Positions 1 through 64,000 of a stretch of 64,000 bases of DNA are shown here, piece after piece; within the stretch, counting starts at the first letter, position 1; each line of letters starts with the position of its first letter. The stretch comes from Bacteroidia bacterium (GTDB lineage Bacteria; Bacteroidota; Bacteroidia; SpSt-205). The notes below the pieces were generated by a model. That model did no database searches. It had not been told where the DNA came from and saw only the letters and a list, made by a program, of their open reading frames with translations. The stretch is taken from NCBI GenBank assembly GCA_025059535.1, contig JANXCX010000019.1:132363-196362 (forward strand), given 5' to 3'. A program made the translations under genes and the position numbers.

Positions 1-1260
1 AGCGGTAAAGCGCATTATTGTATCCCGCAGGGGATTCCAGCGAATAGCATCAAAGAGCATCTCGGTCTTATGGTAGGTACTGAAAAAGCCCTGCCGCGTC
101 CGAGGATTGCGCCGATCCCGATTGAGCACAATCTCTTGGGTAGCTACATCGTAATAGAGGTCTGTTACAGGATAATAAATCGTATCGCCAAAGGGCAAAA
201 AAATCTCGGCGGAGACTTGATAGGCTGTAAGTTTTTTAGGATCAAAGGCCAGATTCTGAAGATATACACGCAGGACTTCTTTACCTTTGGCAAATATGCT
301 TAGCTCCGCCAGCGTATCGCCTACAGCCCAGCCATACTTCGTAAGGCCCCGCAACGCAAAGCCCCCCCGATAGATCGTATTCGGAATAAATTCCTTTATC
401 TCTATGCTGCCCTCCGTCATTACGAAAACAGGGGATTGGGCCTTAGTAGGATCAGCATGAATTAGAAAGTCATCGGAGAATTCGCCTTTCACAGGGTGTG
501 GGAGGAAAGTAGGGTAGTAGAGGGTAGCTTGAGAGCAGGTAAGCCGGCGAATATTCATATCTACCTCAAAGGGACCCAGCTCGCAATACAGCTCGGTTGA
601 AGGAATACCCAAGCGACTCCAATCCGCCTTACCCCGCTGGCCTGAAAAGCGCCGATTGGTAAGATTCAATAGCCCATCTACCTCGCGTATAAAGATTTCT
701 ACTCCGCCCGTGGTACAGATAAGGTTAGTATTGCGGAAAGCTAGGGCAGGCACCCGCTTCTCCGCCCCACTTAGACTATCGTAGACTGTATGAAGGAGAA
801 GGCGGGCCTCGGCCTTATCTATGCGCCAGCTAAATACGGTGGTTTTATTTACCACTCCCTGCGGAGCGAATGAGGCCATGATATCCCAAAAGCGCGGGAG
901 ATAGCCTGGATCCTCGGTTGCTAATGTCTCGCTAATACTTACAAACTGGGGTACGGGTATGCGAATGCGCGTCTCGGGGTTTTTGAGGGTCAAAGCCGCT
1001 TCTACAAAGCGCAGAAGCTCTGGATAAGGTTTGAAGCCTTTTTTGTGAAGCTGACTGGCTAAATTAGCGATTGCTTTCTTTTCCGGGACAGATAGCTCGC
1101 CCGTAGTCCAGGCGGTGTAGAAAGCCTGGGCGCGCTGGGTAATCTCAGGACGCTTGAAGCGCTCAAGGGCCTCCTTGAGAGCGGTACCAAATTCCTCCGG
1201 CGTAGGCGGTAGGACTACCCCCTGCGCCCACATTAGACCTACCAGCCAGAGCCAGCGCAT
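1..1260 (-). CDS. Large secreted protein of unknown function (3' end beyond window edge)
   Basis: Minus frame open from ATG at 1260 to base 1 (420 codons, no stop seen); N-term MRWLWLVGLMWAQGVVLPPTPEEF looks like a signal peptide; TAGTTTTG motif 4 nt upstream. Missing from ORF track because truncated. Confidence 0.7.
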   Translation of the reverse strand, partial: MRWLWLVGLMWAQGVVLPPTPEEFGTALKEALERFKRPEITQRAQAFYTAWTTGELSVPEKKAIANLASQLHKKGFKPYPELLRFVEAALTLKNPETRIRIPVPQFVSISETLATEDPGYLPRFWDIMASFAPQGVVNKTTVFSWRIDKAEARLLLHTVYDSLSGAEKRVPALAFRNTNLICTTGGVEIFIREVDGLLNLTNRRFSGQRGKADWSRLGIPSTELYCELGPFEVDMNIRRLTCSQATLYYPTFLPHPVKGEFSDDFLIHADPTKAQSPVFVMTEGSIEIKEFIPNTIYRGGFALRGLTKYGWAVGDTLAELSIFAKGKEVLRVYLQNLAFDPKKLTAYQVSAEIFLPFGDTIYYPVTDLYYDVATQEIVLNRDRRNPRTRQGFFSTYHKTEMLFDAIRWNPLRDTIMRFTA

Positions 1261-1264
1261 TAGC

Positions 1265-1272
1265 CAAAACTA
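1265..1272 (-). promoter_or_regulatory. -7 element TAGTTTTG
   Basis: Exact TAnnTTTG, 4 nt before minus ATG 1260. Confidence 0.6.
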
Positions 1273-2475
1273 CGAAGGAACATACATTCGTTCGTACAGG
1301 GGGTTTAGGTAGCGTCGGGCGATTTCACCGAGGGCCTGAGGGGTAAGGTCCTGGAGGGCTTCCTGCCAGAGGTGCGGCGCCGCCAGCTGACCTTGGTCCA
1401 GCAGGTGTCTGGCTTGCAGACTTATCCAGTAGGCGGGATTTTCGGCGGCAAGTTGCTGGCGGCCCCAGAAGCTCCGCCGCATCTGGGCAAGCTGGGAAGG
1501 AGAAGGCGCCTTATCCTGCCAGCGCTGGAGCTCGGCATGAATTAGGCGACGCGCCGGTGCTTTGGCCTCAGGGGTCAGACCTGCATAAATACCCCACACA
1601 CTGCGCTCAGGATAGCCATGCCAAAAACCATAGACGCTATAACACCAGCCATATTTCTCTCGCAGAAGGAGATTGAGCCGACTACCCATCTGCGGCCCAG
1701 CCAGCTCATGAAGAAGCAGCTGTAGCGCTAGACTTTCGGGTAGCGCATAAGGCGAAGGCCCCACCCCACCCACGACCAGATGCAGCTGCTGAGTGGGGCG
1801 TTTCAGCTCCTCTACGGAAGCCTCCGCCAACCTATCGTCAGGCGGGATTGGCGAAGGGCCGTTTTCGGCTCTGTCCCAGCCCGTCTGCTGGATGGCCTTA
1901 GCCACGCTACGGGCAGGCAAACCGCCACTTAGCACAAGCACCCAGCGCGCCGCTTGAAGCGCCTTATAGTGCCTTCGCAGCTCCTCGGCGCTAATTTGCC
2001 GCACACTTTCCGCATACCCAATAACGGGATGCCGAAGCCCCCCAGCCGCAAATACCTGCTCTTCAAAGTGGTCTAAGAGCGACTCCTCGGGAATGTCCTC
2101 ATACATCGCCTGCTCTTCTAGGATGACGGCCCGCTCCTTTTCCACTTCCTTTTCGGGAAAGGTTGCCTCATACGCCAGCTCGCGGAGGGTAGCCAACGCA
2201 GTAGGAAGGGCCGCAGGTGGCACGCGCAGCTCCACCCCCATTTTATCCTTAGTAGTGAAGGCATTCATCTCACCGCCAAAGCGTTCTATCCGGCGGAAAA
2301 GCGCGCGTCCTGAGCGCCGCTGCGTACCCTTGAATAAAGCATGCTCTAAAAAGTGGAGCAGGCCTTCTCGCTGAGGTGGGTCATGGCGGCTGCCTTTATT
2401 CCATAACAGCAGAAGAAGAATAGAGGTGGCACCAGGTCGCCAGTGATACCACACGCCCGAGGCGAGCGCTTCCAT
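1270..2475 (-). CDS. M16 family zinc metallopeptidase (insulinase/processing peptidase-like)
   Basis: HxxEH motif in LLHFLEHALFKGTQRR with downstream ILEEQAMYEDIPEE; ATG at 2475 preferred over TTG at 2484, which lies in the -7 motif. Confidence 0.88.
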   Translation of the reverse strand: MEALASGVWYHWRPGATSILLLLLWNKGSRHDPPQREGLLHFLEHALFKGTQRRSGRALFRRIERFGGEMNAFTTKDKMGVELRVPPAALPTALATLRELAYEATFPEKEVEKERAVILEEQAMYEDIPEESLLDHFEEQVFAAGGLRHPVIGYAESVRQISAEELRRHYKALQAARWVLVLSGGLPARSVAKAIQQTGWDRAENGPSPIPPDDRLAEASVEELKRPTQQLHLVVGGVGPSPYALPESLALQLLLHELAGPQMGSRLNLLLREKYGWCYSVYGFWHGYPERSVWGIYAGLTPEAKAPARRLIHAELQRWQDKAPSPSQLAQMRRSFWGRQQLAAENPAYWISLQARHLLDQGQLAAPHLWQEALQDLTPQALGEIARRYLNPLYERMYVPS

Positions 2476-2481
2476 AGGAGG

Positions 2482-2489
2482 CAAATCTA
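2482..2489 (-). promoter_or_regulatory. -7 element TAGATTTG of M16 gene
   Basis: Exact TAnnTTTG, 6 nt before ATG 2475. Confidence 0.6.
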
Positions 2490-2495
2490 CTTTTG
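2488..2495 (+). promoter_or_regulatory. -7 element TACTTTTG of trmB
   Basis: Exact TAnnTTTG, 7 nt before ATG 2503; shares TA with opposite-strand motif. Confidence 0.6.
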
Positions 2496-2502
2496 TGTAA
2501 GC

Positions 2503-3150
2503 ATGCTAGGAAAGCAGGAGAAACGACGACGCTATGCCACTAGCCCTTATGCCCTCTATGGCGAAAAGGTGCCTTCGGCGGGAGAGTGGCGGCATCGTTT
2601 AGGCTTTCCTCCCCAGAACCCCCTTCTACTAGAGGTAGGGTGCGGGAAGGGGGAATTTGCGGTATTTTTAGCCGAACGGTACCCAGCAGCGCTTGTAATT
2701 GGGCTAGATCGGCGGGCAGACCGGCTGGCCGCTGGGTGCCGCCTCGCCCAGCAGAAGAACCTCGCCAACGTGTATTTCTGGCACGGCGATGCCCTTACCT
2801 TAGCCAGCGCTTTTAACCCAGGGGAGGTAGAGGCCATTTGGCTCAATTACCCAGACCCTTACCCTAAGGCCCGTCAGGCCAAACATCGCCTTACCCATCC
2901 GCGCTTCCTCTGGCAGTATGCCTATATCCTACAGCCTGAGGGTAAGCTCCACTTGCGCACCGATTCGGAAGCGCTTTTCCTATTTACGCTAGAGCAGCTT
3001 GAGGCGCAGGGATGGTCAATTCTCTATGCCAACCCAGCCCTTCCGCCTGACTCTGGCCCGCCTGAAGCCTACTTTCCTACCACTTTTGCCCTGCGCACTG
3101 GGGCCCCTATCCGCTACTTAGAGGCTGCAGCTCCTTTAAGAGCTCGCTAA
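2503..3150 (+). CDS. trmB: tRNA (guanine-N7-)-methyltransferase
   Basis: LLEVGCGKGEFAVFLAERYP, GLDRRADRL, IWLNYPDPYPKARQAKHRLTHPRFL typical of TrmB. Confidence 0.92.
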   Translation: MLGKQEKRRRYATSPYALYGEKVPSAGEWRHRLGFPPQNPLLLEVGCGKGEFAVFLAERYPAALVIGLDRRADRLAAGCRLAQQKNLANVYFWHGDALTLASAFNPGEVEAIWLNYPDPYPKARQAKHRLTHPRFLWQYAYILQPEGKLHLRTDSEALFLFTLEQLEAQGWSILYANPALPPDSGPPEAYFPTTFALRTGAPIRYLEAAAPLRAR

Positions 3151-3221
3151 GGAACAGCCCTACGCCGGTCTGTCTTTTGAAGCAGAAAGGCCCAGAGCCG
3201 GGTAGCTTGGCCTAAAGGGCG

Positions 3222-3229
3222 TATATTTG
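3222..3229 (+). promoter_or_regulatory. -7 element TATATTTG of tRNA-Cys
   Basis: Exact TAnnTTTG 7 nt before tRNA 5' end; TTG at 3207-3209. Confidence 0.6.
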
Positions 3230-3236
3230 CAAAAGC

Positions 3237-3307
3237 GGCGACGTGGCCGAGCGGTTAGGCACGGGTCTGCAAAACCCTCTACGGGAGTTCGAATCTCCCC
3301 GTCGCCT
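3237..3307 (+). tRNA. tRNA-Cys (GCA)
   Basis: Acceptor GGCGACG/CGTCGCC, anticodon loop CTGCAAA, TPsiC GTTCGAATC; CCA not encoded. Confidence 0.95.
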
Positions 3308-3312
3308 CACCG

Positions 3313-4158
3313 GTGTGGTACGTAGCGGGGTCGGTTCTTACAAATGTACTTCTTCTTCTGTGGCTGCGCCTTCTGCGCCTACCGCTTCTTAGTCTCATCA
3401 CGCTCAACTATGTGGTATGCGTAGGGCTGGCAACCGTACTCGCTCCCCCTACTTCTACTCAGTTGGCTGTCTTTCCTCCAAAGGGATGGCTCTTAGTGGG
3501 TATTTTGGGCCTCCTCTTTATTAGTGTATTCCTTTTCACAGGGCAGGCGACCCAGCGCTTAGGCGTAGGGCTTACGGGGATGTTAGCAAAGCTCTCGGTA
3601 GTGATTCCCATAGGCTTTACGGCGATGGTAGTAGGGGAAAGGCTTACGGCGCCGCAAAAGGTAGGGCTACTTTTGGGCGTAGGGGCTATCCTAGCGCTTC
3701 ATGCGCCTTATCTCCAAGGCGGCCGCTGGCGTGCGCTGCTTGAGGCCCTCCCTATAGGTTTTTTGGTCTGGCTGGGCAATGGGGTCATTGATAGCCTTTT
3801 CAAGCTCAGCCAGCCCTACTGGCAGGGACTTTCCACCCTCCACGTGCCGCTTCTCATCATGGTAGTAGCGGGAGTAGTGGGGCTCCTGATTCATTCCTTT
3901 CAAAAGCGGCTGGGGCTCCTCTTTCAGCCTCGCCTCTGGGCTGGCGCGCTCCTCCTTGGCGGGACTAACCTGCTCTCTATCGTCTTCTACCTGCAGGGGC
4001 TCAAGGCTCTACCCGCCGCCACGTTTTTTCTTTGGAACAACCTCGGGATTGTCTTACTTTCCGGCCTGGTGGGTATTTTAGCTTTTCGGGAGCGCCTTAC
4101 CCCCGCCGTAGGCCTTGGCTACGCCTTAGGTGTAGCGGCACTCGTGCTGGTGCGCTAA
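3313..4158 (+). CDS. EamA/DMT-like multi-TM transporter
   Basis: About 10 hydrophobic segments with EamA-like half-repeat (MVVGERLTAPQKVGLLLGVGAI ... LAFRERLTPAVGLGYALGVAALVLV); GTG start 5 nt after tRNA-Cys. Confidence 0.75.
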   Translation: MWYVAGSVLTNVLLLLWLRLLRLPLLSLITLNYVVCVGLATVLAPPTSTQLAVFPPKGWLLVGILGLLFISVFLFTGQATQRLGVGLTGMLAKLSVVIPIGFTAMVVGERLTAPQKVGLLLGVGAILALHAPYLQGGRWRALLEALPIGFLVWLGNGVIDSLFKLSQPYWQGLSTLHVPLLIMVVAGVVGLLIHSFQKRLGLLFQPRLWAGALLLGGTNLLSIVFYLQGLKALPAATFFLWNNLGIVLLSGLVGILAFRERLTPAVGLGYALGVAALVLVR

Positions 4159-4161
4159 GGC

Positions 4162-6471
4162 TTATTCGCTAACTAAAACTTTCTGAGCGCAGCGGCCTTC
4201 ACTATCCCGAACTACATACACCCCAGGCGGCAGAGCATGGAGGCGAACGCCTTCTGAACCTACCTGACAGGCGGATACCTGGCGGCCTGCAGCCTCCCAA
4301 ATTTCCAATAGGAGAGGTGCCTCACTTTCTAGCAGAAGGCCCCCCCGTACAGCCTGGGCCCGCCAGCTTACGGGTGGTACTCCTACTGGCAAAGCCATAG
4401 ACTGTGTACTGAATTTCATCAGGAAGGCCTCCTTAGTGGCACCTTGGCCATAATGATTAGGTTGGTGGGTGCCGCCCGTACCAATCTGCGTGCGGGAGGA
4501 GGTAGTGCCGCCTACATAGATTTCATTCAGGCGGGAGACGGCGCAGGCAAATACCTCATCATCCAATTCCCCCCCTACATAAGTGGCGCGCAGCACCTGA
4601 CCCTGAGGGGAAAGAAGGGCTAAAAAGCCGTCGTAATTACCATCCGTAAAATTCGGCTGATGGCTTAAGGGCGTAGCTATGCGGCTTCGGGATTCGGTAT
4701 AGCCCGCTATCACCACATTTCCCGCCGTATCTATAGCGGCCGCATAAATATCATCTACCCCAGAACCGCCGAAGTAAGTGCCCCACTCCCTTTGGCCCTG
4801 GCTATTTAGGCGGGCTACAAACCCATCCCCTGATCCTCCACCATAGGTACTTTGATGCGTGCCTGACGTAGCTATGTTGTCTTCGGAAGGCGTTCTACCT
4901 ATTAGATAAATCTCCCCATTTTTCCCTATTAGGCATCGCTCGGCTATATCCGCGAAGGGGGCACTTCCGCCGTAGTACGTGCCCCACTGCCGCTGGCCAT
5001 TAGAGCTAAATTTGGCCAAAAAGGCGTCCCCTGAACCCGCATTAGCCAGCGTGGGTTTATGCGTGCCTGCCGTGGCGATGTTATTAGAAGAGTTAGTACT
5101 ACCACAGAGGTAGAGATTGCCTTGCGCATCTACCGTACAATGCAATCCTTCCTCGCTTCCACTCCCGCCATAATAGGTAGCCCAGAGGCGTGCCCCTGTG
5201 GAGGAGAATTTAGCTAAGAAGGCATCATTCACCCCGCCTCCAAATCCACCTTGATGAGCCCCTGATGAGGCAATACCGCTAGAAGAGGAAGTTGAGCCGC
5301 TTACATAGAGATTTCCCGCTTGATCCACGGCGCAACTGTAGGCTCCGTCAAAACTAGAGCCGCCAAAGTAGGTACCCCATTCGCGCGTACCTGAGGCGGA
5401 GAACTTGGCTAAGAAAGCATCTCCATAGGTGGGGGAATTGGGGGGGCCTCCATAGTTTGGCTGATGGGTGCCAGAGGTTGCTATGCCGTTTGAGGAGCTT
5501 GTACCCCCAGCTACATATAGATTCCCCTGCACGTCCAGGGCACACCCAAGGGCGGCATCGGCTTCACTTCCACCGTAATAGGTAGCCCATATGCGACCGC
5601 CTGAAGGGCTGAACTTTACAATTAGCACATCCTCGTCGCCGGCTAGGGTAGTCTGATGCACCCCGGAGGTGGCTACATTTTGGGCCGAAGTGGTAGAGCC
5701 CGTAGCGTAGATATTACCTTGGGCATCCACGGTCAGGCATTGAAATACCTCTAAGCCTTCCCCGCCATAGTAAGTGCCCCAGGCGCGTGCGGCTGGGTCT
5801 ATGAAGAGTGCTTCACAGAGGAGTCGGCCCTCCAAGTAAAGGCCCACCTCTTGCGGGCCAAGAAGCTGCCACCGGGCTTCTAAGGGTCGGCCTTCGGCCC
5901 AGGCGCGCGGGGGCGACTGGCGAAGAAGGCCTACAGGGGTAATAAAGATTAGCTCGCCCCCCTCCAAAGCCACTTCCGCCCCACGCACACGGAAGCGGAT
6001 AAGCCGCTCATCCGCTCCGGGCGCTACCTCCAGCTCATAATTGGGTCCTTCCCTTGTCGCTTCAAATCGTAGCGTTATACCCGGCCAGAGTCCCGCATAG
6101 CGCACCCGTCTGTAACTGCGCACAAAAAGCACCGGCTCACACCCCTCTGGGACATTGTAAAAGTTTTCATAGCCCGGCAGAAGCGCCTCACCAACCACCT
6201 CAGAGGGTTGGGCTTCCACGAAATCCACCTCTATACGATAAAGCCCCCGCTGAGTCCCTTCCTTATACGCTAGCTGATACAAAAGCCCCGTGCGGCTGAG
6301 GTGGTAAATGAGCCCTGGCGCACTTCCGCTGAAAAGCACATCGCTTCGGGGGGACCCATGCTGGTCATAGACTTGACCTTTATTTTCCCTAAAACCGATG
6401 GGGGAGTCTAGAAGGGACTGAGCCCCTAGAAAGCCAGCCAACAGGCCAGCTATAAAGTAACTTTTCGGCAT
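4162..6471 (-). CDS. SBBP-repeat beta-propeller secreted protein with probable T9SS C-terminal domain
   Basis: About 7 repeats of W(A/G)TYYGGS...D..GN.Y..GST.S..NIATSGTHQ...DAFLAKFS..G; C-term LLEIWEAAGRQV...LPPGVYVVRD...KVLVSE. Confidence 0.85.
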   Translation of the reverse strand: MPKSYFIAGLLAGFLGAQSLLDSPIGFRENKGQVYDQHGSPRSDVLFSGSAPGLIYHLSRTGLLYQLAYKEGTQRGLYRIEVDFVEAQPSEVVGEALLPGYENFYNVPEGCEPVLFVRSYRRVRYAGLWPGITLRFEATREGPNYELEVAPGADERLIRFRVRGAEVALEGGELIFITPVGLLRQSPPRAWAEGRPLEARWQLLGPQEVGLYLEGRLLCEALFIDPAARAWGTYYGGEGLEVFQCLTVDAQGNIYATGSTTSAQNVATSGVHQTTLAGDEDVLIVKFSPSGGRIWATYYGGSEADAALGCALDVQGNLYVAGGTSSSNGIATSGTHQPNYGGPPNSPTYGDAFLAKFSASGTREWGTYFGGSSFDGAYSCAVDQAGNLYVSGSTSSSSGIASSGAHQGGFGGGVNDAFLAKFSSTGARLWATYYGGSGSEEGLHCTVDAQGNLYLCGSTNSSNNIATAGTHKPTLANAGSGDAFLAKFSSNGQRQWGTYYGGSAPFADIAERCLIGKNGEIYLIGRTPSEDNIATSGTHQSTYGGGSGDGFVARLNSQGQREWGTYFGGSGVDDIYAAAIDTAGNVVIAGYTESRSRIATPLSHQPNFTDGNYDGFLALLSPQGQVLRATYVGGELDDEVFACAVSRLNEIYVGGTTSSRTQIGTGGTHQPNHYGQGATKEAFLMKFSTQSMALPVGVPPVSWRAQAVRGGLLLESEAPLLLEIWEAAGRQVSACQVGSEGVRLHALPPGVYVVRDSEGRCAQKVLVSE

Positions 6472-6501
6472 GCGATAAAGGTACAAATCTGCCCCACGAG
6501 A

Positions 6502-7314
6502 CTATTCGTAACTTTCGGCTAGGGAAGGAAAGTTTCGGTTCTTGACATCCTGAATATAACGGTGGCAGGCCTCCCGGACGACGCCAGCGAGTTGGGCATA
6601 GCGCCGGAGAAAGCGAGGCGAAAAAGCTTCGGTAAGCCCGAGCATGTCATACAGCACAAGGACCTGGCCGTCGCAGTAAGGCCCCGCTCCTATTCCAATA
6701 GTAGGGATAGGGAGGCTTTGGGTTACTTCTTGAGCTAGTTTAGCGGGGATTTTCTCTAATACAAGCGCAAAGATGCCAGCTTTGGCCAGGAGCTGGGCTT
6801 CGTGTCGGAGGCGTTCGGCTTCGCCGGCGTCTTTGGCTCGGACGCGATAACCGCCGTACTGGTAGATGGACTGGGGCATCAGCCCCAAGTGGCCCATGAC
6901 AGGAATGCCCGCTGAAAGGATGCGGCGCACCGAGTCTAATACCGCTTCCCCCCCTTCTAACTTTACGGCATGGGCCCCGCTCTCTTTCATGATTCGTACG
7001 GCGGCTTTGAGGGCGGCTTTAGAGTCGCCCTGATAGGTGCCAAAGGGCATATCCACTACTACCATCGCCCGCTTAGCCGCCCGCACCACTGCCGAGGCAT
7101 GGTAAATCATCTGCTCTAACGTAATAGGCAAGGTCGTCTCATGTCCCGCTATTACATTGGAAGCTGAGTCGCCTACCAGAAGCACCTCTATCCCGGCTGC
7201 ATCTAAAAGTCGTGCAAACGTATAGTCATAGGCCGTGAGCATAGTTATAGGCTCGCCGCGCGCCTTCATCTCCTGCAGCGTGCGCGTAGTGATGCGTTTA
7301 TCTTTGTTTTCCAT
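6502..7314 (-). CDS. panB: 3-methyl-2-oxobutanoate hydroxymethyltransferase
   Basis: [51 protein letters not shown]. Confidence 0.95.
7299..7306 (+). promoter_or_regulatory. -7 element TATCTTTG of ubiE
   Basis: Exact TAnnTTTG inside panB 5' coding end, 17 nt before ubiE ATG. Confidence 0.5.
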
Positions 7315-7323
7315 CGGTCAAAT

Positions 7324-8022
7324 ATGCAGAATCCGAGTGTATCGGGCCTCTTTCAAGCGATTGCAGCCCGCTATGACCGTATGAATCGCCTCATAAGCCT
7401 CGGGCAGGACCTGCGCTGGCGCCGACAGGCTGCGGCTTATCTCCGTGCCTTACAGCCCAAGCGCCTTTTAGACTTAGCCGCTGGTACAGGCGACTTTGCC
7501 CTGGCCGCCTCCCAAACCCTACCTTCTTTAGCCGAAGTCTACCTCGTAGACATTACGCCTGCCATGCTAGCCTATGCCCCCGCTAAGAAGCCTAACCGCC
7601 CCTCGCTTACTTGGCATATAGTAGAAGCCGATGCCCACCAGCTGCCCTTTGCTGAGAGATTTTTTGATGCCATCACCGTAGGCTTTGGCGTGCGAAATTT
7701 TTCGGATAGGCTCAGGGCCCTGCAAGAAATGCATCGCGTCCTACGCCAGGGAGGAAAAGCGGTTATTTTAGAAACGGGCGTGCCGCGCAACCCCCTCTGG
7801 CGCGCCCTATTTCAAGTCTATTTTCGCTTTTGGGTGCCCCTTTTAGGCGCGCTTATAGCCGGCCATAAAGCGGCTTACACCTACCTACCCGAGTCAACGG
7901 AGCGCTTTCCTCACCGAGAAGGTTTTCTATACCTTTGTCAAAAGGCGGGCTTCGCCCGCAGCAGCTTTCACGAGTTTATGGGCGGTGTAGCTATACTCTA
8001 CATACTGGAAAAAGATGACTAA
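7324..8022 (+). CDS. ubiE: Demethylmenaquinone methyltransferase UbiE/MenG
   Basis: YDRMNRLISLGQDLRWRR, LLDLAAGTGDFAL, ITVGFGVRNFSDR, EMHRVLRQGGKAVILE. Confidence 0.95.
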   Translation: MQNPSVSGLFQAIAARYDRMNRLISLGQDLRWRRQAAAYLRALQPKRLLDLAAGTGDFALAASQTLPSLAEVYLVDITPAMLAYAPAKKPNRPSLTWHIVEADAHQLPFAERFFDAITVGFGVRNFSDRLRALQEMHRVLRQGGKAVILETGVPRNPLWRALFQVYFRFWVPLLGALIAGHKAAYTYLPESTERFPHREGFLYLCQKAGFARSSFHEFMGGVAILYILEKDD

Positions 8023-8689
8023 ATCCCCGCCCCCCCTCACGGCTATGGTATGGGGCCTGGCATGGGCTCAATATAACCTTTACTACGACCTGCGCACCTT
8101 CAACTTAGGCCTCAACATAGGCTTCAATTACAATCAGGTCAAAATCCATTATACAAGCCTCCAATACAATCCCCCTTCCCCTAATGCCCCCGCTTTCGTA
8201 CGCATAGAGGGCATACCGGGCCTAAACTTGGGCCTAATCATAAATAAAAAACTCCATCGGTATTTTGACCTACGCAGCGTCGTAAGCGTCTCGCTCCAGC
8301 AGCGGAATATCTACTTTGAGCTAGCCGACACGGTCGTCAAACGCCGCTTGGAAGCGGCTTACCTCTACTTACCCCTTCTCCTCAAATATAAGTCCCAGTT
8401 CTACAAGGGCTACCGCGTGTATATCTTAGGAGGCGTGCAGCTGGGCCTTAACTTAGCCAGCGACAAGCGCGTCCGAGATAACCCCGAACTCATTCGCATG
8501 GAGCGTACAGACTTTCAGTGGATTGCTGGTGTAGGGATGGACTTCTACCTACCTAATGTCAAATTCTCGCCCGAACTCAGCTATTCGCTGGGCTTTCGGA
8601 ACGTGTACGATCCTACCGGCACGCGCTATGGGTATGTGATTCGCTCGCTCCATATGCAGACCATTTCGCTAAATTTCCAATTTGAATAA
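8015..8689 (+). CDS. porT: PorT-family outer-membrane beta-barrel protein (T9SS-associated)
   Basis: Beta-barrel pattern, LNLGLIINKKLHRYFDLRSVVSVSLQQR; overlaps ubiE by 8 nt, a neighbourhood I recall for porT in Bacteroidota. Confidence 0.6.
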   Translation: MTKSPPPLTAMVWGLAWAQYNLYYDLRTFNLGLNIGFNYNQVKIHYTSLQYNPPSPNAPAFVRIEGIPGLNLGLIINKKLHRYFDLRSVVSVSLQQRNIYFELADTVVKRRLEAAYLYLPLLLKYKSQFYKGYRVYILGGVQLGLNLASDKRVRDNPELIRMERTDFQWIAGVGMDFYLPNVKFSPELSYSLGFRNVYDPTGTRYGYVIRSLHMQTISLNFQFE

Positions 8690-8701
8690 GTATTTTCGGC
8701 G

Positions 8702-9226
8702 ATGGCTATCATCCGAGCGATACAGGGTAAGACACCCCAAATAGGTCCAGAGACCTTTTTGGCCGAGACGGCCGTTATTATTGGTGATGTTGTGCTGGGA
8801 AGCCAGTGTAGCGTATGGTACCACGCTGTGGTGCGCGGGGATGTGCATTACATTCGGGTCGGCGATCGTACGAATATCCAGGATGGCGCTATTCTTCACT
8901 GCACCTATCAGAAGGCCCCTTTGGAAATTGGCTCAGAGGTAACAATTGGGCATCGGGCAGTTGTGCATGGCTGTCGGATCGGTAATCGCGTGCTGATAGG
9001 TATGGGGGCTATAATTTTGGACCAGGCGGAGATACCCGATGAGGTGTTTATTGCGGCTGGGGCCTTGATACCCCCGGGGGCGCGCTTAGAATCAGGCTAC
9101 CTTTATGCGGGCATTCCGGCGCGCGCCGTACGCCCCCTTACCCCAGAAGAACGGGCCGATTTGAGGGGCTATGCCCACCGCTACATCTATTACAAGTCCT
9201 GGTACGAAGCGGCTTCCGTTACTTAG
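8702..9226 (+). CDS. Gamma-class carbonic anhydrase-like hexapeptide-repeat protein
   Basis: [33 protein letters not shown]...[26 protein letters not shown]. Confidence 0.9.
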
Positions 9227-9228
9227 CT

Positions 9229-9236
9229 TATCTTTG
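9229..9236 (+). promoter_or_regulatory. -7 element TATCTTTG
   Basis: Exact TAnnTTTG, 4 nt before ATG 9241. Confidence 0.65.
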
Positions 9237-9240
9237 GTCA

Positions 9241-11022
9241 ATGCTTGAGGTACGCCATCTCCATGTGGGTTTTAGCACGCGGGCAGGCTACACGCCAGCT
9301 GTGGAGGATGTAAGCTTTACTCTACCCCCCGGGAGAACCTTAGGGATTGTAGGGGAGTCGGGCTCAGGCAAAAGCGTAACCGCTCTCTCTATCTTGCGCC
9401 TTATTCCCTCGCCACCCGGCCAAATCCGTCAAGGGGAAATTCTCTTTGACTCGCCTTCTTTAGGGCGGGTAGATCTCCTGACTCTTTCCGAGAAGCAGAT
9501 GCGCCACCTGCGCGGGAATGAAATCGCCATGATCTTTCAAGAGCCTATGACCTCCCTCAATCCTGTTTTTACCTGCGGGGAGCAGGTGGTGGAGGCGATT
9601 CGCCTACATCAACGAGTCTCAGCTAAGGAGGCGTACGAACGTGCCTTGGCTCTTTTTGAGGAGGTCAAACTACCCAATCCAAAGCGCATTTATGAGGCCT
9701 ACCCGCATCAGCTCTCGGGCGGCCAAAAACAGCGGGTAATGATTGCAATGGCCATCAGCTGCGAGCCACGCCTTCTTATCGCCGATGAGCCTACCACCGC
9801 TTTAGATGTAACGGTTCAAAAGACTATTCTGGAGCTTCTTTTAGAGCTTCAGACGCGCCATGGCATGAGCCTGATTTTTATTTCCCATGATTTAGGCGTT
9901 ATTGGCGAGATATGCGACGAGGTTTTGGTGATGTATAAGGGTAAAGTGGTGGAACAGGGTGAGGTGCGGGCTATTTTTGCTCACCCCCGCGCGGCCTATA
10001 CGAAAGGGCTAATTGCCTGTCGGCCACCTTTGGATCGTCGCTTGCATCGTTTGCCTACGCTGGCGGACTTTCTGCGAGCCCCTGAGCGCCTCACCGTAGA
10101 AGAAGCCCTGAAGGCCGAAACCGTCTCAGAAGAGCAGTACCGCACCCGTCAAAAGCGGCTTGCGGCTCAAGCACCCCTGCTGGAGGTGGAAAATCTTCAA
10201 GTCCATTTTCCCGTTACGCGCGGCGTTTTTGGGCGAGTAGTAGATTACGTCAAAGCCGTAGATGGGGTAAGTTTCACCGTCTACCCTGGTGAGACAGTAG
10301 GCCTAGTGGGCGAATCCGGCTCGGGTAAAACTACCACGGGCCGCGCGATTCTACGCCTTATAGAACCGACAGGGGGGCGTGTAGTTTTTATGGACCAGGA
10401 GGTTACTGGCTTACCCTCTGAAGCCCTACGCCGCCTGCGCCGCTACATGCAGATTATCTTCCAAGACCCCTATAGCTCGCTAAACCCCCGCCTTACCGTA
10501 GGCACTATGCTTACGGAGCCCTTGCTTTTCCATAAAATCGTAGAAACTCCCGCCCAGGCCAAAGAAAAAGCCATAGAACTTTTAGAGAAAGTTGGCTTAG
10601 AGGCGGATCACTTCTACCGCTACCCTCATGAATTTTCGGGTGGGCAGCGCCAGCGGATCGCGATTGCGCGCGCCTTAGCGGTTCAGCCTAAGTTCATCAT
10701 TTGCGATGAGAGCGTCTCGGCCCTGGACGTCTCCGTGCAGGCCCAGGTACTCAACCTTCTCCTAGACCTTCAAGAGCAGTATGGCCTATCCTACCTTTTC
10801 ATTTCGCACGATTTGAGCGTAGTCAAATTTATGAGCGACCGCCTCCTCGTGCTCTATCAAGGCAAAGTAGTGGAGAGCGGCTATGCGGAGGATATTTACC
10901 GTGCGCCGCAGCATCCCTATACGCAGCGCCTCATTGAGGCGATTCCGAAAGGGCGTCTGCAGGATATAGAAGCAGCCCTGGCCCGCCGGCGCCACGCACG
11001 ACCAACAACCGCTACCTTCTGA
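9241..11022 (+). CDS. Peptide/nickel-type ABC transporter, fused dual ATP-binding protein (DppD-DppF/GsiA-like)
   Basis: Two Walker A ([16 protein letters not shown]), two signature motifs ([16 protein letters not shown]), oligopeptide-type insertion after each domain. Confidence 0.92.
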
Positions 11023-11147
11023 GGCTTGAGACTAGGCGTAAGGACTGGATTGGGTCAAGGGGTGTAAAACCTATCCCTATTTTTTCTCTACTTCGCCCGC
11101 AGCGTAGCCAGAAATCCATCTGGTCCTTCATCTCCTCACTTAATCGT

Positions 11148-11155
11148 TATCTTTG
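11148..11155 (+). promoter_or_regulatory. -7 element TATCTTTG
   Basis: Exact TAnnTTTG, 3 nt before GTG 11159. Confidence 0.6.
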
Positions 11156-11158
11156 TGT

Positions 11159-13999
11159 GTGCGGCTTACTTTTTATATTGGCCTTTTAGGGCTTAGCCCT
11201 CTCTTAGCCCAAGAGGAACGCATAGGAGGGGCAGTGGCTCCTAAGCTGAGTGAGACCCAGAAGCTCCGCCTAAGCGGCCGTGTCCTAGATGCTAAGACAG
11301 GCGAGCCCCTAGCGGGTGTAGAACTGCGCGTGAGAGCTACGGGTACCTTCTCGGATGAGCGGGGCATTTTTGCCCTTACCGTGGGGGAGCCAGATACCCT
11401 CACCGCCTTTCTTCTTGGCTATCGGCCCCTTAAAGTGCCCTTCCAAAAGTCCATAGAGGGCCTTCTCCTGCGCTTAGAAAGTATAGAGGCCGAAATGGAG
11501 GCCGTACCCATCATCGCCGAAGCGGATAAAGAGACAGAAGCTGGCCTTTTCCTTGAGCGGCTGCGCCAACTTGAAATCGGCGAGCTCTACTCCCAGGAGC
11601 TTATTATGAAGCGCAGCACAGACTTTTATGTACCAAATGTATTGCGGCGGCTGCCCGGTGTCTCCCTCCTCTCAGGCCGCTACGTTTCTATTCGCGGCAT
11701 GGGCGAAAGGTATAATGCCTTTGCCTTCTGGGCCGCTTATCCGGCCTGGCTGAGCTATGATGCCAGCTTTGGGGAATTAGACCAGCTTATTACCACGCTC
11801 TTGGGACGGGTAGAAGTGCGCAAATTCTGGACGCCTGAGCTCCTTGGCCATTTCGGCGGGGGTATGGTGGATTTCCAGCTGCCCAGCGCCTCTGGAAACG
11901 AGTTTCAAGTAGCCCTTACTACCGAAATAGACGCCCAAACGATTGGACGGCGTTTTCCCGCGTTTAGCCTGCCCCTGCGTAATCCCTTACCCGCTGGCTT
12001 TCCTAGTATTCAGGCGGTGTATGCTTCGGAAAATAACGGCCGTCCTTTACCCGAAAATTTTGTCTATGCGCGCCAGCTTCAGCGCTATACTGTCCCCGAT
12101 ACGCTGGGCTTTGCGCCCCCAGGCCCCCTACTTACCTTAGCCTTCAATAGACGCACGAACCGCTGGCGCCTAGCTCTGCGCGCGGCCTTCTCCCAACGCT
12201 ACCTATCCTCCAAAGTCCATATGCGCATCGGCGATTTCGTAGAACAGGACGGCCACTGGACCTATAATACCTATTTGGAAACGCCCCCTGGCCTTCCTGA
12301 CCGCCTCTACCACTTCCACCGTGGCGGGGGCCTGGCCTGGAATATTGGCTACCAGCTCTCCTCGGCCCATGCCCTTACCCTAGAAGGAATAGCCCTCAGT
12401 AATACCGCCCAGCGCCTAACTATAGAACAGTCCAGCTACATCAACCCCGAAATCAGCACCACAGAGAAGATCAACATTTACTATCCCACCTTTCATACGC
12501 AGTGGGCTTCTATGGTACTGGTGCGTCCTTCTTGGATTTACCAGGGCCGCCGCGGCTGGCATGCGCGCCTGCAACTAGGCGGTATTTTCCAGAATCATAT
12601 CATACCTCAAAATGGCGCTATGAACTATGCCCGCTATCCTGGGAGGGACTTCTATTCCTACGAGCATGAGCTCTACGGGCCTTCCGAGATATACGCCCAG
12701 GTATGGACCTCCCGTACTACAGCCTATCAGGGCTATATCCATCCCTTCGTAGAGAAACGGTGGGATATTGGGGAAAGCTGGCTTCAGGTGCGCGGTGGAG
12801 GATGGTTTTCGTACGAGGATCATCGCTTCCGAGGCCGGCAGCTGGGTTATATGACCGATACGCTCGGAGGCGGCCCAAATGTGTTAGACCCCTCCGTCTA
12901 TCATGTAGATAACATTCGGAATGTATATGCGCCGGAGCATATTAGGCCGGGGGGCTGGTATCTTATGGAGCGCACCACCGATTTTCATCGGCACGCCGGC
13001 CTTACTTACCTAGCGGCTGGGTATGGGTGGGTGCGCTTTGCCCAGGGGCTGCGATGGGAAGCCCTTTTGGGCGCCCGCTACGAATATTGGCAGCGGCGCC
13101 TGACGTACCAGCCTATTGCTTCTGATAGAGACACCCTTCTGAGGGAATACCGCGAAGGCCACCTTCTCCCCGCAGCCCTCTTCAAGTATGCTTGGACGGA
13201 ACGGCATGTACTGCGCGCCGGAGGAAGCCTCACCCTCCTGCGGCCACCCATCCCTACCCAGGTCCCCCTACCCTACTTTGATTACTTCTGGGTAATCTAC
13301 TGGAGCGGCGACCCGCGCGTAGGTAACGGCTGGTGCTACAACGCCGACCTGCGCTACGAGTGGCTCAAAGACAAGGATAACCTCATCGCTTTTGGCGTAT
13401 TCTACAAGCACTTGCGTCAGCTTCCAGAAATTTACTTGGAGCCTAGCAGCTATGGGTTAGTACTTCTTTATTCTACCCGACAACGGCGCTGGGGGGACGT
13501 GGCGGGGATAGAAGTGGAATTTCGCCGGGTGTGGTGGGAAAATGCCCACAACCGCCTTTGGAGCTACCTTACCTTTACGCTGAGCGAGAGTGGGGTAGAG
13601 CGCAGCGTATGGCGGAAGCTCGCTCGTCTGGAAGGGCGTCTACAGGGCCACTCTCCCCTCGTAGGGAACATGGGCATTCTGTATAACCACCGCCGTTTAG
13701 AAACGGCCCTCTTTCTCAATTACACCGCGGCACAGATTTGGGCAGTGGGCTTTGACCCTTATGTATATCCTCACCTTGTGGAAGAGGGGCGGCTAATTGG
13801 CGAATTTCAAATCTCCTATCAGCTTGGGAGGCGCTGGGAGATTCGGCTGGCGGTGTGGGATTTTATCAATCAACCCTATCAACGCACGCAGCGCCTGGGT
13901 AATGCTAATACGTTTCGCGCCGAGCGGGATGCTCGGCCACACTGGGAGCGCTGGGCCTATCGTGGCTACCTTACCCTGCGCTACCAGTTAAGAGGCTAA
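11159..13999 (+). CDS. TonB-dependent receptor with carboxypeptidase-regulatory-like N-terminal domain
   Basis: Signal peptide VRLTFYIGLLGLSPLLAQ; LSGRVLDAKTGEPLAGVELRVRATGTFSDERGIFAL; plug LRRLPGVSLLSGRYVSIRGMGERYN; aromatic barrel. Confidence 0.88.
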   Translation: MRLTFYIGLLGLSPLLAQEERIGGAVAPKLSETQKLRLSGRVLDAKTGEPLAGVELRVRATGTFSDERGIFALTVGEPDTLTAFLLGYRPLKVPFQKSIEGLLLRLESIEAEMEAVPIIAEADKETEAGLFLERLRQLEIGELYSQELIMKRSTDFYVPNVLRRLPGVSLLSGRYVSIRGMGERYNAFAFWAAYPAWLSYDASFGELDQLITTLLGRVEVRKFWTPELLGHFGGGMVDFQLPSASGNEFQVALTTEIDAQTIGRRFPAFSLPLRNPLPAGFPSIQAVYASENNGRPLPENFVYARQLQRYTVPDTLGFAPPGPLLTLAFNRRTNRWRLALRAAFSQRYLSSKVHMRIGDFVEQDGHWTYNTYLETPPGLPDRLYHFHRGGGLAWNIGYQLSSAHALTLEGIALSNTAQRLTIEQSSYINPEISTTEKINIYYPTFHTQWASMVLVRPSWIYQGRRGWHARLQLGGIFQNHIIPQNGAMNYARYPGRDFYSYEHELYGPSEIYAQVWTSRTTAYQGYIHPFVEKRWDIGESWLQVRGGGWFSYEDHRFRGRQLGYMTDTLGGGPNVLDPSVYHVDNIRNVYAPEHIRPGGWYLMERTTDFHRHAGLTYLAAGYGWVRFAQGLRWEALLGARYEYWQRRLTYQPIASDRDTLLREYREGHLLPAALFKYAWTERHVLRAGGSLTLLRPPIPTQVPLPYFDYFWVIYWSGDPRVGNGWCYNADLRYEWLKDKDNLIAFGVFYKHLRQLPEIYLEPSSYGLVLLYSTRQRRWGDVAGIEVEFRRVWWENAHNRLWSYLTFTLSESGVERSVWRKLARLEGRLQGHSPLVGNMGILYNHRRLETALFLNYTAAQIWAVGFDPYVYPHLVEEGRLIGEFQISYQLGRRWEIRLAVWDFINQPYQRTQRLGNANTFRAERDARPHWERWAYRGYLTLRYQLRG

Positions 14000-14005
14000 C
14001 TCTTA

Positions 14006-14461
14006 TTAGGGCACCCAACTTTCCTGAACTAAGGCCCCCCTCTCCCCCGTATATTCCCACGTAAGGATATTATCGGTAAGCTGGACAATCTGCCGACCTA
14101 GGCGAAAGGTGCCATCGTTATCGCGCACTTCTAAGAATTGGCCTTGATTGATGAGGCGCCACTTGCCGCTGTAGGTAGGCGAAGGGTCGGTAGGGTCCTC
14201 GGCGTCACAAGGGCTAGGGTTTTGGAGGGTAGTGGTGCCATCCTGACGGAAGGTCCAGCGGTCATCGGCCCGGCAGGAGGTTTGGATGGGTTCGCTCCTA
14301 CCTCCCACTAGGCGGCTCTGCAGGCGCCAAGTACGCGCGCTACCGCTTGTCAGCTTGGCCTCTAAGTCAGCGGATGAGCTAGAGTTGGGCTTTTCCGGCT
14401 GACAGGCTAGAGCCAGCATACTTACCCCTATGCCGACTGTCAGGCGCCATGAATGCCGCAT
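14006..14461 (-). CDS. Small lipoprotein, lipocalin-like
   Basis: Lipobox SMLALACQ; SARTWRLQS...WTFRQDGTTTLQNP...YSGKWRLINQGQFLEVRD. Confidence 0.65.
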   Translation of the reverse strand: MRHSWRLTVGIGVSMLALACQPEKPNSSSSADLEAKLTSGSARTWRLQSRLVGGRSEPIQTSCRADDRWTFRQDGTTTLQNPSPCDAEDPTDPSPTYSGKWRLINQGQFLEVRDNDGTFRLGRQIVQLTDNILTWEYTGERGALVQESWVP

Positions 14462-14484
14462 AAGAATAAATAAATATAGCGCGT

Positions 14485-15939
14485 TTAGGGCATAAGGAAA
14501 GGCCACTGGGGCTGCTCTGCCACACGCAACCAGCGACTTCCCCGAAGCCAAAGCGGCTTTTCTAACAAGGCATAAGAGATTGGATAAAAAGTGCCCTCTG
14601 GCTTACCCCAGAGCCGAAGATAGACAGGCTGCCCCGCTGAGTCCATTTGGGCCCATAGGCCTTCCGCCCGCACATAATGGCCCCCTTCCCAGCCCCTTTC
14701 CCCACGTTGGTAATATATAGCCTGAACCCGTGAATGAAAATACACCTGGGCCAGCGTGCCTTGGGGTCCCCAGTAGGCATAGCCTGAGTCCGCTTGTACC
14801 TGATGGAAAAAGTAGGTGAGGCTATCCCCCAGCAGAAGTACCCGAAGGTTTCCTCGGGCAAAGGCGGAGTCGGGGCGGCCCGCCCCAAAATGCACGCGTA
14901 GGTAGTCCGCCCATAACTGGAAACCGCTATCGGAAAGCCATACATTCCCGTAAAAATATCCCACCTTATGAAGGGTATCGTAGTGCAGGGTATCGCAGCG
15001 TAGAGCCAAGGGGGGATTCATAAGTTCTACTTTTCCAGCGGCGCGCAGCACGGTATCGGTATTCTGCAGAAGCTCAGCCTGAATAAAGGTGGGCTCTTGG
15101 GTTTTTTCAACCAGGAGGAGGGCAGCGTTAGTCTGTAAGCGCAGGGTATCGTGATGCCAGAAAGCCGTATCGGCCCAGGCATAGAAGCCATTTAGGCGAC
15201 TGCGGTAGTGAAGGCCGCAGAAGGCCCAGCCGGAATCCTTGGGTCCATTGTAAAAGAGGGCTTCAGCTTCCAGATACCGGCGGCCATTTCGATAGGTTAC
15301 CGAGTCACGTAGGAAGATTTCCTGCTTCTCCCGCTGCCACACGGCAAAAAGGCTCTGGAGCGTATCCTTACGCAGCGTATCCCAAGCCCGAAGGCCCCGC
15401 GGAAAAACCGCCTCATGGCGCGGCACGAAATAGACCAGCGTATCGGTCAAGGCTTGGCTACTGCCTCGCCGCAAAACCACTTGCTTAGCAAAAGTGGCTA
15501 CCTCTGTGGAAATATGGTAGGCGGCATAAGTGCTCTGGATCGTACCCGTAGTATCCTCAAGCACCCCGTTTTCGTAGTGCAGAACTTCCTGCTGGCGGTC
15601 GTAATAAAGAATGGGGGCAGAAAGCCGCGCCGAAGGGAAAGTAGCTACTACATCACCCTCATAGGTTAGGCGGTGGGTTTGGGGGTTATAAGAAAGCTTT
15701 TGGGCGGTTATGGTGCCGCTGGTGCCTATGAAGGTTTGCGTGCCGCCCTGGGCTACGAAGAGGCCATCAGGATAGAGAAAGGCTTCTTGGCAGACGAGGC
15801 GTAGCGTATCCTGCCGCAGCCACACATTGCCTTTGAGGTGGCGCACCTCCGCCGTGCCCCCCAGCGCATCTGCCCGCTCAATCGCCACCTGCAGGCGAGC
15901 CGCTTGAAGCAGTAACCATCCCCACCCCATCCCTACCAC
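14485..15939 (-). CDS. OstA-like (LptA/LptD N-terminal domain) envelope protein
   Basis: VRHLKGNVWLRQDTLRLVCQEAFLYPDG...KLSYNPQTHRLTYEGDVVATF repeated pattern. Confidence 0.75.
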   Translation of the reverse strand: MVGMGWGWLLLQAARLQVAIERADALGGTAEVRHLKGNVWLRQDTLRLVCQEAFLYPDGLFVAQGGTQTFIGTSGTITAQKLSYNPQTHRLTYEGDVVATFPSARLSAPILYYDRQQEVLHYENGVLEDTTGTIQSTYAAYHISTEVATFAKQVVLRRGSSQALTDTLVYFVPRHEAVFPRGLRAWDTLRKDTLQSLFAVWQREKQEIFLRDSVTYRNGRRYLEAEALFYNGPKDSGWAFCGLHYRSRLNGFYAWADTAFWHHDTLRLQTNAALLLVEKTQEPTFIQAELLQNTDTVLRAAGKVELMNPPLALRCDTLHYDTLHKVGYFYGNVWLSDSGFQLWADYLRVHFGAGRPDSAFARGNLRVLLLGDSLTYFFHQVQADSGYAYWGPQGTLAQVYFHSRVQAIYYQRGERGWEGGHYVRAEGLWAQMDSAGQPVYLRLWGKPEGTFYPISYALLEKPLWLRGSRWLRVAEQPQWPFLMP

Positions 15940-16577
15940 GGATGAGTAAGAACGTAACAGAGGATGTTAACGCCCATCCGAAAGGCTAGCTCCCGTACCT
16001 CGGGCGGGTCTTTGTGCACTTGAGGATCCTCCCAGCCATCGCCCAGATCCGCTTCATACGTCAGAAGCGCCACTAGCCGACCTTCATAAAATAGCCCGTA
16101 CAGCTCGGGCGCCTTATTGTCGTGCTCGTGAATTTTGGGAAGGCCATAGGGAAAGTCATAGTAGCAGTGAAAGATAGGGTGGTCGGCGGGTATAGGCTGT
16201 AAGTCCGCTTCGGGAAAAATCGTCCGCAGAGCCTGACGGGCATAAGTATGCATGCCATAATCATCGTCAAGGAGCAAAAAGCCTCCTTGGAGAAGGTAGC
16301 GGCGCAGATTGGCCGCTTCCTCGGGCGAAAATTCAATATTCCCATGCCCTGAGGCATACAGGAGGGCATATTCGTGAAGGTTAGGATTAGAAGGGCGCAC
16401 AACCTCTTCCTGCAGTTGAACAGGAATAGGGGCATGCGTTTGGACGTATTGAAGCAGATTCTTAAGGGAGGCTTTATTTCCATACCAGTCGCCTCCACCG
16501 CCGTAGTGAAGCTTGCCAATTTTCACTAAGGGACGACTTTGAGCCCACAGGAGGGCCAGGCAAAGAAGGGCACGCAT
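15933..16577 (-). CDS. DUF4159 domain-containing exported protein
   Basis: KIGKLHYGGGGDWYGN...YALLYASGHGNIEFSPEEAANLRRYLLQGGFLLLDDDYG; ATG 16577 starts signal peptide MRALLCLALLWAQS. Confidence 0.85.
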   Translation of the reverse strand: MRALLCLALLWAQSRPLVKIGKLHYGGGGDWYGNKASLKNLLQYVQTHAPIPVQLQEEVVRPSNPNLHEYALLYASGHGNIEFSPEEAANLRRYLLQGGFLLLDDDYGMHTYARQALRTIFPEADLQPIPADHPIFHCYYDFPYGLPKIHEHDNKAPELYGLFYEGRLVALLTYEADLGDGWEDPQVHKDPPEVRELAFRMGVNILCYVLTHPW

Positions 16578-16596
16578 GAGGTTAATTATAGTACCT

Positions 16597-19083
16597 TTAG
16601 GGCATAGCCACAAGGGGCATAAGGTGCAGCTGGGTACGGGTAGGGTCCACCCAAAAGAGCCAGGGCTTCTGGCGCCAGAGGAGAAGTTTAGCCTGGGCGG
16701 GCTTAACGGCCAAAGGCACCGGCCGCAGATTATCCAGAGAGGTGCCCTGATAGAGGACGTACGCCTCTTCAATTTGCCCCAGCAGCCAGTAACGTCCTTG
16801 GGCGTAGCCGATTTGCCAGCTGGTCTTTTCGGGCACAGGGGTAAGGAGAAGGCCCCTTTTTAGAAGCGTACCTTGCGGGCTGTAGCGTCCATACGCTAGC
16901 TCCCAGCGGCCATCACTCCGCTGCCCTAAAAAGGTCAATACCACCTCGCCAGGTCCTAAAAGGTCTAAGCGTGGATAGAGGTGGTGGGTATGCGTTAGGG
17001 GCGGTATTTGGCGCCAAAGGATTTCGCCCTTAGGGGAAATGCCCACTACCCGCAGCGTCTGCTGGTAGGGCCCAGGCGCCTCTTCGCAAAAAGCTACCCA
17101 CACATTTCCTAAGCTATCCTGAAGCGCCTGGAAGAAGCGCTGCGGCTTAGCCGTGGGCACTAAGGCCAGGCCTCCCCCTACCTCACCCAGCGCTCCATAA
17201 GCATAGAGAATCTGATACTTGCCCTGTACTTCCTCTTGCCATAGGTGATGGAGGCGCCCACTATCGCTTCCCGGAAAAAGGAGGGCCGAATTTTGGAAGG
17301 TGAGAAGGGTACGCCACCCCTGTTCGGGACCTAAGGGCCAAATAGGACGCAGGTAAAGGTCAAAGCCGCTCTCTTCCAAGCTGCGACTATCGGTCCAATA
17401 AGCATAGAGGCGACCACCTTGGAGAAGCCAGCGGGGTTCGTGCTGATGCCGCTTAGCGTCGCAAATCGACAGAGGACGAGGAAAAAGCGGGCGGCCCGCC
17501 GACGTGAAGGCTTGGGCATAGAGATCACTCTCCCCTATAGACTCTTCGGCCCGCCAGAGAATCCAGGCAGTATCCCCCAAAAAGATGGCCTGGGCTTCCT
17601 CTTGGAGTAAGTTGGGCTGGTAGCCCAGGGGCTGGCCCAGTTTAGGCCACTGAGGCTCTAATTCAGCGTTCAATAGCTGGCCATAGAGCTGCCGGCGGTT
17701 TTTCCCTTCCCGATTATCGCTCCATAACAGAAGGAGTTTATCTCCCCACGGCACCGCTTCAATTGCGCCTATCTGAGCCAAGGGCTGCTCTCTATTGCCC
17801 CCAAGGGCCCTATGCAGACGAACTTCCCCCTGAAGCGAGATATGAGCCACATACACATAGCTACCCTCCGTAGGGTGCTCCTCTAAGTAAGCCACCCAAA
17901 AATCCTGAAAGCCCAGTGCCGCCACACAAAGGCTATGCTGCATGTAGAGGTTATCCGCCAAAGGCCGACCCGTAAATTCCCATAAAGGCTTGCCTTGGGC
18001 CGAATAGCGCTGAAAGTAAATATCTCCCTGCATGCGTCGGAAATCCACCCAAACGGCTATAAGTTCATTCTGGAGGTAGTTTAGGATAAGTTGGGGGTTT
18101 TGTTGGGGTCCAGGCAGGCTTACTATGGGTAGGCCCTCCTTTGGTAAGAGCGGCTGACCAGTGGTAATGTCAAACCTTTGGTAATAAAGGTCCCAATCCT
18201 GGCGACGATTGTCCTCCCATACTACCCAGACCTCAGCCCCGCGCTTGTATAGGCGGGGGTTTTGCTGGTCGCCGGCCTCTGTACAGAGCGGCACTTCGTA
18301 CAGCTGCTGCCCATGGCGGTTGTAGCGCACGAGGTAGAGGTCCTTCCCAATCCCACTCATAGAGAGGCCTTCGTACGCCGCAATAAGTCCCCCATAACCG
18401 TCCCCAAGGAATTCAGCCGTTTCAACGCTACGGCTCGTACCCGTGAGGGAGCGAGCAGAAGAAACCGCTTCCCCTTTCCATAGCCACTTCTGAAAGAAAA
18501 GCTCCCATCGCCGCCCGGTATAGGCTTCCCAAAGCACTATAAAGCCTTCTGCATCACTAAGAAGAAGCCGGCCATGCCGGACAGGCCGCCGCCCCCCTTC
18601 AATTACTTCCTTAAGCTCGGCCATACCCGTAGCCGAGAAATAGTGAAGAGAAAGCGCATTTTCCGTCTGGAGTAGGAGCACCACCCCGCCTTTCGGTTTA
18701 GGCTGAAGCTGGAGGGATTTAGCTGGCTGCCCCAAATGCGTCTGCCATCCAAGAAAAAGTTCCTTTTCTAAAGAGAATACAAAAGTACCCTGAGCCGAGC
18801 TCCAGGCCCCATATAGACCGCCGGTTTCACTTACGGCGGCGTCCCACGCCTCTACGCGCGTAGTCTCGCGACAGGAAACGCAAAGGCCTACACTACCCGA
18901 GGGCGCAGCCAAAGCCGTATCTATGTAGTGCAGGTAAAGATGGGGGGTACCTGCGCGGGTAGCCCGATAGCCTAGCCATATGTGATGGGGGGTTACGGGC
19001 CATACTTTGAGGTCCTGCACCACCTGCCGATAAGGGGTAGGAATGCTCCAAGTTTGCATCCACAGAAGGAGCCGCAGCCCCAT
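16597..19083 (-). CDS. Exported protein with repeated beta-propeller-like blades
   Basis: Repeats such as VWVVWEDNRRQDWDLYYQRFD, IAVWVDFRRMQGDIYFQRYSAQG, LLLWSDNREGKNRRQLYGQLL, YAYWTDSRSLEESGFDLYLRP. Confidence 0.65.
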   Translation of the reverse strand: MGLRLLLWMQTWSIPTPYRQVVQDLKVWPVTPHHIWLGYRATRAGTPHLYLHYIDTALAAPSGSVGLCVSCRETTRVEAWDAAVSETGGLYGAWSSAQGTFVFSLEKELFLGWQTHLGQPAKSLQLQPKPKGGVVLLLQTENALSLHYFSATGMAELKEVIEGGRRPVRHGRLLLSDAEGFIVLWEAYTGRRWELFFQKWLWKGEAVSSARSLTGTSRSVETAEFLGDGYGGLIAAYEGLSMSGIGKDLYLVRYNRHGQQLYEVPLCTEAGDQQNPRLYKRGAEVWVVWEDNRRQDWDLYYQRFDITTGQPLLPKEGLPIVSLPGPQQNPQLILNYLQNELIAVWVDFRRMQGDIYFQRYSAQGKPLWEFTGRPLADNLYMQHSLCVAALGFQDFWVAYLEEHPTEGSYVYVAHISLQGEVRLHRALGGNREQPLAQIGAIEAVPWGDKLLLLWSDNREGKNRRQLYGQLLNAELEPQWPKLGQPLGYQPNLLQEEAQAIFLGDTAWILWRAEESIGESDLYAQAFTSAGRPLFPRPLSICDAKRHQHEPRWLLQGGRLYAYWTDSRSLEESGFDLYLRPIWPLGPEQGWRTLLTFQNSALLFPGSDSGRLHHLWQEEVQGKYQILYAYGALGEVGGGLALVPTAKPQRFFQALQDSLGNVWVAFCEEAPGPYQQTLRVVGISPKGEILWRQIPPLTHTHHLYPRLDLLGPGEVVLTFLGQRSDGRWELAYGRYSPQGTLLKRGLLLTPVPEKTSWQIGYAQGRYWLLGQIEEAYVLYQGTSLDNLRPVPLAVKPAQAKLLLWRQKPWLFWVDPTRTQLHLMPLVAMP

Positions 19084-19087
19084 GCCG

Positions 19088-19095
19088 CAAAAGTA
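19088..19095 (-). promoter_or_regulatory. -7 element TACTTTTG
   Basis: Exact TAnnTTTG, 4 nt before minus-strand ATG 19083. Confidence 0.6.
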
Positions 19096-19120
19096 AAACC
19101 CACCCCCCAGAAAAAAGCAC

Positions 19121-19128
19121 TACCTTTG
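19121..19128 (+). promoter_or_regulatory. -7 element TACCTTTG of secA
   Basis: Exact TAnnTTTG, 10 nt before ATG 19139. Confidence 0.6.
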
Positions 19129-19138
19129 CCTAATTAGT

Positions 19139-22100
19139 ATGCTGACATGGCTTGTGCGCCTTTTTGGCAGTAAGCGGGAGAGGGATATCGCGCGTCTGCG
19201 CCCTATAGTGGCAGAAATCAATCGGATTTATGCCAGCCTGCGGGATCTCTCGGATCAAGCCCTGCGTGAAAAGACATTTGAATTACGTGCTAAAATACAA
19301 GCCGCCATAGCCCCCCTGGAAGCCGAGCGTCAGCGTACTGAATCGGCTATCCAAGAAGCTATTCTGAGCGGAGACATCCACGCACAGACCGAGCTCTTTT
19401 CCAAGCTGGATAACCTGCGCCTAGAACGTAATAAAGCCTTAGAAGCGGTGCTGAAACAGCTTCTGCCGGAAGCCTTTGCCATCGTGCGCGAAACTGCCCG
19501 CCGCCTCACGGAACATAAGCAGCTCGTCGTCCCTGCTACCGACTGGGACTACGAGATGGCCCAGAAGTACGGCCACATACGCATAGAAGAGGGCCAGGCT
19601 ATATGGCCAAATGTATGGAAAGTGCGCGGCCATGAACTAGAATGGAACATGATCCATTACGATGTGCAGCTTATGGGGGGTATCGTCCTCCATGAGGGTA
19701 AGATAGCGGAAATGGCTACTGGTGAGGGCAAAACGCTTGTAGCTACCCTCCCCGCCTACCTAAATGGCCTTACAGGCCTTGGCATGCACATCGTAACGGT
19801 CAATGACTACCTGGCTAAGCGCGACGCCGAATGGAATGGTCCGCTCCTTGCCTTCCACGGTTTGCGCGTGGACTGCATAGACTACTACGAGCCGCACTCC
19901 GAAGGGCGCAAGCGTGCCTACCAGGCCGACATCACCTACGGAACGAATAATGAATTTGGCTTTGACTACCTGCGCGATAATATGGTAATGGCCCCCGAGC
20001 AGATCGTACAACGGGAGCACCATTACGCTATAGTGGACGAAGTGGACTCGGTTCTAATTGACGAGGCGCGCACACCCCTTATCATCTCCGGCCCAGTTCA
20101 GTATAGCGACCATCACCTCTATCAGCAATTCAAGCCTCTCATTGAACGCCTCGTAAATGATCAGCGCCGATTGAGCCAGGAATTTCTCCAAAAAGCTAAA
20201 AAGCTCATCAAAGAAGGTAAGACTAAGCCCGAGGAAGGCGGAAAATATCTTCTGCGTATTCAACGCACTACGCCTAAGTATCGGCCTTTTCTCAAGTACC
20301 TCGCCGAGCCGGGCATAATGCCTCTCCTGGAAAAAGCCGAGGCTTTTTACCTCCAGGATAACGCCCGCCGCATGCCTGAAGTGGATGAGGAACTCCTTTT
20401 CGTAGTGGATGAAAAGAATCACTCCGTAGACCTTACGGATAAGGGGATTGAACGCGTGGCGCAGTATGGAGAGGATCCCGGGCTTTTTACCCTGCCCGAC
20501 TTGGCCAGTGCCTTATCCGAGATAGATGGCGACTCTACCTTAGCCCCTCAGGAAAAAGCCGCCCGGAAAGAGGCAATCTACCGAAGCTATGCCGAAAAAG
20601 CCGAAAAGCTCCACGCCATCCAGCAGCTTCTGCGCGCCTATGTGCTCTATGAGCGGGATGTAGATTATGTCGTACTAAATGGGCAGGTGCTTATCGTAGA
20701 TGAGCACACTGGGCGTATCCTGCCGGGCCGCCGTTACTCCGAGGGCCTCCATCAAGCAATAGAAGCCAAGGAAGGCGTAAGTATAGAAGGTGCTACGCAA
20801 ACCTGGGCTACCATCACCCTCCAGAATTACTTCCGCATGTACCACAAGCTGGCCGGGATGACGGGCACGGCCGAGACCGAAGCCAAAGAATTTTATGACA
20901 TCTACAAATTGGATGTGGTCGTGATTCCCACGAACAAACCCGTTATCCGAAAGGACTACGATACCATCCTCTTTCGCACCCAACGGGCCAAGTATAACGC
21001 CATCATAGAGGAAATTAAGCGCCTGCACGCCGAAGGGCGCCCTGTGCTGGTAGGTACTACGTCGGTAGAGACCTCGGAGCTTTTGAGCCGCATGCTGAAA
21101 ATGGCTGGAATCCCCCATAACGTCTTGAATGCCAAGCACCATGAGCGCGAAGCGGAAATTATAGCCCAGGCTGGGCTCAAAGGGGCCGTTACCATCGCCA
21201 CAAATATGGCTGGGCGGGGTACGGACATTCGTCTTGGACCAGGGGTAGCGGAGCTGGGTGGCCTGGCCGTTATCGGCACCGAACACCACCAGGCGCGCCG
21301 CATTGACAATCAGTTACGGGGGCGCGCCGGACGCCAAGGCGACCCCGGCACCTCCCAGTTTTTCGCCTCCATAGAGGATGACCTCCTCCGCCTCTTCAAC
21401 TACGAGCGCCTCAGCAAATGGATGGATTTCCTCAAGTTCAAAGAAGATGAATCCATCCAGGACCGCATGGTTACCCGCACCATCCAAAATGCCCAAATGC
21501 AAGTAGAGCGCAATCACTTCGGAATTCGTAAGCGGCTCCTGGAGTATGATGAGGTAATGAATCACCAGCGAAAGGCCATATATGCCCGTCGGCGCAGTGC
21601 CCTCTTTGGCGACCGTCTGCAAGTAGACCTCTCTAACATGCTGTATGACCTCTTAGTAGCCCTCGTAAGCCGCTACTCTAAGCCTGAAGATGCTGAAGCC
21701 CTAGCGGTAGATTGCGTGCGTACCCTGGCCTTCCTTCCGCCAATCACCCCAAAGGATTTAGAGCCCTTTCAAGTAGAGCGTATCGCCACCCACCTGCACA
21801 AAATGGCCTACGACTTCTACCGAAGCAAAAAAGAGCGCATCAATAAGCTGGTCCACGAGCACACCACGGCTCTCCTCAAGCAATTTCCCGATGCCCAGTG
21901 GCTTCAGATAGATTTCACTGATGGTACGATGCGCCTGCCAGTAGTCGTCTCAATTCCCGAGATTATCCGCACTCAAGGTTGGAGCACCTTTGCGGAAGTA
22001 GAAAAAATAGTTACGCTCAGTCAGATAGACAATCTGTGGGTGGAGCACCTGCGGCAGCTGGATGATCTGCGTCACAGTGTCCAGACTGCAGTATATGAGC

Positions 22101-22444
22101 AAAAAGACCCCCTTCTGGTCTATAAGTTTGAATCCTTCAAGCTCTTTCAGCAGATGCTCGACAGGCTCAATCAGCAGGTATGGAGTCTGCTTTTCCGTTT
22201 AGAAATTTATGAGGAGCGGCAGGCGGCGCGAAAGCAGCGGCCAGAGCGGGATTTGTCGCGCCTGCGGGCACGTCAGGCCGAGGACTATTACTTTAGCGCG
22301 CTTCCCACGCCGAGCTCTGCAGTACCTGAGTATGCGGGTGCGCCGGCAGCGGTAGCTACGGAACCAGCGGAAAGTACGCCTCCCCTTTCCCGCCGAGAGC
22401 GTCGTGCCTTAGAAAGGCAGCAGCGTAAAAGAAAGACCCGCTAA
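19139..22444 (+). CDS. secA: Preprotein translocase ATPase SecA (no C-terminal zinc-binding motif)
   Basis: MATGEGKTLVATLPAYLNGL, VDEVDSVLIDEARTPLIISGP, TNMAGRGTDIRLGPGV, RGRAGRQGDPG. Confidence 0.97.
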   Translation: MLTWLVRLFGSKRERDIARLRPIVAEINRIYASLRDLSDQALREKTFELRAKIQAAIAPLEAERQRTESAIQEAILSGDIHAQTELFSKLDNLRLERNKALEAVLKQLLPEAFAIVRETARRLTEHKQLVVPATDWDYEMAQKYGHIRIEEGQAIWPNVWKVRGHELEWNMIHYDVQLMGGIVLHEGKIAEMATGEGKTLVATLPAYLNGLTGLGMHIVTVNDYLAKRDAEWNGPLLAFHGLRVDCIDYYEPHSEGRKRAYQADITYGTNNEFGFDYLRDNMVMAPEQIVQREHHYAIVDEVDSVLIDEARTPLIISGPVQYSDHHLYQQFKPLIERLVNDQRRLSQEFLQKAKKLIKEGKTKPEEGGKYLLRIQRTTPKYRPFLKYLAEPGIMPLLEKAEAFYLQDNARRMPEVDEELLFVVDEKNHSVDLTDKGIERVAQYGEDPGLFTLPDLASALSEIDGDSTLAPQEKAARKEAIYRSYAEKAEKLHAIQQLLRAYVLYERDVDYVVLNGQVLIVDEHTGRILPGRRYSEGLHQAIEAKEGVSIEGATQTWATITLQNYFRMYHKLAGMTGTAETEAKEFYDIYKLDVVVIPTNKPVIRKDYDTILFRTQRAKYNAIIEEIKRLHAEGRPVLVGTTSVETSELLSRMLKMAGIPHNVLNAKHHEREAEIIAQAGLKGAVTIATNMAGRGTDIRLGPGVAELGGLAVIGTEHHQARRIDNQLRGRAGRQGDPGTSQFFASIEDDLLRLFNYERLSKWMDFLKFKEDESIQDRMVTRTIQNAQMQVERNHFGIRKRLLEYDEVMNHQRKAIYARRRSALFGDRLQVDLSNMLYDLLVALVSRYSKPEDAEALAVDCVRTLAFLPPITPKDLEPFQVERIATHLHKMAYDFYRSKKERINKLVHEHTTALLKQFPDAQWLQIDFTDGTMRLPVVVSIPEIIRTQGWSTFAEVEKIVTLSQIDNLWVEHLRQLDDLRHSVQTAVYEQKDPLLVYKFESFKLFQQMLDRLNQQVWSLLFRLEIYEERQAARKQRPERDLSRLRARQAEDYYFSALPTPSSAVPEYAGAPAAVATEPAESTPPLSRRERRALERQQRKRKTR

Positions 22445-23472
22445 GGCGTCTCAAAGAGGGAGGGCTGCCCTCCACGACGAAAGCGGCTCAGGTCATACGC
22501 AGGCATAGGCGGGGCTGTAGAATAGTAGCGCGCTAGCCCCGCCTGAAAGGTTTGCTGAATAGCCTCCGCCAAAGGGCCGCTCCCTTGAAGGCGCCGCCCC
22601 CACTGGCTGTCCCCCAGCTGCCCCCCATGACACGCCGCAATTTGCCGCAAAACCTTCTCCGCCCGGTCAGGAAAGTAAGTACGCAGCCAAGTAGCAAAGA
22701 TTTCCGCTATGGCGCCATTGAGGCGTACAATAGTATAAGCCGCCGTGCGCGCGCCAGCTGCTCGCGCCGCAGCCATAATAGGTAAGAGCTCATCCGCATT
22801 AAGGCCAGGAATAAGAGGGGCTACCATTACCCCTACGGGCACGCCCGCCGCCGTAAGCCGCTGAATTACCTCTAAGCGTCGCGCCCCTGTCGCCGTACGC
22901 GGCTCCAGCCGCTGGCGCAGCGTCTCCCGCAGGGTAGTTACGCTAATATACACATGCACCAGATTCAGCCGACTCAGCTCCGAAAGAATATCTATATCCC
23001 GCAGGATAAGGGCACTCTTCGTGATTATACACACTGGGTGGCGAAACTCCAAAAGCACTTCTAAAATTTGGCGGGTAAGGCGAAAATCCCGCTCCAGAGG
23101 CTGATAGCAATCAGTATTTCCAGCCAGCATGATCGGCTGCGGGCGCCACTTCGGATCGCTCAGCTGCGCCCGCAAAAGCAACACCGCATTCTCCTTGACC
23201 AGAATTTTCGTCTCAAAATCTATCCCCGCCGAGAAGCCCCAGTACTCGTGGCTATTGCGCGCATAGCAGTAGATACATCCATGCTCGCAGCCCGCATAAG
23301 GGTTCATGGAATACACTAGGGGTAAATCTGGGCTGTCTATAACATTGACGATTCGGCGGGCTTTAACGCGAATCACCTGGATAGGAGCTGAATCGGGCGC
23401 TAAGGCAGCCTCGTAGGCGTAGGCTAGGGGATCAAATCGGTTGGGGGGATTATGACGGGCCCCGCGCCGCAC
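22441..23472 (-). CDS. SPL/PA0069-family radical SAM protein
   Basis: YSMNPYAGCEHGCIYCYARNSHEYWGFSAGIDFETKILVKENA. Confidence 0.9.
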   Translation of the reverse strand: MRRGARHNPPNRFDPLAYAYEAALAPDSAPIQVIRVKARRIVNVIDSPDLPLVYSMNPYAGCEHGCIYCYARNSHEYWGFSAGIDFETKILVKENAVLLLRAQLSDPKWRPQPIMLAGNTDCYQPLERDFRLTRQILEVLLEFRHPVCIITKSALILRDIDILSELSRLNLVHVYISVTTLRETLRQRLEPRTATGARRLEVIQRLTAAGVPVGVMVAPLIPGLNADELLPIMAAARAAGARTAAYTIVRLNGAIAEIFATWLRTYFPDRAEKVLRQIAACHGGQLGDSQWGRRLQGSGPLAEAIQQTFQAGLARYYSTAPPMPAYDLSRFRRGGQPSLFETP

Positions 23473-23477
23473 TAGCT

Positions 23478-24935
23478 CTACTCCCCTTGACCTTTAGAAA
23501 AGCCTTCTACCCCATCAAAAAGATAGAGGTTCTCCATTTTGATAAACTCCAGCCCCGCTTTCTGGTAAGCCTGAAGGGCCTGAATTATGACGTCTGAAGA
23601 GAGGGGCGCGCCAGTGGCGGACATCAGGCGCGTGCGCCAGTGATCTACCAGGAAGGTCTCCTCTAGCGTTTGAGGCCAGACCGCTGTACCGCGGTTGGAG
23701 ATCATCGTAAGCTTGAGCGTAGGCGGGAGGACGGCCTGAATCTTTTGGGCCAGTTCATTCGGATGGCCAGGCGTCCAGTTCACGAAAATATCTACGCCGA
23801 TTAGCTCTTTCTTCGGAGGTTTAGGGCGCGTATACGCCGGGATAGTGAGCACTCGAGCAGGGCCACCTTCTTGCGTGTAGCGCACGGCCTTTAGGGTTTC
23901 CGGCTGCTTGCCCAGATTCCGCACTACGGCTTCGGCAAACTCCTTAGTACCTACTTTAGCGCGCGAGAAGCCTTCCCGATAGATGTCGTAGGTGTGGTAG
24001 CCTTCCTCAATAGTGCGCAGCCAGGCGTTGTGCACCCTCTCAGCTACTTCAGGCTGGCCAATATGCACCAGCATCATGATGCCTGCATGCAGTAAGCCGG
24101 AAGGGTTAGCCAAGTTTTGCCCGGCTCGGCGCGGCGCCGATCCATGAATCGCCTCAAACATAGCCACCGAAGGGCCAATATTAGCCGACCCCGCCAAACC
24201 CACCGAACCCGCTATCTGAGCCACCATGTCCGAAAGAATGTCCCCGTAGAGGTTGAGGGTAACTACTACATCAAACTGCTCCGGCGTATCCGCCAGCTTC
24301 GCCGTGCCAATATCTATAATCCAGTGCTCCTTCTCAATCTCTGGGTATTCCGCGCCGATTTCGTCAAATACCTTATGAAAGAGTCCGTCCGTTAGCTTCA
24401 TAATGTTATCCTTAGTCATACAGGTAACTTTCCGACGCCCATACGCCCGAGCGTACTCAAAGGCATAGCGAATAATGCGCTCACACCCTGGCTGCGTAAC
24501 CAGCTTAAGCACCTGATAAACCTCCGGCGTCTGGCGATGTTCTATGCCAGCGTATAGGTCTTCCTCATTTTCGCGAACGATTACGACGTCTAGGCCGGGA
24601 TACTTAGTTTCTATGAAGGGGTGGTAAGAGACGCAGGGACGCACGTTGGCGAAAAGGTTGAAGAGCTTACGGGTAGTTACGTTGAGGCTTTTATACCCCC
24701 CGCCCTGTGGCGTAGTAATAGGAGCTTTGTAGAAAACTTTCGTTGCCCGAATCGTCTGAATGGCCTCAGGGGTAATTCCAGCGGTATAGCCTTGAAGGTA
24801 GATTTTTTCGCCGATTTCTATGACGTGGGGCTCTATTTGGGCACCCGCTTCTTGAAGAATATGAAGGCAAGCGCTCATAATTTCGGGGCCTATGCCATCC
24901 CCATAGGCTACTGCGATAGGTACTTTACTGGCCAT
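23478..24935 (-). CDS. icd: Isocitrate dehydrogenase (long-form, isocitrate/isopropylmalate DH family)
   Basis: IAVAYGDGIGPEIM, VIVRENEEDLYAGIEHRQTPEV, NLYGDILSDMVAQIAGSVGLAGSANIG, HGSAPRRAGQNLANPSGLL. Confidence 0.88.
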   Translation of the reverse strand: MASKVPIAVAYGDGIGPEIMSACLHILQEAGAQIEPHVIEIGEKIYLQGYTAGITPEAIQTIRATKVFYKAPITTPQGGGYKSLNVTTRKLFNLFANVRPCVSYHPFIETKYPGLDVVIVRENEEDLYAGIEHRQTPEVYQVLKLVTQPGCERIIRYAFEYARAYGRRKVTCMTKDNIMKLTDGLFHKVFDEIGAEYPEIEKEHWIIDIGTAKLADTPEQFDVVVTLNLYGDILSDMVAQIAGSVGLAGSANIGPSVAMFEAIHGSAPRRAGQNLANPSGLLHAGIMMLVHIGQPEVAERVHNAWLRTIEEGYHTYDIYREGFSRAKVGTKEFAEAVVRNLGKQPETLKAVRYTQEGGPARVLTIPAYTRPKPPKKELIGVDIFVNWTPGHPNELAQKIQAVLPPTLKLTMISNRGTAVWPQTLEETFLVDHWRTRLMSATGAPLSSDVIIQALQAYQKAGLEFIKMENLYLFDGVEGFSKGQGE

Positions 24936-24942
24936 GTCCGAG

Positions 24943-24950
24943 CAAAGCTA
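24943..24950 (-). promoter_or_regulatory. -7 element TAGCTTTG of icd
   Basis: Exact TAnnTTTG, 7 nt before ATG 24935. Confidence 0.55.
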
Positions 24951-25517
24951 CGAAGATTTGAGCGCAAGTTGGATAAGGGTTATAGGGTTAGCGCTAGGGT
25001 CAAGTTGGAGGGCTTTGGCCAGGCGGTAATGGGCTTCTTGGGCCGTAAGGCCCAAGGCAAGCAGGGCTTCGTAAGCTTCCCCGTAGCTGGCGGTTCGGAC
25101 AGTGGTTAGGCGCTCCTTAAGGAGAGGCTTCAATTCCAAAAGCATCTGCTGGGCAAGCTTCTTACCTATACCGCGCACTTGACTAAGGGCTTCTACATCC
25201 TCAGCCTGCAGAAGCTGGAGGAACTGCTCTACAGAAAAAGTAGAAAGAATGTGGAGGGCACGCTGAGGCCCCAGACGCGGCACGCGCAAAAGGGCCAAGA
25301 AGAGTTTTTTCTCCTCCTCTTCCCGAAAGCCATAAAGCACGGGTTCGCCCTCCTCGCGCGGAAGAATCAGTACAGTGTGGAGCTTGAGGGGAAGATCCGC
25401 CTGGATAGAGGACACCAGCGAAAGCGGGACGCGCAAAAAGAGCCCTATATCTCCTACCTTCAGCACAAGGCCATGCGGATAGACCTGCGCCACCCGGCCT
25501 TCAACAAAGGCTATCAT
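24948..25517 (-). CDS. ruvA: Holliday junction branch migration protein RuvA
   Basis: MIAFVEGRVAQVYPHGLVLKVGDIGLFLRVP; LLRVPRLGPQRALHILS; LSQVRGIGKKLAQQMLLELK. Confidence 0.9.
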   Translation of the reverse strand: MIAFVEGRVAQVYPHGLVLKVGDIGLFLRVPLSLVSSIQADLPLKLHTVLILPREEGEPVLYGFREEEEKKLFLALLRVPRLGPQRALHILSTFSVEQFLQLLQAEDVEALSQVRGIGKKLAQQMLLELKPLLKERLTTVRTASYGEAYEALLALGLTAQEAHYRLAKALQLDPSANPITLIQLALKSS

Positions 25518-25544
25518 CGCTACAAAAGTGCGATGGAATTTATG

Positions 25545-25552
25545 TACCTTTG
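25545..25552 (+). promoter_or_regulatory. -7 element TACCTTTG
   Basis: Exact TAnnTTTG, 18 nt before ATG 25571. Confidence 0.5.
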
Positions 25553-25570
25553 TGCCCTAACTCACACACT

Positions 25571-26101
25571 ATGCGGTACGCACGGAGTTTAGTCGGACTA
25601 GCCCTTGTATGGGCTGTAGTTGGCTGCGCAAGCGGCCCGAGCGAAAACTTTAAAAATCAGGTAAGTGCCGAGCTGGCGGATCTCAAAAAAGCCCAAGACC
25701 AAGTAGCTAGCCTTAAAGCCGATGTAGGCCAGATCCAGAGCCCTCTGGACTCTCTCAAGCAAGCCTTGGGCAAGGTATGGAGCGATAAGGTGGAAAAAGA
25801 CAAAGACCTCGCGCCTCAGCTCAAGGAAGTAGGGGAAGAGGTGCAAAAGCTGACCAATGACCTCAATTCGGTGGAGGGCCAGCTGGGTAGTGCTATAACC
25901 GAAGCCGAGAGCTTCGCCAACGGCCTTGCCCAGCAAACTAAAGGGGATCAAGAACTCAAGCCCGAATGGGATAACCTAAAGAATAAGGTGAACCAGGCCG
26001 CCGGCCAGCTTGCTGGCCTTACGGAGCGGGCTACCCAGCTCAAACAGCGTGTCAGTAGCCTTACCGAGGCTATCCAGAAAAAGTACTCCGCCAAAAAGTA
26101 A
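25571..26101 (+). CDS. Coiled-coil lipoprotein, unknown function
   Basis: MRYARSLVGLALVWAVVGCAS lipobox followed by heptad-rich sequence. Confidence 0.7.
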   Translation: MRYARSLVGLALVWAVVGCASGPSENFKNQVSAELADLKKAQDQVASLKADVGQIQSPLDSLKQALGKVWSDKVEKDKDLAPQLKEVGEEVQKLTNDLNSVEGQLGSAITEAESFANGLAQQTKGDQELKPEWDNLKNKVNQAAGQLAGLTERATQLKQRVSSLTEAIQKKYSAKK

Positions 26102-26120
26102 GCCAAACTTCCCCTACCCC

Positions 26121-26163
26121 TTTAGGAAGCGTGGGCTTTAGCCTGCGCTTCCTAAATTTTTTT
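26121..26163 (+). terminator. Rho-independent terminator-like hairpin
   Basis: TTTAGGAAGCG ... CGCTTCCTAAA perfect 11-bp stem followed by TTTTTTT. Confidence 0.8.
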
Positions 26164-26170
26164 ATAGGGC

Positions 26171-26941
26171 ATGTCAATGATTTATCCTCGGCAGATCAAG
26201 GTAGGCTTCCTGATAGGACTCCTCCTAATAGAGAGTTGTACGCTGCGCAGCCGGGTTTTTCGCACGCCTTATGACAAAGAGCTGCGCCGCGCGTTGCGCC
26301 GCCAAAAGGGTGGATGGGTGATGCGTGGCTCTACCCAGCCTGCCCCTGCCCCCTCTGCCCCAGTTATACAACCCGACCAGTTCTTTCAGGTGGTCTTAGA
26401 ACTGCCTCAGGCCCTGGGGAAAGAAGAACAGCTCAGTATAGGTCTTCGGCTAGATACGCTGCGTATTTATGAGGACAGTTTGGCCTACCTACCTTGGACG
26501 GGTAGCATTAAGCTAGGCGGACTAACCGTAGATTCGGCCCAGGCGCTTCTGGAAGCCCGAGCCCAGCAAATCTTTCGCTTGGCTCGACTTCGGCTTTATC
26601 CCCTCTACCCTTATTACATCTTCGGTGAAGTAACCACGCAAGGGCGCCTTTTGCTGAATAGGCGTGAAATACCGCTTCTTGAAGTACTGGGACTTATGAA
26701 CTTTCCCACCTTCTCGGCTGATCTTAGTCGGGTCAAGGTAATCCGAGGCGCTAGGGTATATCTAATTGATGCGCGTGATGCCCAGACCGCCACAGGCGCC
26801 TTTATGCTTCAAACGGGAGATATCGTATATGTCCCCCCTCAGCCCCTTACGATTATTCGCACGGAGTTTCAAACTCTTAGTCTGGTCCTAAGTATTCTGC
26901 AGCTAGTTAACTTTGTCACTTTACTTACAGTCCTTTTTTGA
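26171..26941 (+). CDS. Polysaccharide export (Wza-like) lipoprotein
   Basis: LLIESCTLRSR lipobox; IKLGGLTVDSAQALLEARAQQ...YYIFGEVTTQGRLLLNRREIPLLEVLGL...GDIVYVPPQ. Confidence 0.85.
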   Translation: MSMIYPRQIKVGFLIGLLLIESCTLRSRVFRTPYDKELRRALRRQKGGWVMRGSTQPAPAPSAPVIQPDQFFQVVLELPQALGKEEQLSIGLRLDTLRIYEDSLAYLPWTGSIKLGGLTVDSAQALLEARAQQIFRLARLRLYPLYPYYIFGEVTTQGRLLLNRREIPLLEVLGLMNFPTFSADLSRVKVIRGARVYLIDARDAQTATGAFMLQTGDIVYVPPQPLTIIRTEFQTLSLVLSILQLVNFVTLLTVLF

Positions 26942-26944
26942 CTC

Positions 26945-29311
26945 ATGCAGCCGCTGCAGGAATGGGATTGGCGCCGCTTTCTCATACTTCTTACACGCTA
27001 CTGGTGGTGGCCTGTGCTTACTTGTGTAGGGGCTCTTACAGCCGCATGGATCTATCTGCGTTATACCCTCGCTCTTTATAAAACGGAGACTGTCATCCAA
27101 ATAGACCTAAGTAGTGGGTCGGATCTCTCCGGTCGTTCTGAGCATTCTCTTTATGCCTTTCCTGTAGAAGGCCTAGCGGAGTCTTATATGGAGCTTTTCA
27201 GTACGCACGACGTAATTCTCTCAGTAGTGCAAGCCTTAGAACTAGACCAAGTAGTGTATAGCATAGGTAAGTTTGGCAAACACCTTCTTTTCCCCTCTCC
27301 CTTTCGGTTAGAGATAAGCCCTGACCAAGATAGATTCTTAACCACTTACGGACGCTTGTGGAAAGTAGTTCTACGACCGGATTCAAGCTATACCTTATAT
27401 ACAGGTGAGTCGGCACAATTGAGCGGAAAGCTAGGCAAATGGAAAGATAAAGACACCTTTCTCGTGCGTCTTGTGCCTAAGATTGAAGCCATTTCCCCTG
27501 GTACTTATCTGCTCCAGTGTATTCCCTTAGAGGAAGTGGTAGGTTACTGGCAAGGGCGGATTACCGTCGCACCTAAAAGAGGTCTCACTGTACTGAGTAT
27601 AACTGTTATAGACTATTCGCCCTCTCGCCTTTACCAATTTAGCCGAGCTCTACTAGATAGGGCCCGCTCATACGAACAGAACATTAGAAAACGTCATTAC
27701 GATAGGGCCCTAAGATATGTAGATACTCTACTCAACCGCACGGTTGATGAGATAAAAAGACTCAATGATACTCTTCTAAGATTTGAAATGAATTCTGACA
27801 TGGCAATCATTCCAACCCGCAGGCAAAAAGCTTTAGCGCTCTTTTCGGAGCTAGAGCCCTTATCTTACAAGTTGCAGCTTCAGGGAATTCAGCTGCTTCT
27901 TCAGCAAGTTCAGGCTAAACGCGATAGTCTCCTCCAGCACCCTGATAGTGGCATAACTCCTTTAGCTCTCTCCACTCTTCCAAGCGAATCTATGCCTGGT
28001 GAGCTTGTCGCAGAGGTCAATAGACTGATAGCTCAAAGAATGGATCTGCTAGAGATATATCAGCCAAATGCCCCAATTATAAAATCTCTCAGCCAAAAAA
28101 TACTTGCAACACTTAATACAATTCTAAAGGAGCTAAAGGAATACCAGCGCACGCTTCTCCATTCTGAGGAGCTGAAGCATCAAGAATGGCTGAGTCAGCG
28201 CCAAGTAGCCTATAGGGACATTCAATATGAGCGGCAGCTAGCCCTCATGCAGGAAAATATTGCGTTACGACGCGAGCTGTACCGAAGCCTCCTTGACCGC
28301 CGCATTCAGTTAGGAATCTGGAAAGAGGCTACCGCTTCTCTCATTCGGGTCAACCAGCCACCTTCACCTGCTATTCTCGTATTTCCTTCTAAACTGCATA
28401 TCTACCTTTTAGCTCTCGCAGTAGGAATAATCTCAGGCATAGGTGGTATTTTCCTTAAGTATGTATTTGACCAGAAAGTCTCTTACAGAGTAGATTTGGA
28501 AGGGTCAACTCCCATACCCATAATAGCTGAGATTCCTTACAGCCAAAAAAGCCATAAAGGCTTTATACTTTCTAACTTACAGCTTGAGGTTCTACGAAGT
28601 CTGCGGAATGCTCTCAGCTTTTTATGGGAGCCTGATCAACCCCGCCTTGTAACTATTACCTCTACCGTGAGTGGTGAAGGCAAAACTTTCGCTGCGTATG
28701 CTCTTGCCTACGCTTACGCTATCACGGGAAGTCGCGTACTTCTGATAGATGCCGACCTGCGACGGTCTAGCTTATCCCACTGGGCGGGCTATTATCAGGA
28801 AGGGCTCTCCCTTCTATTGAACTACGCTGGCGAGCTGTCTTACACTACTATCAGCAAATTCATACACCCCTTAGTTACAGAAGGCCTCTTTCTTCTGCCC
28901 GCTGGTCCTAACGCGCCCAATCCGGCTGAGCTTATAGGATCAGCTAACCTGCCAAAAATTATTCAAGCCTTAGCCCCACACTTTGACTATATCATTATAG
29001 ACACTGCCCCTTTAGGACTAGTTTCGGATGCCCTGCCTATTATCCAACATCATCCCTTTACGATCATTCTGTATGTGTTTAGATCCGATTATTCCCGGCT
29101 GCCCTTTCTCCGCCATCTCAGTCAGCTTATTCAGCAGTACCATCTGAAGAAGATTTATCTCCTCTTCAACGGCACCAAACTTTCCCGGCCACGCTATGGC
29201 TATGGGTATGGATATGGGTATTACAGTTCAGAGTACGGAAACGGTTACTATCGGTCTTCTGTACAGAAAACTTCCTTTTGGCAGCGTCTGCGCGAACAGC
29301 TTCCTCTCTGA
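26945..29311 (+). CDS. Wzc-like chain-length determinant / BY-type tyrosine kinase
   Basis: Wzz-type N-term; Walker A VSGEGKTFAAY, A' VLLIDADLRRSSL, B YIIIDTAPLG; C-term Tyr cluster RPRYGYGYGYGYYSSEYGNGYYRSS. Confidence 0.92.
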   Translation: MQPLQEWDWRRFLILLTRYWWWPVLTCVGALTAAWIYLRYTLALYKTETVIQIDLSSGSDLSGRSEHSLYAFPVEGLAESYMELFSTHDVILSVVQALELDQVVYSIGKFGKHLLFPSPFRLEISPDQDRFLTTYGRLWKVVLRPDSSYTLYTGESAQLSGKLGKWKDKDTFLVRLVPKIEAISPGTYLLQCIPLEEVVGYWQGRITVAPKRGLTVLSITVIDYSPSRLYQFSRALLDRARSYEQNIRKRHYDRALRYVDTLLNRTVDEIKRLNDTLLRFEMNSDMAIIPTRRQKALALFSELEPLSYKLQLQGIQLLLQQVQAKRDSLLQHPDSGITPLALSTLPSESMPGELVAEVNRLIAQRMDLLEIYQPNAPIIKSLSQKILATLNTILKELKEYQRTLLHSEELKHQEWLSQRQVAYRDIQYERQLALMQENIALRRELYRSLLDRRIQLGIWKEATASLIRVNQPPSPAILVFPSKLHIYLLALAVGIISGIGGIFLKYVFDQKVSYRVDLEGSTPIPIIAEIPYSQKSHKGFILSNLQLEVLRSLRNALSFLWEPDQPRLVTITSTVSGEGKTFAAYALAYAYAITGSRVLLIDADLRRSSLSHWAGYYQEGLSLLLNYAGELSYTTISKFIHPLVTEGLFLLPAGPNAPNPAELIGSANLPKIIQALAPHFDYIIIDTAPLGLVSDALPIIQHHPFTIILYVFRSDYSRLPFLRHLSQLIQQYHLKKIYLLFNGTKLSRPRYGYGYGYGYYSSEYGNGYYRSSVQKTSFWQRLREQLPL
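29195..29224 (+). repeat. Hexamer repeat (TATGGN) encoding the Tyr-Gly tail
   Basis: TATGGC TATGGG TATGGA TATGGG TATTAC in frame. Confidence 0.75.
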
Positions 29312-29314
29312 AAC

Positions 29315-30031
29315 ATGTGGTTTTTCCGCCCCTCGCCCCCTCCAATTAACTTAGGCGCTGAGCTCACGGTAGAACTGCATAACCATGTGCTACCCGGCCT
29401 AGACGATGGGGCCAGAAGTATGGAGGAGGCCGTACAGATGATATTTTTCTGGGCTGAAATGGGCTACCAGAAGGTTATAACTACCCCCCACATCGGGGCT
29501 ACTTTTAGGCCTTCACCGCACCAGATAGAGGAGACTTACAGTCGCCTTTGCCAGTGCCTCCACGAACAAGAAATTCCCATTTTCCTTACTGCCGCGGCAG
29601 AGTATCTTCTAGAAGCGGAGCTCAAGGCAGACCTGACCGCTCTGCGGGCTTTCGGCCCCAAGCGCCACCTCCTGATTGAGTTTGGGTTCTGGGTTCTTCC
29701 GCCCCGCTGGCAGGAGCTTACCTTTGCGCTTCAAAGTGCTGGCTATACTATCGTAATTGCTCATCCTGAGCGCTACGAATTCGCCACGCGGGAGCTTCTA
29801 CGCCGCTGGTACGAACAAGGCTTCTACCTCCAACTCAACCTCCTCTCTTTGGTAGGCTACTACGGAAAAGCTGCGCTCCAACGAGCTGAATACCTTCTGG
29901 AAAAAGGATGGGTCCATTTTGTGGGCAGTGACATGCACAGCCCCTCCCAAATCGCCCCTCTGCGTAAAGCTCTACAGCATAAAACCTTGCGGCGCCGATT
30001 TTCTACTTTCCTCAACCCCTCCCTCCTATGA
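29315..30031 (+). CDS. CpsB/CapC-type PHP-family tyrosine-protein phosphatase
   Basis: ELHNHVLPGLDDGARSMEEAVQM, VITTPHIG, IVIAHPERYEF, FVGSDMHSPSQIAP. Confidence 0.9.
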   Translation: MWFFRPSPPPINLGAELTVELHNHVLPGLDDGARSMEEAVQMIFFWAEMGYQKVITTPHIGATFRPSPHQIEETYSRLCQCLHEQEIPIFLTAAAEYLLEAELKADLTALRAFGPKRHLLIEFGFWVLPPRWQELTFALQSAGYTIVIAHPERYEFATRELLRRWYEQGFYLQLNLLSLVGYYGKAALQRAEYLLEKGWVHFVGSDMHSPSQIAPLRKALQHKTLRRRFSTFLNPSLL

Positions 30032-30519
30032 GTGACCGAATAGGCAAAATTTGGGTGCTCAGTCTAGTCGCCCTGATCCTAGGCCTTAGCCTCTCGCTAT
30101 GGTGGCACGGGCGAACCGCCTCCGCCGAAGCCCAACTTACCTACCTCATCGCGCATGCCCAGCAACAGCTCGGGTGCCGCCCTTACCTCCTCAATTCAGA
30201 CCTCAAAATGGACATAAACAAGAATGGCATTCCAGAATACCTTTTCTCCTGCGACTCCGCCCTGTCAGCCATACATCAGCGCTTTATATGGATGGAGCTG
30301 CAGCGCAAGCGTCTGCGCATACTGGCCCACCATACACCAGAAGGTTGGCGGGTAGGCCAAGGCCCTACCCGCGCCGAGGGATTTTACTGGCTCATAGATC
30401 GCCAACATAGCCGCTTCCTCCTTCTCCCAATTTTTAGCTACGAGCTTTCTCTTGTTTCCGAACCTTTGCAGCCTATATGGAGTCCCGAAGCCCAGGCCAT
30501 CCAATTCGTCGCACCGTAG
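30028..30519 (+). CDS. Hypothetical exported/membrane-anchored protein
   Basis: N-terminal TM (IWVLSLVALILGLSLSLWWHG); overlaps neighbours on both sides. Confidence 0.6.
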   Translation: MSDRIGKIWVLSLVALILGLSLSLWWHGRTASAEAQLTYLIAHAQQQLGCRPYLLNSDLKMDINKNGIPEYLFSCDSALSAIHQRFIWMELQRKRLRILAHHTPEGWRVGQGPTRAEGFYWLIDRQHSRFLLLPIFSYELSLVSEPLQPIWSPEAQAIQFVAP

Positions 30520-30854
30520 GCCTACGGAACGTGCAGATCTACAGCCACGTAGGTTACCTTCCCGAAGAGCAGCAAATAGGCCGCTTAGTGCGGGTAAACA
30601 TAGAAGTAAGCTACCAGCTGGATAAAATAACCTCAGTGCCTCCCATAGATTATCGGGAGATCGCTAGCCTGGTTCAAAGCCGCTTTGCCTCACCGGCTAC
30701 GCTGTTAGAAGAGGTAGCCGAGCAGATCGCCCATCAGATCCTGCAAAGGTGGACTTTCGTGGAAAAAGTGCGCGTAGAAGTCCATAAAGTACACCCACCT
30801 ATTGGTATATTGGCTGAAACGGCCTATGCTGGGGTGGAGATGGAGCGTATGTAG
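30477..30854 (+). CDS. folB: Dihydroneopterin aldolase
   Basis: VGLRNVQIYSHVGYLPEEQQIGRLVRVNIEVSY...TLLEEVAEQIAHQIL...VRVEVHKVHPPIG. Confidence 0.9.
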   Translation: MESRSPGHPIRRTVGLRNVQIYSHVGYLPEEQQIGRLVRVNIEVSYQLDKITSVPPIDYREIASLVQSRFASPATLLEEVAEQIAHQILQRWTFVEKVRVEVHKVHPPIGILAETAYAGVEMERM

Positions 30855-31428
30855 TTTGGCCGTACTGGCCGCCCAGAAATGGGACACTCTCGTAGTGATT
30901 GAAACGGCGTACGGCACCCTACGCCTTCAGCTTTATCGTGAGACACCGGTCCATCGCGCCAATTTCTTCAGTTTGGTACAAACAGGCCTTTTGGACGGTA
31001 CTACGTTTCATCGTGTGGTGCCAGGTTTTGTGATTCAAGGGGGCGATCCGAATTCAAAAGATATGGATCCGCTAAATGATGGTTTGGGAGGACCGGGCTA
31101 TACCTTGCCGGCTGAAATCCGCCCAGGGCTCAAGCACACTTATGGCGCCGTAGGAGCGGCTCGTCTAGCGGATGCCGTCAATCCCACCCGAGCCTCAAAT
31201 GGAAGCCAGTTTTATATTGTGGTGGCCCCTGAAGGCGCCCCCTTCCTGGATGGCGCTTATACGGTCTTCGGCCAAGTATTAGAAGGAATAGAGGTAGCCA
31301 ACAAAATCGCTCGGGTGCCGCGTGATGGGCGCGACCGACCACTTCAAGACATACCTATGCGGTTGCGTCTGGAGCGGCACAAGGTGAGTCGCTTACGCAA
31401 AAAGTATGGGCAAGCCTATCGGATTTAG
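30826..31428 (+). CDS. Cyclophilin-type peptidyl-prolyl cis-trans isomerase, exported
   Basis: IETAYGTLRLQLYRETPVHRANFFSLVQTGLLDGTTFHRVVPGFVIQGGDP; ATG 30826 gives signal peptide MLGWRWSVCSLAVLAAQ. Confidence 0.9.
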   Translation: MLGWRWSVCSLAVLAAQKWDTLVVIETAYGTLRLQLYRETPVHRANFFSLVQTGLLDGTTFHRVVPGFVIQGGDPNSKDMDPLNDGLGGPGYTLPAEIRPGLKHTYGAVGAARLADAVNPTRASNGSQFYIVVAPEGAPFLDGAYTVFGQVLEGIEVANKIARVPRDGRDRPLQDIPMRLRLERHKVSRLRKKYGQAYRI

Positions 31429-32152
31429 GACGGCAGCTCTCTCCGATCGCGGCCGCATTCGCCCAAATAATGAAGACCGCATAGCCGCCCTTCGTCTGCC
31501 GCAGGGGGCGCTCTGGATGGTATGTGATGGTATGGGAGGGCATGCTGCAGGGGAAAAAGCCGCCGAGCTAGCCGTACAAGCGGTGGTAGAGTACCTAGCC
31601 AATGCGCCTCCCCTGCCCCCGCCCCACCTCCTTGAAAAAGCCCTTTTTGAGGCTAACCACGCTATCTACACAATGGCGCATTTGTACCCTCAGTACCATC
31701 GCATGGGCACCACCTGCGTTATAGCCCTTTATCGCGAAGAAGAAGGCAAGCTTTACTATGCGCATATCGGGGATAGTCGCCTTTACCTCTACCGTCAAGG
31801 GCAACTCTACCAGAAAACACTAGACCATTCTTATGTACAGTTTTTAGTGTCGCAGGGCCTACTATCTCCCGAAGAGGCGGAACTTCATCCGCGCCGGCAT
31901 GTGATTCTGCGCGCCTTGGGCCTGAGCCAGCGCCCAGAAATAGAGGTAGCGCTAGAGGCCCTTACCATTGAGCCAGGCGATTGCATCCTTTTGTGTAGCG
32001 ACGGTCTGAACAACATGCTGTCAAATAGCGACATCCAGGCCATTTTAAATACCGACCTTCCGCTCCAAGCTAAAGCCCATGCCCTAGTCAAAGCGGCCAA
32101 CGAAGCCGGCGGCGAAGATAACATAAGCGTAGTACTGGCAGAGTTCGTGTAA
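31406..32152 (+). CDS. PP2C-family Ser/Thr protein phosphatase (Stp-like)
   Basis: SDRGRIRPNNEDRIAAL, VCDGMGGHAAGEKAAELA, HIGDSRLYLYR, LLCSDGLNNMLS, GGEDNISVVL. Confidence 0.93.
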   Translation: MGKPIGFRTAALSDRGRIRPNNEDRIAALRLPQGALWMVCDGMGGHAAGEKAAELAVQAVVEYLANAPPLPPPHLLEKALFEANHAIYTMAHLYPQYHRMGTTCVIALYREEEGKLYYAHIGDSRLYLYRQGQLYQKTLDHSYVQFLVSQGLLSPEEAELHPRRHVILRALGLSQRPEIEVALEALTIEPGDCILLCSDGLNNMLSNSDIQAILNTDLPLQAKAHALVKAANEAGGEDNISVVLAEFV

Positions 32153-32165
32153 GAAAAAAGCCAAG

Positions 32166-32173
32166 TATATTTG
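32166..32173 (+). promoter_or_regulatory. -7 element TATATTTG
   Basis: Exact TAnnTTTG, 4 nt before ATG 32178. Confidence 0.65.
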
Positions 32174-32177
32174 CCTC

Positions 32178-35100
32178 ATGCGAAAGGTATATTATTTAGT
32201 TTGCCTAGCCGGAATCCGCTTTTCCCTGATGTGGGCGCAGGAGGAGCGTCAGAGGCAGCTAGGAGCTCTTGAGCAGCCGGCGGTATCCGAGCCCCGCCGA
32301 CCGAAAACCATAGTCCTACGCGGTAAGGTGCTGAGCGAGAATGGCGAGCCGCTCCCTGGAGCCTACATACGCATAGAAGGCACTATCCAAGGGGCGGTAG
32401 CAGGCGCTAACGGTGAATTCCGCCTAAATCTCCTCAGCCCCATGGATCCCATTCTCCTTGAAGCCTCTTTTGTGGGCTATGAAGCCAGTCGCCTTTCCAT
32501 ACCCCTAAGTCAGGTGGAAAAAGAAATTACCCTAACCCTCAAAGAGACGGGGGTGCGCACCCAGGAAGTAGTCATCTCCGCTAGCCGTGTTAGCGAAACA
32601 GTGATGAATTCTCCCGTAACTGTCCTAAAGATGAACTCACGCGAAGTACAAGAAGCCCCAGGCCTAAACATTTTCCAAAATATAACCATTTTCAAATCGG
32701 CCGAGCAGGTTAGCTCAAGTCTCACTTTCCAAATTATAAACACCCGCGGCTTCAACTCTTCTAATAATACTCGTTTTGTTCAGCGGTTGGATGGCATAGA
32801 AATCCAAGCCCCCGTTTTGAATTTCCCTGTATCTGGTATTACTAATACGGGGGACTTAGATGTAGAAAGTGTTGAGATTGTGCCGGGCCCTGCCTCGGCT
32901 CTCTACGGACCTAATGCCTTCAATGGAATTATGAATGTATATACTAAAGATCCTTTTCGCTTCCCAGGTCTTTCGGCTTCCGTCCGATTAGGCCTCAATC
33001 ATCCAGATCGTGTGGACACCACGCCTCAACCGCTCTACGATATCTCCATCCGGTATGCTAAGAGCTGGAAGAATCGTATAGGCTTTAAGATATTTGCCAA
33101 CTGGTTTGATGGGCATGATTGGGTGGCCTCCAGCAGGGCCGATGTAGGCGTGTATGTAGGCGCCCGTGGCCAGTATGCTATTCCTGGTCCAGAAAACCCA
33201 GGCTACCAGGGCCTTAATGTATATGGGGATGAGATCCGCATCTCACCAGCCACCGTCCGCACCATCGCCAGCCAAGGTAGCCTACTTCTAGGTTCTCCGC
33301 CCAATCCCAATGATTTAGATTTCTATGTAAGCCGAACGGGATATTTAGAGCGCGACTTAGTCGACTACCGTGCAAGCGTAAAAAAGGCCTTAGTAGGAGG
33401 ATATTACCGCATTACAGACAAGCTTCAACTGAAATACCTGGGCTACCTTTCCACTGGATCTACGGTTTATCAAGGGAATAACCGCTATAGTCTGAGAGAC
33501 TTTATCTTTAGTGCCAACGCTTTAGAGCTATCGGGACCCGATTTTCGGATATGGGCCTATAATTTATGGGAGGACGCTGGAGAAAGTTATGACAGCCGCT
33601 TTGCGGCTATAAATCTCTTGCGCCGCGTCAAGCCGGATAATAACTGGATGGTGCAATATGTATGGGCCTACACGGGGCAGTTGTACAACTACCTAAAGAA
33701 TGCAATAGGCCTTAATCCAGATGAGTATGGCATTCCACGCGGCGGTAGTCATGCAGAGGCGCGCCGTTTTGCCGACTCGGATAGAATGGAGGCCCTTATA
33801 CCCATTTTCCAGCAGTTTGGGGCTGAACCCCTTGCCAGCCTTGCGCGCGGCGGAAGTCGTCTAATCCCTGGTACGCCCGCTTTCCGGGAAGCTCTGCGCA
33901 GTATCGCTTCCAATCCCAACTTCTTAGGTGGGGGGGCAGGCTTCTTTGACCGTAGCTCCATGTACCATGCCGAAGGCCAATATGACTTGTCCCGCTATCT
34001 CCGCTGGGTAAGTATTTTAGTAGGGGGTAACTTCCGGTACTTCCTTACGAACTCACGCGGGACTGTCTTAGCGGACACCGCTGGCCCCATAGGCATATGG
34101 GAGGTAGGGGCTTTTATCCAAGCCAGCCGAGCCTTCTGGCGCGAACGCCTACGCCTCACGGCTTCCCTCCGCTACGACCGAAATAAAAACTTCACCGGCC
34201 GCCTAAATCCCCGAATAGGCGGAATACTTGCCCTAGACCCTAAAAACCAGCACAACCTGCGCCTTTCTTATCAGACGGGCTTCCGCATGCCAACCCTCCA
34301 AGGGCAATACATAGACTTAAATCTGGGGGCCTTTCGTCTAATTGGAGGGCTTCCAGAGATGCTTAGCTATTACGGGCTAGATCGTCAGGCTTATACCTTG
34401 GCTTCTGTGCGAGCTATGCAGGATTCCATACGCGCACAGACGCGCGGTACGAGTGACCCTAATGCCTATGCAGACCTACTACGCCCGGCACAATTCCCTC
34501 GGCTAAGCCCAGAGCTTGTCTCTTGCGTTGAGGTGGGATCGCGCCACCTGCTGGGCGAGAAGATATACATAGACCTAGACTACGCCTATTCCTGGTACAC
34601 CAATTTTATCGGCCAAGTAGATGTAGTAGGGGCACGGCGCATTACGCGGGCTGACGGTAGCACTGGTTTCACTAACCTTACGCCTACTAACCTACTTCTT
34701 ACAGACTCCCATCAGGTTTTACGCGTATATCAAAATACCACAACCCTTGTAGCCGCTCATCATTTTTCCGCCGCTCTGCAATATACCCTCAACCGTCGCC
34801 TCTTTCTAAATGCTAACTTCACCTATGCTGAAGTGGTACTCACCGAAGAGGCTCGGCGCGACCAGCTCATCGCCCGCTTCAACACACCCCGCTACAAGGC
34901 TAATGTGTACCTTACGGGTCGCGAATTTCTGACTAACCGCCGCTTAGGATTTTCCATAGGCTATCGCTGGATAAATGCCTACCTATTTGAAGAGTCCTTC
35001 CATTCTCAGGTTATCCCAACTTATCAGCTCGTCGATGCGCAAATAAGTTACAAGTTTCCCAAGCTACGCAGTCTCATCCGCATGGGCGGTCAAAATATTC

Positions 35101-35189
35101 TCAACAATCGGCACATAGAGCTACCAGGCGGGCCGACGTTAGGCGCCTTGTATTATGTGCAGTGGGTGTATGACCCCTTTCTGCCTTAG
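32178..35189 (+). CDS. TonB-dependent receptor (CarboxypepD_reg domain plus plug/barrel)
   Basis: LRGKVLSENGEPLPGAYIRIEGTIQGAVAGANGEFRL; VESVEIVPGPASALYGPNAFNGIMNVYTK. Confidence 0.93.
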   Translation: MRKVYYLVCLAGIRFSLMWAQEERQRQLGALEQPAVSEPRRPKTIVLRGKVLSENGEPLPGAYIRIEGTIQGAVAGANGEFRLNLLSPMDPILLEASFVGYEASRLSIPLSQVEKEITLTLKETGVRTQEVVISASRVSETVMNSPVTVLKMNSREVQEAPGLNIFQNITIFKSAEQVSSSLTFQIINTRGFNSSNNTRFVQRLDGIEIQAPVLNFPVSGITNTGDLDVESVEIVPGPASALYGPNAFNGIMNVYTKDPFRFPGLSASVRLGLNHPDRVDTTPQPLYDISIRYAKSWKNRIGFKIFANWFDGHDWVASSRADVGVYVGARGQYAIPGPENPGYQGLNVYGDEIRISPATVRTIASQGSLLLGSPPNPNDLDFYVSRTGYLERDLVDYRASVKKALVGGYYRITDKLQLKYLGYLSTGSTVYQGNNRYSLRDFIFSANALELSGPDFRIWAYNLWEDAGESYDSRFAAINLLRRVKPDNNWMVQYVWAYTGQLYNYLKNAIGLNPDEYGIPRGGSHAEARRFADSDRMEALIPIFQQFGAEPLASLARGGSRLIPGTPAFREALRSIASNPNFLGGGAGFFDRSSMYHAEGQYDLSRYLRWVSILVGGNFRYFLTNSRGTVLADTAGPIGIWEVGAFIQASRAFWRERLRLTASLRYDRNKNFTGRLNPRIGGILALDPKNQHNLRLSYQTGFRMPTLQGQYIDLNLGAFRLIGGLPEMLSYYGLDRQAYTLASVRAMQDSIRAQTRGTSDPNAYADLLRPAQFPRLSPELVSCVEVGSRHLLGEKIYIDLDYAYSWYTNFIGQVDVVGARRITRADGSTGFTNLTPTNLLLTDSHQVLRVYQNTTTLVAAHHFSAALQYTLNRRLFLNANFTYAEVVLTEEARRDQLIARFNTPRYKANVYLTGREFLTNRRLGFSIGYRWINAYLFEESFHSQVIPTYQLVDAQISYKFPKLRSLIRMGGQNILNNRHIELPGGPTLGALYYVQWVYDPFLP

Positions 35190-35212
35190 AGGCCACTTAC
35201 CTATACTTGATT

Positions 35213-35581
35213 ATGCTTGAAGGGTACTTGGGCGCTCTCGTTTTACTGGGGGTAGGGGTTACTATAGGGATAGCGCTAGTGTATGCGCCTACGCTTTTGG
35301 GGCCCCGTCGTCCCCTGCCCCAAAAAATGATCCCCTACGAAAGTGGGATGGACCCTGTAGGTACTACTCGCCAGCGCTTTTCGGTGCATTACTACAAGGT
35401 AGCTATGCTCTTCACGATTTTTGACGTAGAAATCGCCCTTCTCTATCCTTGGGTACTCTTTTTTAGGGAAAATCCCGCCTGGGCCTTAGGCTTATTTGTG
35501 TCCTTTACGGGTATTTTAGCGGTAGGCTACTTATACCTTTTGCGTACGGGTATTTTTGACTGGAGTCGAAAGGAATTATAG
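35213..35581 (+). CDS. nuoA: NADH-quinone oxidoreductase subunit A
   Basis: KMIPYESGMDPVGTTRQRFSVHYYKVAMLFTIFDVEIALLYPWVLFF. Confidence 0.93.
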   Translation: MLEGYLGALVLLGVGVTIGIALVYAPTLLGPRRPLPQKMIPYESGMDPVGTTRQRFSVHYYKVAMLFTIFDVEIALLYPWVLFFRENPAWALGLFVSFTGILAVGYLYLLRTGIFDWSRKEL

Positions 35582-35583
35582 CT

Positions 35584-36999
35584 ATGTATCAGCCCCTTCT
35601 AGTGGGTGGGCAGTGGGTACCAACCCCACATGTGCGAACTTTATACGCGCCCTATACGAGGACACCCCTGGCTGAGGTAGCCTACGCTACGCCTGACCAT
35701 ATACAGCAGGTGATAGCTCAGCTTTCGGTTGGCCAAAAAGCCGCGGCGCAATTGCCTACCCATCAGCGCTACACTATTTTAGATCGCCTAGCCCGCTGGA
35801 TATCGGATAACGCTGAAGCCATAGCCCGAGGCATCGCCGAGGAAGCCGGAAAGCCTCTGCGTTATGCGCGCGCTGAAGTGCAGCGGGCATATATCACCGT
35901 AACCTTGGGCCGCGATCTAGTGCGGCTCATAGAAGGCGAGCTTCTTCCAGGAGACCTTTCTCCCGCTACCGAAGGGCGCTGGTTACTGGTTCGGCGTATG
36001 CCGCTCGGCCCTCTACTGGCTATCACCCCCTTCAATTTTCCTCTTAATCTCGTGCTGCATAAAATCGTACCTGCTATCGTAGCGGGCTGTGCTATAACCC
36101 TCAAGCCCGCCCCCCAGGCTCCTCTTACGGCTTATCGCGTGGGCACGGCGCTTTTGGAGGCTGGCTGGCCGCCCGAAGCGCTCTCTATAATTAGCGCTGA
36201 ACCAGCCGTAGCGGAGATTCTGGTTCGTTCCCCGGCTTATCGTATCCTATCCTTTACGGGCAGCGCGGCCGTGGGCTGGCACCTTCAAACGCTGGCAGTC
36301 CAAAAGAAAGTCATTTTAGAACTCGGTGGCAGTGCAGCCGTCATTGTTCATGACACGGAGGATCTATCTAAAGCCGCTCAGGCCATAGCGGAAGCCGCTT
36401 ACCTTTACGCGGGCCAAGTCTGCATCGCCGTGCAGCGGATTTTTGTGCATCGCTCCCTTTATGACGATTTTTTAGAAGCCTATCGGGCAGCTACCTATGC
36501 GCTCGTCTGCGGTGATCCCCTGCACGAAGAGACCCACCTTAGTAGTATTATAGACGAGCGCAATTTCAGGCGAATCACGGACTGGCTTACGGAGGCCCGT
36601 CTCAGTGGGGCCCATGAGCTTATACCCCCGGTTTTGGACCCCGAGCGCCGCCTCATTACTCCTGGCCTACTTAGTGAGCTTTCTCCTAATATCCATTTAG
36701 CCCAAGAGGAAGCTTTTGCGCCACTGGCCGAAATTGCCCCTTATGACTTACCCGAGGAGGCTTTTCAAAAGGTAAATAGCTCACCCTATGGCCTCCAAGC
36801 GGGGATTTACACGGCCTCTGAACGGCTTCTGCGGCAGGCTTTTGAGTATTTAGAGGTAGGAGGGCTAATTCACAACGCCCCGCCTACCCTACGGATAGAT
36901 AGCATGCCTTACGGAGGGATGAAAAATTCGGGCCTGGGCCGCGAAGGGGTGAAATATGCTTTCCTGGAATACACCGTTCCGAAAGTGCTGGTATGGTAG
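35584..36999 (+). CDS. NAD(P)-dependent aldehyde dehydrogenase
   Basis: AITPFNFPLNLVLHKIVPAIVAGCAITLKPAPQAPLTA, FTGSAAVG, LELGGSAAVIV, YAGQVCIAVQRIFVH. Confidence 0.93.
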   Translation: MYQPLLVGGQWVPTPHVRTLYAPYTRTPLAEVAYATPDHIQQVIAQLSVGQKAAAQLPTHQRYTILDRLARWISDNAEAIARGIAEEAGKPLRYARAEVQRAYITVTLGRDLVRLIEGELLPGDLSPATEGRWLLVRRMPLGPLLAITPFNFPLNLVLHKIVPAIVAGCAITLKPAPQAPLTAYRVGTALLEAGWPPEALSIISAEPAVAEILVRSPAYRILSFTGSAAVGWHLQTLAVQKKVILELGGSAAVIVHDTEDLSKAAQAIAEAAYLYAGQVCIAVQRIFVHRSLYDDFLEAYRAATYALVCGDPLHEETHLSSIIDERNFRRITDWLTEARLSGAHELIPPVLDPERRLITPGLLSELSPNIHLAQEEAFAPLAEIAPYDLPEEAFQKVNSSPYGLQAGIYTASERLLRQAFEYLEVGGLIHNAPPTLRIDSMPYGGMKNSGLGREGVKYAFLEYTVPKVLVW

Positions 37000-37769
37000 A
37001 GACTGATACGCTGTATATCGCGGGCGAGCCGATTAGGAGTCGGCTGTGGATGGGTACGGCGCGCTACCCCTCGCCCCAAGTGCTCTTAGAGGCTTTAGAA
37101 CGCGCCCAGCCTGGCCTCGTCACGGTAGCTATACGCCGCCTCAATCTATCAGCCCCTCAGGAAACTTTTTTAGAACTTCTTTTAGGCAAGTACCGCCTTT
37201 TACCCAATACCGCTGGCTGCTACACCGCCGAAGAAGCCATTTTTGTAGCTGAGCTGGCTCAGGAAGCCCTTCAAACAAACTGGATTAAACTAGAGGTGAT
37301 CGGGGATGAACATACGCTTTGGCCAGAAGCGGAGGAGCTCCTCAAAGCAGCACGGATTCTAAAGCAGCGCGGCTTTGTGGTCTTAGCCTATGCGCCAGAC
37401 GATCCTATAGTATGTCAGCGGCTGGCGGACATAGGCTGTGCAGCGGTTATGCCTTTAGCGGCGCCAATCGGAAGCGGCCAGGGTATCCGGGACCCTGAGC
37501 GTCTCCTTCTTATTCGTCAGAAGCTAGCGGGTGTGCCTTTGGTCATAGATGCGGGGATTGGAAGCCCAGCCGATGCCTTACTCGCCATGGAGCTTGGCTA
37601 TGACGCCGTATTGGTAAACACGGCCATTGCAGAAGCGCAACATCCAGTCCTTATGGCTGAGGCGATGCGGCTAGCCGTGGAAGCAGGCCGCAAGGCGTAC
37701 CATGCAGGCCGTATCCCACGCGTTTCTTATGCCCGTCCTAGCAGCCCCTTAGAAGGACTGCCTCTCTAA
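36993..37769 (+). CDS. thiG: Thiazole synthase
   Basis: SRLWMGTARYPSPQVLLEAL, LLPNTAGCYTAEEA, WIKLEVIGDEHTLWPE, GCAAVMPLAAPIGSGQGI. Confidence 0.9.
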   Translation: MVETDTLYIAGEPIRSRLWMGTARYPSPQVLLEALERAQPGLVTVAIRRLNLSAPQETFLELLLGKYRLLPNTAGCYTAEEAIFVAELAQEALQTNWIKLEVIGDEHTLWPEAEELLKAARILKQRGFVVLAYAPDDPIVCQRLADIGCAAVMPLAAPIGSGQGIRDPERLLLIRQKLAGVPLVIDAGIGSPADALLAMELGYDAVLVNTAIAEAQHPVLMAEAMRLAVEAGRKAYHAGRIPRVSYARPSSPLEGLPL

Positions 37770-37823
37770 GAGGGCCCGCTACCACCGGGAAGCTGACCCA
37801 AACCTACCTTGGTACGCAAGCCA

Positions 37824-37831
37824 TACCTTTG
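37824..37831 (+). promoter_or_regulatory. -7 element TACCTTTG of tRNA-Ser
   Basis: Exact TAnnTTTG, 4 nt before tRNA 5' end; TTG at 37809-37811. Confidence 0.6.
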
Positions 37832-37835
37832 TAGT

Positions 37836-37925
37836 GGAGAGGTGCCGGAGTGGTCGAACGGGCCTGACTCGAAATCAGGTAGCCTGCGGCAAGCGGGCTC
37901 GGGGGTTCGAATCCCCCCCTCTCCG
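37836..37925 (+). tRNA. tRNA-Ser (CGA)
   Basis: Acceptor GGAGAGG/CCTCTCC, anticodon loop CTCGAAA, long variable arm, GGTTCGAATCC; CCA not encoded. Confidence 0.95.
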
Positions 37926-38639
37926 CTATAGGCTATTTTGCCGAAACGCCTCAGCTAGGAGAATAGCGGCTACGGCGCTCACATTGAGCGATTCTACGTT
38001 GGGTTGGTGAGGTATTGTAAGGCAAACTGAGGCTAAGCGAAAATAGGGTGCAGGAATGCCCTTCTGCTCTTCGCCTAGCAGAACTACAGAGGGTGTGGCC
38101 CAATTCCACTGGAAGTACGGTATAGCGCCTTCGGCTCGCGGGGTTGTGGCTATGATCTCCCACCCCGCTGCACGGAGTCTTTGGAGCGCCTGCAAGGGAC
38201 GCTTCTCGCGAACAACGCAAAGCTGAGCCAACGCCCCCGCACTCGCGCGCCAAAGAGCTGGATTAGAAGTAAGGGGCGAGCCTTCGGCCTTCAGCATAAT
38301 CCACTTTACCCCAAAAGCTAAGGCGCTGCGGCAGATAGCCCCTACATTTCGCGGGTCGGTAATACCTAGTAGACCAAGGGCCACCCCTTTAGGGGGTAAT
38401 TGCAGCCACTCTTCTAGCGTGTATAGACGCAGGGGGCTAAGAAGCGCTGCCCAATAAGTGCCGCTTGGGAGGGCGGAGGCAGGTACCCACTGCACCTTCC
38501 AATCGTAGTGTCGCACCAGGGGCCGAAGCGGTGCTGGGAGGGGCTGACCTTCTCGGACTAGGAGGCGCTCTACCTGGACGCCCCCCTCCACGGCGCGCCG
38601 CAGCGCCCGAAGCTCCGTAAGGACTAAGGCTTTTCCCAT
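37926..38639 (-). CDS. TrmH/SpoU-family RNA methyltransferase
   Basis: GLLGITDPRNVGAICRSALAFGVKWIML, VVLLGEEQKGIPAPYF, LTIPHQPNVESLNVSAVAAILLAEAFRQ. Confidence 0.9.
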   Translation of the reverse strand: MGKALVLTELRALRRAVEGGVQVERLLVREGQPLPAPLRPLVRHYDWKVQWVPASALPSGTYWAALLSPLRLYTLEEWLQLPPKGVALGLLGITDPRNVGAICRSALAFGVKWIMLKAEGSPLTSNPALWRASAGALAQLCVVREKRPLQALQRLRAAGWEIIATTPRAEGAIPYFQWNWATPSVVLLGEEQKGIPAPYFRLASVCLTIPHQPNVESLNVSAVAAILLAEAFRQNSL

Positions 38640-39559
38640 GCCCCCTGATACTCTAAGCGTCGCACTAACTCCCAATCACCCCCTACAGCCCTAAAATAAA
38701 AGCTCAACTGTAGGGGAAGATAAATCCATGTCTCCTGTTGAGGAGTAAGAAGGCGCAAGGAAGGTTCGCCATAAACAAGATAGATCAATCCCCTATCGCT
38801 ACGCTCGCCTGGTTTATAGGCGGAGAAGCGCTGGTAGGCTAGGGGCGCGCGCTGCTGCCAGTGTTTCCGTCCGGCGGAAGGCAGCTGGTAAGGCGGTAAC
38901 GGGTCTAAACAGGTCCAAAATACCTGCGTAGTATCCCCCCGCAGATACCAGGCGCAGCCTAGGTAGACGAGCTTAGGTGGGCGTCGCCGCTGGCGCACTA
39001 CATAAGGCGGTAGAGGCGGCATCGTATCTACAGCAGCTGGGTAGAAAACCGCTTGCCAGAGGCTATCCCCCGGCCTAGCCAACCCTGTAAGAGAGTCTAA
39101 GTGAACCCGTACAGGGGGCTTGAGCACAGGCGTAAAAGCCTCCACCCACCCACGGCTTATTCCCTTTGGGCACCATACATTCCAGTAATACGAAAGGCCT
39201 GAAGCCTCTGTACAACTTGCCTGCACCGCTAAGTTGGTCCCGGCCATTTCGGGCGGTAAGTGCACTTGGATAGCGCCGGCCCAGACTGGCTCATAAGGCA
39301 GATATACTAAGGTATCCACCCTTAGGCCCTCTGCCGTAGTAAAGCTCCACAGCACCGGTACTTTCCCCTCAAACACGTAGGGGAGCCATGGTTCTAGGCG
39401 GATCTGACAGTAAAATACCCACTCACGGGGAGTGGTGCGATAGAGCCGACCAACAAGGGGCGGGGCTTTGCGCTCAGCCTCGCGCTCAATCCAAACCCCT
39501 TGGGCTCTATTCACCCCTCCAACTAGAGCGCCGATAATCCATAGCCTCAGCTTCTTCAC
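38624..39559 (-). CDS. GWxTD-domain-like exported protein
   Basis: Signal peptide MKKLRLWIIGALVGGVNRAQG; C-term SDRGLIYLVYGEPSLRLL...ETWIYLPLQLSFYFRAVGGDWELVRR resembles GWxTD. Confidence 0.65.
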   Translation of the reverse strand: MKKLRLWIIGALVGGVNRAQGVWIEREAERKAPPLVGRLYRTTPREWVFYCQIRLEPWLPYVFEGKVPVLWSFTTAEGLRVDTLVYLPYEPVWAGAIQVHLPPEMAGTNLAVQASCTEASGLSYYWNVWCPKGISRGWVEAFTPVLKPPVRVHLDSLTGLARPGDSLWQAVFYPAAVDTMPPLPPYVVRQRRRPPKLVYLGCAWYLRGDTTQVFWTCLDPLPPYQLPSAGRKHWQQRAPLAYQRFSAYKPGERSDRGLIYLVYGEPSLRLLTPQQETWIYLPLQLSFYFRAVGGDWELVRRLEYQGAWEKP

Positions 39560-42512
39560 GCAGCCGCTGAAGTTGAGAATGGAAAAGTGAGTCTAGCTTA
39601 GGCGCCTTTTTAGGCAGCTCATACACAAGGGCCCCTGCAAGCCATATAAACCTATCCTCTGGCGGAAGGCGCTGGGCTTTTGCATAGGCTAACTCACCCT
39701 GCACCATTTCAACTAAGCTCTGCATAGACCTTTGCGCCCTTAGTGTGTCCCCTGCTCTATACCACAGCAGCGTCTGCATATAAAGCTGGCTAGGCTCCAA
39801 AGGCAAATTCTCCGAAGATAAGTGCGCCTCCATAAAAGCCAAAAGATTGCGCGCCTTTTGACGGAGCCCTTGAGCCTGGGAAGAATCGCTGAGCGTATCG
39901 GCCTGATCTAAATAATAGCCCGCTAAATGCTGAAATACAGAGCGATAGTTAGCTATCATACGGCGCGTGTTGCTATCGTAGAAGATATCGGACCGGTTTA
40001 GGTTACGGTAGCGAAAGACCTGCGTCAGAAGGTGATGGGTAAGGCTATCTTGAATTGGGCATTCTAAGCTGCTTCGGCGCGAGGGGCCTTTAGGCTTGAG
40101 AGGAAGTAATTCATACACCATGCCCCGCATATACAGATAATCAAAAAGATCAAGGTAGCTATACTGAGGCAAGGTATTGGCAAAGCAAATCGGACGGCGC
40201 CACCCATCTTCAATATTGGCCAATATAATATGAATAGTCATATAATCTTGCTTGTTCAAGTAGCCCCCTGACTTATTCTCGGCCCCTGGTACCTTACGCG
40301 GAGTTATGCGCCAATAAAGGGTATCGGCAAGCTGATCAATTGTGTAGCGATAGGCCTCAGGGTAGTTTTTCAGGAACTCTTCCTTAGGGATAGGTTGATC
40401 CATTACTTCTTCGCCGGGTTTGATTAGGATTTGGTCCCTCTTTTCACCCATCCAGAAAACATCGGGCATCTTAATAGGTACTGGCGGGGCGCCGTTGTGG
40501 GTTTGGTATTTCAATTGGGAGATGTACCAGTCGGTATTCAGAAGGCTTAGATTGACTATGCGTACATCGGTGCGTATGCCTTCTACTTCTTGAAGGTACC
40601 AGAGCGGAAAGGTGTCGTTATCTCCATTAGTGAAGAGAATCGCATTAGGTGGGCAGGACATTAGGAAGTTGTAGGCGCTATCAGGCGGCACGTAGTTACC
40701 TGCGCGCGAGTGAGAGCGCCAGTTTTTCACGGCCATAAGTAGGGGTACCCCTAAAAGGGGTAAGCCCGCTACCACCTCGCTATATCGGCCCAGCCATTTT
40801 TCCAGTTTCTCCGCCACCGCTGCGGCGCTCATTCCTACCCACAGGGCGAACATAATAAAGGAGCCCGCATAGGAGTAGTCCCGCTCACGTGGCTGATTGG
40901 GGTATTGATTGAGATAGATGATGATGGCTACGCCGGTAAAGAGAAAAAGCGTAAGCAAGACCCAGAAGTGGGAGCGGCGCCGCTGATAATGCCAACTCAT
41001 ACCCAAGAGGCCTAACAGAAGTGGCAAACCATAGTAATGCGCCTTGGAGGCATCCTTTTTGCGATGGGCCGGCAGATGCCGCAAACGTCGAAATTCTAAC
41101 CCACTTTCCCAGCGGCTATCCTGCTCTTCCGATTCACGCCCCACAAAATTCATGAGAAAATAGCGGATATACATGTGGTAAAGCTGATAATCAAAGAAGA
41201 AGCGCAGATTTTCCAGCCCTGTCGGCTTATCATCAAATGGACTATTTGGATCAAAGCCACGATTCTTGACGTAGTTGATGTAGCTGAAAGGGCCATTATC
41301 GCGGTAGTGTGCGGGGCTCCACATGCGCGGGAAAAAACGATAGTCTCTAGGGTCATAGGCATAGCGGAGACGCTGACCTTCGTAGGTGTAGCGGTCAGTA
41401 CCTGGATATTTCAGGTAAATTTTCCCTCTGGGTTCGTAGCTTATCGGATCGGCGTTATACAGAGGACCCCAAAGGATAGGTACCTCGCCATACTGCTCGC
41501 GCCGTAGATAGCTGAGGAAATTTGGCACCGTACTGGGATCATTCTCGTTGATAGGGGGCTTGACCTGCGAACGGAGAAAGATAACGGCGTAGGTAGAGTA
41601 GCCTAAATAAATAAACAGCAAACTAAGCGCAGCAGTGCTCAATACAGGCGACTGCTTCTGATGCGCATATCGCACTAAAAGAGCTAAGAGAGTGAAAAGT
41701 ATAACGATGAATACTGCTAAGCCGCTACCAAAAGGTAGCCCTATGCCAGTGGTCTTTTTCTCGGCTGGGTAATACACCCCTACTAGCCATTCCTCCAAGG
41801 GCCAGGCTAAGGAGACGGTGTACTGGATGACGCCATATTGCAGAAAGCCTAAAATCGCTCCCCCTATCGTAAAGGCCAGTAAAGCGCCTTTCCAATTGGG
41901 CTTGTCTGTCTTGCGGAAGTAATACATAAGGGCTAGGCCTGGCAGCGTCAGGAGGTTGAGCAAATGCACCCCGATAGAGAGTCCGAAGATGAAGGCAATT
42001 AGGATAAGAAGCTGATTTTGGCGGCGGAGGCTAGGCGTGTCCTCCCATACGCACATCAGCCATATGACCAGCGTAGTAAAGAGCGCACTAGGGGCATATA
42101 CCTCCGCTTCCACTGTATTGAACCAGACGGAGTCTGCAAACGTAGCCGTAAGGCCAGCTAAAAGGCCTGAGAAACCCACTCTGAGGGAGGTTTCCTCGGC
42201 TACGCTTTTGCGTACAAAGTGCATAGTAATCCAGCTGGCTAAGAGCGCCGTAAAGGCGCCCGCTAATACACTTAGCCAGTTTACGAAATAGGCCACCTTA
42301 TCAGAGGAAGGCGCCAGCAAAGCAAAGAGGCGCGCCAGTACAAGGTAAAGGGGGGCACCGGGCGGGTGAGGCACCTCTAGCTCATTCGCCGTAGCGATAA
42401 ATTCCCCGCAATCCCAGAAGCTCGCCGTAGGGGCTACCGTAAGGCCATAGGTAAGAAGCGCTACCCCAAAAACTATACCCCCAAATACCCAGCGTTGGCG
42501 GTTGTACTCCAT
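39507..42512 (-). CDS. DUF2723 multi-TM protein (glycosyltransferase-like)
   Basis: APTASFWDCGEFIATANELEVPHPPGAPLYLVLARLFALLAP plus many TM segments. Confidence 0.92.
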   Translation of the reverse strand: MEYNRQRWVFGGIVFGVALLTYGLTVAPTASFWDCGEFIATANELEVPHPPGAPLYLVLARLFALLAPSSDKVAYFVNWLSVLAGAFTALLASWITMHFVRKSVAEETSLRVGFSGLLAGLTATFADSVWFNTVEAEVYAPSALFTTLVIWLMCVWEDTPSLRRQNQLLILIAFIFGLSIGVHLLNLLTLPGLALMYYFRKTDKPNWKGALLAFTIGGAILGFLQYGVIQYTVSLAWPLEEWLVGVYYPAEKKTTGIGLPFGSGLAVFIVILFTLLALLVRYAHQKQSPVLSTAALSLLFIYLGYSTYAVIFLRSQVKPPINENDPSTVPNFLSYLRREQYGEVPILWGPLYNADPISYEPRGKIYLKYPGTDRYTYEGQRLRYAYDPRDYRFFPRMWSPAHYRDNGPFSYINYVKNRGFDPNSPFDDKPTGLENLRFFFDYQLYHMYIRYFLMNFVGRESEEQDSRWESGLEFRRLRHLPAHRKKDASKAHYYGLPLLLGLLGMSWHYQRRRSHFWVLLTLFLFTGVAIIIYLNQYPNQPRERDYSYAGSFIMFALWVGMSAAAVAEKLEKWLGRYSEVVAGLPLLGVPLLMAVKNWRSHSRAGNYVPPDSAYNFLMSCPPNAILFTNGDNDTFPLWYLQEVEGIRTDVRIVNLSLLNTDWYISQLKYQTHNGAPPVPIKMPDVFWMGEKRDQILIKPGEEVMDQPIPKEEFLKNYPEAYRYTIDQLADTLYWRITPRKVPGAENKSGGYLNKQDYMTIHIILANIEDGWRRPICFANTLPQYSYLDLFDYLYMRGMVYELLPLKPKGPSRRSSLECPIQDSLTHHLLTQVFRYRNLNRSDIFYDSNTRRMIANYRSVFQHLAGYYLDQADTLSDSSQAQGLRQKARNLLAFMEAHLSSENLPLEPSQLYMQTLLWYRAGDTLRAQRSMQSLVEMVQGELAYAKAQRLPPEDRFIWLAGALVYELPKKAPKLDSLFHSQLQRLREEAEAMDYRRSSWRGE

Positions 42513-42517
42513 CGGCG

Positions 42518-42525
42518 CAAATATA
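42518..42525 (-). promoter_or_regulatory. -7 element TATATTTG
   Basis: Exact TAnnTTTG, 5 nt before ATG 42512. Confidence 0.6.
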
Positions 42526-42545
42526 GCTAAGCTCGGTGCGCCGCT

Positions 42546-42800
42546 CTACAAAAGCGTTGTACGCTGCTGTTCTATACGCTGCGCAATCATTTCTAAATAT
42601 TGGGCTGTATGTTGCTCAGGCGAAGGCGGTTTCTCAGCCTGTTCTAAAAGGGTCTCGTAGCGCGCGCGCCAGTACTCAGCCTCCGCCTGAGCCTGAGCTA
42701 ACTCCTGCCGAAGCCTCTCAAGCTGGCGCGAGTGCTTGAGCGAAAGTTTATAGGCTTTATACGCCAGAAGAGCTATTACTATAAGGGCTAGACCGATCAT
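42546..42800 (-). CDS. Small membrane-anchored coiled-coil protein
   Basis: N-terminal TM MIGLALIVIALLAYKAYKLS then heptad-rich region; overlaps upstream gene by 4 nt. Confidence 0.55.
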   Translation of the reverse strand: MIGLALIVIALLAYKAYKLSLKHSRQLERLRQELAQAQAEAEYWRARYETLLEQAEKPPSPEQHTAQYLEMIAQRIEQQRTTLL

Positions 42801-43108
42801 AACTCTTTTTGCAGTGAGGTACCCCTCAAATGTTTGAAGCCTTCTTCTAATGTAGGGGGCTGAGATAACTCCTTAAGCACGCGGTCCCATTCTACACTGG
42901 CTACTATAGTCTCTAGATTCTGGATACGGCGGCGCAGCTGCTGATTCTCCATTCGCAGCTCATGGAGCTGCTTTTCCAGCTGGGATATTTTTTCGGAAGG
43001 AGGCAAGCTCCGCCGACGATACTTTAGCCATTCCATATAGCCAGCCAGCGCTAATCCTCCTACTATGGGCAGACCTATTACGATAAAAACTATTAGCACT
43101 TCCGCCAT
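42797..43108 (-). CDS. Small membrane coiled-coil protein, PspB-like
   Basis: TM IVFIVIGLPIVGGLALAGYMEWLKYRRR then KISQLEKQLHELRMENQQLRRRIQNLETIVAS. Confidence 0.5.
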   Translation of the reverse strand: MAEVLIVFIVIGLPIVGGLALAGYMEWLKYRRRSLPPSEKISQLEKQLHELRMENQQLRRRIQNLETIVASVEWDRVLKELSQPPTLEEGFKHLRGTSLQKEL

Positions 43109-43113
43109 GGCGC

Positions 43114-45978
43114 TCAGGGCACAACTACCAGGCGATGGGTAGCGAGCGTCTGGCCCTGATTATCCTGAATGCGCAGCAGGTAAATACCTGCCCCCCAATG
43201 ACTTACGGGTAGAGCAATGGTATTATTGAAGGGCACTTGGCAGAGACGCTGGCCAGCCGGCGTGTAAATCTCAGCGGTATAAATACCTGCCTGCGAGCTT
43301 TCCAAATAGGCCACCTCCCGGGCTGGATTAGGAAATAGAGTGAAAGCAGGCTTAGTGGAAAAAGAAGCCATAGACAGCTGGGTCACAAATCGCCCCCCAA
43401 ACACAGGTAGCTCTATATAGGAGAGCTGGTCGGGCCCTGAATGGACCTTTTGGAGATTACGGCGGGCATACATTCTAACGCCGCGGAAGACGTAGGGCGT
43501 ATTATCAAATGGCCGGCGGCGGTAGAATTCGCCTGGCATGAGAGGTACATTGGGGCACGGCTGATAGCGCGGGTAGTTGGTGGCGCTTACGAGTATCTTG
43601 ATACGATGACCTTTACCCCAGCAGTAGGCAATCGGGAGCATACGGAAGCGCCACTTATAAACCGAGTCGGCTTTGAGGTTATACCACGCCCGAGAGGTAT
43701 CCTCTCGGCCGTCCGCCCAGCTTTCGGCGTAATCCCGTGCGCGGGCATTACACGCGCCCTCAAAGACGTAGTACTCCCGCCCATCTGGATACACATCTAA
43801 GACGCGTACCATTACGTCGCCATTAGCTGAGTCGGGAAAAGCGCCCCAGAGCGGCTTGAGGCTAAGGTAAAGTTGGGCATTGGGGAAACCGGCTGTGCAG
43901 AAAGTGTCCGCTAACGGCTCTGAGACATAACTGATTAGGTCTGAGTAATTCTGTCCCTCTACCGTATAGCGCGCAGGGCGATCCAGTACAATTGCGCGGT
44001 AAGCCGGGTCCGTAAAGTTCATCTGGCCCTGGCTATGCCTATCTCGATCAGGAGTATAAACGATCATATTAGGTCCGCCATGGGTAGGCACAGGGTCGTC
44101 TGGGTCAGCCACAAAGCCGCGCGGCAGCTCGGAGGTCTGAGGCGCCTCAGCTGTAAGACGGCCATCCCCCCGCAAATACAATCGTATCTTCGGAAGATTA
44201 GGCAGGGGGAAGGTATCCGTAGACACCCAGAAGTTACCTACACTAGGATTGAGCGAATCCGCTACAGGCCCTACGACATAAAAGCGCACATTTTTGCGGC
44301 CATTTGGCTTTGTAGCATCAAATTCATAATTCGGCGCACTTACCGGACGGCGCGTAGTATCGCCAAATACCGAAGTCGGAAGCGGCGGAATAGTAATGCG
44401 CTGAAAATTAGGCGTACCAGTGGCCCCAAACTTTATCTCTATTGGAAAATTAGGAAGAGGCCCAGCACCATTAAGGAAATTGAAAAAGGTATAGAAGTCC
44501 GTACGAAAAGTATCCGCCGGTATGCGGGCGTAGATATTATTCCCTAAGTTTTGCCAGGCGGTATCCGGCGGAAGCTGGAAAGTAGGAGTTCCCAAGAAGT
44601 ATCGGAACCACCCTACTACTTCGGAATTTACCACCCGCACGGCTTGCTGAACATTGAGCCGTTCCAGATCTATCATATTGAATTCTTCCACTACATTAGG
44701 TGGGTAGCGATGGTCGCGTCCATCTGGCTGAATACGCATATCGCCCGTAGAACGTGACCCCACGGTTTGATGGGCAAAGGGGCCTATTATGATTTTCTGA
44801 AACTTCTTGAGCTCAGGGGGTAGGTGCGCCATAAGAAATTGCCATGTTTGAATCTGCCCATCAATGAATTCATCCCACCACCCGGTGATATTACATACAG
44901 GGACTTGGATGTTGCTATAGCGGCTGCGTGAACCTTGCCAGCGCGGATTCCCATTCTCGTCTAAGGTAGCATGGCTAATGTCCATAACAGCCCGCCCTGG
45001 CGAATTGGGGTAGTGGACCTGGTTCTGCGTACTCCAGAAGTCTATACAGGCTTCTGCCGCTTGTTGGGAGTTTTGTATATGGCTACCGTAATCAGCCAAC
45101 GTGTGAATGTTATCATACACATTGGCTGGACCATTAGTCCATTCGCTATAGAATTCTACTTGACCGCGCAGCCAGCCATCTACGAGGCGCTCGCGGAAAG
45201 TACCATTGTGGTGGCCCGCACAGTGATAGAACTCACCTGATGCGACTATGGGCATGAGACATTTGAGACCACGGCCATTGGGATTAATCGGATGGGCGGC
45301 GGCTAGCTGGTACTGGGTATTACCTAAGGCCGAACCGCCTAACATCCCCACTTTACCATTACAAAGAAGATTATCGCTCGGCGTAATTTGCCCATCGCCA
45401 TCGCTGTCGTAGCGCAGTTCATTCAATATCCACTGATAGGTATCCCAGCCGTCTTCATGGGTATTAGCTTCCTTATTAGAGGTGATATCTAAGGGGTGCC
45501 CGCCAGATGGCATATGCTGGACATAGGCCGTTTTGTCCCAACTGTCGCTATACATGGGTAGATACACGCCACCCGAGCGATACCGACCGCGCATGTCCTG
45601 CATAATCCCCGCATACCCTAATAGGGCATACCCATAAGCCAACTCAACCTTACCCTTGTTATACGGTGTGCGCGTAAAAACCACTGGAAGGGCATAGGGA
45701 TCCGGCTGATCTGGATATACAAAATACTGCGTACCCGGATAGGCAAAGCGTACATACCGACGCCCTACTAAGGGCAAATCCACCTGTACGCGTGCCGTGT
45801 CGTAAAATACCGGTCGGCATACGCTAGTGGCTAGCACCACACCATCCCGCATCGGAACCATGTACTCTACATGCTCCACTAAATCGGTAAGGGTATCTAG
45901 TATGCCGTTGCGGGGATATTGAGGGGGTTGGGCCCAAACCCACACTGCCGCCACCACGAGGTAAGGGTAGCATCGCAT
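43114..45978 (-). CDS. CocE/NonD-family hydrolase (X-Pro dipeptidyl-peptidase-like) with T9SS C-terminal sorting domain
   Basis: VEYMVPMRDGVVLATSVCRP, YGYALLGYAGIMQDMRGRYRSGG, KVGMLGGSALGNTQYQLAA; C-term FTLFPNPAREVAYLESSQAGIYTAEIYTPAGQRL. Confidence 0.88.
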   Translation of the reverse strand: MRCYPYLVVAAVWVWAQPPQYPRNGILDTLTDLVEHVEYMVPMRDGVVLATSVCRPVFYDTARVQVDLPLVGRRYVRFAYPGTQYFVYPDQPDPYALPVVFTRTPYNKGKVELAYGYALLGYAGIMQDMRGRYRSGGVYLPMYSDSWDKTAYVQHMPSGGHPLDITSNKEANTHEDGWDTYQWILNELRYDSDGDGQITPSDNLLCNGKVGMLGGSALGNTQYQLAAAHPINPNGRGLKCLMPIVASGEFYHCAGHHNGTFRERLVDGWLRGQVEFYSEWTNGPANVYDNIHTLADYGSHIQNSQQAAEACIDFWSTQNQVHYPNSPGRAVMDISHATLDENGNPRWQGSRSRYSNIQVPVCNITGWWDEFIDGQIQTWQFLMAHLPPELKKFQKIIIGPFAHQTVGSRSTGDMRIQPDGRDHRYPPNVVEEFNMIDLERLNVQQAVRVVNSEVVGWFRYFLGTPTFQLPPDTAWQNLGNNIYARIPADTFRTDFYTFFNFLNGAGPLPNFPIEIKFGATGTPNFQRITIPPLPTSVFGDTTRRPVSAPNYEFDATKPNGRKNVRFYVVGPVADSLNPSVGNFWVSTDTFPLPNLPKIRLYLRGDGRLTAEAPQTSELPRGFVADPDDPVPTHGGPNMIVYTPDRDRHSQGQMNFTDPAYRAIVLDRPARYTVEGQNYSDLISYVSEPLADTFCTAGFPNAQLYLSLKPLWGAFPDSANGDVMVRVLDVYPDGREYYVFEGACNARARDYAESWADGREDTSRAWYNLKADSVYKWRFRMLPIAYCWGKGHRIKILVSATNYPRYQPCPNVPLMPGEFYRRRPFDNTPYVFRGVRMYARRNLQKVHSGPDQLSYIELPVFGGRFVTQLSMASFSTKPAFTLFPNPAREVAYLESSQAGIYTAEIYTPAGQRLCQVPFNNTIALPVSHWGAGIYLLRIQDNQGQTLATHRLVVVP

Positions 45979-45999
45979 AAAGGCAATATTAGCAAGAAT

Positions 46000-47937
46000 T
46001 CACCAAAGTCCAATAATGCGCGGGATGTTCCAAAGGTTCTTATGGAAGGGGCTCCACCTCCCTTTCTCCACTTGGTTTATTTCACGCCGCCAGAAGTGGA
46101 GGCTAAGGGCGGGGTAGAGGTAGCCAAAGGCATAGCTAGGGTGCGGATGGCGGCAACCTGGGCCGGCGCGACAAATGCGCCGACGGGCTGTATGCGGGTA
46201 GCGTATAGGTAGCTGAGCTACCATTCCTTCAGCTTCGTTTAGAAGTTTATGCAGGTGGGCTAGGTGGAGGGCGCGGCTAGGCGCACGCTGGGGTAGGCTA
46301 AGCGCTTCAAGCCAGTGGTAGCGGAAAGCCACGCGCAAGCGCGTAACTTCCCACGCAAGCCTAAGCTCTTCCCAAAGGGCGTTGAGCGTAGAATCGGAAT
46401 AGCTCGGTGTGGGCCAGGCTGGCCAGCGCTGAAGAGCTTCCGCTATCTCGTTCAACTTAGGCGCCAAAAGAGCCCGATACTTCCCGGGGCGTCGGTAAAT
46501 CCGCCAGGGCGGCACGGGCAACCGCGGCTGAAAAGCTGGCAGGCTGTACCAGCCCAGCTCATCTATAGGCGTGGTAGGCGTGATGTAGCTGAGAAAATCC
46601 CGCCCTACTAGGACACTATCTTGAAAACGCATTCGTTCCGCCCAATCGGTCAGCGAACCGCCAAAAATCCGAGCTAGGCCCTCTGCGGGATGAGTACTTA
46701 GCCGCTGACCATTAGCCCAGTAGGCCCAGCTCCACTGCGCCACACTCCAGTCAAATAGCCAGTAGCCTATATCCCATCCAGAGGAAAACGTAAGGTGGCC
46801 TTCGGCTAAGGTGTCCGTGAGCTCCATATCCTCCCAGCGCGCGCGCAGGTACGAAAGAAGCCATACGGGGACGCTATTATCAAAGGTTACCCAGTAGGCC
46901 GTTTCGGGATAGTACCAGGTTGGGCGCTGCAGACGCGCCTGGCGCAAAGCCGCCAAGAGATGCGCAAAGTTTCGGCAGCGGTATACTGGCGCCAATGTGT
47001 CCTTCAAGCTATAGCACATGACAGAATGGACACATAGGCCTATTGCAGGCGGTAGGGCGGTAGGGCGGAAGGTGCCCACAGCGTAAGCCTCTGGCGGGAC
47101 CACATGCTGGCGCGTCATGAGCGTAAGCCCCATAGCCTGGCTATAGGCTACGAGGCTATCCAGCCAGCGTCCCCAATCCTGCCCCACGAACTCTGCAGCG
47201 GTAAGTTCCACATTGAGCCGGTCTATGCCCGTCTGAGCTAAAACCCTAAGGCGCCGGCGCAGTAGGCTTCGGCGCGAACGAAAGCTGTAACGGGGAAGAA
47301 GTTGAAACGCATACTGCTGCCGCATACGAAGGGATACATCCAGCCCTACGCTAACGCCCCGCTGGTGCGCATAGGCTACCAGCTTTTGAAAGTAAGGCAC
47401 CCATCGGGCAAGATTCACGGTACGCAAAAGGCAAAACTCAAAGTAATTCTGTCTATTGCGGGCTAGCCAGTCTATATACTGACGCACGCAGAGCTCGGCT
47501 TGGGGAAAGTCTGGATCGTGGAGGGCCTCGGTCAGTTCGATGGGGTGCTGGGTGTGTAGGTGGAAGCCCCGCCACCGAAAGCGCGGCACTACCCGGAGCG
47601 TCTCGGACAGGGGAGGCGACGGCACGCGCACCAGAAACCGTGGGTGGAGAAATAGAAAGCCATGTTTGCGCTCTAAAAGCGTATAGAGGGCGGCGGCCCA
47701 TCCCGCTGCTCCTTCTGCTGCGAGCTGAACCCCCTGCCCTTCAGGCAAAGGGAGTATTTCGTACCCTTCGCCTAAGGGCTTGTAAGAAAGTGAGAGGGTA
47801 TCCCGAAGCCCCCAGGCCGTAAGCAGGCTATCCGCCTCCCTAAGGGCATGCGCAAGTACAGGCTCAACCGCTAACGCAGTAGCTGGCTGTACCCCGCCAG
47901 CTTCCCACACCCAGAGCTGAAGAAAAAAGGCGATCAT
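46000..47937 (-). CDS. Uncharacterised exported protein, distantly glycoside-hydrolase-like
   Basis: Signal peptide MIAFFLQLWVWEAGGVQ; WAAALYTLLERKHGFLFLHPRFLVRVPSPP...VPRFRWRGFHLHTQHPIEL resembles GH67/GH20-type N-term then TIM-barrel-like segment. Confidence 0.5.
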   Translation of the reverse strand: MIAFFLQLWVWEAGGVQPATALAVEPVLAHALREADSLLTAWGLRDTLSLSYKPLGEGYEILPLPEGQGVQLAAEGAAGWAAALYTLLERKHGFLFLHPRFLVRVPSPPLSETLRVVPRFRWRGFHLHTQHPIELTEALHDPDFPQAELCVRQYIDWLARNRQNYFEFCLLRTVNLARWVPYFQKLVAYAHQRGVSVGLDVSLRMRQQYAFQLLPRYSFRSRRSLLRRRLRVLAQTGIDRLNVELTAAEFVGQDWGRWLDSLVAYSQAMGLTLMTRQHVVPPEAYAVGTFRPTALPPAIGLCVHSVMCYSLKDTLAPVYRCRNFAHLLAALRQARLQRPTWYYPETAYWVTFDNSVPVWLLSYLRARWEDMELTDTLAEGHLTFSSGWDIGYWLFDWSVAQWSWAYWANGQRLSTHPAEGLARIFGGSLTDWAERMRFQDSVLVGRDFLSYITPTTPIDELGWYSLPAFQPRLPVPPWRIYRRPGKYRALLAPKLNEIAEALQRWPAWPTPSYSDSTLNALWEELRLAWEVTRLRVAFRYHWLEALSLPQRAPSRALHLAHLHKLLNEAEGMVAQLPIRYPHTARRRICRAGPGCRHPHPSYAFGYLYPALSLHFWRREINQVEKGRWSPFHKNLWNIPRIIGLW

Positions 47938-48005
47938 CCTTTCTTGCAAAATACGCCCAGGAACGCAATAGGGGAGCTCTGAACCCAGCGTATCCTCCTG
48001 CTAAA

Positions 48006-48013
48006 TATCTTTG
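48006..48013 (+). promoter_or_regulatory. -7 element TATCTTTG
   Basis: Exact TAnnTTTG, 7 nt before TTG start 48021. Confidence 0.6.
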
Positions 48014-48020
48014 TACAGCG

Positions 48021-49310
48021 TTGGACCCCATCCCGCTCGCAGGCGCGCTTATCTTTCTCCTTCTTTCGGCTTTATTTTCGGGTTATGAAACGGCTTTCTT
48101 TAGCTCAGAGGGAGGCCGTTTAGCGGCTATTTATAATTCGGATAAAAAGCGCCCGTGGCATTATTGGCTGCGCTATTTTACCGAGCAGCCTGAGGTGCTC
48201 CTTAGCGTTATTCTGGTAGGGAATACGCTGGTGAATTTGGGCTTTACGCTTGCCCTTCTCCGGCTAGGCACGCAATATCCGCCGTATGGTTCGGCGCTAG
48301 CCGCCATAGGGGCGTGGGTAGGGATTGTGATACTGGGAGAAATAATTCCTAAGACGCTGGCCCTTACCCGGCCGTATGTGTTTTTACGGTTCGGCACTTT
48401 AGCGATTCAGCTTAGTTTCTGGCTTTTCTATCCTTTAGCGGAGCTTCTGCGGGCCTTACAGCAGCGCATAGAGAGCTGGTGGCGACCTTTGCCTACCCTC
48501 ACTAGCCTAAGCCACCTCATAGAAGCCCTACCCCCTGAGCTTTCTCCCCCTTCCGAAAAAGGTCTTCTCAGGAAGCTCCTTCTTTTACGGCAGCTACCCG
48601 TACGCGCCTTTATGATATCTCGCATGGACATGAAGGCTATTCCAGCCAGCCTCTCCTGGACGGAGCTTAAGGCCGCCCTGCGACAGATTCCTTATATACG
48701 AGTCCCAGTGTATGGGGAGACGCTGGATGAGATTAAGGGGATCCTGCTTATAAAGGACCTTTTGCCGCACTGGTCAAAACCCGACTATCCGAATTGGCAG
48801 CAACTTCTGCGCCCGGCCTACTTTGTACCTGAAACTAAGAATGCCTATGAGCTACTTTTGGAACTTCAGACACGCCGGCAGGCGGTGGCTATAGGGGTAG
48901 ATGAGTTTGGAAGCGTGGCGGGGCTCATTTCGCTGCAGCGGCTTTTAGAAGTGGTATTTGGGTACAGGGAGGAGGAGGCGCGTCTGGCGGGTGCCCTCTA
49001 CGAAATCAATGCGGATGGTTCGGTTTGCTTCCAGGCGCAGGCCCCTCTTATGCTGGTACAAGAGGTTCTAAGCCTGCCCACCGACTTCTTCCAAGAGGAG
49101 GAGGCACGAAGCGCCGAGAACCTGGCTGAATTCGTACTTTCGCTAGCCGAACGGATTCCCTCGCCCGGGGAGACCCTAATTTATCGGGACTATGCGTTTG
49201 AGGTGGTGGAAGGCAGTCCTCAGCGGATTGAGCGCATACGGGCTTATCGTGTCTTGCGAGGCCCCAACACTCCCGCGTCCGAAAACCTTTCCTCGGCTGG
49301 AGCTTCCTGA
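48021..49310 (+). CDS. gldE: GldE-like CNNM/CorC-family membrane protein
   Basis: CNNM TM domain LSALFSGYETAFFSSEGGRL, VGNTLVNLGFTLAL, GEIIPKTLAL; CBS and CorC domains; followed by gldD-like gene. Confidence 0.8.
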   Translation: MDPIPLAGALIFLLLSALFSGYETAFFSSEGGRLAAIYNSDKKRPWHYWLRYFTEQPEVLLSVILVGNTLVNLGFTLALLRLGTQYPPYGSALAAIGAWVGIVILGEIIPKTLALTRPYVFLRFGTLAIQLSFWLFYPLAELLRALQQRIESWWRPLPTLTSLSHLIEALPPELSPPSEKGLLRKLLLLRQLPVRAFMISRMDMKAIPASLSWTELKAALRQIPYIRVPVYGETLDEIKGILLIKDLLPHWSKPDYPNWQQLLRPAYFVPETKNAYELLLELQTRRQAVAIGVDEFGSVAGLISLQRLLEVVFGYREEEARLAGALYEINADGSVCFQAQAPLMLVQEVLSLPTDFFQEEEARSAENLAEFVLSLAERIPSPGETLIYRDYAFEVVEGSPQRIERIRAYRVLRGPNTPASENLSSAGAS

Positions 49311-49806
49311 CACGGGCCGCTATGATACCTTTGACTGCCCAGTGTGCCCCGTACGGTTTGCCTATCCAGCCTATGCCCGGCCGCATTACGTGCCGCGCGA
49401 CTCGTGCTGGTTTGACCTGTACTTTCCTGAGTTAGATACGTACTGGCACATCACGGCGCAAGACCTCCAAACGCTCCACACTACCCCAGCCAAAGCGCTT
49501 GAAACCTACCGAAAGCTGGTGTACAAACATTCTATCCGCGCCTCGGACATATCCGAAAGGTTTATTCGCAGTCCTAATGGAAAGGGATTTTTTTACGAAA
49601 TATACGGCGAAGTACCTACCCATGCGCTTTTATTCTATACCGATTCAGTTCGGTATGCGATCATGATTGCCTCATACTTCAAAGTAGCTGGGGCCGAGGA
49701 TTCGCTGGCACCGATTATTCAGCGGATGCGATATGAGCTTTTGCGTATTTACCCTTCTATCACATGGCGGCCCGTGCCATTGACACGCATGCGCACCTGT
49801 TTCTAG
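49192..49806 (+). CDS. gldD: Gliding-motility/T9SS lipoprotein GldD-like
   Basis: Lipobox LIVSCEAP; PRPKTFPRLELP...CPVRFAYPAYA...CWFDLYFPELDTYWHITA...YRKLVYKHSIRASDISERFI. Confidence 0.85.
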   Translation: MRLRWWKAVLSGLSAYGLIVSCEAPTLPRPKTFPRLELPDTGRYDTFDCPVCPVRFAYPAYARPHYVPRDSCWFDLYFPELDTYWHITAQDLQTLHTTPAKALETYRKLVYKHSIRASDISERFIRSPNGKGFFYEIYGEVPTHALLFYTDSVRYAIMIASYFKVAGAEDSLAPIIQRMRYELLRIYPSITWRPVPLTRMRTCF

Positions 49807-50543
49807 CAGACTTTGCGTCGGATATAGCGGCCGTTACTTACCGGGCCCAAAGCGTATGCGAGGCGGTATTTCTGCCTAACTTAGACGCTACCACCTTGCC
49901 GGCCCTTCAGAAGCTCTGCCAAGAAGCCCCAGGTTTTTATAAAGGCCTTATAGGCCTTCATCCGCTCCATGTGAAGGCCGACTTTGAGAACGAACTAGCC
50001 GCATTAGGCGCGTTATTGCCCCAGGGCGAGTGGATAGGCATTGGCGAAGTGGGACTGGATTTCTACCGCAGCCCTCAGACACGCCAGTGGCAGGAAGCCG
50101 CCTTCTCTGCCCAGATAGAATGGGCCGTAGCTTACGACCTACCCCTTTCTATTCACTTCCGCGGCGCCTTAGAGGAGACCGTGGCCCTACTTCGGCCTTT
50201 TGTAGGCCAGGTTAGGGGCGTCTTCCACTGCTTTACCGAGGGTCGCGCCGAAGCGCAAAGAATCTTAGACCTAGGCTTTTTTGTCGGCATAGGTGGGGTA
50301 GTTACCTATCCCAGTGCGCTGGCCCTGCGTGCCGCTATACCCTATATACCCCTAGACCGCATTCTTTTAGAAACCGATAGCCCTTATTTGACGCCTGTAC
50401 CCCTGCGCGGCCGGCGAAACGAAAGCGCCTACCTTTCCTATATAATCCGCGCCTTAGCGGAGCTTTATCGGCTGCCGCCCGAGGCTATTGTAGAGCAAAC
50501 TACCCAGAATGCCCGGCTGCTCTTTCTAACTAGAGGAGCCTAA
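49764..50543 (+). CDS. TatD-family metal-dependent hydrolase
   Basis: IDTHAHLFLADF, GIGEVGLDFYRS, LSIHFRGALEETVALL, GVFHCFTEG, LLETDSPYLTPVPLRGRRNES. Confidence 0.93.
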   Translation: MAARAIDTHAHLFLADFASDIAAVTYRAQSVCEAVFLPNLDATTLPALQKLCQEAPGFYKGLIGLHPLHVKADFENELAALGALLPQGEWIGIGEVGLDFYRSPQTRQWQEAAFSAQIEWAVAYDLPLSIHFRGALEETVALLRPFVGQVRGVFHCFTEGRAEAQRILDLGFFVGIGGVVTYPSALALRAAIPYIPLDRILLETDSPYLTPVPLRGRRNESAYLSYIIRALAELYRLPPEAIVEQTTQNARLLFLTRGA

Positions 50544-50570
50544 AGCGGGGGCGGAATAGGTTCTACGCAG

Positions 50571-50578
50571 TATTTTTG
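50571..50578 (+). promoter_or_regulatory. -7 element TATTTTTG
   Basis: Exact TAnnTTTG, 4 nt before ATG 50583. Confidence 0.6.
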
Positions 50579-50582
50579 CTGC

Positions 50583-51608
50583 ATGCAGGCTATCGCCGCT
50601 TACACAGAAAAGCTGCATCAGCAGCTACTTTTCGCTCTTTTTCGCCACACCCCTTTTACGGAATGGCTTACCCAAAGTGAAATTATGGAGGGCTCTTTTG
50701 AGAGCGCGCCCAGCGGTAGCCCCTTTCAGTTCTCCTGCAAAGCGGCTGATGGGGTGCCTCAATACTTTTATGTGCGTACCACCACCTTCGGAAATTCCCG
50801 CAGCCTTCATGAACCTATTCGCAGCCAGATAGCTTTTATGGATCGCAACCCTCAGGCCCGTTTCTATTGCCTTTTCTTACGCGAGGCCTGGTTTGAATGG
50901 GATGAGGAGATCCTATCTTCTTTAGAGCTTCCTTGGACGCGCCTGGGGTATGAAGAGCTGCTAAACGCCATTCAGGCTATTTCTGTACCCCTAGCTGACT
51001 TGCATCCCGAGCTGCCGGCCTATCGGACTATGCTGGAAAGGGAGTATCGGAGTTTTGCCTTACCCAGCCGAGTAATGGAGCCGAGTCTACGCTACTATGC
51101 GGCTTTTGCGCATCTGCGCCGGCACTTGTATGGTTGGCGCAGTCGCGAAGCCCCCTTTCATTTTTCCTTGGCTATCCGCACGCAGCCGCATGTACATTCC
51201 TCCCATTTAGATCAGTACCTTTTCCGCCAGTATCCGCCTTTGGAGTTGAAAACAGGAGCGATCTCAGTAGCCCTTTTCTGGGAGCTAGAGAAGGAGACGC
51301 TTTTTCTGCGGGCGCTTTTCCCGCCCATGACGGAGAAGGAAGCCCGTCCCCTTTACGCTAAGTTGCGGCGCGTGAGCCAAGAAGTGGCTGGGGCCACCCT
51401 TCCCCTAAATCGTACCCGCGCTACGCTCAAAGGGATTAGTCCGCTGCGCGAGCGACAAATAAACCTTTTACGTATAGAGTGTTCGCTTGCTGAAGTCCTA
51501 AGTGCGCGGTCGGAAGGGGCTTTAGAGGAAGCGCTGCGCCCTGTTCTTGCTACCCTTCAGGCTGCCCTTAGCTGTCTGCCGCAGATTATCCATACCTTTG
51601 AGGCCTAA
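50583..51608 (+). CDS. Uncharacterised 341-aa protein
   Basis: Long ORF with own -7 motif, 4 nt upstream of the TetR-like gene; no family recognised. Confidence 0.75.
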   Translation: MQAIAAYTEKLHQQLLFALFRHTPFTEWLTQSEIMEGSFESAPSGSPFQFSCKAADGVPQYFYVRTTTFGNSRSLHEPIRSQIAFMDRNPQARFYCLFLREAWFEWDEEILSSLELPWTRLGYEELLNAIQAISVPLADLHPELPAYRTMLEREYRSFALPSRVMEPSLRYYAAFAHLRRHLYGWRSREAPFHFSLAIRTQPHVHSSHLDQYLFRQYPPLELKTGAISVALFWELEKETLFLRALFPPMTEKEARPLYAKLRRVSQEVAGATLPLNRTRATLKGISPLRERQINLLRIECSLAEVLSARSEGALEEALRPVLATLQAALSCLPQIIHTFEA

Positions 51609-51612
51609 GCCC

Positions 51613-52182
51613 GTGCAACGCGACCGGATTCTCGCTACGGCACTGCGCTTATTTGCGGAACGAGGGTTTCCGCAGGTAACGCTACGCGAGCTGGCCCAAA
51701 GAGTCCAACTTTCCCCTGCTACGCTCTACCATTACTTTCCCACTAAGGAAGCCCTGCTGGCGGCTCTAGCCTTCCAGATAGCGGAGCGCTTTGAGGCGGC
51801 TACAGCCGAGATTGCCGAAAGCGATTGGGAGACCACCTATAAGTTTGAGCGCTTTTGCGTGCGGCACGTAGAGACTCTTTTAGCTGAGCCGGCCCAAGCG
51901 GCGATTTTTCTGCGTGAGGCCCCCCGGCACCTGGAGGAGCCTCATCGTACCGCCTTTCTTCAAAGGCAAGAGGCCTACGAAAGACGCCTTGAACGGATTT
52001 TAGAAGAGGGGGTGGCGAAGAACCTTTTCCATGCTACCGAACCGCGCTTTCTCGCTATATCCCTTCTGGCGGCCCTAAATGCCACCGCCAACTGGTACCA
52101 GCCTACTGGCGCCTTTACCCCCACTCAAATCGCCCATTACATGGCCACTATTTTTCTACGCGGCCTCATACGCTCATGGTAA
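51613..52182 (+). CDS. TetR/AcrR-family transcriptional regulator
   Basis: RDRILATALRLFAERGFPQVTLRELAQRVQLSPATLYHYFPTKEALLAAL. Confidence 0.93.
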   Translation: MQRDRILATALRLFAERGFPQVTLRELAQRVQLSPATLYHYFPTKEALLAALAFQIAERFEAATAEIAESDWETTYKFERFCVRHVETLLAEPAQAAIFLREAPRHLEEPHRTAFLQRQEAYERRLERILEEGVAKNLFHATEPRFLAISLLAALNATANWYQPTGAFTPTQIAHYMATIFLRGLIRSW

Positions 52183-53648
52183 AGTACTATCTGGATGCCC
52201 TCCTCATAGCCCTCTTCTTCAAATGCCTCTGGATACAGCTCCTACCCCACTGGAACAAGGGCATGGCGATGCAGATTTGGCCAGGCTATGTAAACAAGCG
52301 GTATGGTGTGCGTTTCCCTGAGGGTGACACCGTTTCCCTTCCGCTTCATTTCCCAAATGGTCAGAGATTGGCCCAGCTTGTTCTCCACAATCCCGACTTT
52401 CCGACGTATTACGAGCCGTATCAGAGCTTTCGTCGGTGTATAGAACAAAAGGAGGGAAACTGCGCCTGGCGGCTATGCGCTTTTTACCGAATGCCCGGCT
52501 ATCTACCTTGGCTGTATCTAGGCGATGTATTAGGGGGGATAGACCAGGGGCGTGCTTGGACTATAGGTCTTCAGCTCCTTTTGGGCGCCTTAGCTGCGGT
52601 GATTTTCGGCGATCTTATCCGCCTCCTTACGGGCTGTAGCCTGTACATTGCCCCCGCCAGCCTCCTGTGGTCCTCCTCCCCTTTCATAGCCCGCTACGAG
52701 TTCATCTTAGGCTCAGAAGGGTTTTACCACAGCTTTTTAGTCCTTTCCTTGTGGGCTCTAGCTAAAAGTCAGTGGCAAAACCGCTTCTGGATTACCCTAA
52801 GTGGGCTATTTATCTTAGAAGCCATGCTCCTGCGCCCCATAACGGCCCCCCTTTTTGCCATCTATACCCTTCCTTTTATTCTCCAGAAAAACGGGCGCTT
52901 TGTGTATCTATGGCTGCCTTTTATAGCTTTTGAAGCATTTTGGCTGACCTGTACGCATAAGGTCCATCGCAAAGCCTTTCTCACCACAAAAAGCATTTTC
53001 TACTTTGAAAACCCTGATGAGGCCTACGACGAGTGGTGGCGCATCCACGTTTTTATGAGTACCTTTGGGGATAACTACTACTGGTTTTACTACCCTACCT
53101 ATAAGCTTCCGCTGCGGGCTTATACATCCGCTTTCAATCCAGATACCGAAGCCCAGCTTCTAACGCTTCTCAGACGCTTTTACAGTCTTCAGGAAAGTGA
53201 GGCGGAATACCAGTTTTCCTGGCGCCTGCGTGAATGGGAACGCCATATAAGGCGGGAAAAACCTCTCCTGTATCACTTTACCAGTCGCCTGTATGCCACA
53301 GCCAATTTTCTTGCCTCGCATTGGATGGAGAGCTTTTTTTATACGGATGCCCGAAAAGCTGGGGTAATTTATAGGCGGATCTACGGCTATTCGGTAGGCT
53401 TGTGGGTGGTAGTGGTAGGGCTGGGTTTTCTCCTTACGCCGTTTATCCTCTACCAAGCGCGCAGCCAGCCACTTCTTCTAACTGCGGCCCTGAGCGCCCA
53501 TTATGCTTGGCTGAGCCATGTATTCCTACGATCCATCCAGAGCCGATACTTTCTCTTTAGCCTAGTATTTTTCCTTGTGCTCGTTGTAGGATGGGTAGCC
53601 CGCTGGGTGTGTCGGCGCGCACCTTCTACCTCACTGCGGCTGGGCTAG
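52176..53648 (+). CDS. Multi-TM membrane protein, paralogue A (glycosyltransferase-C-like architecture suspected)
   Basis: Many TM segments; FEAFWLTCTHKV, EAYDEWWRIHVFMSTFGDNYYWFYYPTYKLPLRAYTS shared with next gene. Confidence 0.75.
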   Translation: MVKYYLDALLIALFFKCLWIQLLPHWNKGMAMQIWPGYVNKRYGVRFPEGDTVSLPLHFPNGQRLAQLVLHNPDFPTYYEPYQSFRRCIEQKEGNCAWRLCAFYRMPGYLPWLYLGDVLGGIDQGRAWTIGLQLLLGALAAVIFGDLIRLLTGCSLYIAPASLLWSSSPFIARYEFILGSEGFYHSFLVLSLWALAKSQWQNRFWITLSGLFILEAMLLRPITAPLFAIYTLPFILQKNGRFVYLWLPFIAFEAFWLTCTHKVHRKAFLTTKSIFYFENPDEAYDEWWRIHVFMSTFGDNYYWFYYPTYKLPLRAYTSAFNPDTEAQLLTLLRRFYSLQESEAEYQFSWRLREWERHIRREKPLLYHFTSRLYATANFLASHWMESFFYTDARKAGVIYRRIYGYSVGLWVVVVGLGFLLTPFILYQARSQPLLLTAALSAHYAWLSHVFLRSIQSRYFLFSLVFFLVLVVGWVARWVCRRAPSTSLRLG

Positions 53649-55138
53649 CGCTGGCTATCAAGCTGGCGTACTATTTCTTTGGGCTGCCGCTGCTTATGCG
53701 GGGAATGGGGGCGCAGATTGCGCCTAACCGAACCCTGCCTGTGTACGGCTTCCGTACAGCTGGTTTAGACACCGCGCCACCGCCACCCTTCCCCCCCATA
53801 GACGCCCCTCGCCTCTGGATTAGAGCGAACTACCAACACGCCGACCACCCTACCTACTTCCAGCCTTTCCGCCACCTCCTAAACTGCTACCAAGAAACCC
53901 GCAGCTGGCTTTGCCTTAATGTCCTATGCCAGCATTATAGACTGCCGGGCTATGGGTTACTTAGCGCGCTAAAGTATGTTTTTCCCTTTAGCTGGCTTCC
54001 TCTCCCAGATCTGTACCTTACCCTACAAATTAGCCTAGCGGTCCTAGCGGCAGTCCTTGTGGGGGATATCTTGCGAGCCATGCACCCTCTTTTAGGGTGG
54101 GTGGGGGCGTTGAGTTACGCCGCCTTCCCCTACCTTGTACGGTATGAGTACCTTATAGCCTCCGAAGGCTTAGCCTCCAGTCTTCTTATTCTCGTCCTAT
54201 GGCTTCTCTGGCGCAGCCAAGGCCGACATATCCTTTGGCTGGGAGTAGCCGGTGTGGTCGTCCTTGAGCTTATACTAGTCCGTAAAGCGCATGCCGTACT
54301 CCTACTACCTTTCTTGGGGTATATTCTCCAGCAGAAGGCTACCCTTAGGGCACGCAGCCAAAGGCTAGGCACTTTCCTTCTGCCTTTTCTCGTATTTGAG
54401 GCTTTTTGGCTTCCCTGTACCTACTACTACCGGGGGAAGCCTCAACCCCTCAACGAAGTTCCAGGGCCTCCGCCAGCCTACCAACTTACCGAATGGTGGC
54501 ACCTCATCAAGCTTCTGGGCCAAAATGGCGAGCCTTTCTACTGGTTATACTACTCTACCTATCGCCTGCCTCCTCGGCTCTACACCACCTCATATGCGGC
54601 CCAGTCTGAGGAAGAGCTCTACTCTCTTCTGCGCCGCTACTACGCGGGAGACTCAAGCGCGTTCTATCCTCTCCTCAAGCTCCTAGAGAACTGGTACGAA
54701 GCGCTCAGGCGCGAAAAACCCCTATCTTGGCAGGTGGAAACATACTTGCGCGCTATTTCTAACTTCTTTACAAGCCACCCGCAGGAAGTGCTGCGCTATA
54801 GCGGTTGGCCCCCTGCCCCTGCCTCTTACAAGTGGATTATGGGTCTATCTATAGCCCTATGGTCCTTTTGGGTGGTCAGCGGTCTAATCGGAAGCTTCTT
54901 CTTCCTAATTCAAATCCGACGCTATGGCTTTTTGGGCTGGTTGGGAATAGCCGCTCATCTTTCGTGGACGGCTTACGCGGTCTTTTTGCGCCTGGACAGC
55001 CGCTATTTCCTCCAGGCACTTATTCTGTTTGGGATTTTGGGTCTAGCTTTCTGGCAGCGTATCTTTGCCTCTTATGGAGGCGCTCCGCTGGGAAAGCTTA
55101 GGCCTGATGCTGATTCTTACCTCGGTTCTTTCATGTAA
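53591..55138 (+). CDS. Multi-TM membrane protein, paralogue B
   Basis: FEAFWLPCTYYY, LTEWWHLIKLLGQNGEPFYWLYYSTYRLPPRLYTTSY parallels paralogue A. Confidence 0.75.
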   Translation: MGSPLGVSARTFYLTAAGLALAIKLAYYFFGLPLLMRGMGAQIAPNRTLPVYGFRTAGLDTAPPPPFPPIDAPRLWIRANYQHADHPTYFQPFRHLLNCYQETRSWLCLNVLCQHYRLPGYGLLSALKYVFPFSWLPLPDLYLTLQISLAVLAAVLVGDILRAMHPLLGWVGALSYAAFPYLVRYEYLIASEGLASSLLILVLWLLWRSQGRHILWLGVAGVVVLELILVRKAHAVLLLPFLGYILQQKATLRARSQRLGTFLLPFLVFEAFWLPCTYYYRGKPQPLNEVPGPPPAYQLTEWWHLIKLLGQNGEPFYWLYYSTYRLPPRLYTTSYAAQSEEELYSLLRRYYAGDSSAFYPLLKLLENWYEALRREKPLSWQVETYLRAISNFFTSHPQEVLRYSGWPPAPASYKWIMGLSIALWSFWVVSGLIGSFFFLIQIRRYGFLGWLGIAAHLSWTAYAVFLRLDSRYFLQALILFGILGLAFWQRIFASYGGAPLGKLRPDADSYLGSFM

Positions 55139-55694
55139 AGTGTCTCCCTCCGGCTCTAGGTCAGACAACCCCATAGTTCTTCCGCCAGACACTTCTTCTG
55201 GCGCCCTGTCCGTATGGCAGCGGCTCGGGGACAGCCTAACCTTAGAAAGGCAGCGCCAGATTCTTCAGAAGGTTCTGGCCATAGCTCAGAAAGAAGGCTG
55301 GGCTGGGGCGGTACGCTACTGCCACAGTGCCGCTGAGACCCTTACTTTCTACCGTACAGCGGGACTCAGCCTTCAACGCATAGCCCTACGCTATCGCAAT
55401 CCTAAAAATGCCTTAGTTGATAGCTTAGACCGGCGGGCTTATGCCTACTATGACACCAGCCGTGCACAGCAGAGCGTAGTGTGGGTGGCTGGGCCGCACA
55501 CCCTACGCTATTATCGCCCTATTTACATTGCTATGCCGCAGTGTCTGAAATGCCACGGCACGCGTGACGATCTGGATGGCCCCGCCTTAGCCGAAATCCG
55601 TCGCCGCTATCCAGGGGATAAAGCTAAAGACTTCGCTCTGGGAGATCTACGGGGCCTTTGGAAGGTAGAATTTCGGCTCACCGCCTCGCCGTAG
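55074..55694 (+). CDS. DUF3365 (Tll0287-like) c-heme lipoprotein
   Basis: Lipobox ILTSVLSCK; WAGAVRYCHSAAE; RYYRPIYIAMPQCLKCHGTRDDL (CxxCH). Confidence 0.82.
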   Translation: MEALRWESLGLMLILTSVLSCKVSPSGSRSDNPIVLPPDTSSGALSVWQRLGDSLTLERQRQILQKVLAIAQKEGWAGAVRYCHSAAETLTFYRTAGLSLQRIALRYRNPKNALVDSLDRRAYAYYDTSRAQQSVVWVAGPHTLRYYRPIYIAMPQCLKCHGTRDDLDGPALAEIRRRYPGDKAKDFALGDLRGLWKVEFRLTASP

Positions 55695-55697
55695 AAC

Positions 55698-57614
55698 CTA
55701 CTTAGCGAAATACGCCCCTTCCTGCTTCACCAGCGGGCGGTACTTGTGCGACGGAGAAGGAATAAACGCACCTAAGCCATACTCTTCCCAGCGCTGATCC
55801 ACGCGGGCAATAATCTCCTCCGACATTACGATTACATTTGGCCAAGGCCGAGCAAAATCATCTAAGGTCTTCGTTTTAGTACTGGCATCTAATATTAGGT
55901 GGGGGCGGCCGGCCTCATCCTCTATTAGCTGGCTATCGCGCCGCAGGTCTATGTTATTGGCCAATCGCCAGAACACATCGCTAAGGTCCTGAATGGGCAT
56001 TTCGCCATCAAGAAGGATAATCGCTTTCACGCCAGCAAAGGCGGGATGGCGCGCCAGCCTTTCCCCCAGCCGAAGCCCATGGCGCCTTTCGCTCTTGCGA
56101 AATGACCCTATCCAGACGGGTATGCCCTGCTGGATAAGACGCAAATTGACCTCTATGAGTTCGGGAAAGTCTTTCTGGAGGGCTTCCAAAGCAAGGGCCG
56201 AAGGCATGGCGGGCGGATAGGTAAGGGGTGGTAGAAGCCTTTCGGCGGGCAGCTTGCGCGTACCATCTAAGCCGAGTTTGCCGCCAAAGCCCATTTGACT
56301 GCAGGCATGATCCAGGACATCAATAGGGCCCTGCGTAAAGACTAAATCCGTGCGTAGATCCGTGTTGTCGGCCACTGCCTTGGCTACCGCCCAATAGTCG
56401 GTTAGGGGCACGTCGGCATCTACTACGATAGCGATTTTCGTTAGCATAAGCTGCCCTGCCCCCCAAAGGGTATGAATAGCCTTAAGTCCTTGCCCGGGAT
56501 ATTCCTTCTGGATTGCCGCAATCGCCAGGTTGTGAAAAACCCCTTCTACGGGCAGTTCCATATCCACCAGTTCAGGCAGGAAGGTAAGGCGAATAGGCAC
56601 AAGAAAGATGCGTTCGGTGGCTTTTCCCAGCCAGGCGTCCTCTTGGGGTGGAATCCCCACTACCGTAGCGGGGTAAATGGCATCCCGGCGGTGCGTAATC
56701 GCTGTGACGTGAAAAGCCGGGTAATAATCCGGCAGCGAATAGTAGCCGGTATGATCGCCAAAGGGGCCCTCTAGCCGCAGGGGTTCAGTGGGGTCTACGT
56801 AGCCTTCTATGACTATGTCGGCATCGGCTGGCACTTCAATCGGCTGGGTAAGGCAGCGCACAAGCTCTACAGGGCGGCGCCGCAGAAAGCCGGCTAAAAG
56901 ATACTCATCCACATTCTCGGGTAGGGGCGCCGTAGCCGCATAGGCATACACCGGATCACCGCCTAAGGCGATCGCTACAGGCATTTTCTGACCTGTAGCT
57001 TTCCAAGCCTCGTAGTGGCGTCGGGACACTTTATGCAGCTGCCAGTGAATAGCCGTGGTATAGTCGTCAAAAACCTGCATGCGATACATGCCTACGTTGC
57101 GCTGGCGCGTCTCAGGATGGTAGGTATGTACTATAGGAAGGGTGATAAAAGGGCCCCCATCGGCGGGCCAGCAGGTGAGAATAGGGAGGCGGCTGAGGCG
57201 AGCCTCTGCGCCCAGATAAACTACCTCTTGGCAGGGTGCTTTACCCCCGCGCCAACGACGCGGAAAATAGCGCGCAATTTCACCCAGTGTAGGCAAAATG
57301 GCCAGCTTTTCTAAAAGGCTGCCGCGCACTCGGGTAAGCTGCTGAAAGAGCTGCTGCATACGCTGAGCCACGTCCGTTAGGCGCTCTACCCCTAGAGCCA
57401 GGGCCATACGCCGCTCCGACCCATAAGCCCCAATCAGGAGGGGGAACTCTTTGCCTGTCCGCTCAAAAAGCAGCGCAGGTCCCCCCGCTTTTATTACCCG
57501 ATCCACAATCTCGGTTATCTCTAAGTGAGGGGAGACGGGGACGGAGATACGCCGAAGCTCCCCTAAGCGCTCCAGCTTAGCTACGAAAGCGGCGAGTCCA
57601 GGCGGCTTAGCCAC
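55698..57614 (-). CDS. UbiD-family decarboxylase (possibly menaquinone biosynthesis)
   Basis: LEGPFGDHTGYYSLPDYYPAFHVTAITHRRDAIYPATVVGIPPQEDAWLGKATERIFL. Confidence 0.9.
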   Translation of the reverse strand: MAKPPGLAAFVAKLERLGELRRISVPVSPHLEITEIVDRVIKAGGPALLFERTGKEFPLLIGAYGSERRMALALGVERLTDVAQRMQQLFQQLTRVRGSLLEKLAILPTLGEIARYFPRRWRGGKAPCQEVVYLGAEARLSRLPILTCWPADGGPFITLPIVHTYHPETRQRNVGMYRMQVFDDYTTAIHWQLHKVSRRHYEAWKATGQKMPVAIALGGDPVYAYAATAPLPENVDEYLLAGFLRRRPVELVRCLTQPIEVPADADIVIEGYVDPTEPLRLEGPFGDHTGYYSLPDYYPAFHVTAITHRRDAIYPATVVGIPPQEDAWLGKATERIFLVPIRLTFLPELVDMELPVEGVFHNLAIAAIQKEYPGQGLKAIHTLWGAGQLMLTKIAIVVDADVPLTDYWAVAKAVADNTDLRTDLVFTQGPIDVLDHACSQMGFGGKLGLDGTRKLPAERLLPPLTYPPAMPSALALEALQKDFPELIEVNLRLIQQGIPVWIGSFRKSERRHGLRLGERLARHPAFAGVKAIILLDGEMPIQDLSDVFWRLANNIDLRRDSQLIEDEAGRPHLILDASTKTKTLDDFARPWPNVIVMSEEIIARVDQRWEEYGLGAFIPSPSHKYRPLVKQEGAYFAK

Positions 57615-57633
57615 ACCTTCTTAACAACCCCAG

Positions 57634-59726
<2,093 letters not shown>

Positions 59727-59730
<4 letters not shown>

Positions 59731-61874
59731 ACCGAGAAAAGCAAGTCAGCGTAGCGCGGGAGGGGATACTTATCCGCTGGCATAAGCCGCTCGAGGGCAT
59801 CCGCATCCGCACGCAGTTGCTGCATTAGGGCGCGCACCTCGGTATGAACTCTTTCTATTTGGGCTTCGGCGGAGGGCAGCTGCATGATCGCTTGCCACAA
59901 GCGCTCAGCGGCTTGAATGTTTTGCCACAAGGATTCTATAGGACGCTGCAGAGCTTCTAAAAGTTCCTGTTGGGCTAGTTTAGCCGGCGCAAGGGCCTGG
60001 GCTAAATTTTGCATGGCCGGCGTAGCCAAGAGAGAGGCTAATTCACTTTGATACCGCAGCGCCGCCGGCAGAATCTGCGTGCGCAGTAGGTCTAAGAGGG
60101 TATGTAGTTCTATACCTAAAGCTTTCACATAGCGCTCCACACGCACCTCATAGCGCGCCTCCAGTTCCTTCTCCGAGAGAATGCGGAACTTGCCGAAAAG
60201 TTCTATAGTTTTGGGCGCTATGTAGGTCTTGAAGACTGTAGGAATATGGAAGGAGACGGCTAGGCCGCGGCGCTCGGCTTCCTGATGCCAGGCTGGGTCA
60301 TAGTTATTCCCATCAAACCGAATCGGCCGGCTTTCTATCAGAAACTCCCGAATAGTGGAGAGGAGGGCTAGCTCTTTAGAGGGCTGATGCGTACGCAGTT
60401 CCTCAAAGCGCTGGGCAAAGTCTTCCATAGACTCCGCTACGGCTGCATTGAGGGCAATCATGGCTGGGGCACAGTGGGCGGAGGCCCCTACGGCCCGAAA
60501 CTCAAACTTACTTCCTGTGAAAGCAAAGGGCGCCGTACGGTTACGATCCGTATTATCCCGCAGCACCGCCGGAAGGCGCGGAATAAGGAGAGAAAGCGGC
60601 GTTTTATCCGATAGGCGCGGGAGTTCGGGGGCCTTTTCCAGCACTTCTACCGCCGCCGTAACCTCCCGACCCAAAAATACCGACAGGATAGCTGGCGGGG
60701 CTTCATTTCCGCCTAAACGATGTTCGTTGCCCGGCGTAGCGATAGAGGCCCGCAGAAGGTCTGCATGGCGATACACCGCCCGCAGCACAATGCTAAGAAT
60801 GCTGAAGAAGCGCAGATTCTCGCGCGGGGTCTTACCGACAGAGAGTAGATTTATGCCCGTATCCGTAGCTAGGGACCAGTTATTATGCTTACCCGAGCCG
60901 TTTATGCCCGCGAAGGGCTTCTCGTGGAGGAGGCAAGCCAAGCCGTGGCGCTGGGCCGTGCGGCGCATAAGGTCCATAAGGAGCTGATTATGGTCAATCG
61001 CTATGTTGAGCTCCTCAAAGCTGGGCGCGCATTCGTACTGGGCGGGGGCCACTTCGTTATGCCGAGTCTTTAGGGGTATCCCTAAACGCCAAGCCTCAGC
61101 CTCCAGCTCCTCATAAAAGGCCAGTACTCGCTCAGGGATAGAGCCGAAGTAGTGGTCTTCCATTTGCTGCCCGCGCGGCGAGGGGGCCCCTATTAGCGTA
61201 CGGCCTGTAAGGACTAAGTCCAAACGCTGCCGATACAGACTATCCTCTATGAGGAAAAACTCTTGCTCCACCCCCAGCGTAGGATATACGCGCTGCACAT
61301 CCCGATAGAAAAGACGCACCACTTTGAGCGCGGCTTTATTGAGGGCTTCTATAGAGCGCAGAAGGGGCGTTTTATAGTCTAGGGCGTGGCCATCGTAGGA
61401 GATATACACCGAGGGAATGCATAGCGTGCGGCCATAGATAAAGGGCGGGGAGGTAGGGTCCCAGGCCGTATAGCCACGCGCCTCAAAGGTGCTACGCAGA
61501 CCGCCGCTAGGAAACGAGGAAGCATCGGGCTCTTGCTGAAGCAGCTCACTCCCATTGAAGGCCGAGAGTACCTTTCCCCGAATAGTCTCAAAAAAGTTCT
61601 CGTGCTTTTCCGCCGTAAGGCCCGTAAGGGGATGGAACCAGTGCGTATAGTGCGTAGCGCCACGCTCCACCGCCCACTTACGCAGTGCATTTGCAATCTC
61701 ATCGGCTAACTCAGGCGATATCGGCTCTCCACGCTCCCAGCGTGCCACAGCCTCTAACGCACTCTCCGAGAGATACTGCTGCATCACTTCCCGATGAAAT
61801 ACAAGCTCACCAAAAAGTTCTGGCCTTAGCCGAACTGAACTCCCATTTGTGGGCTCCACGAGCGTCCTTACCAT
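59727..61874 (-). CDS. glnN: Glutamine synthetase type III
   Basis: THWFHPLTGLTAEKHENFF, EQEFFLIEDSLYRQRLDLVLTGRTLIGAPSPRGQQMEDHYFG, RHNEVAPAQYECAP, FAGINGSGKHNNWSLATDTG. Confidence 0.96.
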
Positions 61875-61880
61875 GGACCA

Positions 61881-61888
61881 CAAAGGTA
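61881..61888 (-). promoter_or_regulatory. -7 element TACCTTTG of glnN
   Basis: Exact TAnnTTTG, 6 nt before ATG 61874. Confidence 0.6.
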
Positions 61889-61922
61889 GTACCTCACCCG
61901 CAATCCTGTACAGAAAAAATTC

Positions 61923-61930
61923 TACTTTTG
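61923..61930 (+). promoter_or_regulatory. -7 element TACTTTTG
   Basis: Exact TAnnTTTG, 4 nt before ATG 61935. Confidence 0.6.
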
Positions 61931-61934
61931 GCCT

Positions 61935-62951
61935 ATGGTGTTCTCCTTCCTGCGTCGGCAGTTCATCGAGATCATTGAGTGGGTGGACGAGACGCGCGAC
62001 ACGCTTATCTGGAAGTTTCCGGATGAGGACCGAGAGATTAAGATGGGTGCTCAGCTCACGGTGCGCGAGTCTCAGGTAGCCCTGCTAGTAAATGAAGGTA
62101 AAATCGCCGATGTATATCCCCCTGGTCGGCACGAGCTCACCACCCGAAATATGCCCATACTAAGCGACTTGCGGGGGTGGAAATATGGGTTTGAGTCGCC
62201 CTTCAAAGTAGATGTATATTTTGTCAGCACGCGCGAGTTTCAGAACCTGCGCTGGGGCACGCCGCAGCCCGTCATGGTTAATGACCCTGAGCTAAGCCTA
62301 GTACCCCTGCGGGCTTTTGGCACGTTTGGGATGCGCGTGCAGGAGGCGGCGACATTTTTCCGAAACTTCGCTGGCACCGATCCTGTAGTTACGATAGAGG
62401 AGTTCTTAGAGGGCGGTTTTCGCAGCCTCGTAGTTACGCATTTCTCCAATGCGCTCAAGCGCTCTGGTAAATCCCTAGCCGAAATCAACCTGCAGGCTAA
62501 TCAGCTGGGTGATGTCCTCTTGCCCCTCCTTCAGCCAGAGTTTGAGCGCATGGGATTATTACTAACTCGCTTTTTAGTAGAGAGTGTAACCCTACCCGAG
62601 GAGATTCAAAAGCAACTGGTAGAACAAGACTTAGAGCTGCGCAAGCTGCGCCGTAAAGTGGGCATGTCCCAAGAAATAGGGGATATGAGCCGCTTCCTGC
62701 AGTTTCAAGCTGGGCAGGCTATGGAGAAGGGCGAGGGCGCGGGCCTTGCGCGCGCCGCGCTAGAAATGGGCATGGGCCTGCAGATGGCCCAGCAAATGCA
62801 GCAGTCAGGGCCACCCCAGGGCAAAGCCACCCCCGAAGAGCGCACCCAAATCCTTCAAACGATAAAAGAACTCGCTGAGCTTAAGGCCGCCGGCATCTTA
62901 AGCGAAGAAGAATTTGAGACCAAGAAGAAAGAGCTTTTAAGCCGTTTGTGA
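61935..62951 (+). CDS. SPFH-domain (virion core-like) protein with C-terminal SHOCT-like motif
   Basis: ESQVALLVNEGKIADVYPPGRHELTTRNMPIL...; C-term IKELAELKAAGILSEEEFETKKKELLSRL. Confidence 0.88.
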   Translation: MVFSFLRRQFIEIIEWVDETRDTLIWKFPDEDREIKMGAQLTVRESQVALLVNEGKIADVYPPGRHELTTRNMPILSDLRGWKYGFESPFKVDVYFVSTREFQNLRWGTPQPVMVNDPELSLVPLRAFGTFGMRVQEAATFFRNFAGTDPVVTIEEFLEGGFRSLVVTHFSNALKRSGKSLAEINLQANQLGDVLLPLLQPEFERMGLLLTRFLVESVTLPEEIQKQLVEQDLELRKLRRKVGMSQEIGDMSRFLQFQAGQAMEKGEGAGLARAALEMGMGLQMAQQMQQSGPPQGKATPEERTQILQTIKELAELKAAGILSEEEFETKKKELLSRL

Positions 62952-63826
62952 GTGCGCTCCTGTGGAGCGTGGGCGGCCTTTTGGTGGGCCTAAGCGGCTT
63001 AGCCTGGGGCATTTACCAGTATTATCGGCGGCGCACCCTAGAACGGCAGCTGACACATCTACTCGGAACCTCCGAATGGCTCCCTGCGTTATCCGCCCTT
63101 ATCCAGCGGGCCCAGCGCCGAGAAAATGAAACCAGCGCCTCCCAAGTCTTCTTAGCTGAAGTCTCCCATGAGCTCAAAACGCCCTTAGCGATTCTACTCG
63201 GCTACTTAGATACCCTAGAACAAGGCGGGTGGCAAGATCCAGAAATTCTTCTACCCTTTTTGCGCAAGGCCCTTGCCCAAGTCCACCGTATGAATGCACT
63301 GGTGCAGGATATCCTTCTCCTGACGCAGATAGAGAGCGGAAATTGGCCTATACAGCCTGAGCCCGTGCTCCTTTACCCCTTGGTAGAAGATGTCTGGAAC
63401 AAGCTGGAACCCCTGGCCCAGAAAAAGCGGCTTACCCTTCGGCTACCTTCGCACGAGGTGCGCGACCTAGCCGTAGAAGCTGACCCCCTCGCCCTCCAGA
63501 AGATATTCAAAAATCTCCTGGAAAATGCCATTCAGTACAGTCCCGAGGGTAAAACGGTTACTATCGGCTGGGAACCCCTCCCGCAAGGGCATAGGGTAAA
63601 GGTATGGATAGCCGATGAAGGGATAGGGATTCCACCCCAGCACCTGCCGCATATCTTCAAGCGGTTTTATCGGGTAGATAAGAGCCGTTCCCGCCAGAGC
63701 GGGGGCACCGGCTTAGGCCTGGCTATCGTTCAAGAACTTATAGAGGCCCACGGCCAAACTATCACTGTGGAAAGCCAAGAAGGGGTAGGTACCCGCTTTA
63801 CGTTTTATTTGCCTGCGTGTGCATGA
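62948..63826 (+). CDS. Membrane sensor histidine kinase
   Basis: H-box EVSHELKTPLAILLGYLDTL; NLLENAIQYSPEGKTVTI; ADEGIGIPPQHLPHIFKRFYRVDKSRSRQSGGTGLGLAIV. Confidence 0.93.
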   Translation: MSALLWSVGGLLVGLSGLAWGIYQYYRRRTLERQLTHLLGTSEWLPALSALIQRAQRRENETSASQVFLAEVSHELKTPLAILLGYLDTLEQGGWQDPEILLPFLRKALAQVHRMNALVQDILLLTQIESGNWPIQPEPVLLYPLVEDVWNKLEPLAQKKRLTLRLPSHEVRDLAVEADPLALQKIFKNLLENAIQYSPEGKTVTIGWEPLPQGHRVKVWIADEGIGIPPQHLPHIFKRFYRVDKSRSRQSGGTGLGLAIVQELIEAHGQTITVESQEGVGTRFTFYLPACA

Positions 63827-63834
63827 TTTTTGCC

Positions 63835-63842
63835 TAGATTTG
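63835..63842 (+). promoter_or_regulatory. -7 element TAGATTTG
   Basis: Exact TAnnTTTG, 8 nt before ATG 63851. Confidence 0.55.
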
Positions 63843-63850
63843 AACTAGCT

Positions 63851-64000
63851 ATGCTGCGCTTGGTATTAGTACTGGGTGTAGGCCTATGGGCGCAATCGGG
63901 CGGCCTACACGTACAGCCCCCCCAGCAGGACTTTGGCCAGGTCAAACAAGGTACGATTGTCAAGGCCCGCTTTACTCTAGTAAATCAAGGCCCTACACCC
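63851..64000 (+). CDS. DUF1573-like exported protein (truncated by window end)
   Basis: MLRLVLVLGVGLWAQSGGLHVQPPQQDFGQVKQGTIVKARFTLVNQGPTP. Confidence 0.75.
   Translation, partial: MLRLVLVLGVGLWAQSGGLHVQPPQQDFGQVKQGTIVKARFTLVNQGPTP

Follow-up and report, generated by a model that had tools for sequence, protein, structure and literature searches.

Promoter boxes next to start codons point to leaderless mRNA as the very probable default in a family of Bacteroidota

Bacteroidota are the textbook example of bacteria that ignore Shine-Dalgarno sites. A 64-kb window (the whole stretch of DNA analysed here) from the genome assembly of an uncultured member of this phylum raises the question of whether its mRNAs have leaders at all: The octamer TAnnTTTG is found a few nucleotides upstream of many start codons. 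A preliminary description of the window identified this octamer with the -7 element of sigma-A promoters, inferred mRNAs beginning at or a few nt from the start codon and considered such a layout unusual for the phylum. The last point agrees with three published Bacteroidota transcriptome maps, in which leaderless mRNAs are rare (4-13%): 3.7% with leaders under 10 nt in B. thetaiotaomicron, 5.5% in F. psychrophilum and 13% at 10 nt or less in F. johnsoniae. Similarly, a Pribnow-based search did not identify Bacteroidetes/Chlorobi as a leaderless group (1 of 37 genomes, 2.4% of genes; PMC3160421).

On both strands of the window, 56 exact elements are present versus 30.1 +- 5.5 in dinucleotide shuffles. 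None of 100 shuffles reached 56, in agreement with the earlier claim that the clustering is not due to chance. Coordinates, strands, gaps and start codons of the 19 sites described before coding sequences were all reproduced, as were the elements 5' of both tRNA genes and five one-mismatch sites (Table 1). Of the 19 sites, 17 have gaps of 3-10. The remaining two, at 7299 and 25545, have gaps of 17-18 nt and would thus be short-leadered instead of leaderless. Two elements, 2482 (-) and 2488 (+), are arranged back-to-back, and the element 9229..9236 is located entirely within a 14-nt intergenic space.

Table 1. TAnnTTTG elements and one-mismatch versions upstream of genes in the 64-kb window. 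Gap, nucleotides between element and start of the gene.
Element	Position	Strand	Gap (nt)	Start	Gene	Remark
TAGTTTTG	1265..1272	-	4	ATG 1260		gene continues past left edge
TAGATTTG	2482..2489	-	6	ATG 2475	M16 peptidase	
TACTTTTG	2488..2495	+	7	ATG 2503	TrmB	
TATATTTG	3222..3229	+	7	3237	tRNA-Cys (3237-3308)	
TATCTTTG	7299..7306	+	17	ATG 7324	UbiE/MenG	short-leadered
CATATTTG, one mismatch	7319..7326	-	4	7314	270-aa gene	panB per preliminary description
TATTTTCG, one mismatch	8691..8698	+	3	ATG 8702	gamma-CA	gene name per preliminary description
TATCTTTG	9229..9236	+	4	ATG 9241	oligopeptide-type ABC ATPase	
TATCTTTG	11148..11155	+	3	GTG 11159		
TACTTTTG	19088..19095	-	4	ATG 19083		
TACCTTTG	19121..19128	+	10	ATG 19139	SecA	leader ~5-6 nt
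TAGCTTTG	24943..24950	-	7	ATG 24935	isocitrate dehydrogenase	
CACTTTTG, one mismatch	25523..25530	-	5	ATG 25517	ruvA	
TACCTTTG	25545..25552	+	18	ATG 25571		short-leadered
TATATTTG	32166..32173	+	4	ATG 32178	TonB-dependent receptor	
TATACTTG, one mismatch	35202..35209	+	3	ATG 35213	nuoA	gene name per preliminary description
TACCTTTG	37824..37831	+	4	37836	tRNA-Ser (37836-37926)	brackets transcription start at <=5 nt from element
TATATTTG	42518..42525	-	5	ATG 42512		
TAATATTG, one mismatch	45984..45991	-	5	ATG 45978	CocE/NonD hydrolase	
TATCTTTG	48006..48013	+	7	TTG 48021	GldE-like	
TATTTTTG	50571..50578	+	4	ATG 50583		
TATCTTTG	58818..58825	-	5	ATG 58812	thiolase	
TACCTTTG	58840..58847	+	4	ATG 58852	VIT family	
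TACCTTTG	61881..61888	-	6	ATG 61874	glutamine synthetase-like	
TACTTTTG	61923..61930	+	4	ATG 61935		
TAGATTTG	63835..63842	+	8	ATG 63851		gene continues past right edge

The layout extends to the genome. In a histogram over 432 kb that makes no use of start calls, ATG follows an exact TAnnTTTG at gap 4 in 39 cases against a flat 3.6 per position (about 11-fold; Poisson P about 1e-26). Gaps 3-8 together exceed the flat baseline at gaps 20-79 by 4.1-fold, and no second, more distant peak of element-to-ATG gaps was seen in this histogram. The pattern TAnnTTTG-N3..8-ATG occurs 384 times genome-wide compared to 42 times for its reverse, a control that understates the base rate (9-fold enrichment versus 4-fold by the flat baseline). 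Since it overstates the enrichment, gap profiles and the ratio of gaps 3-8 to gaps 20-29 were relied upon instead. In 790 kb of a congener (G400), 107 of 281 first genes carry the element at gap 3-8, with 52 at gap 4 and 10 at gaps 15-30. Of the exact boxes lying no more than 80 nt from a first gene, 107 of 139 in G400 and 44 of 65 in the host-family genome G000 occupy the leaderless register (about 70-77%). Only 29-46% of first genes have the exact element in register; with a degenerate matrix in its place, the excess of first genes in register is 41%. In 19% of first genes the element lies at 9-90 nt, which means that leadered genes exist. Start codons were calls from a simple coding-potential gene caller. 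The initial caller missed some real genes, and its replacement yielded the same outcome.

What does the element do? Across four host-family genomes, it is found 3-8 nt before the start of 136 of 294 divergently transcribed genes (46%) and of 6 of 311 tightly spaced (<9 nt) operon-internal genes (2%). Where 9-30 nt are available in front of an internal gene, it is present in 38 of 99 cases, as expected if these genes are separate units. The same element precedes nearly every first tRNA gene at gaps of 4-13 (minimum 4, centre about 7). Furthermore, G is avoided at the free positions (13 of 239 at n4, P = 6e-18), an avoidance that was not selected by the search pattern and that recalls the F. johnsoniae promoter rule TAHHTTTG (PMC6847099). 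Its location at unit starts and tRNA genes, its lack at internal genes that are coupled and its adherence to the 'no G' rule of sigma-A together argue for a promoter rather than a translation signal, and bear out the assignment to the sigma-A -7 element. An information peak near -33, where a TTTG element might be expected, was not found among 66 aligned elements. This was not treated as excluding a sigma-A promoter, because the -33 element is not evident in F. johnsoniae either.

The motif could alternatively be a translation-initiation signal within the mRNA, U-rich for protein S1 or Kozak-like, with ordinary leaders originating from farther-upstream promoters. Its closeness to the start codon would fit, and in Bacteroidota, which have no Shine-Dalgarno sites, initiation makes use of the sequence context upstream of the start (PMC6847099). 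However, the element is found just as close to tRNA genes, coupled internal genes are without it, a second upstream promoter peak is missing, and rpsU of outgroups has the same box farther away (see below). In addition, the known Bacteroidota start context is A-rich, whereas A is below background around the boxed starts. A translation signal is therefore considered highly improbable. Shine-Dalgarno enrichment before boxed starts was not observed (SD-like 4-mers 5-8%, below the reversed control).

In promoters described for Bacteroidota, the transcription start site (TSS) follows the box after 4-5 nt. Combined with gap 4, the mode of the distribution (112 of 239 elements), this spacing would place the TSS on the A of the ATG. 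The spacing is borrowed from other genera and complemented by bracketing with the tRNA genes, whose minimum gap of 4 puts the TSS at most 5 nt from the box. TSSs would accordingly lie 0-4 nt from the start codon. The proposal of the preliminary description is thus supported by the gap-4 peak, the promoter behaviour of the element and the published spacing. Alternatively, the TSS could be nearer to the box, yielding leaders of 2-4 nt that are functionally distinct from a 5'-terminal AUG. Gaps 6-8 (68 of 239 elements), the centre of the tRNA gaps and a typical rpsU gap of 6 speak for such short leaders; the modal gap, with 4-5 nt from box to TSS, leaves no leader, and leader length cannot exceed the gap because the box itself must lie outside the transcript. 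Short leaders are judged unlikely, and the preferred reading is the -7 box of the ordinary housekeeping sigma factor moved up to the coding sequence, from which most first genes would, in all likelihood, be transcribed into leaderless mRNAs.

The layout is present in all 12 members of the host family and extreme among 396 genomes of the phylum. The ratio of gaps 3-8 to gaps 20-29 amounts to 3.2-5.4 in the host family and 0.6-2.5 in all other genomes examined; the sharp gap-4 peak of the genome and its family is absent from typical Bacteroidota. Leaderless mRNA is very probably the default in the host family, as judged from sequence. For two other genomes, G415 and G041, the raw ratio was suggestive of a leaderless layout, but the gap profile does not bear this out. 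In 28 of 35 orthologues the exact element is kept in the same register, compared to none for a control register of 25-30, although the flanks are random (27% identity). The rpsU gene has the box at gap 5-7 in 10 of 10 host-family genomes, nine of them exact and G000 with one mismatch at gap 5, and at gap 17-51 in 13 of 14 outgroups. This resembles a deletion of the 5'UTR with the promoter retained. Shine-Dalgarno control of rpsU has been reported for Flavobacterium relatives.

These comparisons also bear on the placement of start codons. Automated starts are often wrong, and those used here came from coding potential alone, so true starts could be located farther downstream and be preceded by normal leaders of 20-30 nt. 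This is hardly credible: The gap-4 ATG peak is independent of any start calls, ATGs following an exact element near first-gene starts are in frame 39 times and out of frame never, the rpsU protein aligns with outgroup proteins from residue 1, and orthologous starts and boxes are kept between diverged flanks.

Compared to the known sigma-ABfr promoter (-7 TAnnTTTG, -33 TTTG), the host family shares the -7 box, the G avoidance at nn and an RpoD region 2.3-2.4 without family-specific change; the -33 element is weak or absent, as in F. johnsoniae. The difference is the distance from box to start codon, 3-8 nt instead of the usual 20-35 nt or so. Several family-specific changes occur in region 4 of RpoD. 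A sigma-factor cause of the layout was considered and rejected, as region 2 is unchanged and the region 4 changes are not tied to the layout. The nearest named RpoD (73%) is that of the metagenome-assembled genome SKYG108 (JANWVE010000031.1), which displays a partial peak (16 of 59 first genes). Mapped Bacteroidota use the same promoter type with occasional short leaders, in contrast to the high share of exact boxes in the leaderless register here. Actinobacteria and Deinococcus-Thermus also have a -10-type element just before first-gene starts and no Shine-Dalgarno sites at those starts (PMC3160421). The host family differs from them in its sigma box and in belonging to a phylum with A-rich leaders and an anti-SD occluded by bS21/bS18/bS6; bS21 was found in 11 of 12 host-family genomes. 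A search for 16S rRNA, whose CCUCC would be the anti-SD, gave no hit in the host-family assemblies, and in the one single-contig genome this sequence is masked. Leaderless mRNA is known elsewhere, but a clade of Bacteroidota that relies on it appears to be new.

Transcription would start on the start codon or 1-4 nt before it, most often with the A of AUG as 5' end. The ribosome would recognise a 5'-terminal AUG (or GUG) directly, using neither a Shine-Dalgarno sequence nor an A-rich leader. Tightly coupled downstream cistrons, which lack their own element, are probably translated by coupling. The leaderless state would have arisen by 5'UTR loss, with rpsU as a case of promoter kept and leader gone. 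A wider scenario, for and against which we see the balance as even, is that this small-genome family, thermophilic by amino-acid composition, switched its default initiation from leadered mRNAs with an A-rich context to leaderless ones by wholesale 5'UTR deletion, whereby Shine-Dalgarno control of rpsU was lost, ribosomes became tuned to 5'-terminal AUG and downstream cistrons came to depend on coupling.

With the same sigma box, bS21 present and most promoters on the start codon, the host family is a natural comparison within the phylum, which raises the question of which changes in ribosome, initiation factors or sigma factor were required. The rpsU locus shows the step of leader loss at a single gene. 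In practice, the promoter box can be used to call gene starts in such genomes. Furthermore, regulation based on 5'UTRs, by riboswitches, attenuators or at sRNA targets, should be largely absent from them.

The TAnnTTTG element behaves as a promoter. It is the -7 element of Bacteroidota sigma-A, and the window contains 56 exact copies vs 30.1 ± 5.5 in shuffled sequences. The preliminary description had placed 19 of them just before start codons and read the layout as leaderless. All 19 coordinates, strands, gaps (nt from box to start codon) and start codons were correct on re-inspection, as were the distances to two tRNAs, and the five reported one-mismatch boxes are all present. Of these sites, 17 lie at gap 3–10; the other two, at gap 17–18, are rather short-leadered.

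In the source assembly (1.92 Mb, 25 contigs, 98% complete), TAnnTTTG-N3..8-ATG occurs 384 times vs 42 for the reversed pattern, a control that is too lenient a baseline. The genome-wide histogram of box-to-start distances proposed in the preliminary description was compiled from 432 kb (the window and a further 368 kb in sampled stretches) by counting ATGs after the motif independently of gene calls. It bears out the layout: 39, 11 and 18 ATGs at gaps 4, 5 and 6 rise above a baseline of 3.6 per position that is flat over gaps 20–79. GTG increases less (10 at gap 4), and the histogram has no second ATG peak at 20–35 nt, the usual range of leadered Bacteroidota promoters.

For gene-anchored counts, starts were called by coding potential alone. 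In four family genomes, an exact box at gap 3–8 precedes 46% of divergently transcribed genes (136/294) and 2% of operon-internal genes whose intergenic space is under 9 nt (6/311). Where internal genes have 9–30 nt of room, 38 of 99 (38%) carry an exact box in register, so that seeming operon members have promoters of their own. Such genes probably form separate units, each with a minimal promoter. Boxes beginning with TAG or TAA could also serve as stop codon of the upstream gene. Near first-gene starts, all 39 box-ATG pairs are in frame. G is rare at the two free box positions (22/239 and 13/239), an avoidance outside the search pattern and shared with the TAHHTTTG rule of F. johnsoniae (PMC6847099). 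A -33 element was not seen, nor is one visible in F. johnsoniae. First-of-unit tRNA genes have an exact box at gap 4–13. Such a box precedes 11 of the 15 tRNAs sampled from the window's genome and 17 of 23 from the congener G400; those without one are mostly second in a tandem pair.

Closely spaced boxes in the window
Position	Feature
2482-2495	two back-to-back -7 boxes in tiny space between divergent genes
9227-9240	same-strand space of 9-30 nt holding a complete box
58818-58847	two back-to-back -7 boxes in tiny space between divergent genes

Back-to-back boxes also occur in other family genomes. In 35 divergent pairs with both boxes, the start-to-start distance is as low as 27 nt. The upstream promoter DNA necessarily lies inside the gene on the other side, and use of the two promoters is therefore probably mutually exclusive.

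In published Bacteroidota promoters, the box at -12 to -5 is separated from the transcription start site (TSS) by 4 or 5 nt (PMC6847099, PMC9723704). The tRNA genes for Asn and Ser-CGA have the box at gap 4 in two genomes; here the TSS must lie within 5 nt of the box, since otherwise the tRNA would be truncated. Gap 4 is also the mode (112/239 boxes). From the published spacing and these tRNA genes, we infer that transcription of gap-4 genes starts on the A of ATG. The leader of any mRNA made from such a box is at most as long as its gap. The analysis confirms the layout and supports its leaderless interpretation.

Among 35 orthologues (in G400, G405 and G406) of genes with an exact box in the window's genome, 28 have an exact box in the 3–8 register and a further 3 a box with one mismatch, vs none of 35 in the control register 25–30. 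Sequence 5' of the box is random (27% identity), and the gap varies (4 to 5, 8 to 7). Conservation thus concerns the box and its closeness to the start codon rather than a block of sequence. The layout is found in 12 of 12 family genomes (11 in one genus, 1 in a second) and is weak in the sister family. The gap ratio, count at gaps 3–8/(0.6 x count at gaps 20–29), is 3.2–5.4 in the family and 0.6–2.05 in other relatives. Among 396 phylum genomes, for which ratios of outstanding candidates were hand-computed from counts, the window's genome ranks first; next are members of one other family, f26 (about 1.6–2.5). A milder gap 3–8 excess is seen in f26 (G101, G113, G136, G382) and in G115; in f26 it is perhaps an independent partial shift. 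First genes have boxes at gap 3–8 and 15–30 in 2% and 20% of cases in Raineya orbicola, 0% and 9% in Flavobacterium, and 4% and 4% in Hymenobacter. The low-GC genome SKYG108 (G432, 37% GC), whose RpoD (L023) is the nearest named one, has 16/59 (27%) and 6 (10%) and perhaps represents an intermediate state.

The clearest locus is rpsU, encoding bS21, which was found in 11 of 12 family genomes. An exact box lies 5–7 nt before its ATG at nine of nine family loci, e.g. TATCTTTG-CGCCCC-ATG; the window's genome has a one-mismatch box at gap 5. Of the 14 outgroups in which the gene was read, 13 have an exact box 17–51 nt away, with a leader. Most of these leaders start with TTTGC, two or three bases and CC, and the family ATG directly follows this stretch, as if the rest had been excised. 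GGAGG precedes rpsU in two of these outgroups (L159, L165). For F. johnsoniae and its relatives, rpsU is reported to have a strong Shine-Dalgarno sequence that serves auto-regulation via bS21 (PMC10783764). Family rpsU has no space for it, so this auto-regulation is probably absent.

The rpoD upstream region of the family (L020, L211-L217) lacks an exact TAnnTTTG in register. Conserved GCAACTTTT...CGTATA, 5' of AGAGCTATG, resembles a short-leadered promoter of the ECF type. Family-specific RpoD changes cluster in region 4 (L020 residues 225–288) and include a C-terminal tail of RTNPAVMEPLRQYLG where others have HTSRSKALKAYLG-like tails; region 2.3–2.4 is unaltered. The IVYWREL fraction is 0.45 in G000 (the window's genome), G405 and G406 proteins vs 0.38–0.40 in most other sampled Bacteroidota, a value that would point to a thermophile.

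In TSS maps of B. thetaiotaomicron, 3.7% of 5'UTRs are below 10 nt (PMC7366714). Mapping in F. psychrophilum gave 5.5% leaderless (PMC9723704), and in F. johnsoniae 13% of 5'UTRs were no longer than 10 nt (PMC6847099). In a genomic survey that sought only Pribnow-like boxes, 1 of 37 Bacteroidetes/Chlorobi genomes had leaderless genes (PMC3160421), and leaderless signals in Bacteroidetes have been discussed from nucleotide biases (PMC5397173). We found no open-access report of a Bacteroidota clade with a leaderless default. Leaderless mRNA and the TAnnTTTG sigma box are each known separately; a Bacteroidota family that combines the two as its probable default appears to be new.

Neither first nor internal genes are preceded by Shine-Dalgarno enrichment. 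Upstream of the start codon, adenine does not exceed background, unlike in Flavobacterium (0.49 vs 0.33). Internal genes mostly overlap or abut (103/141 with less than 9 nt in the window's genome) and are probably translated by coupling, and first genes would require recognition of a 5'-terminal start codon.
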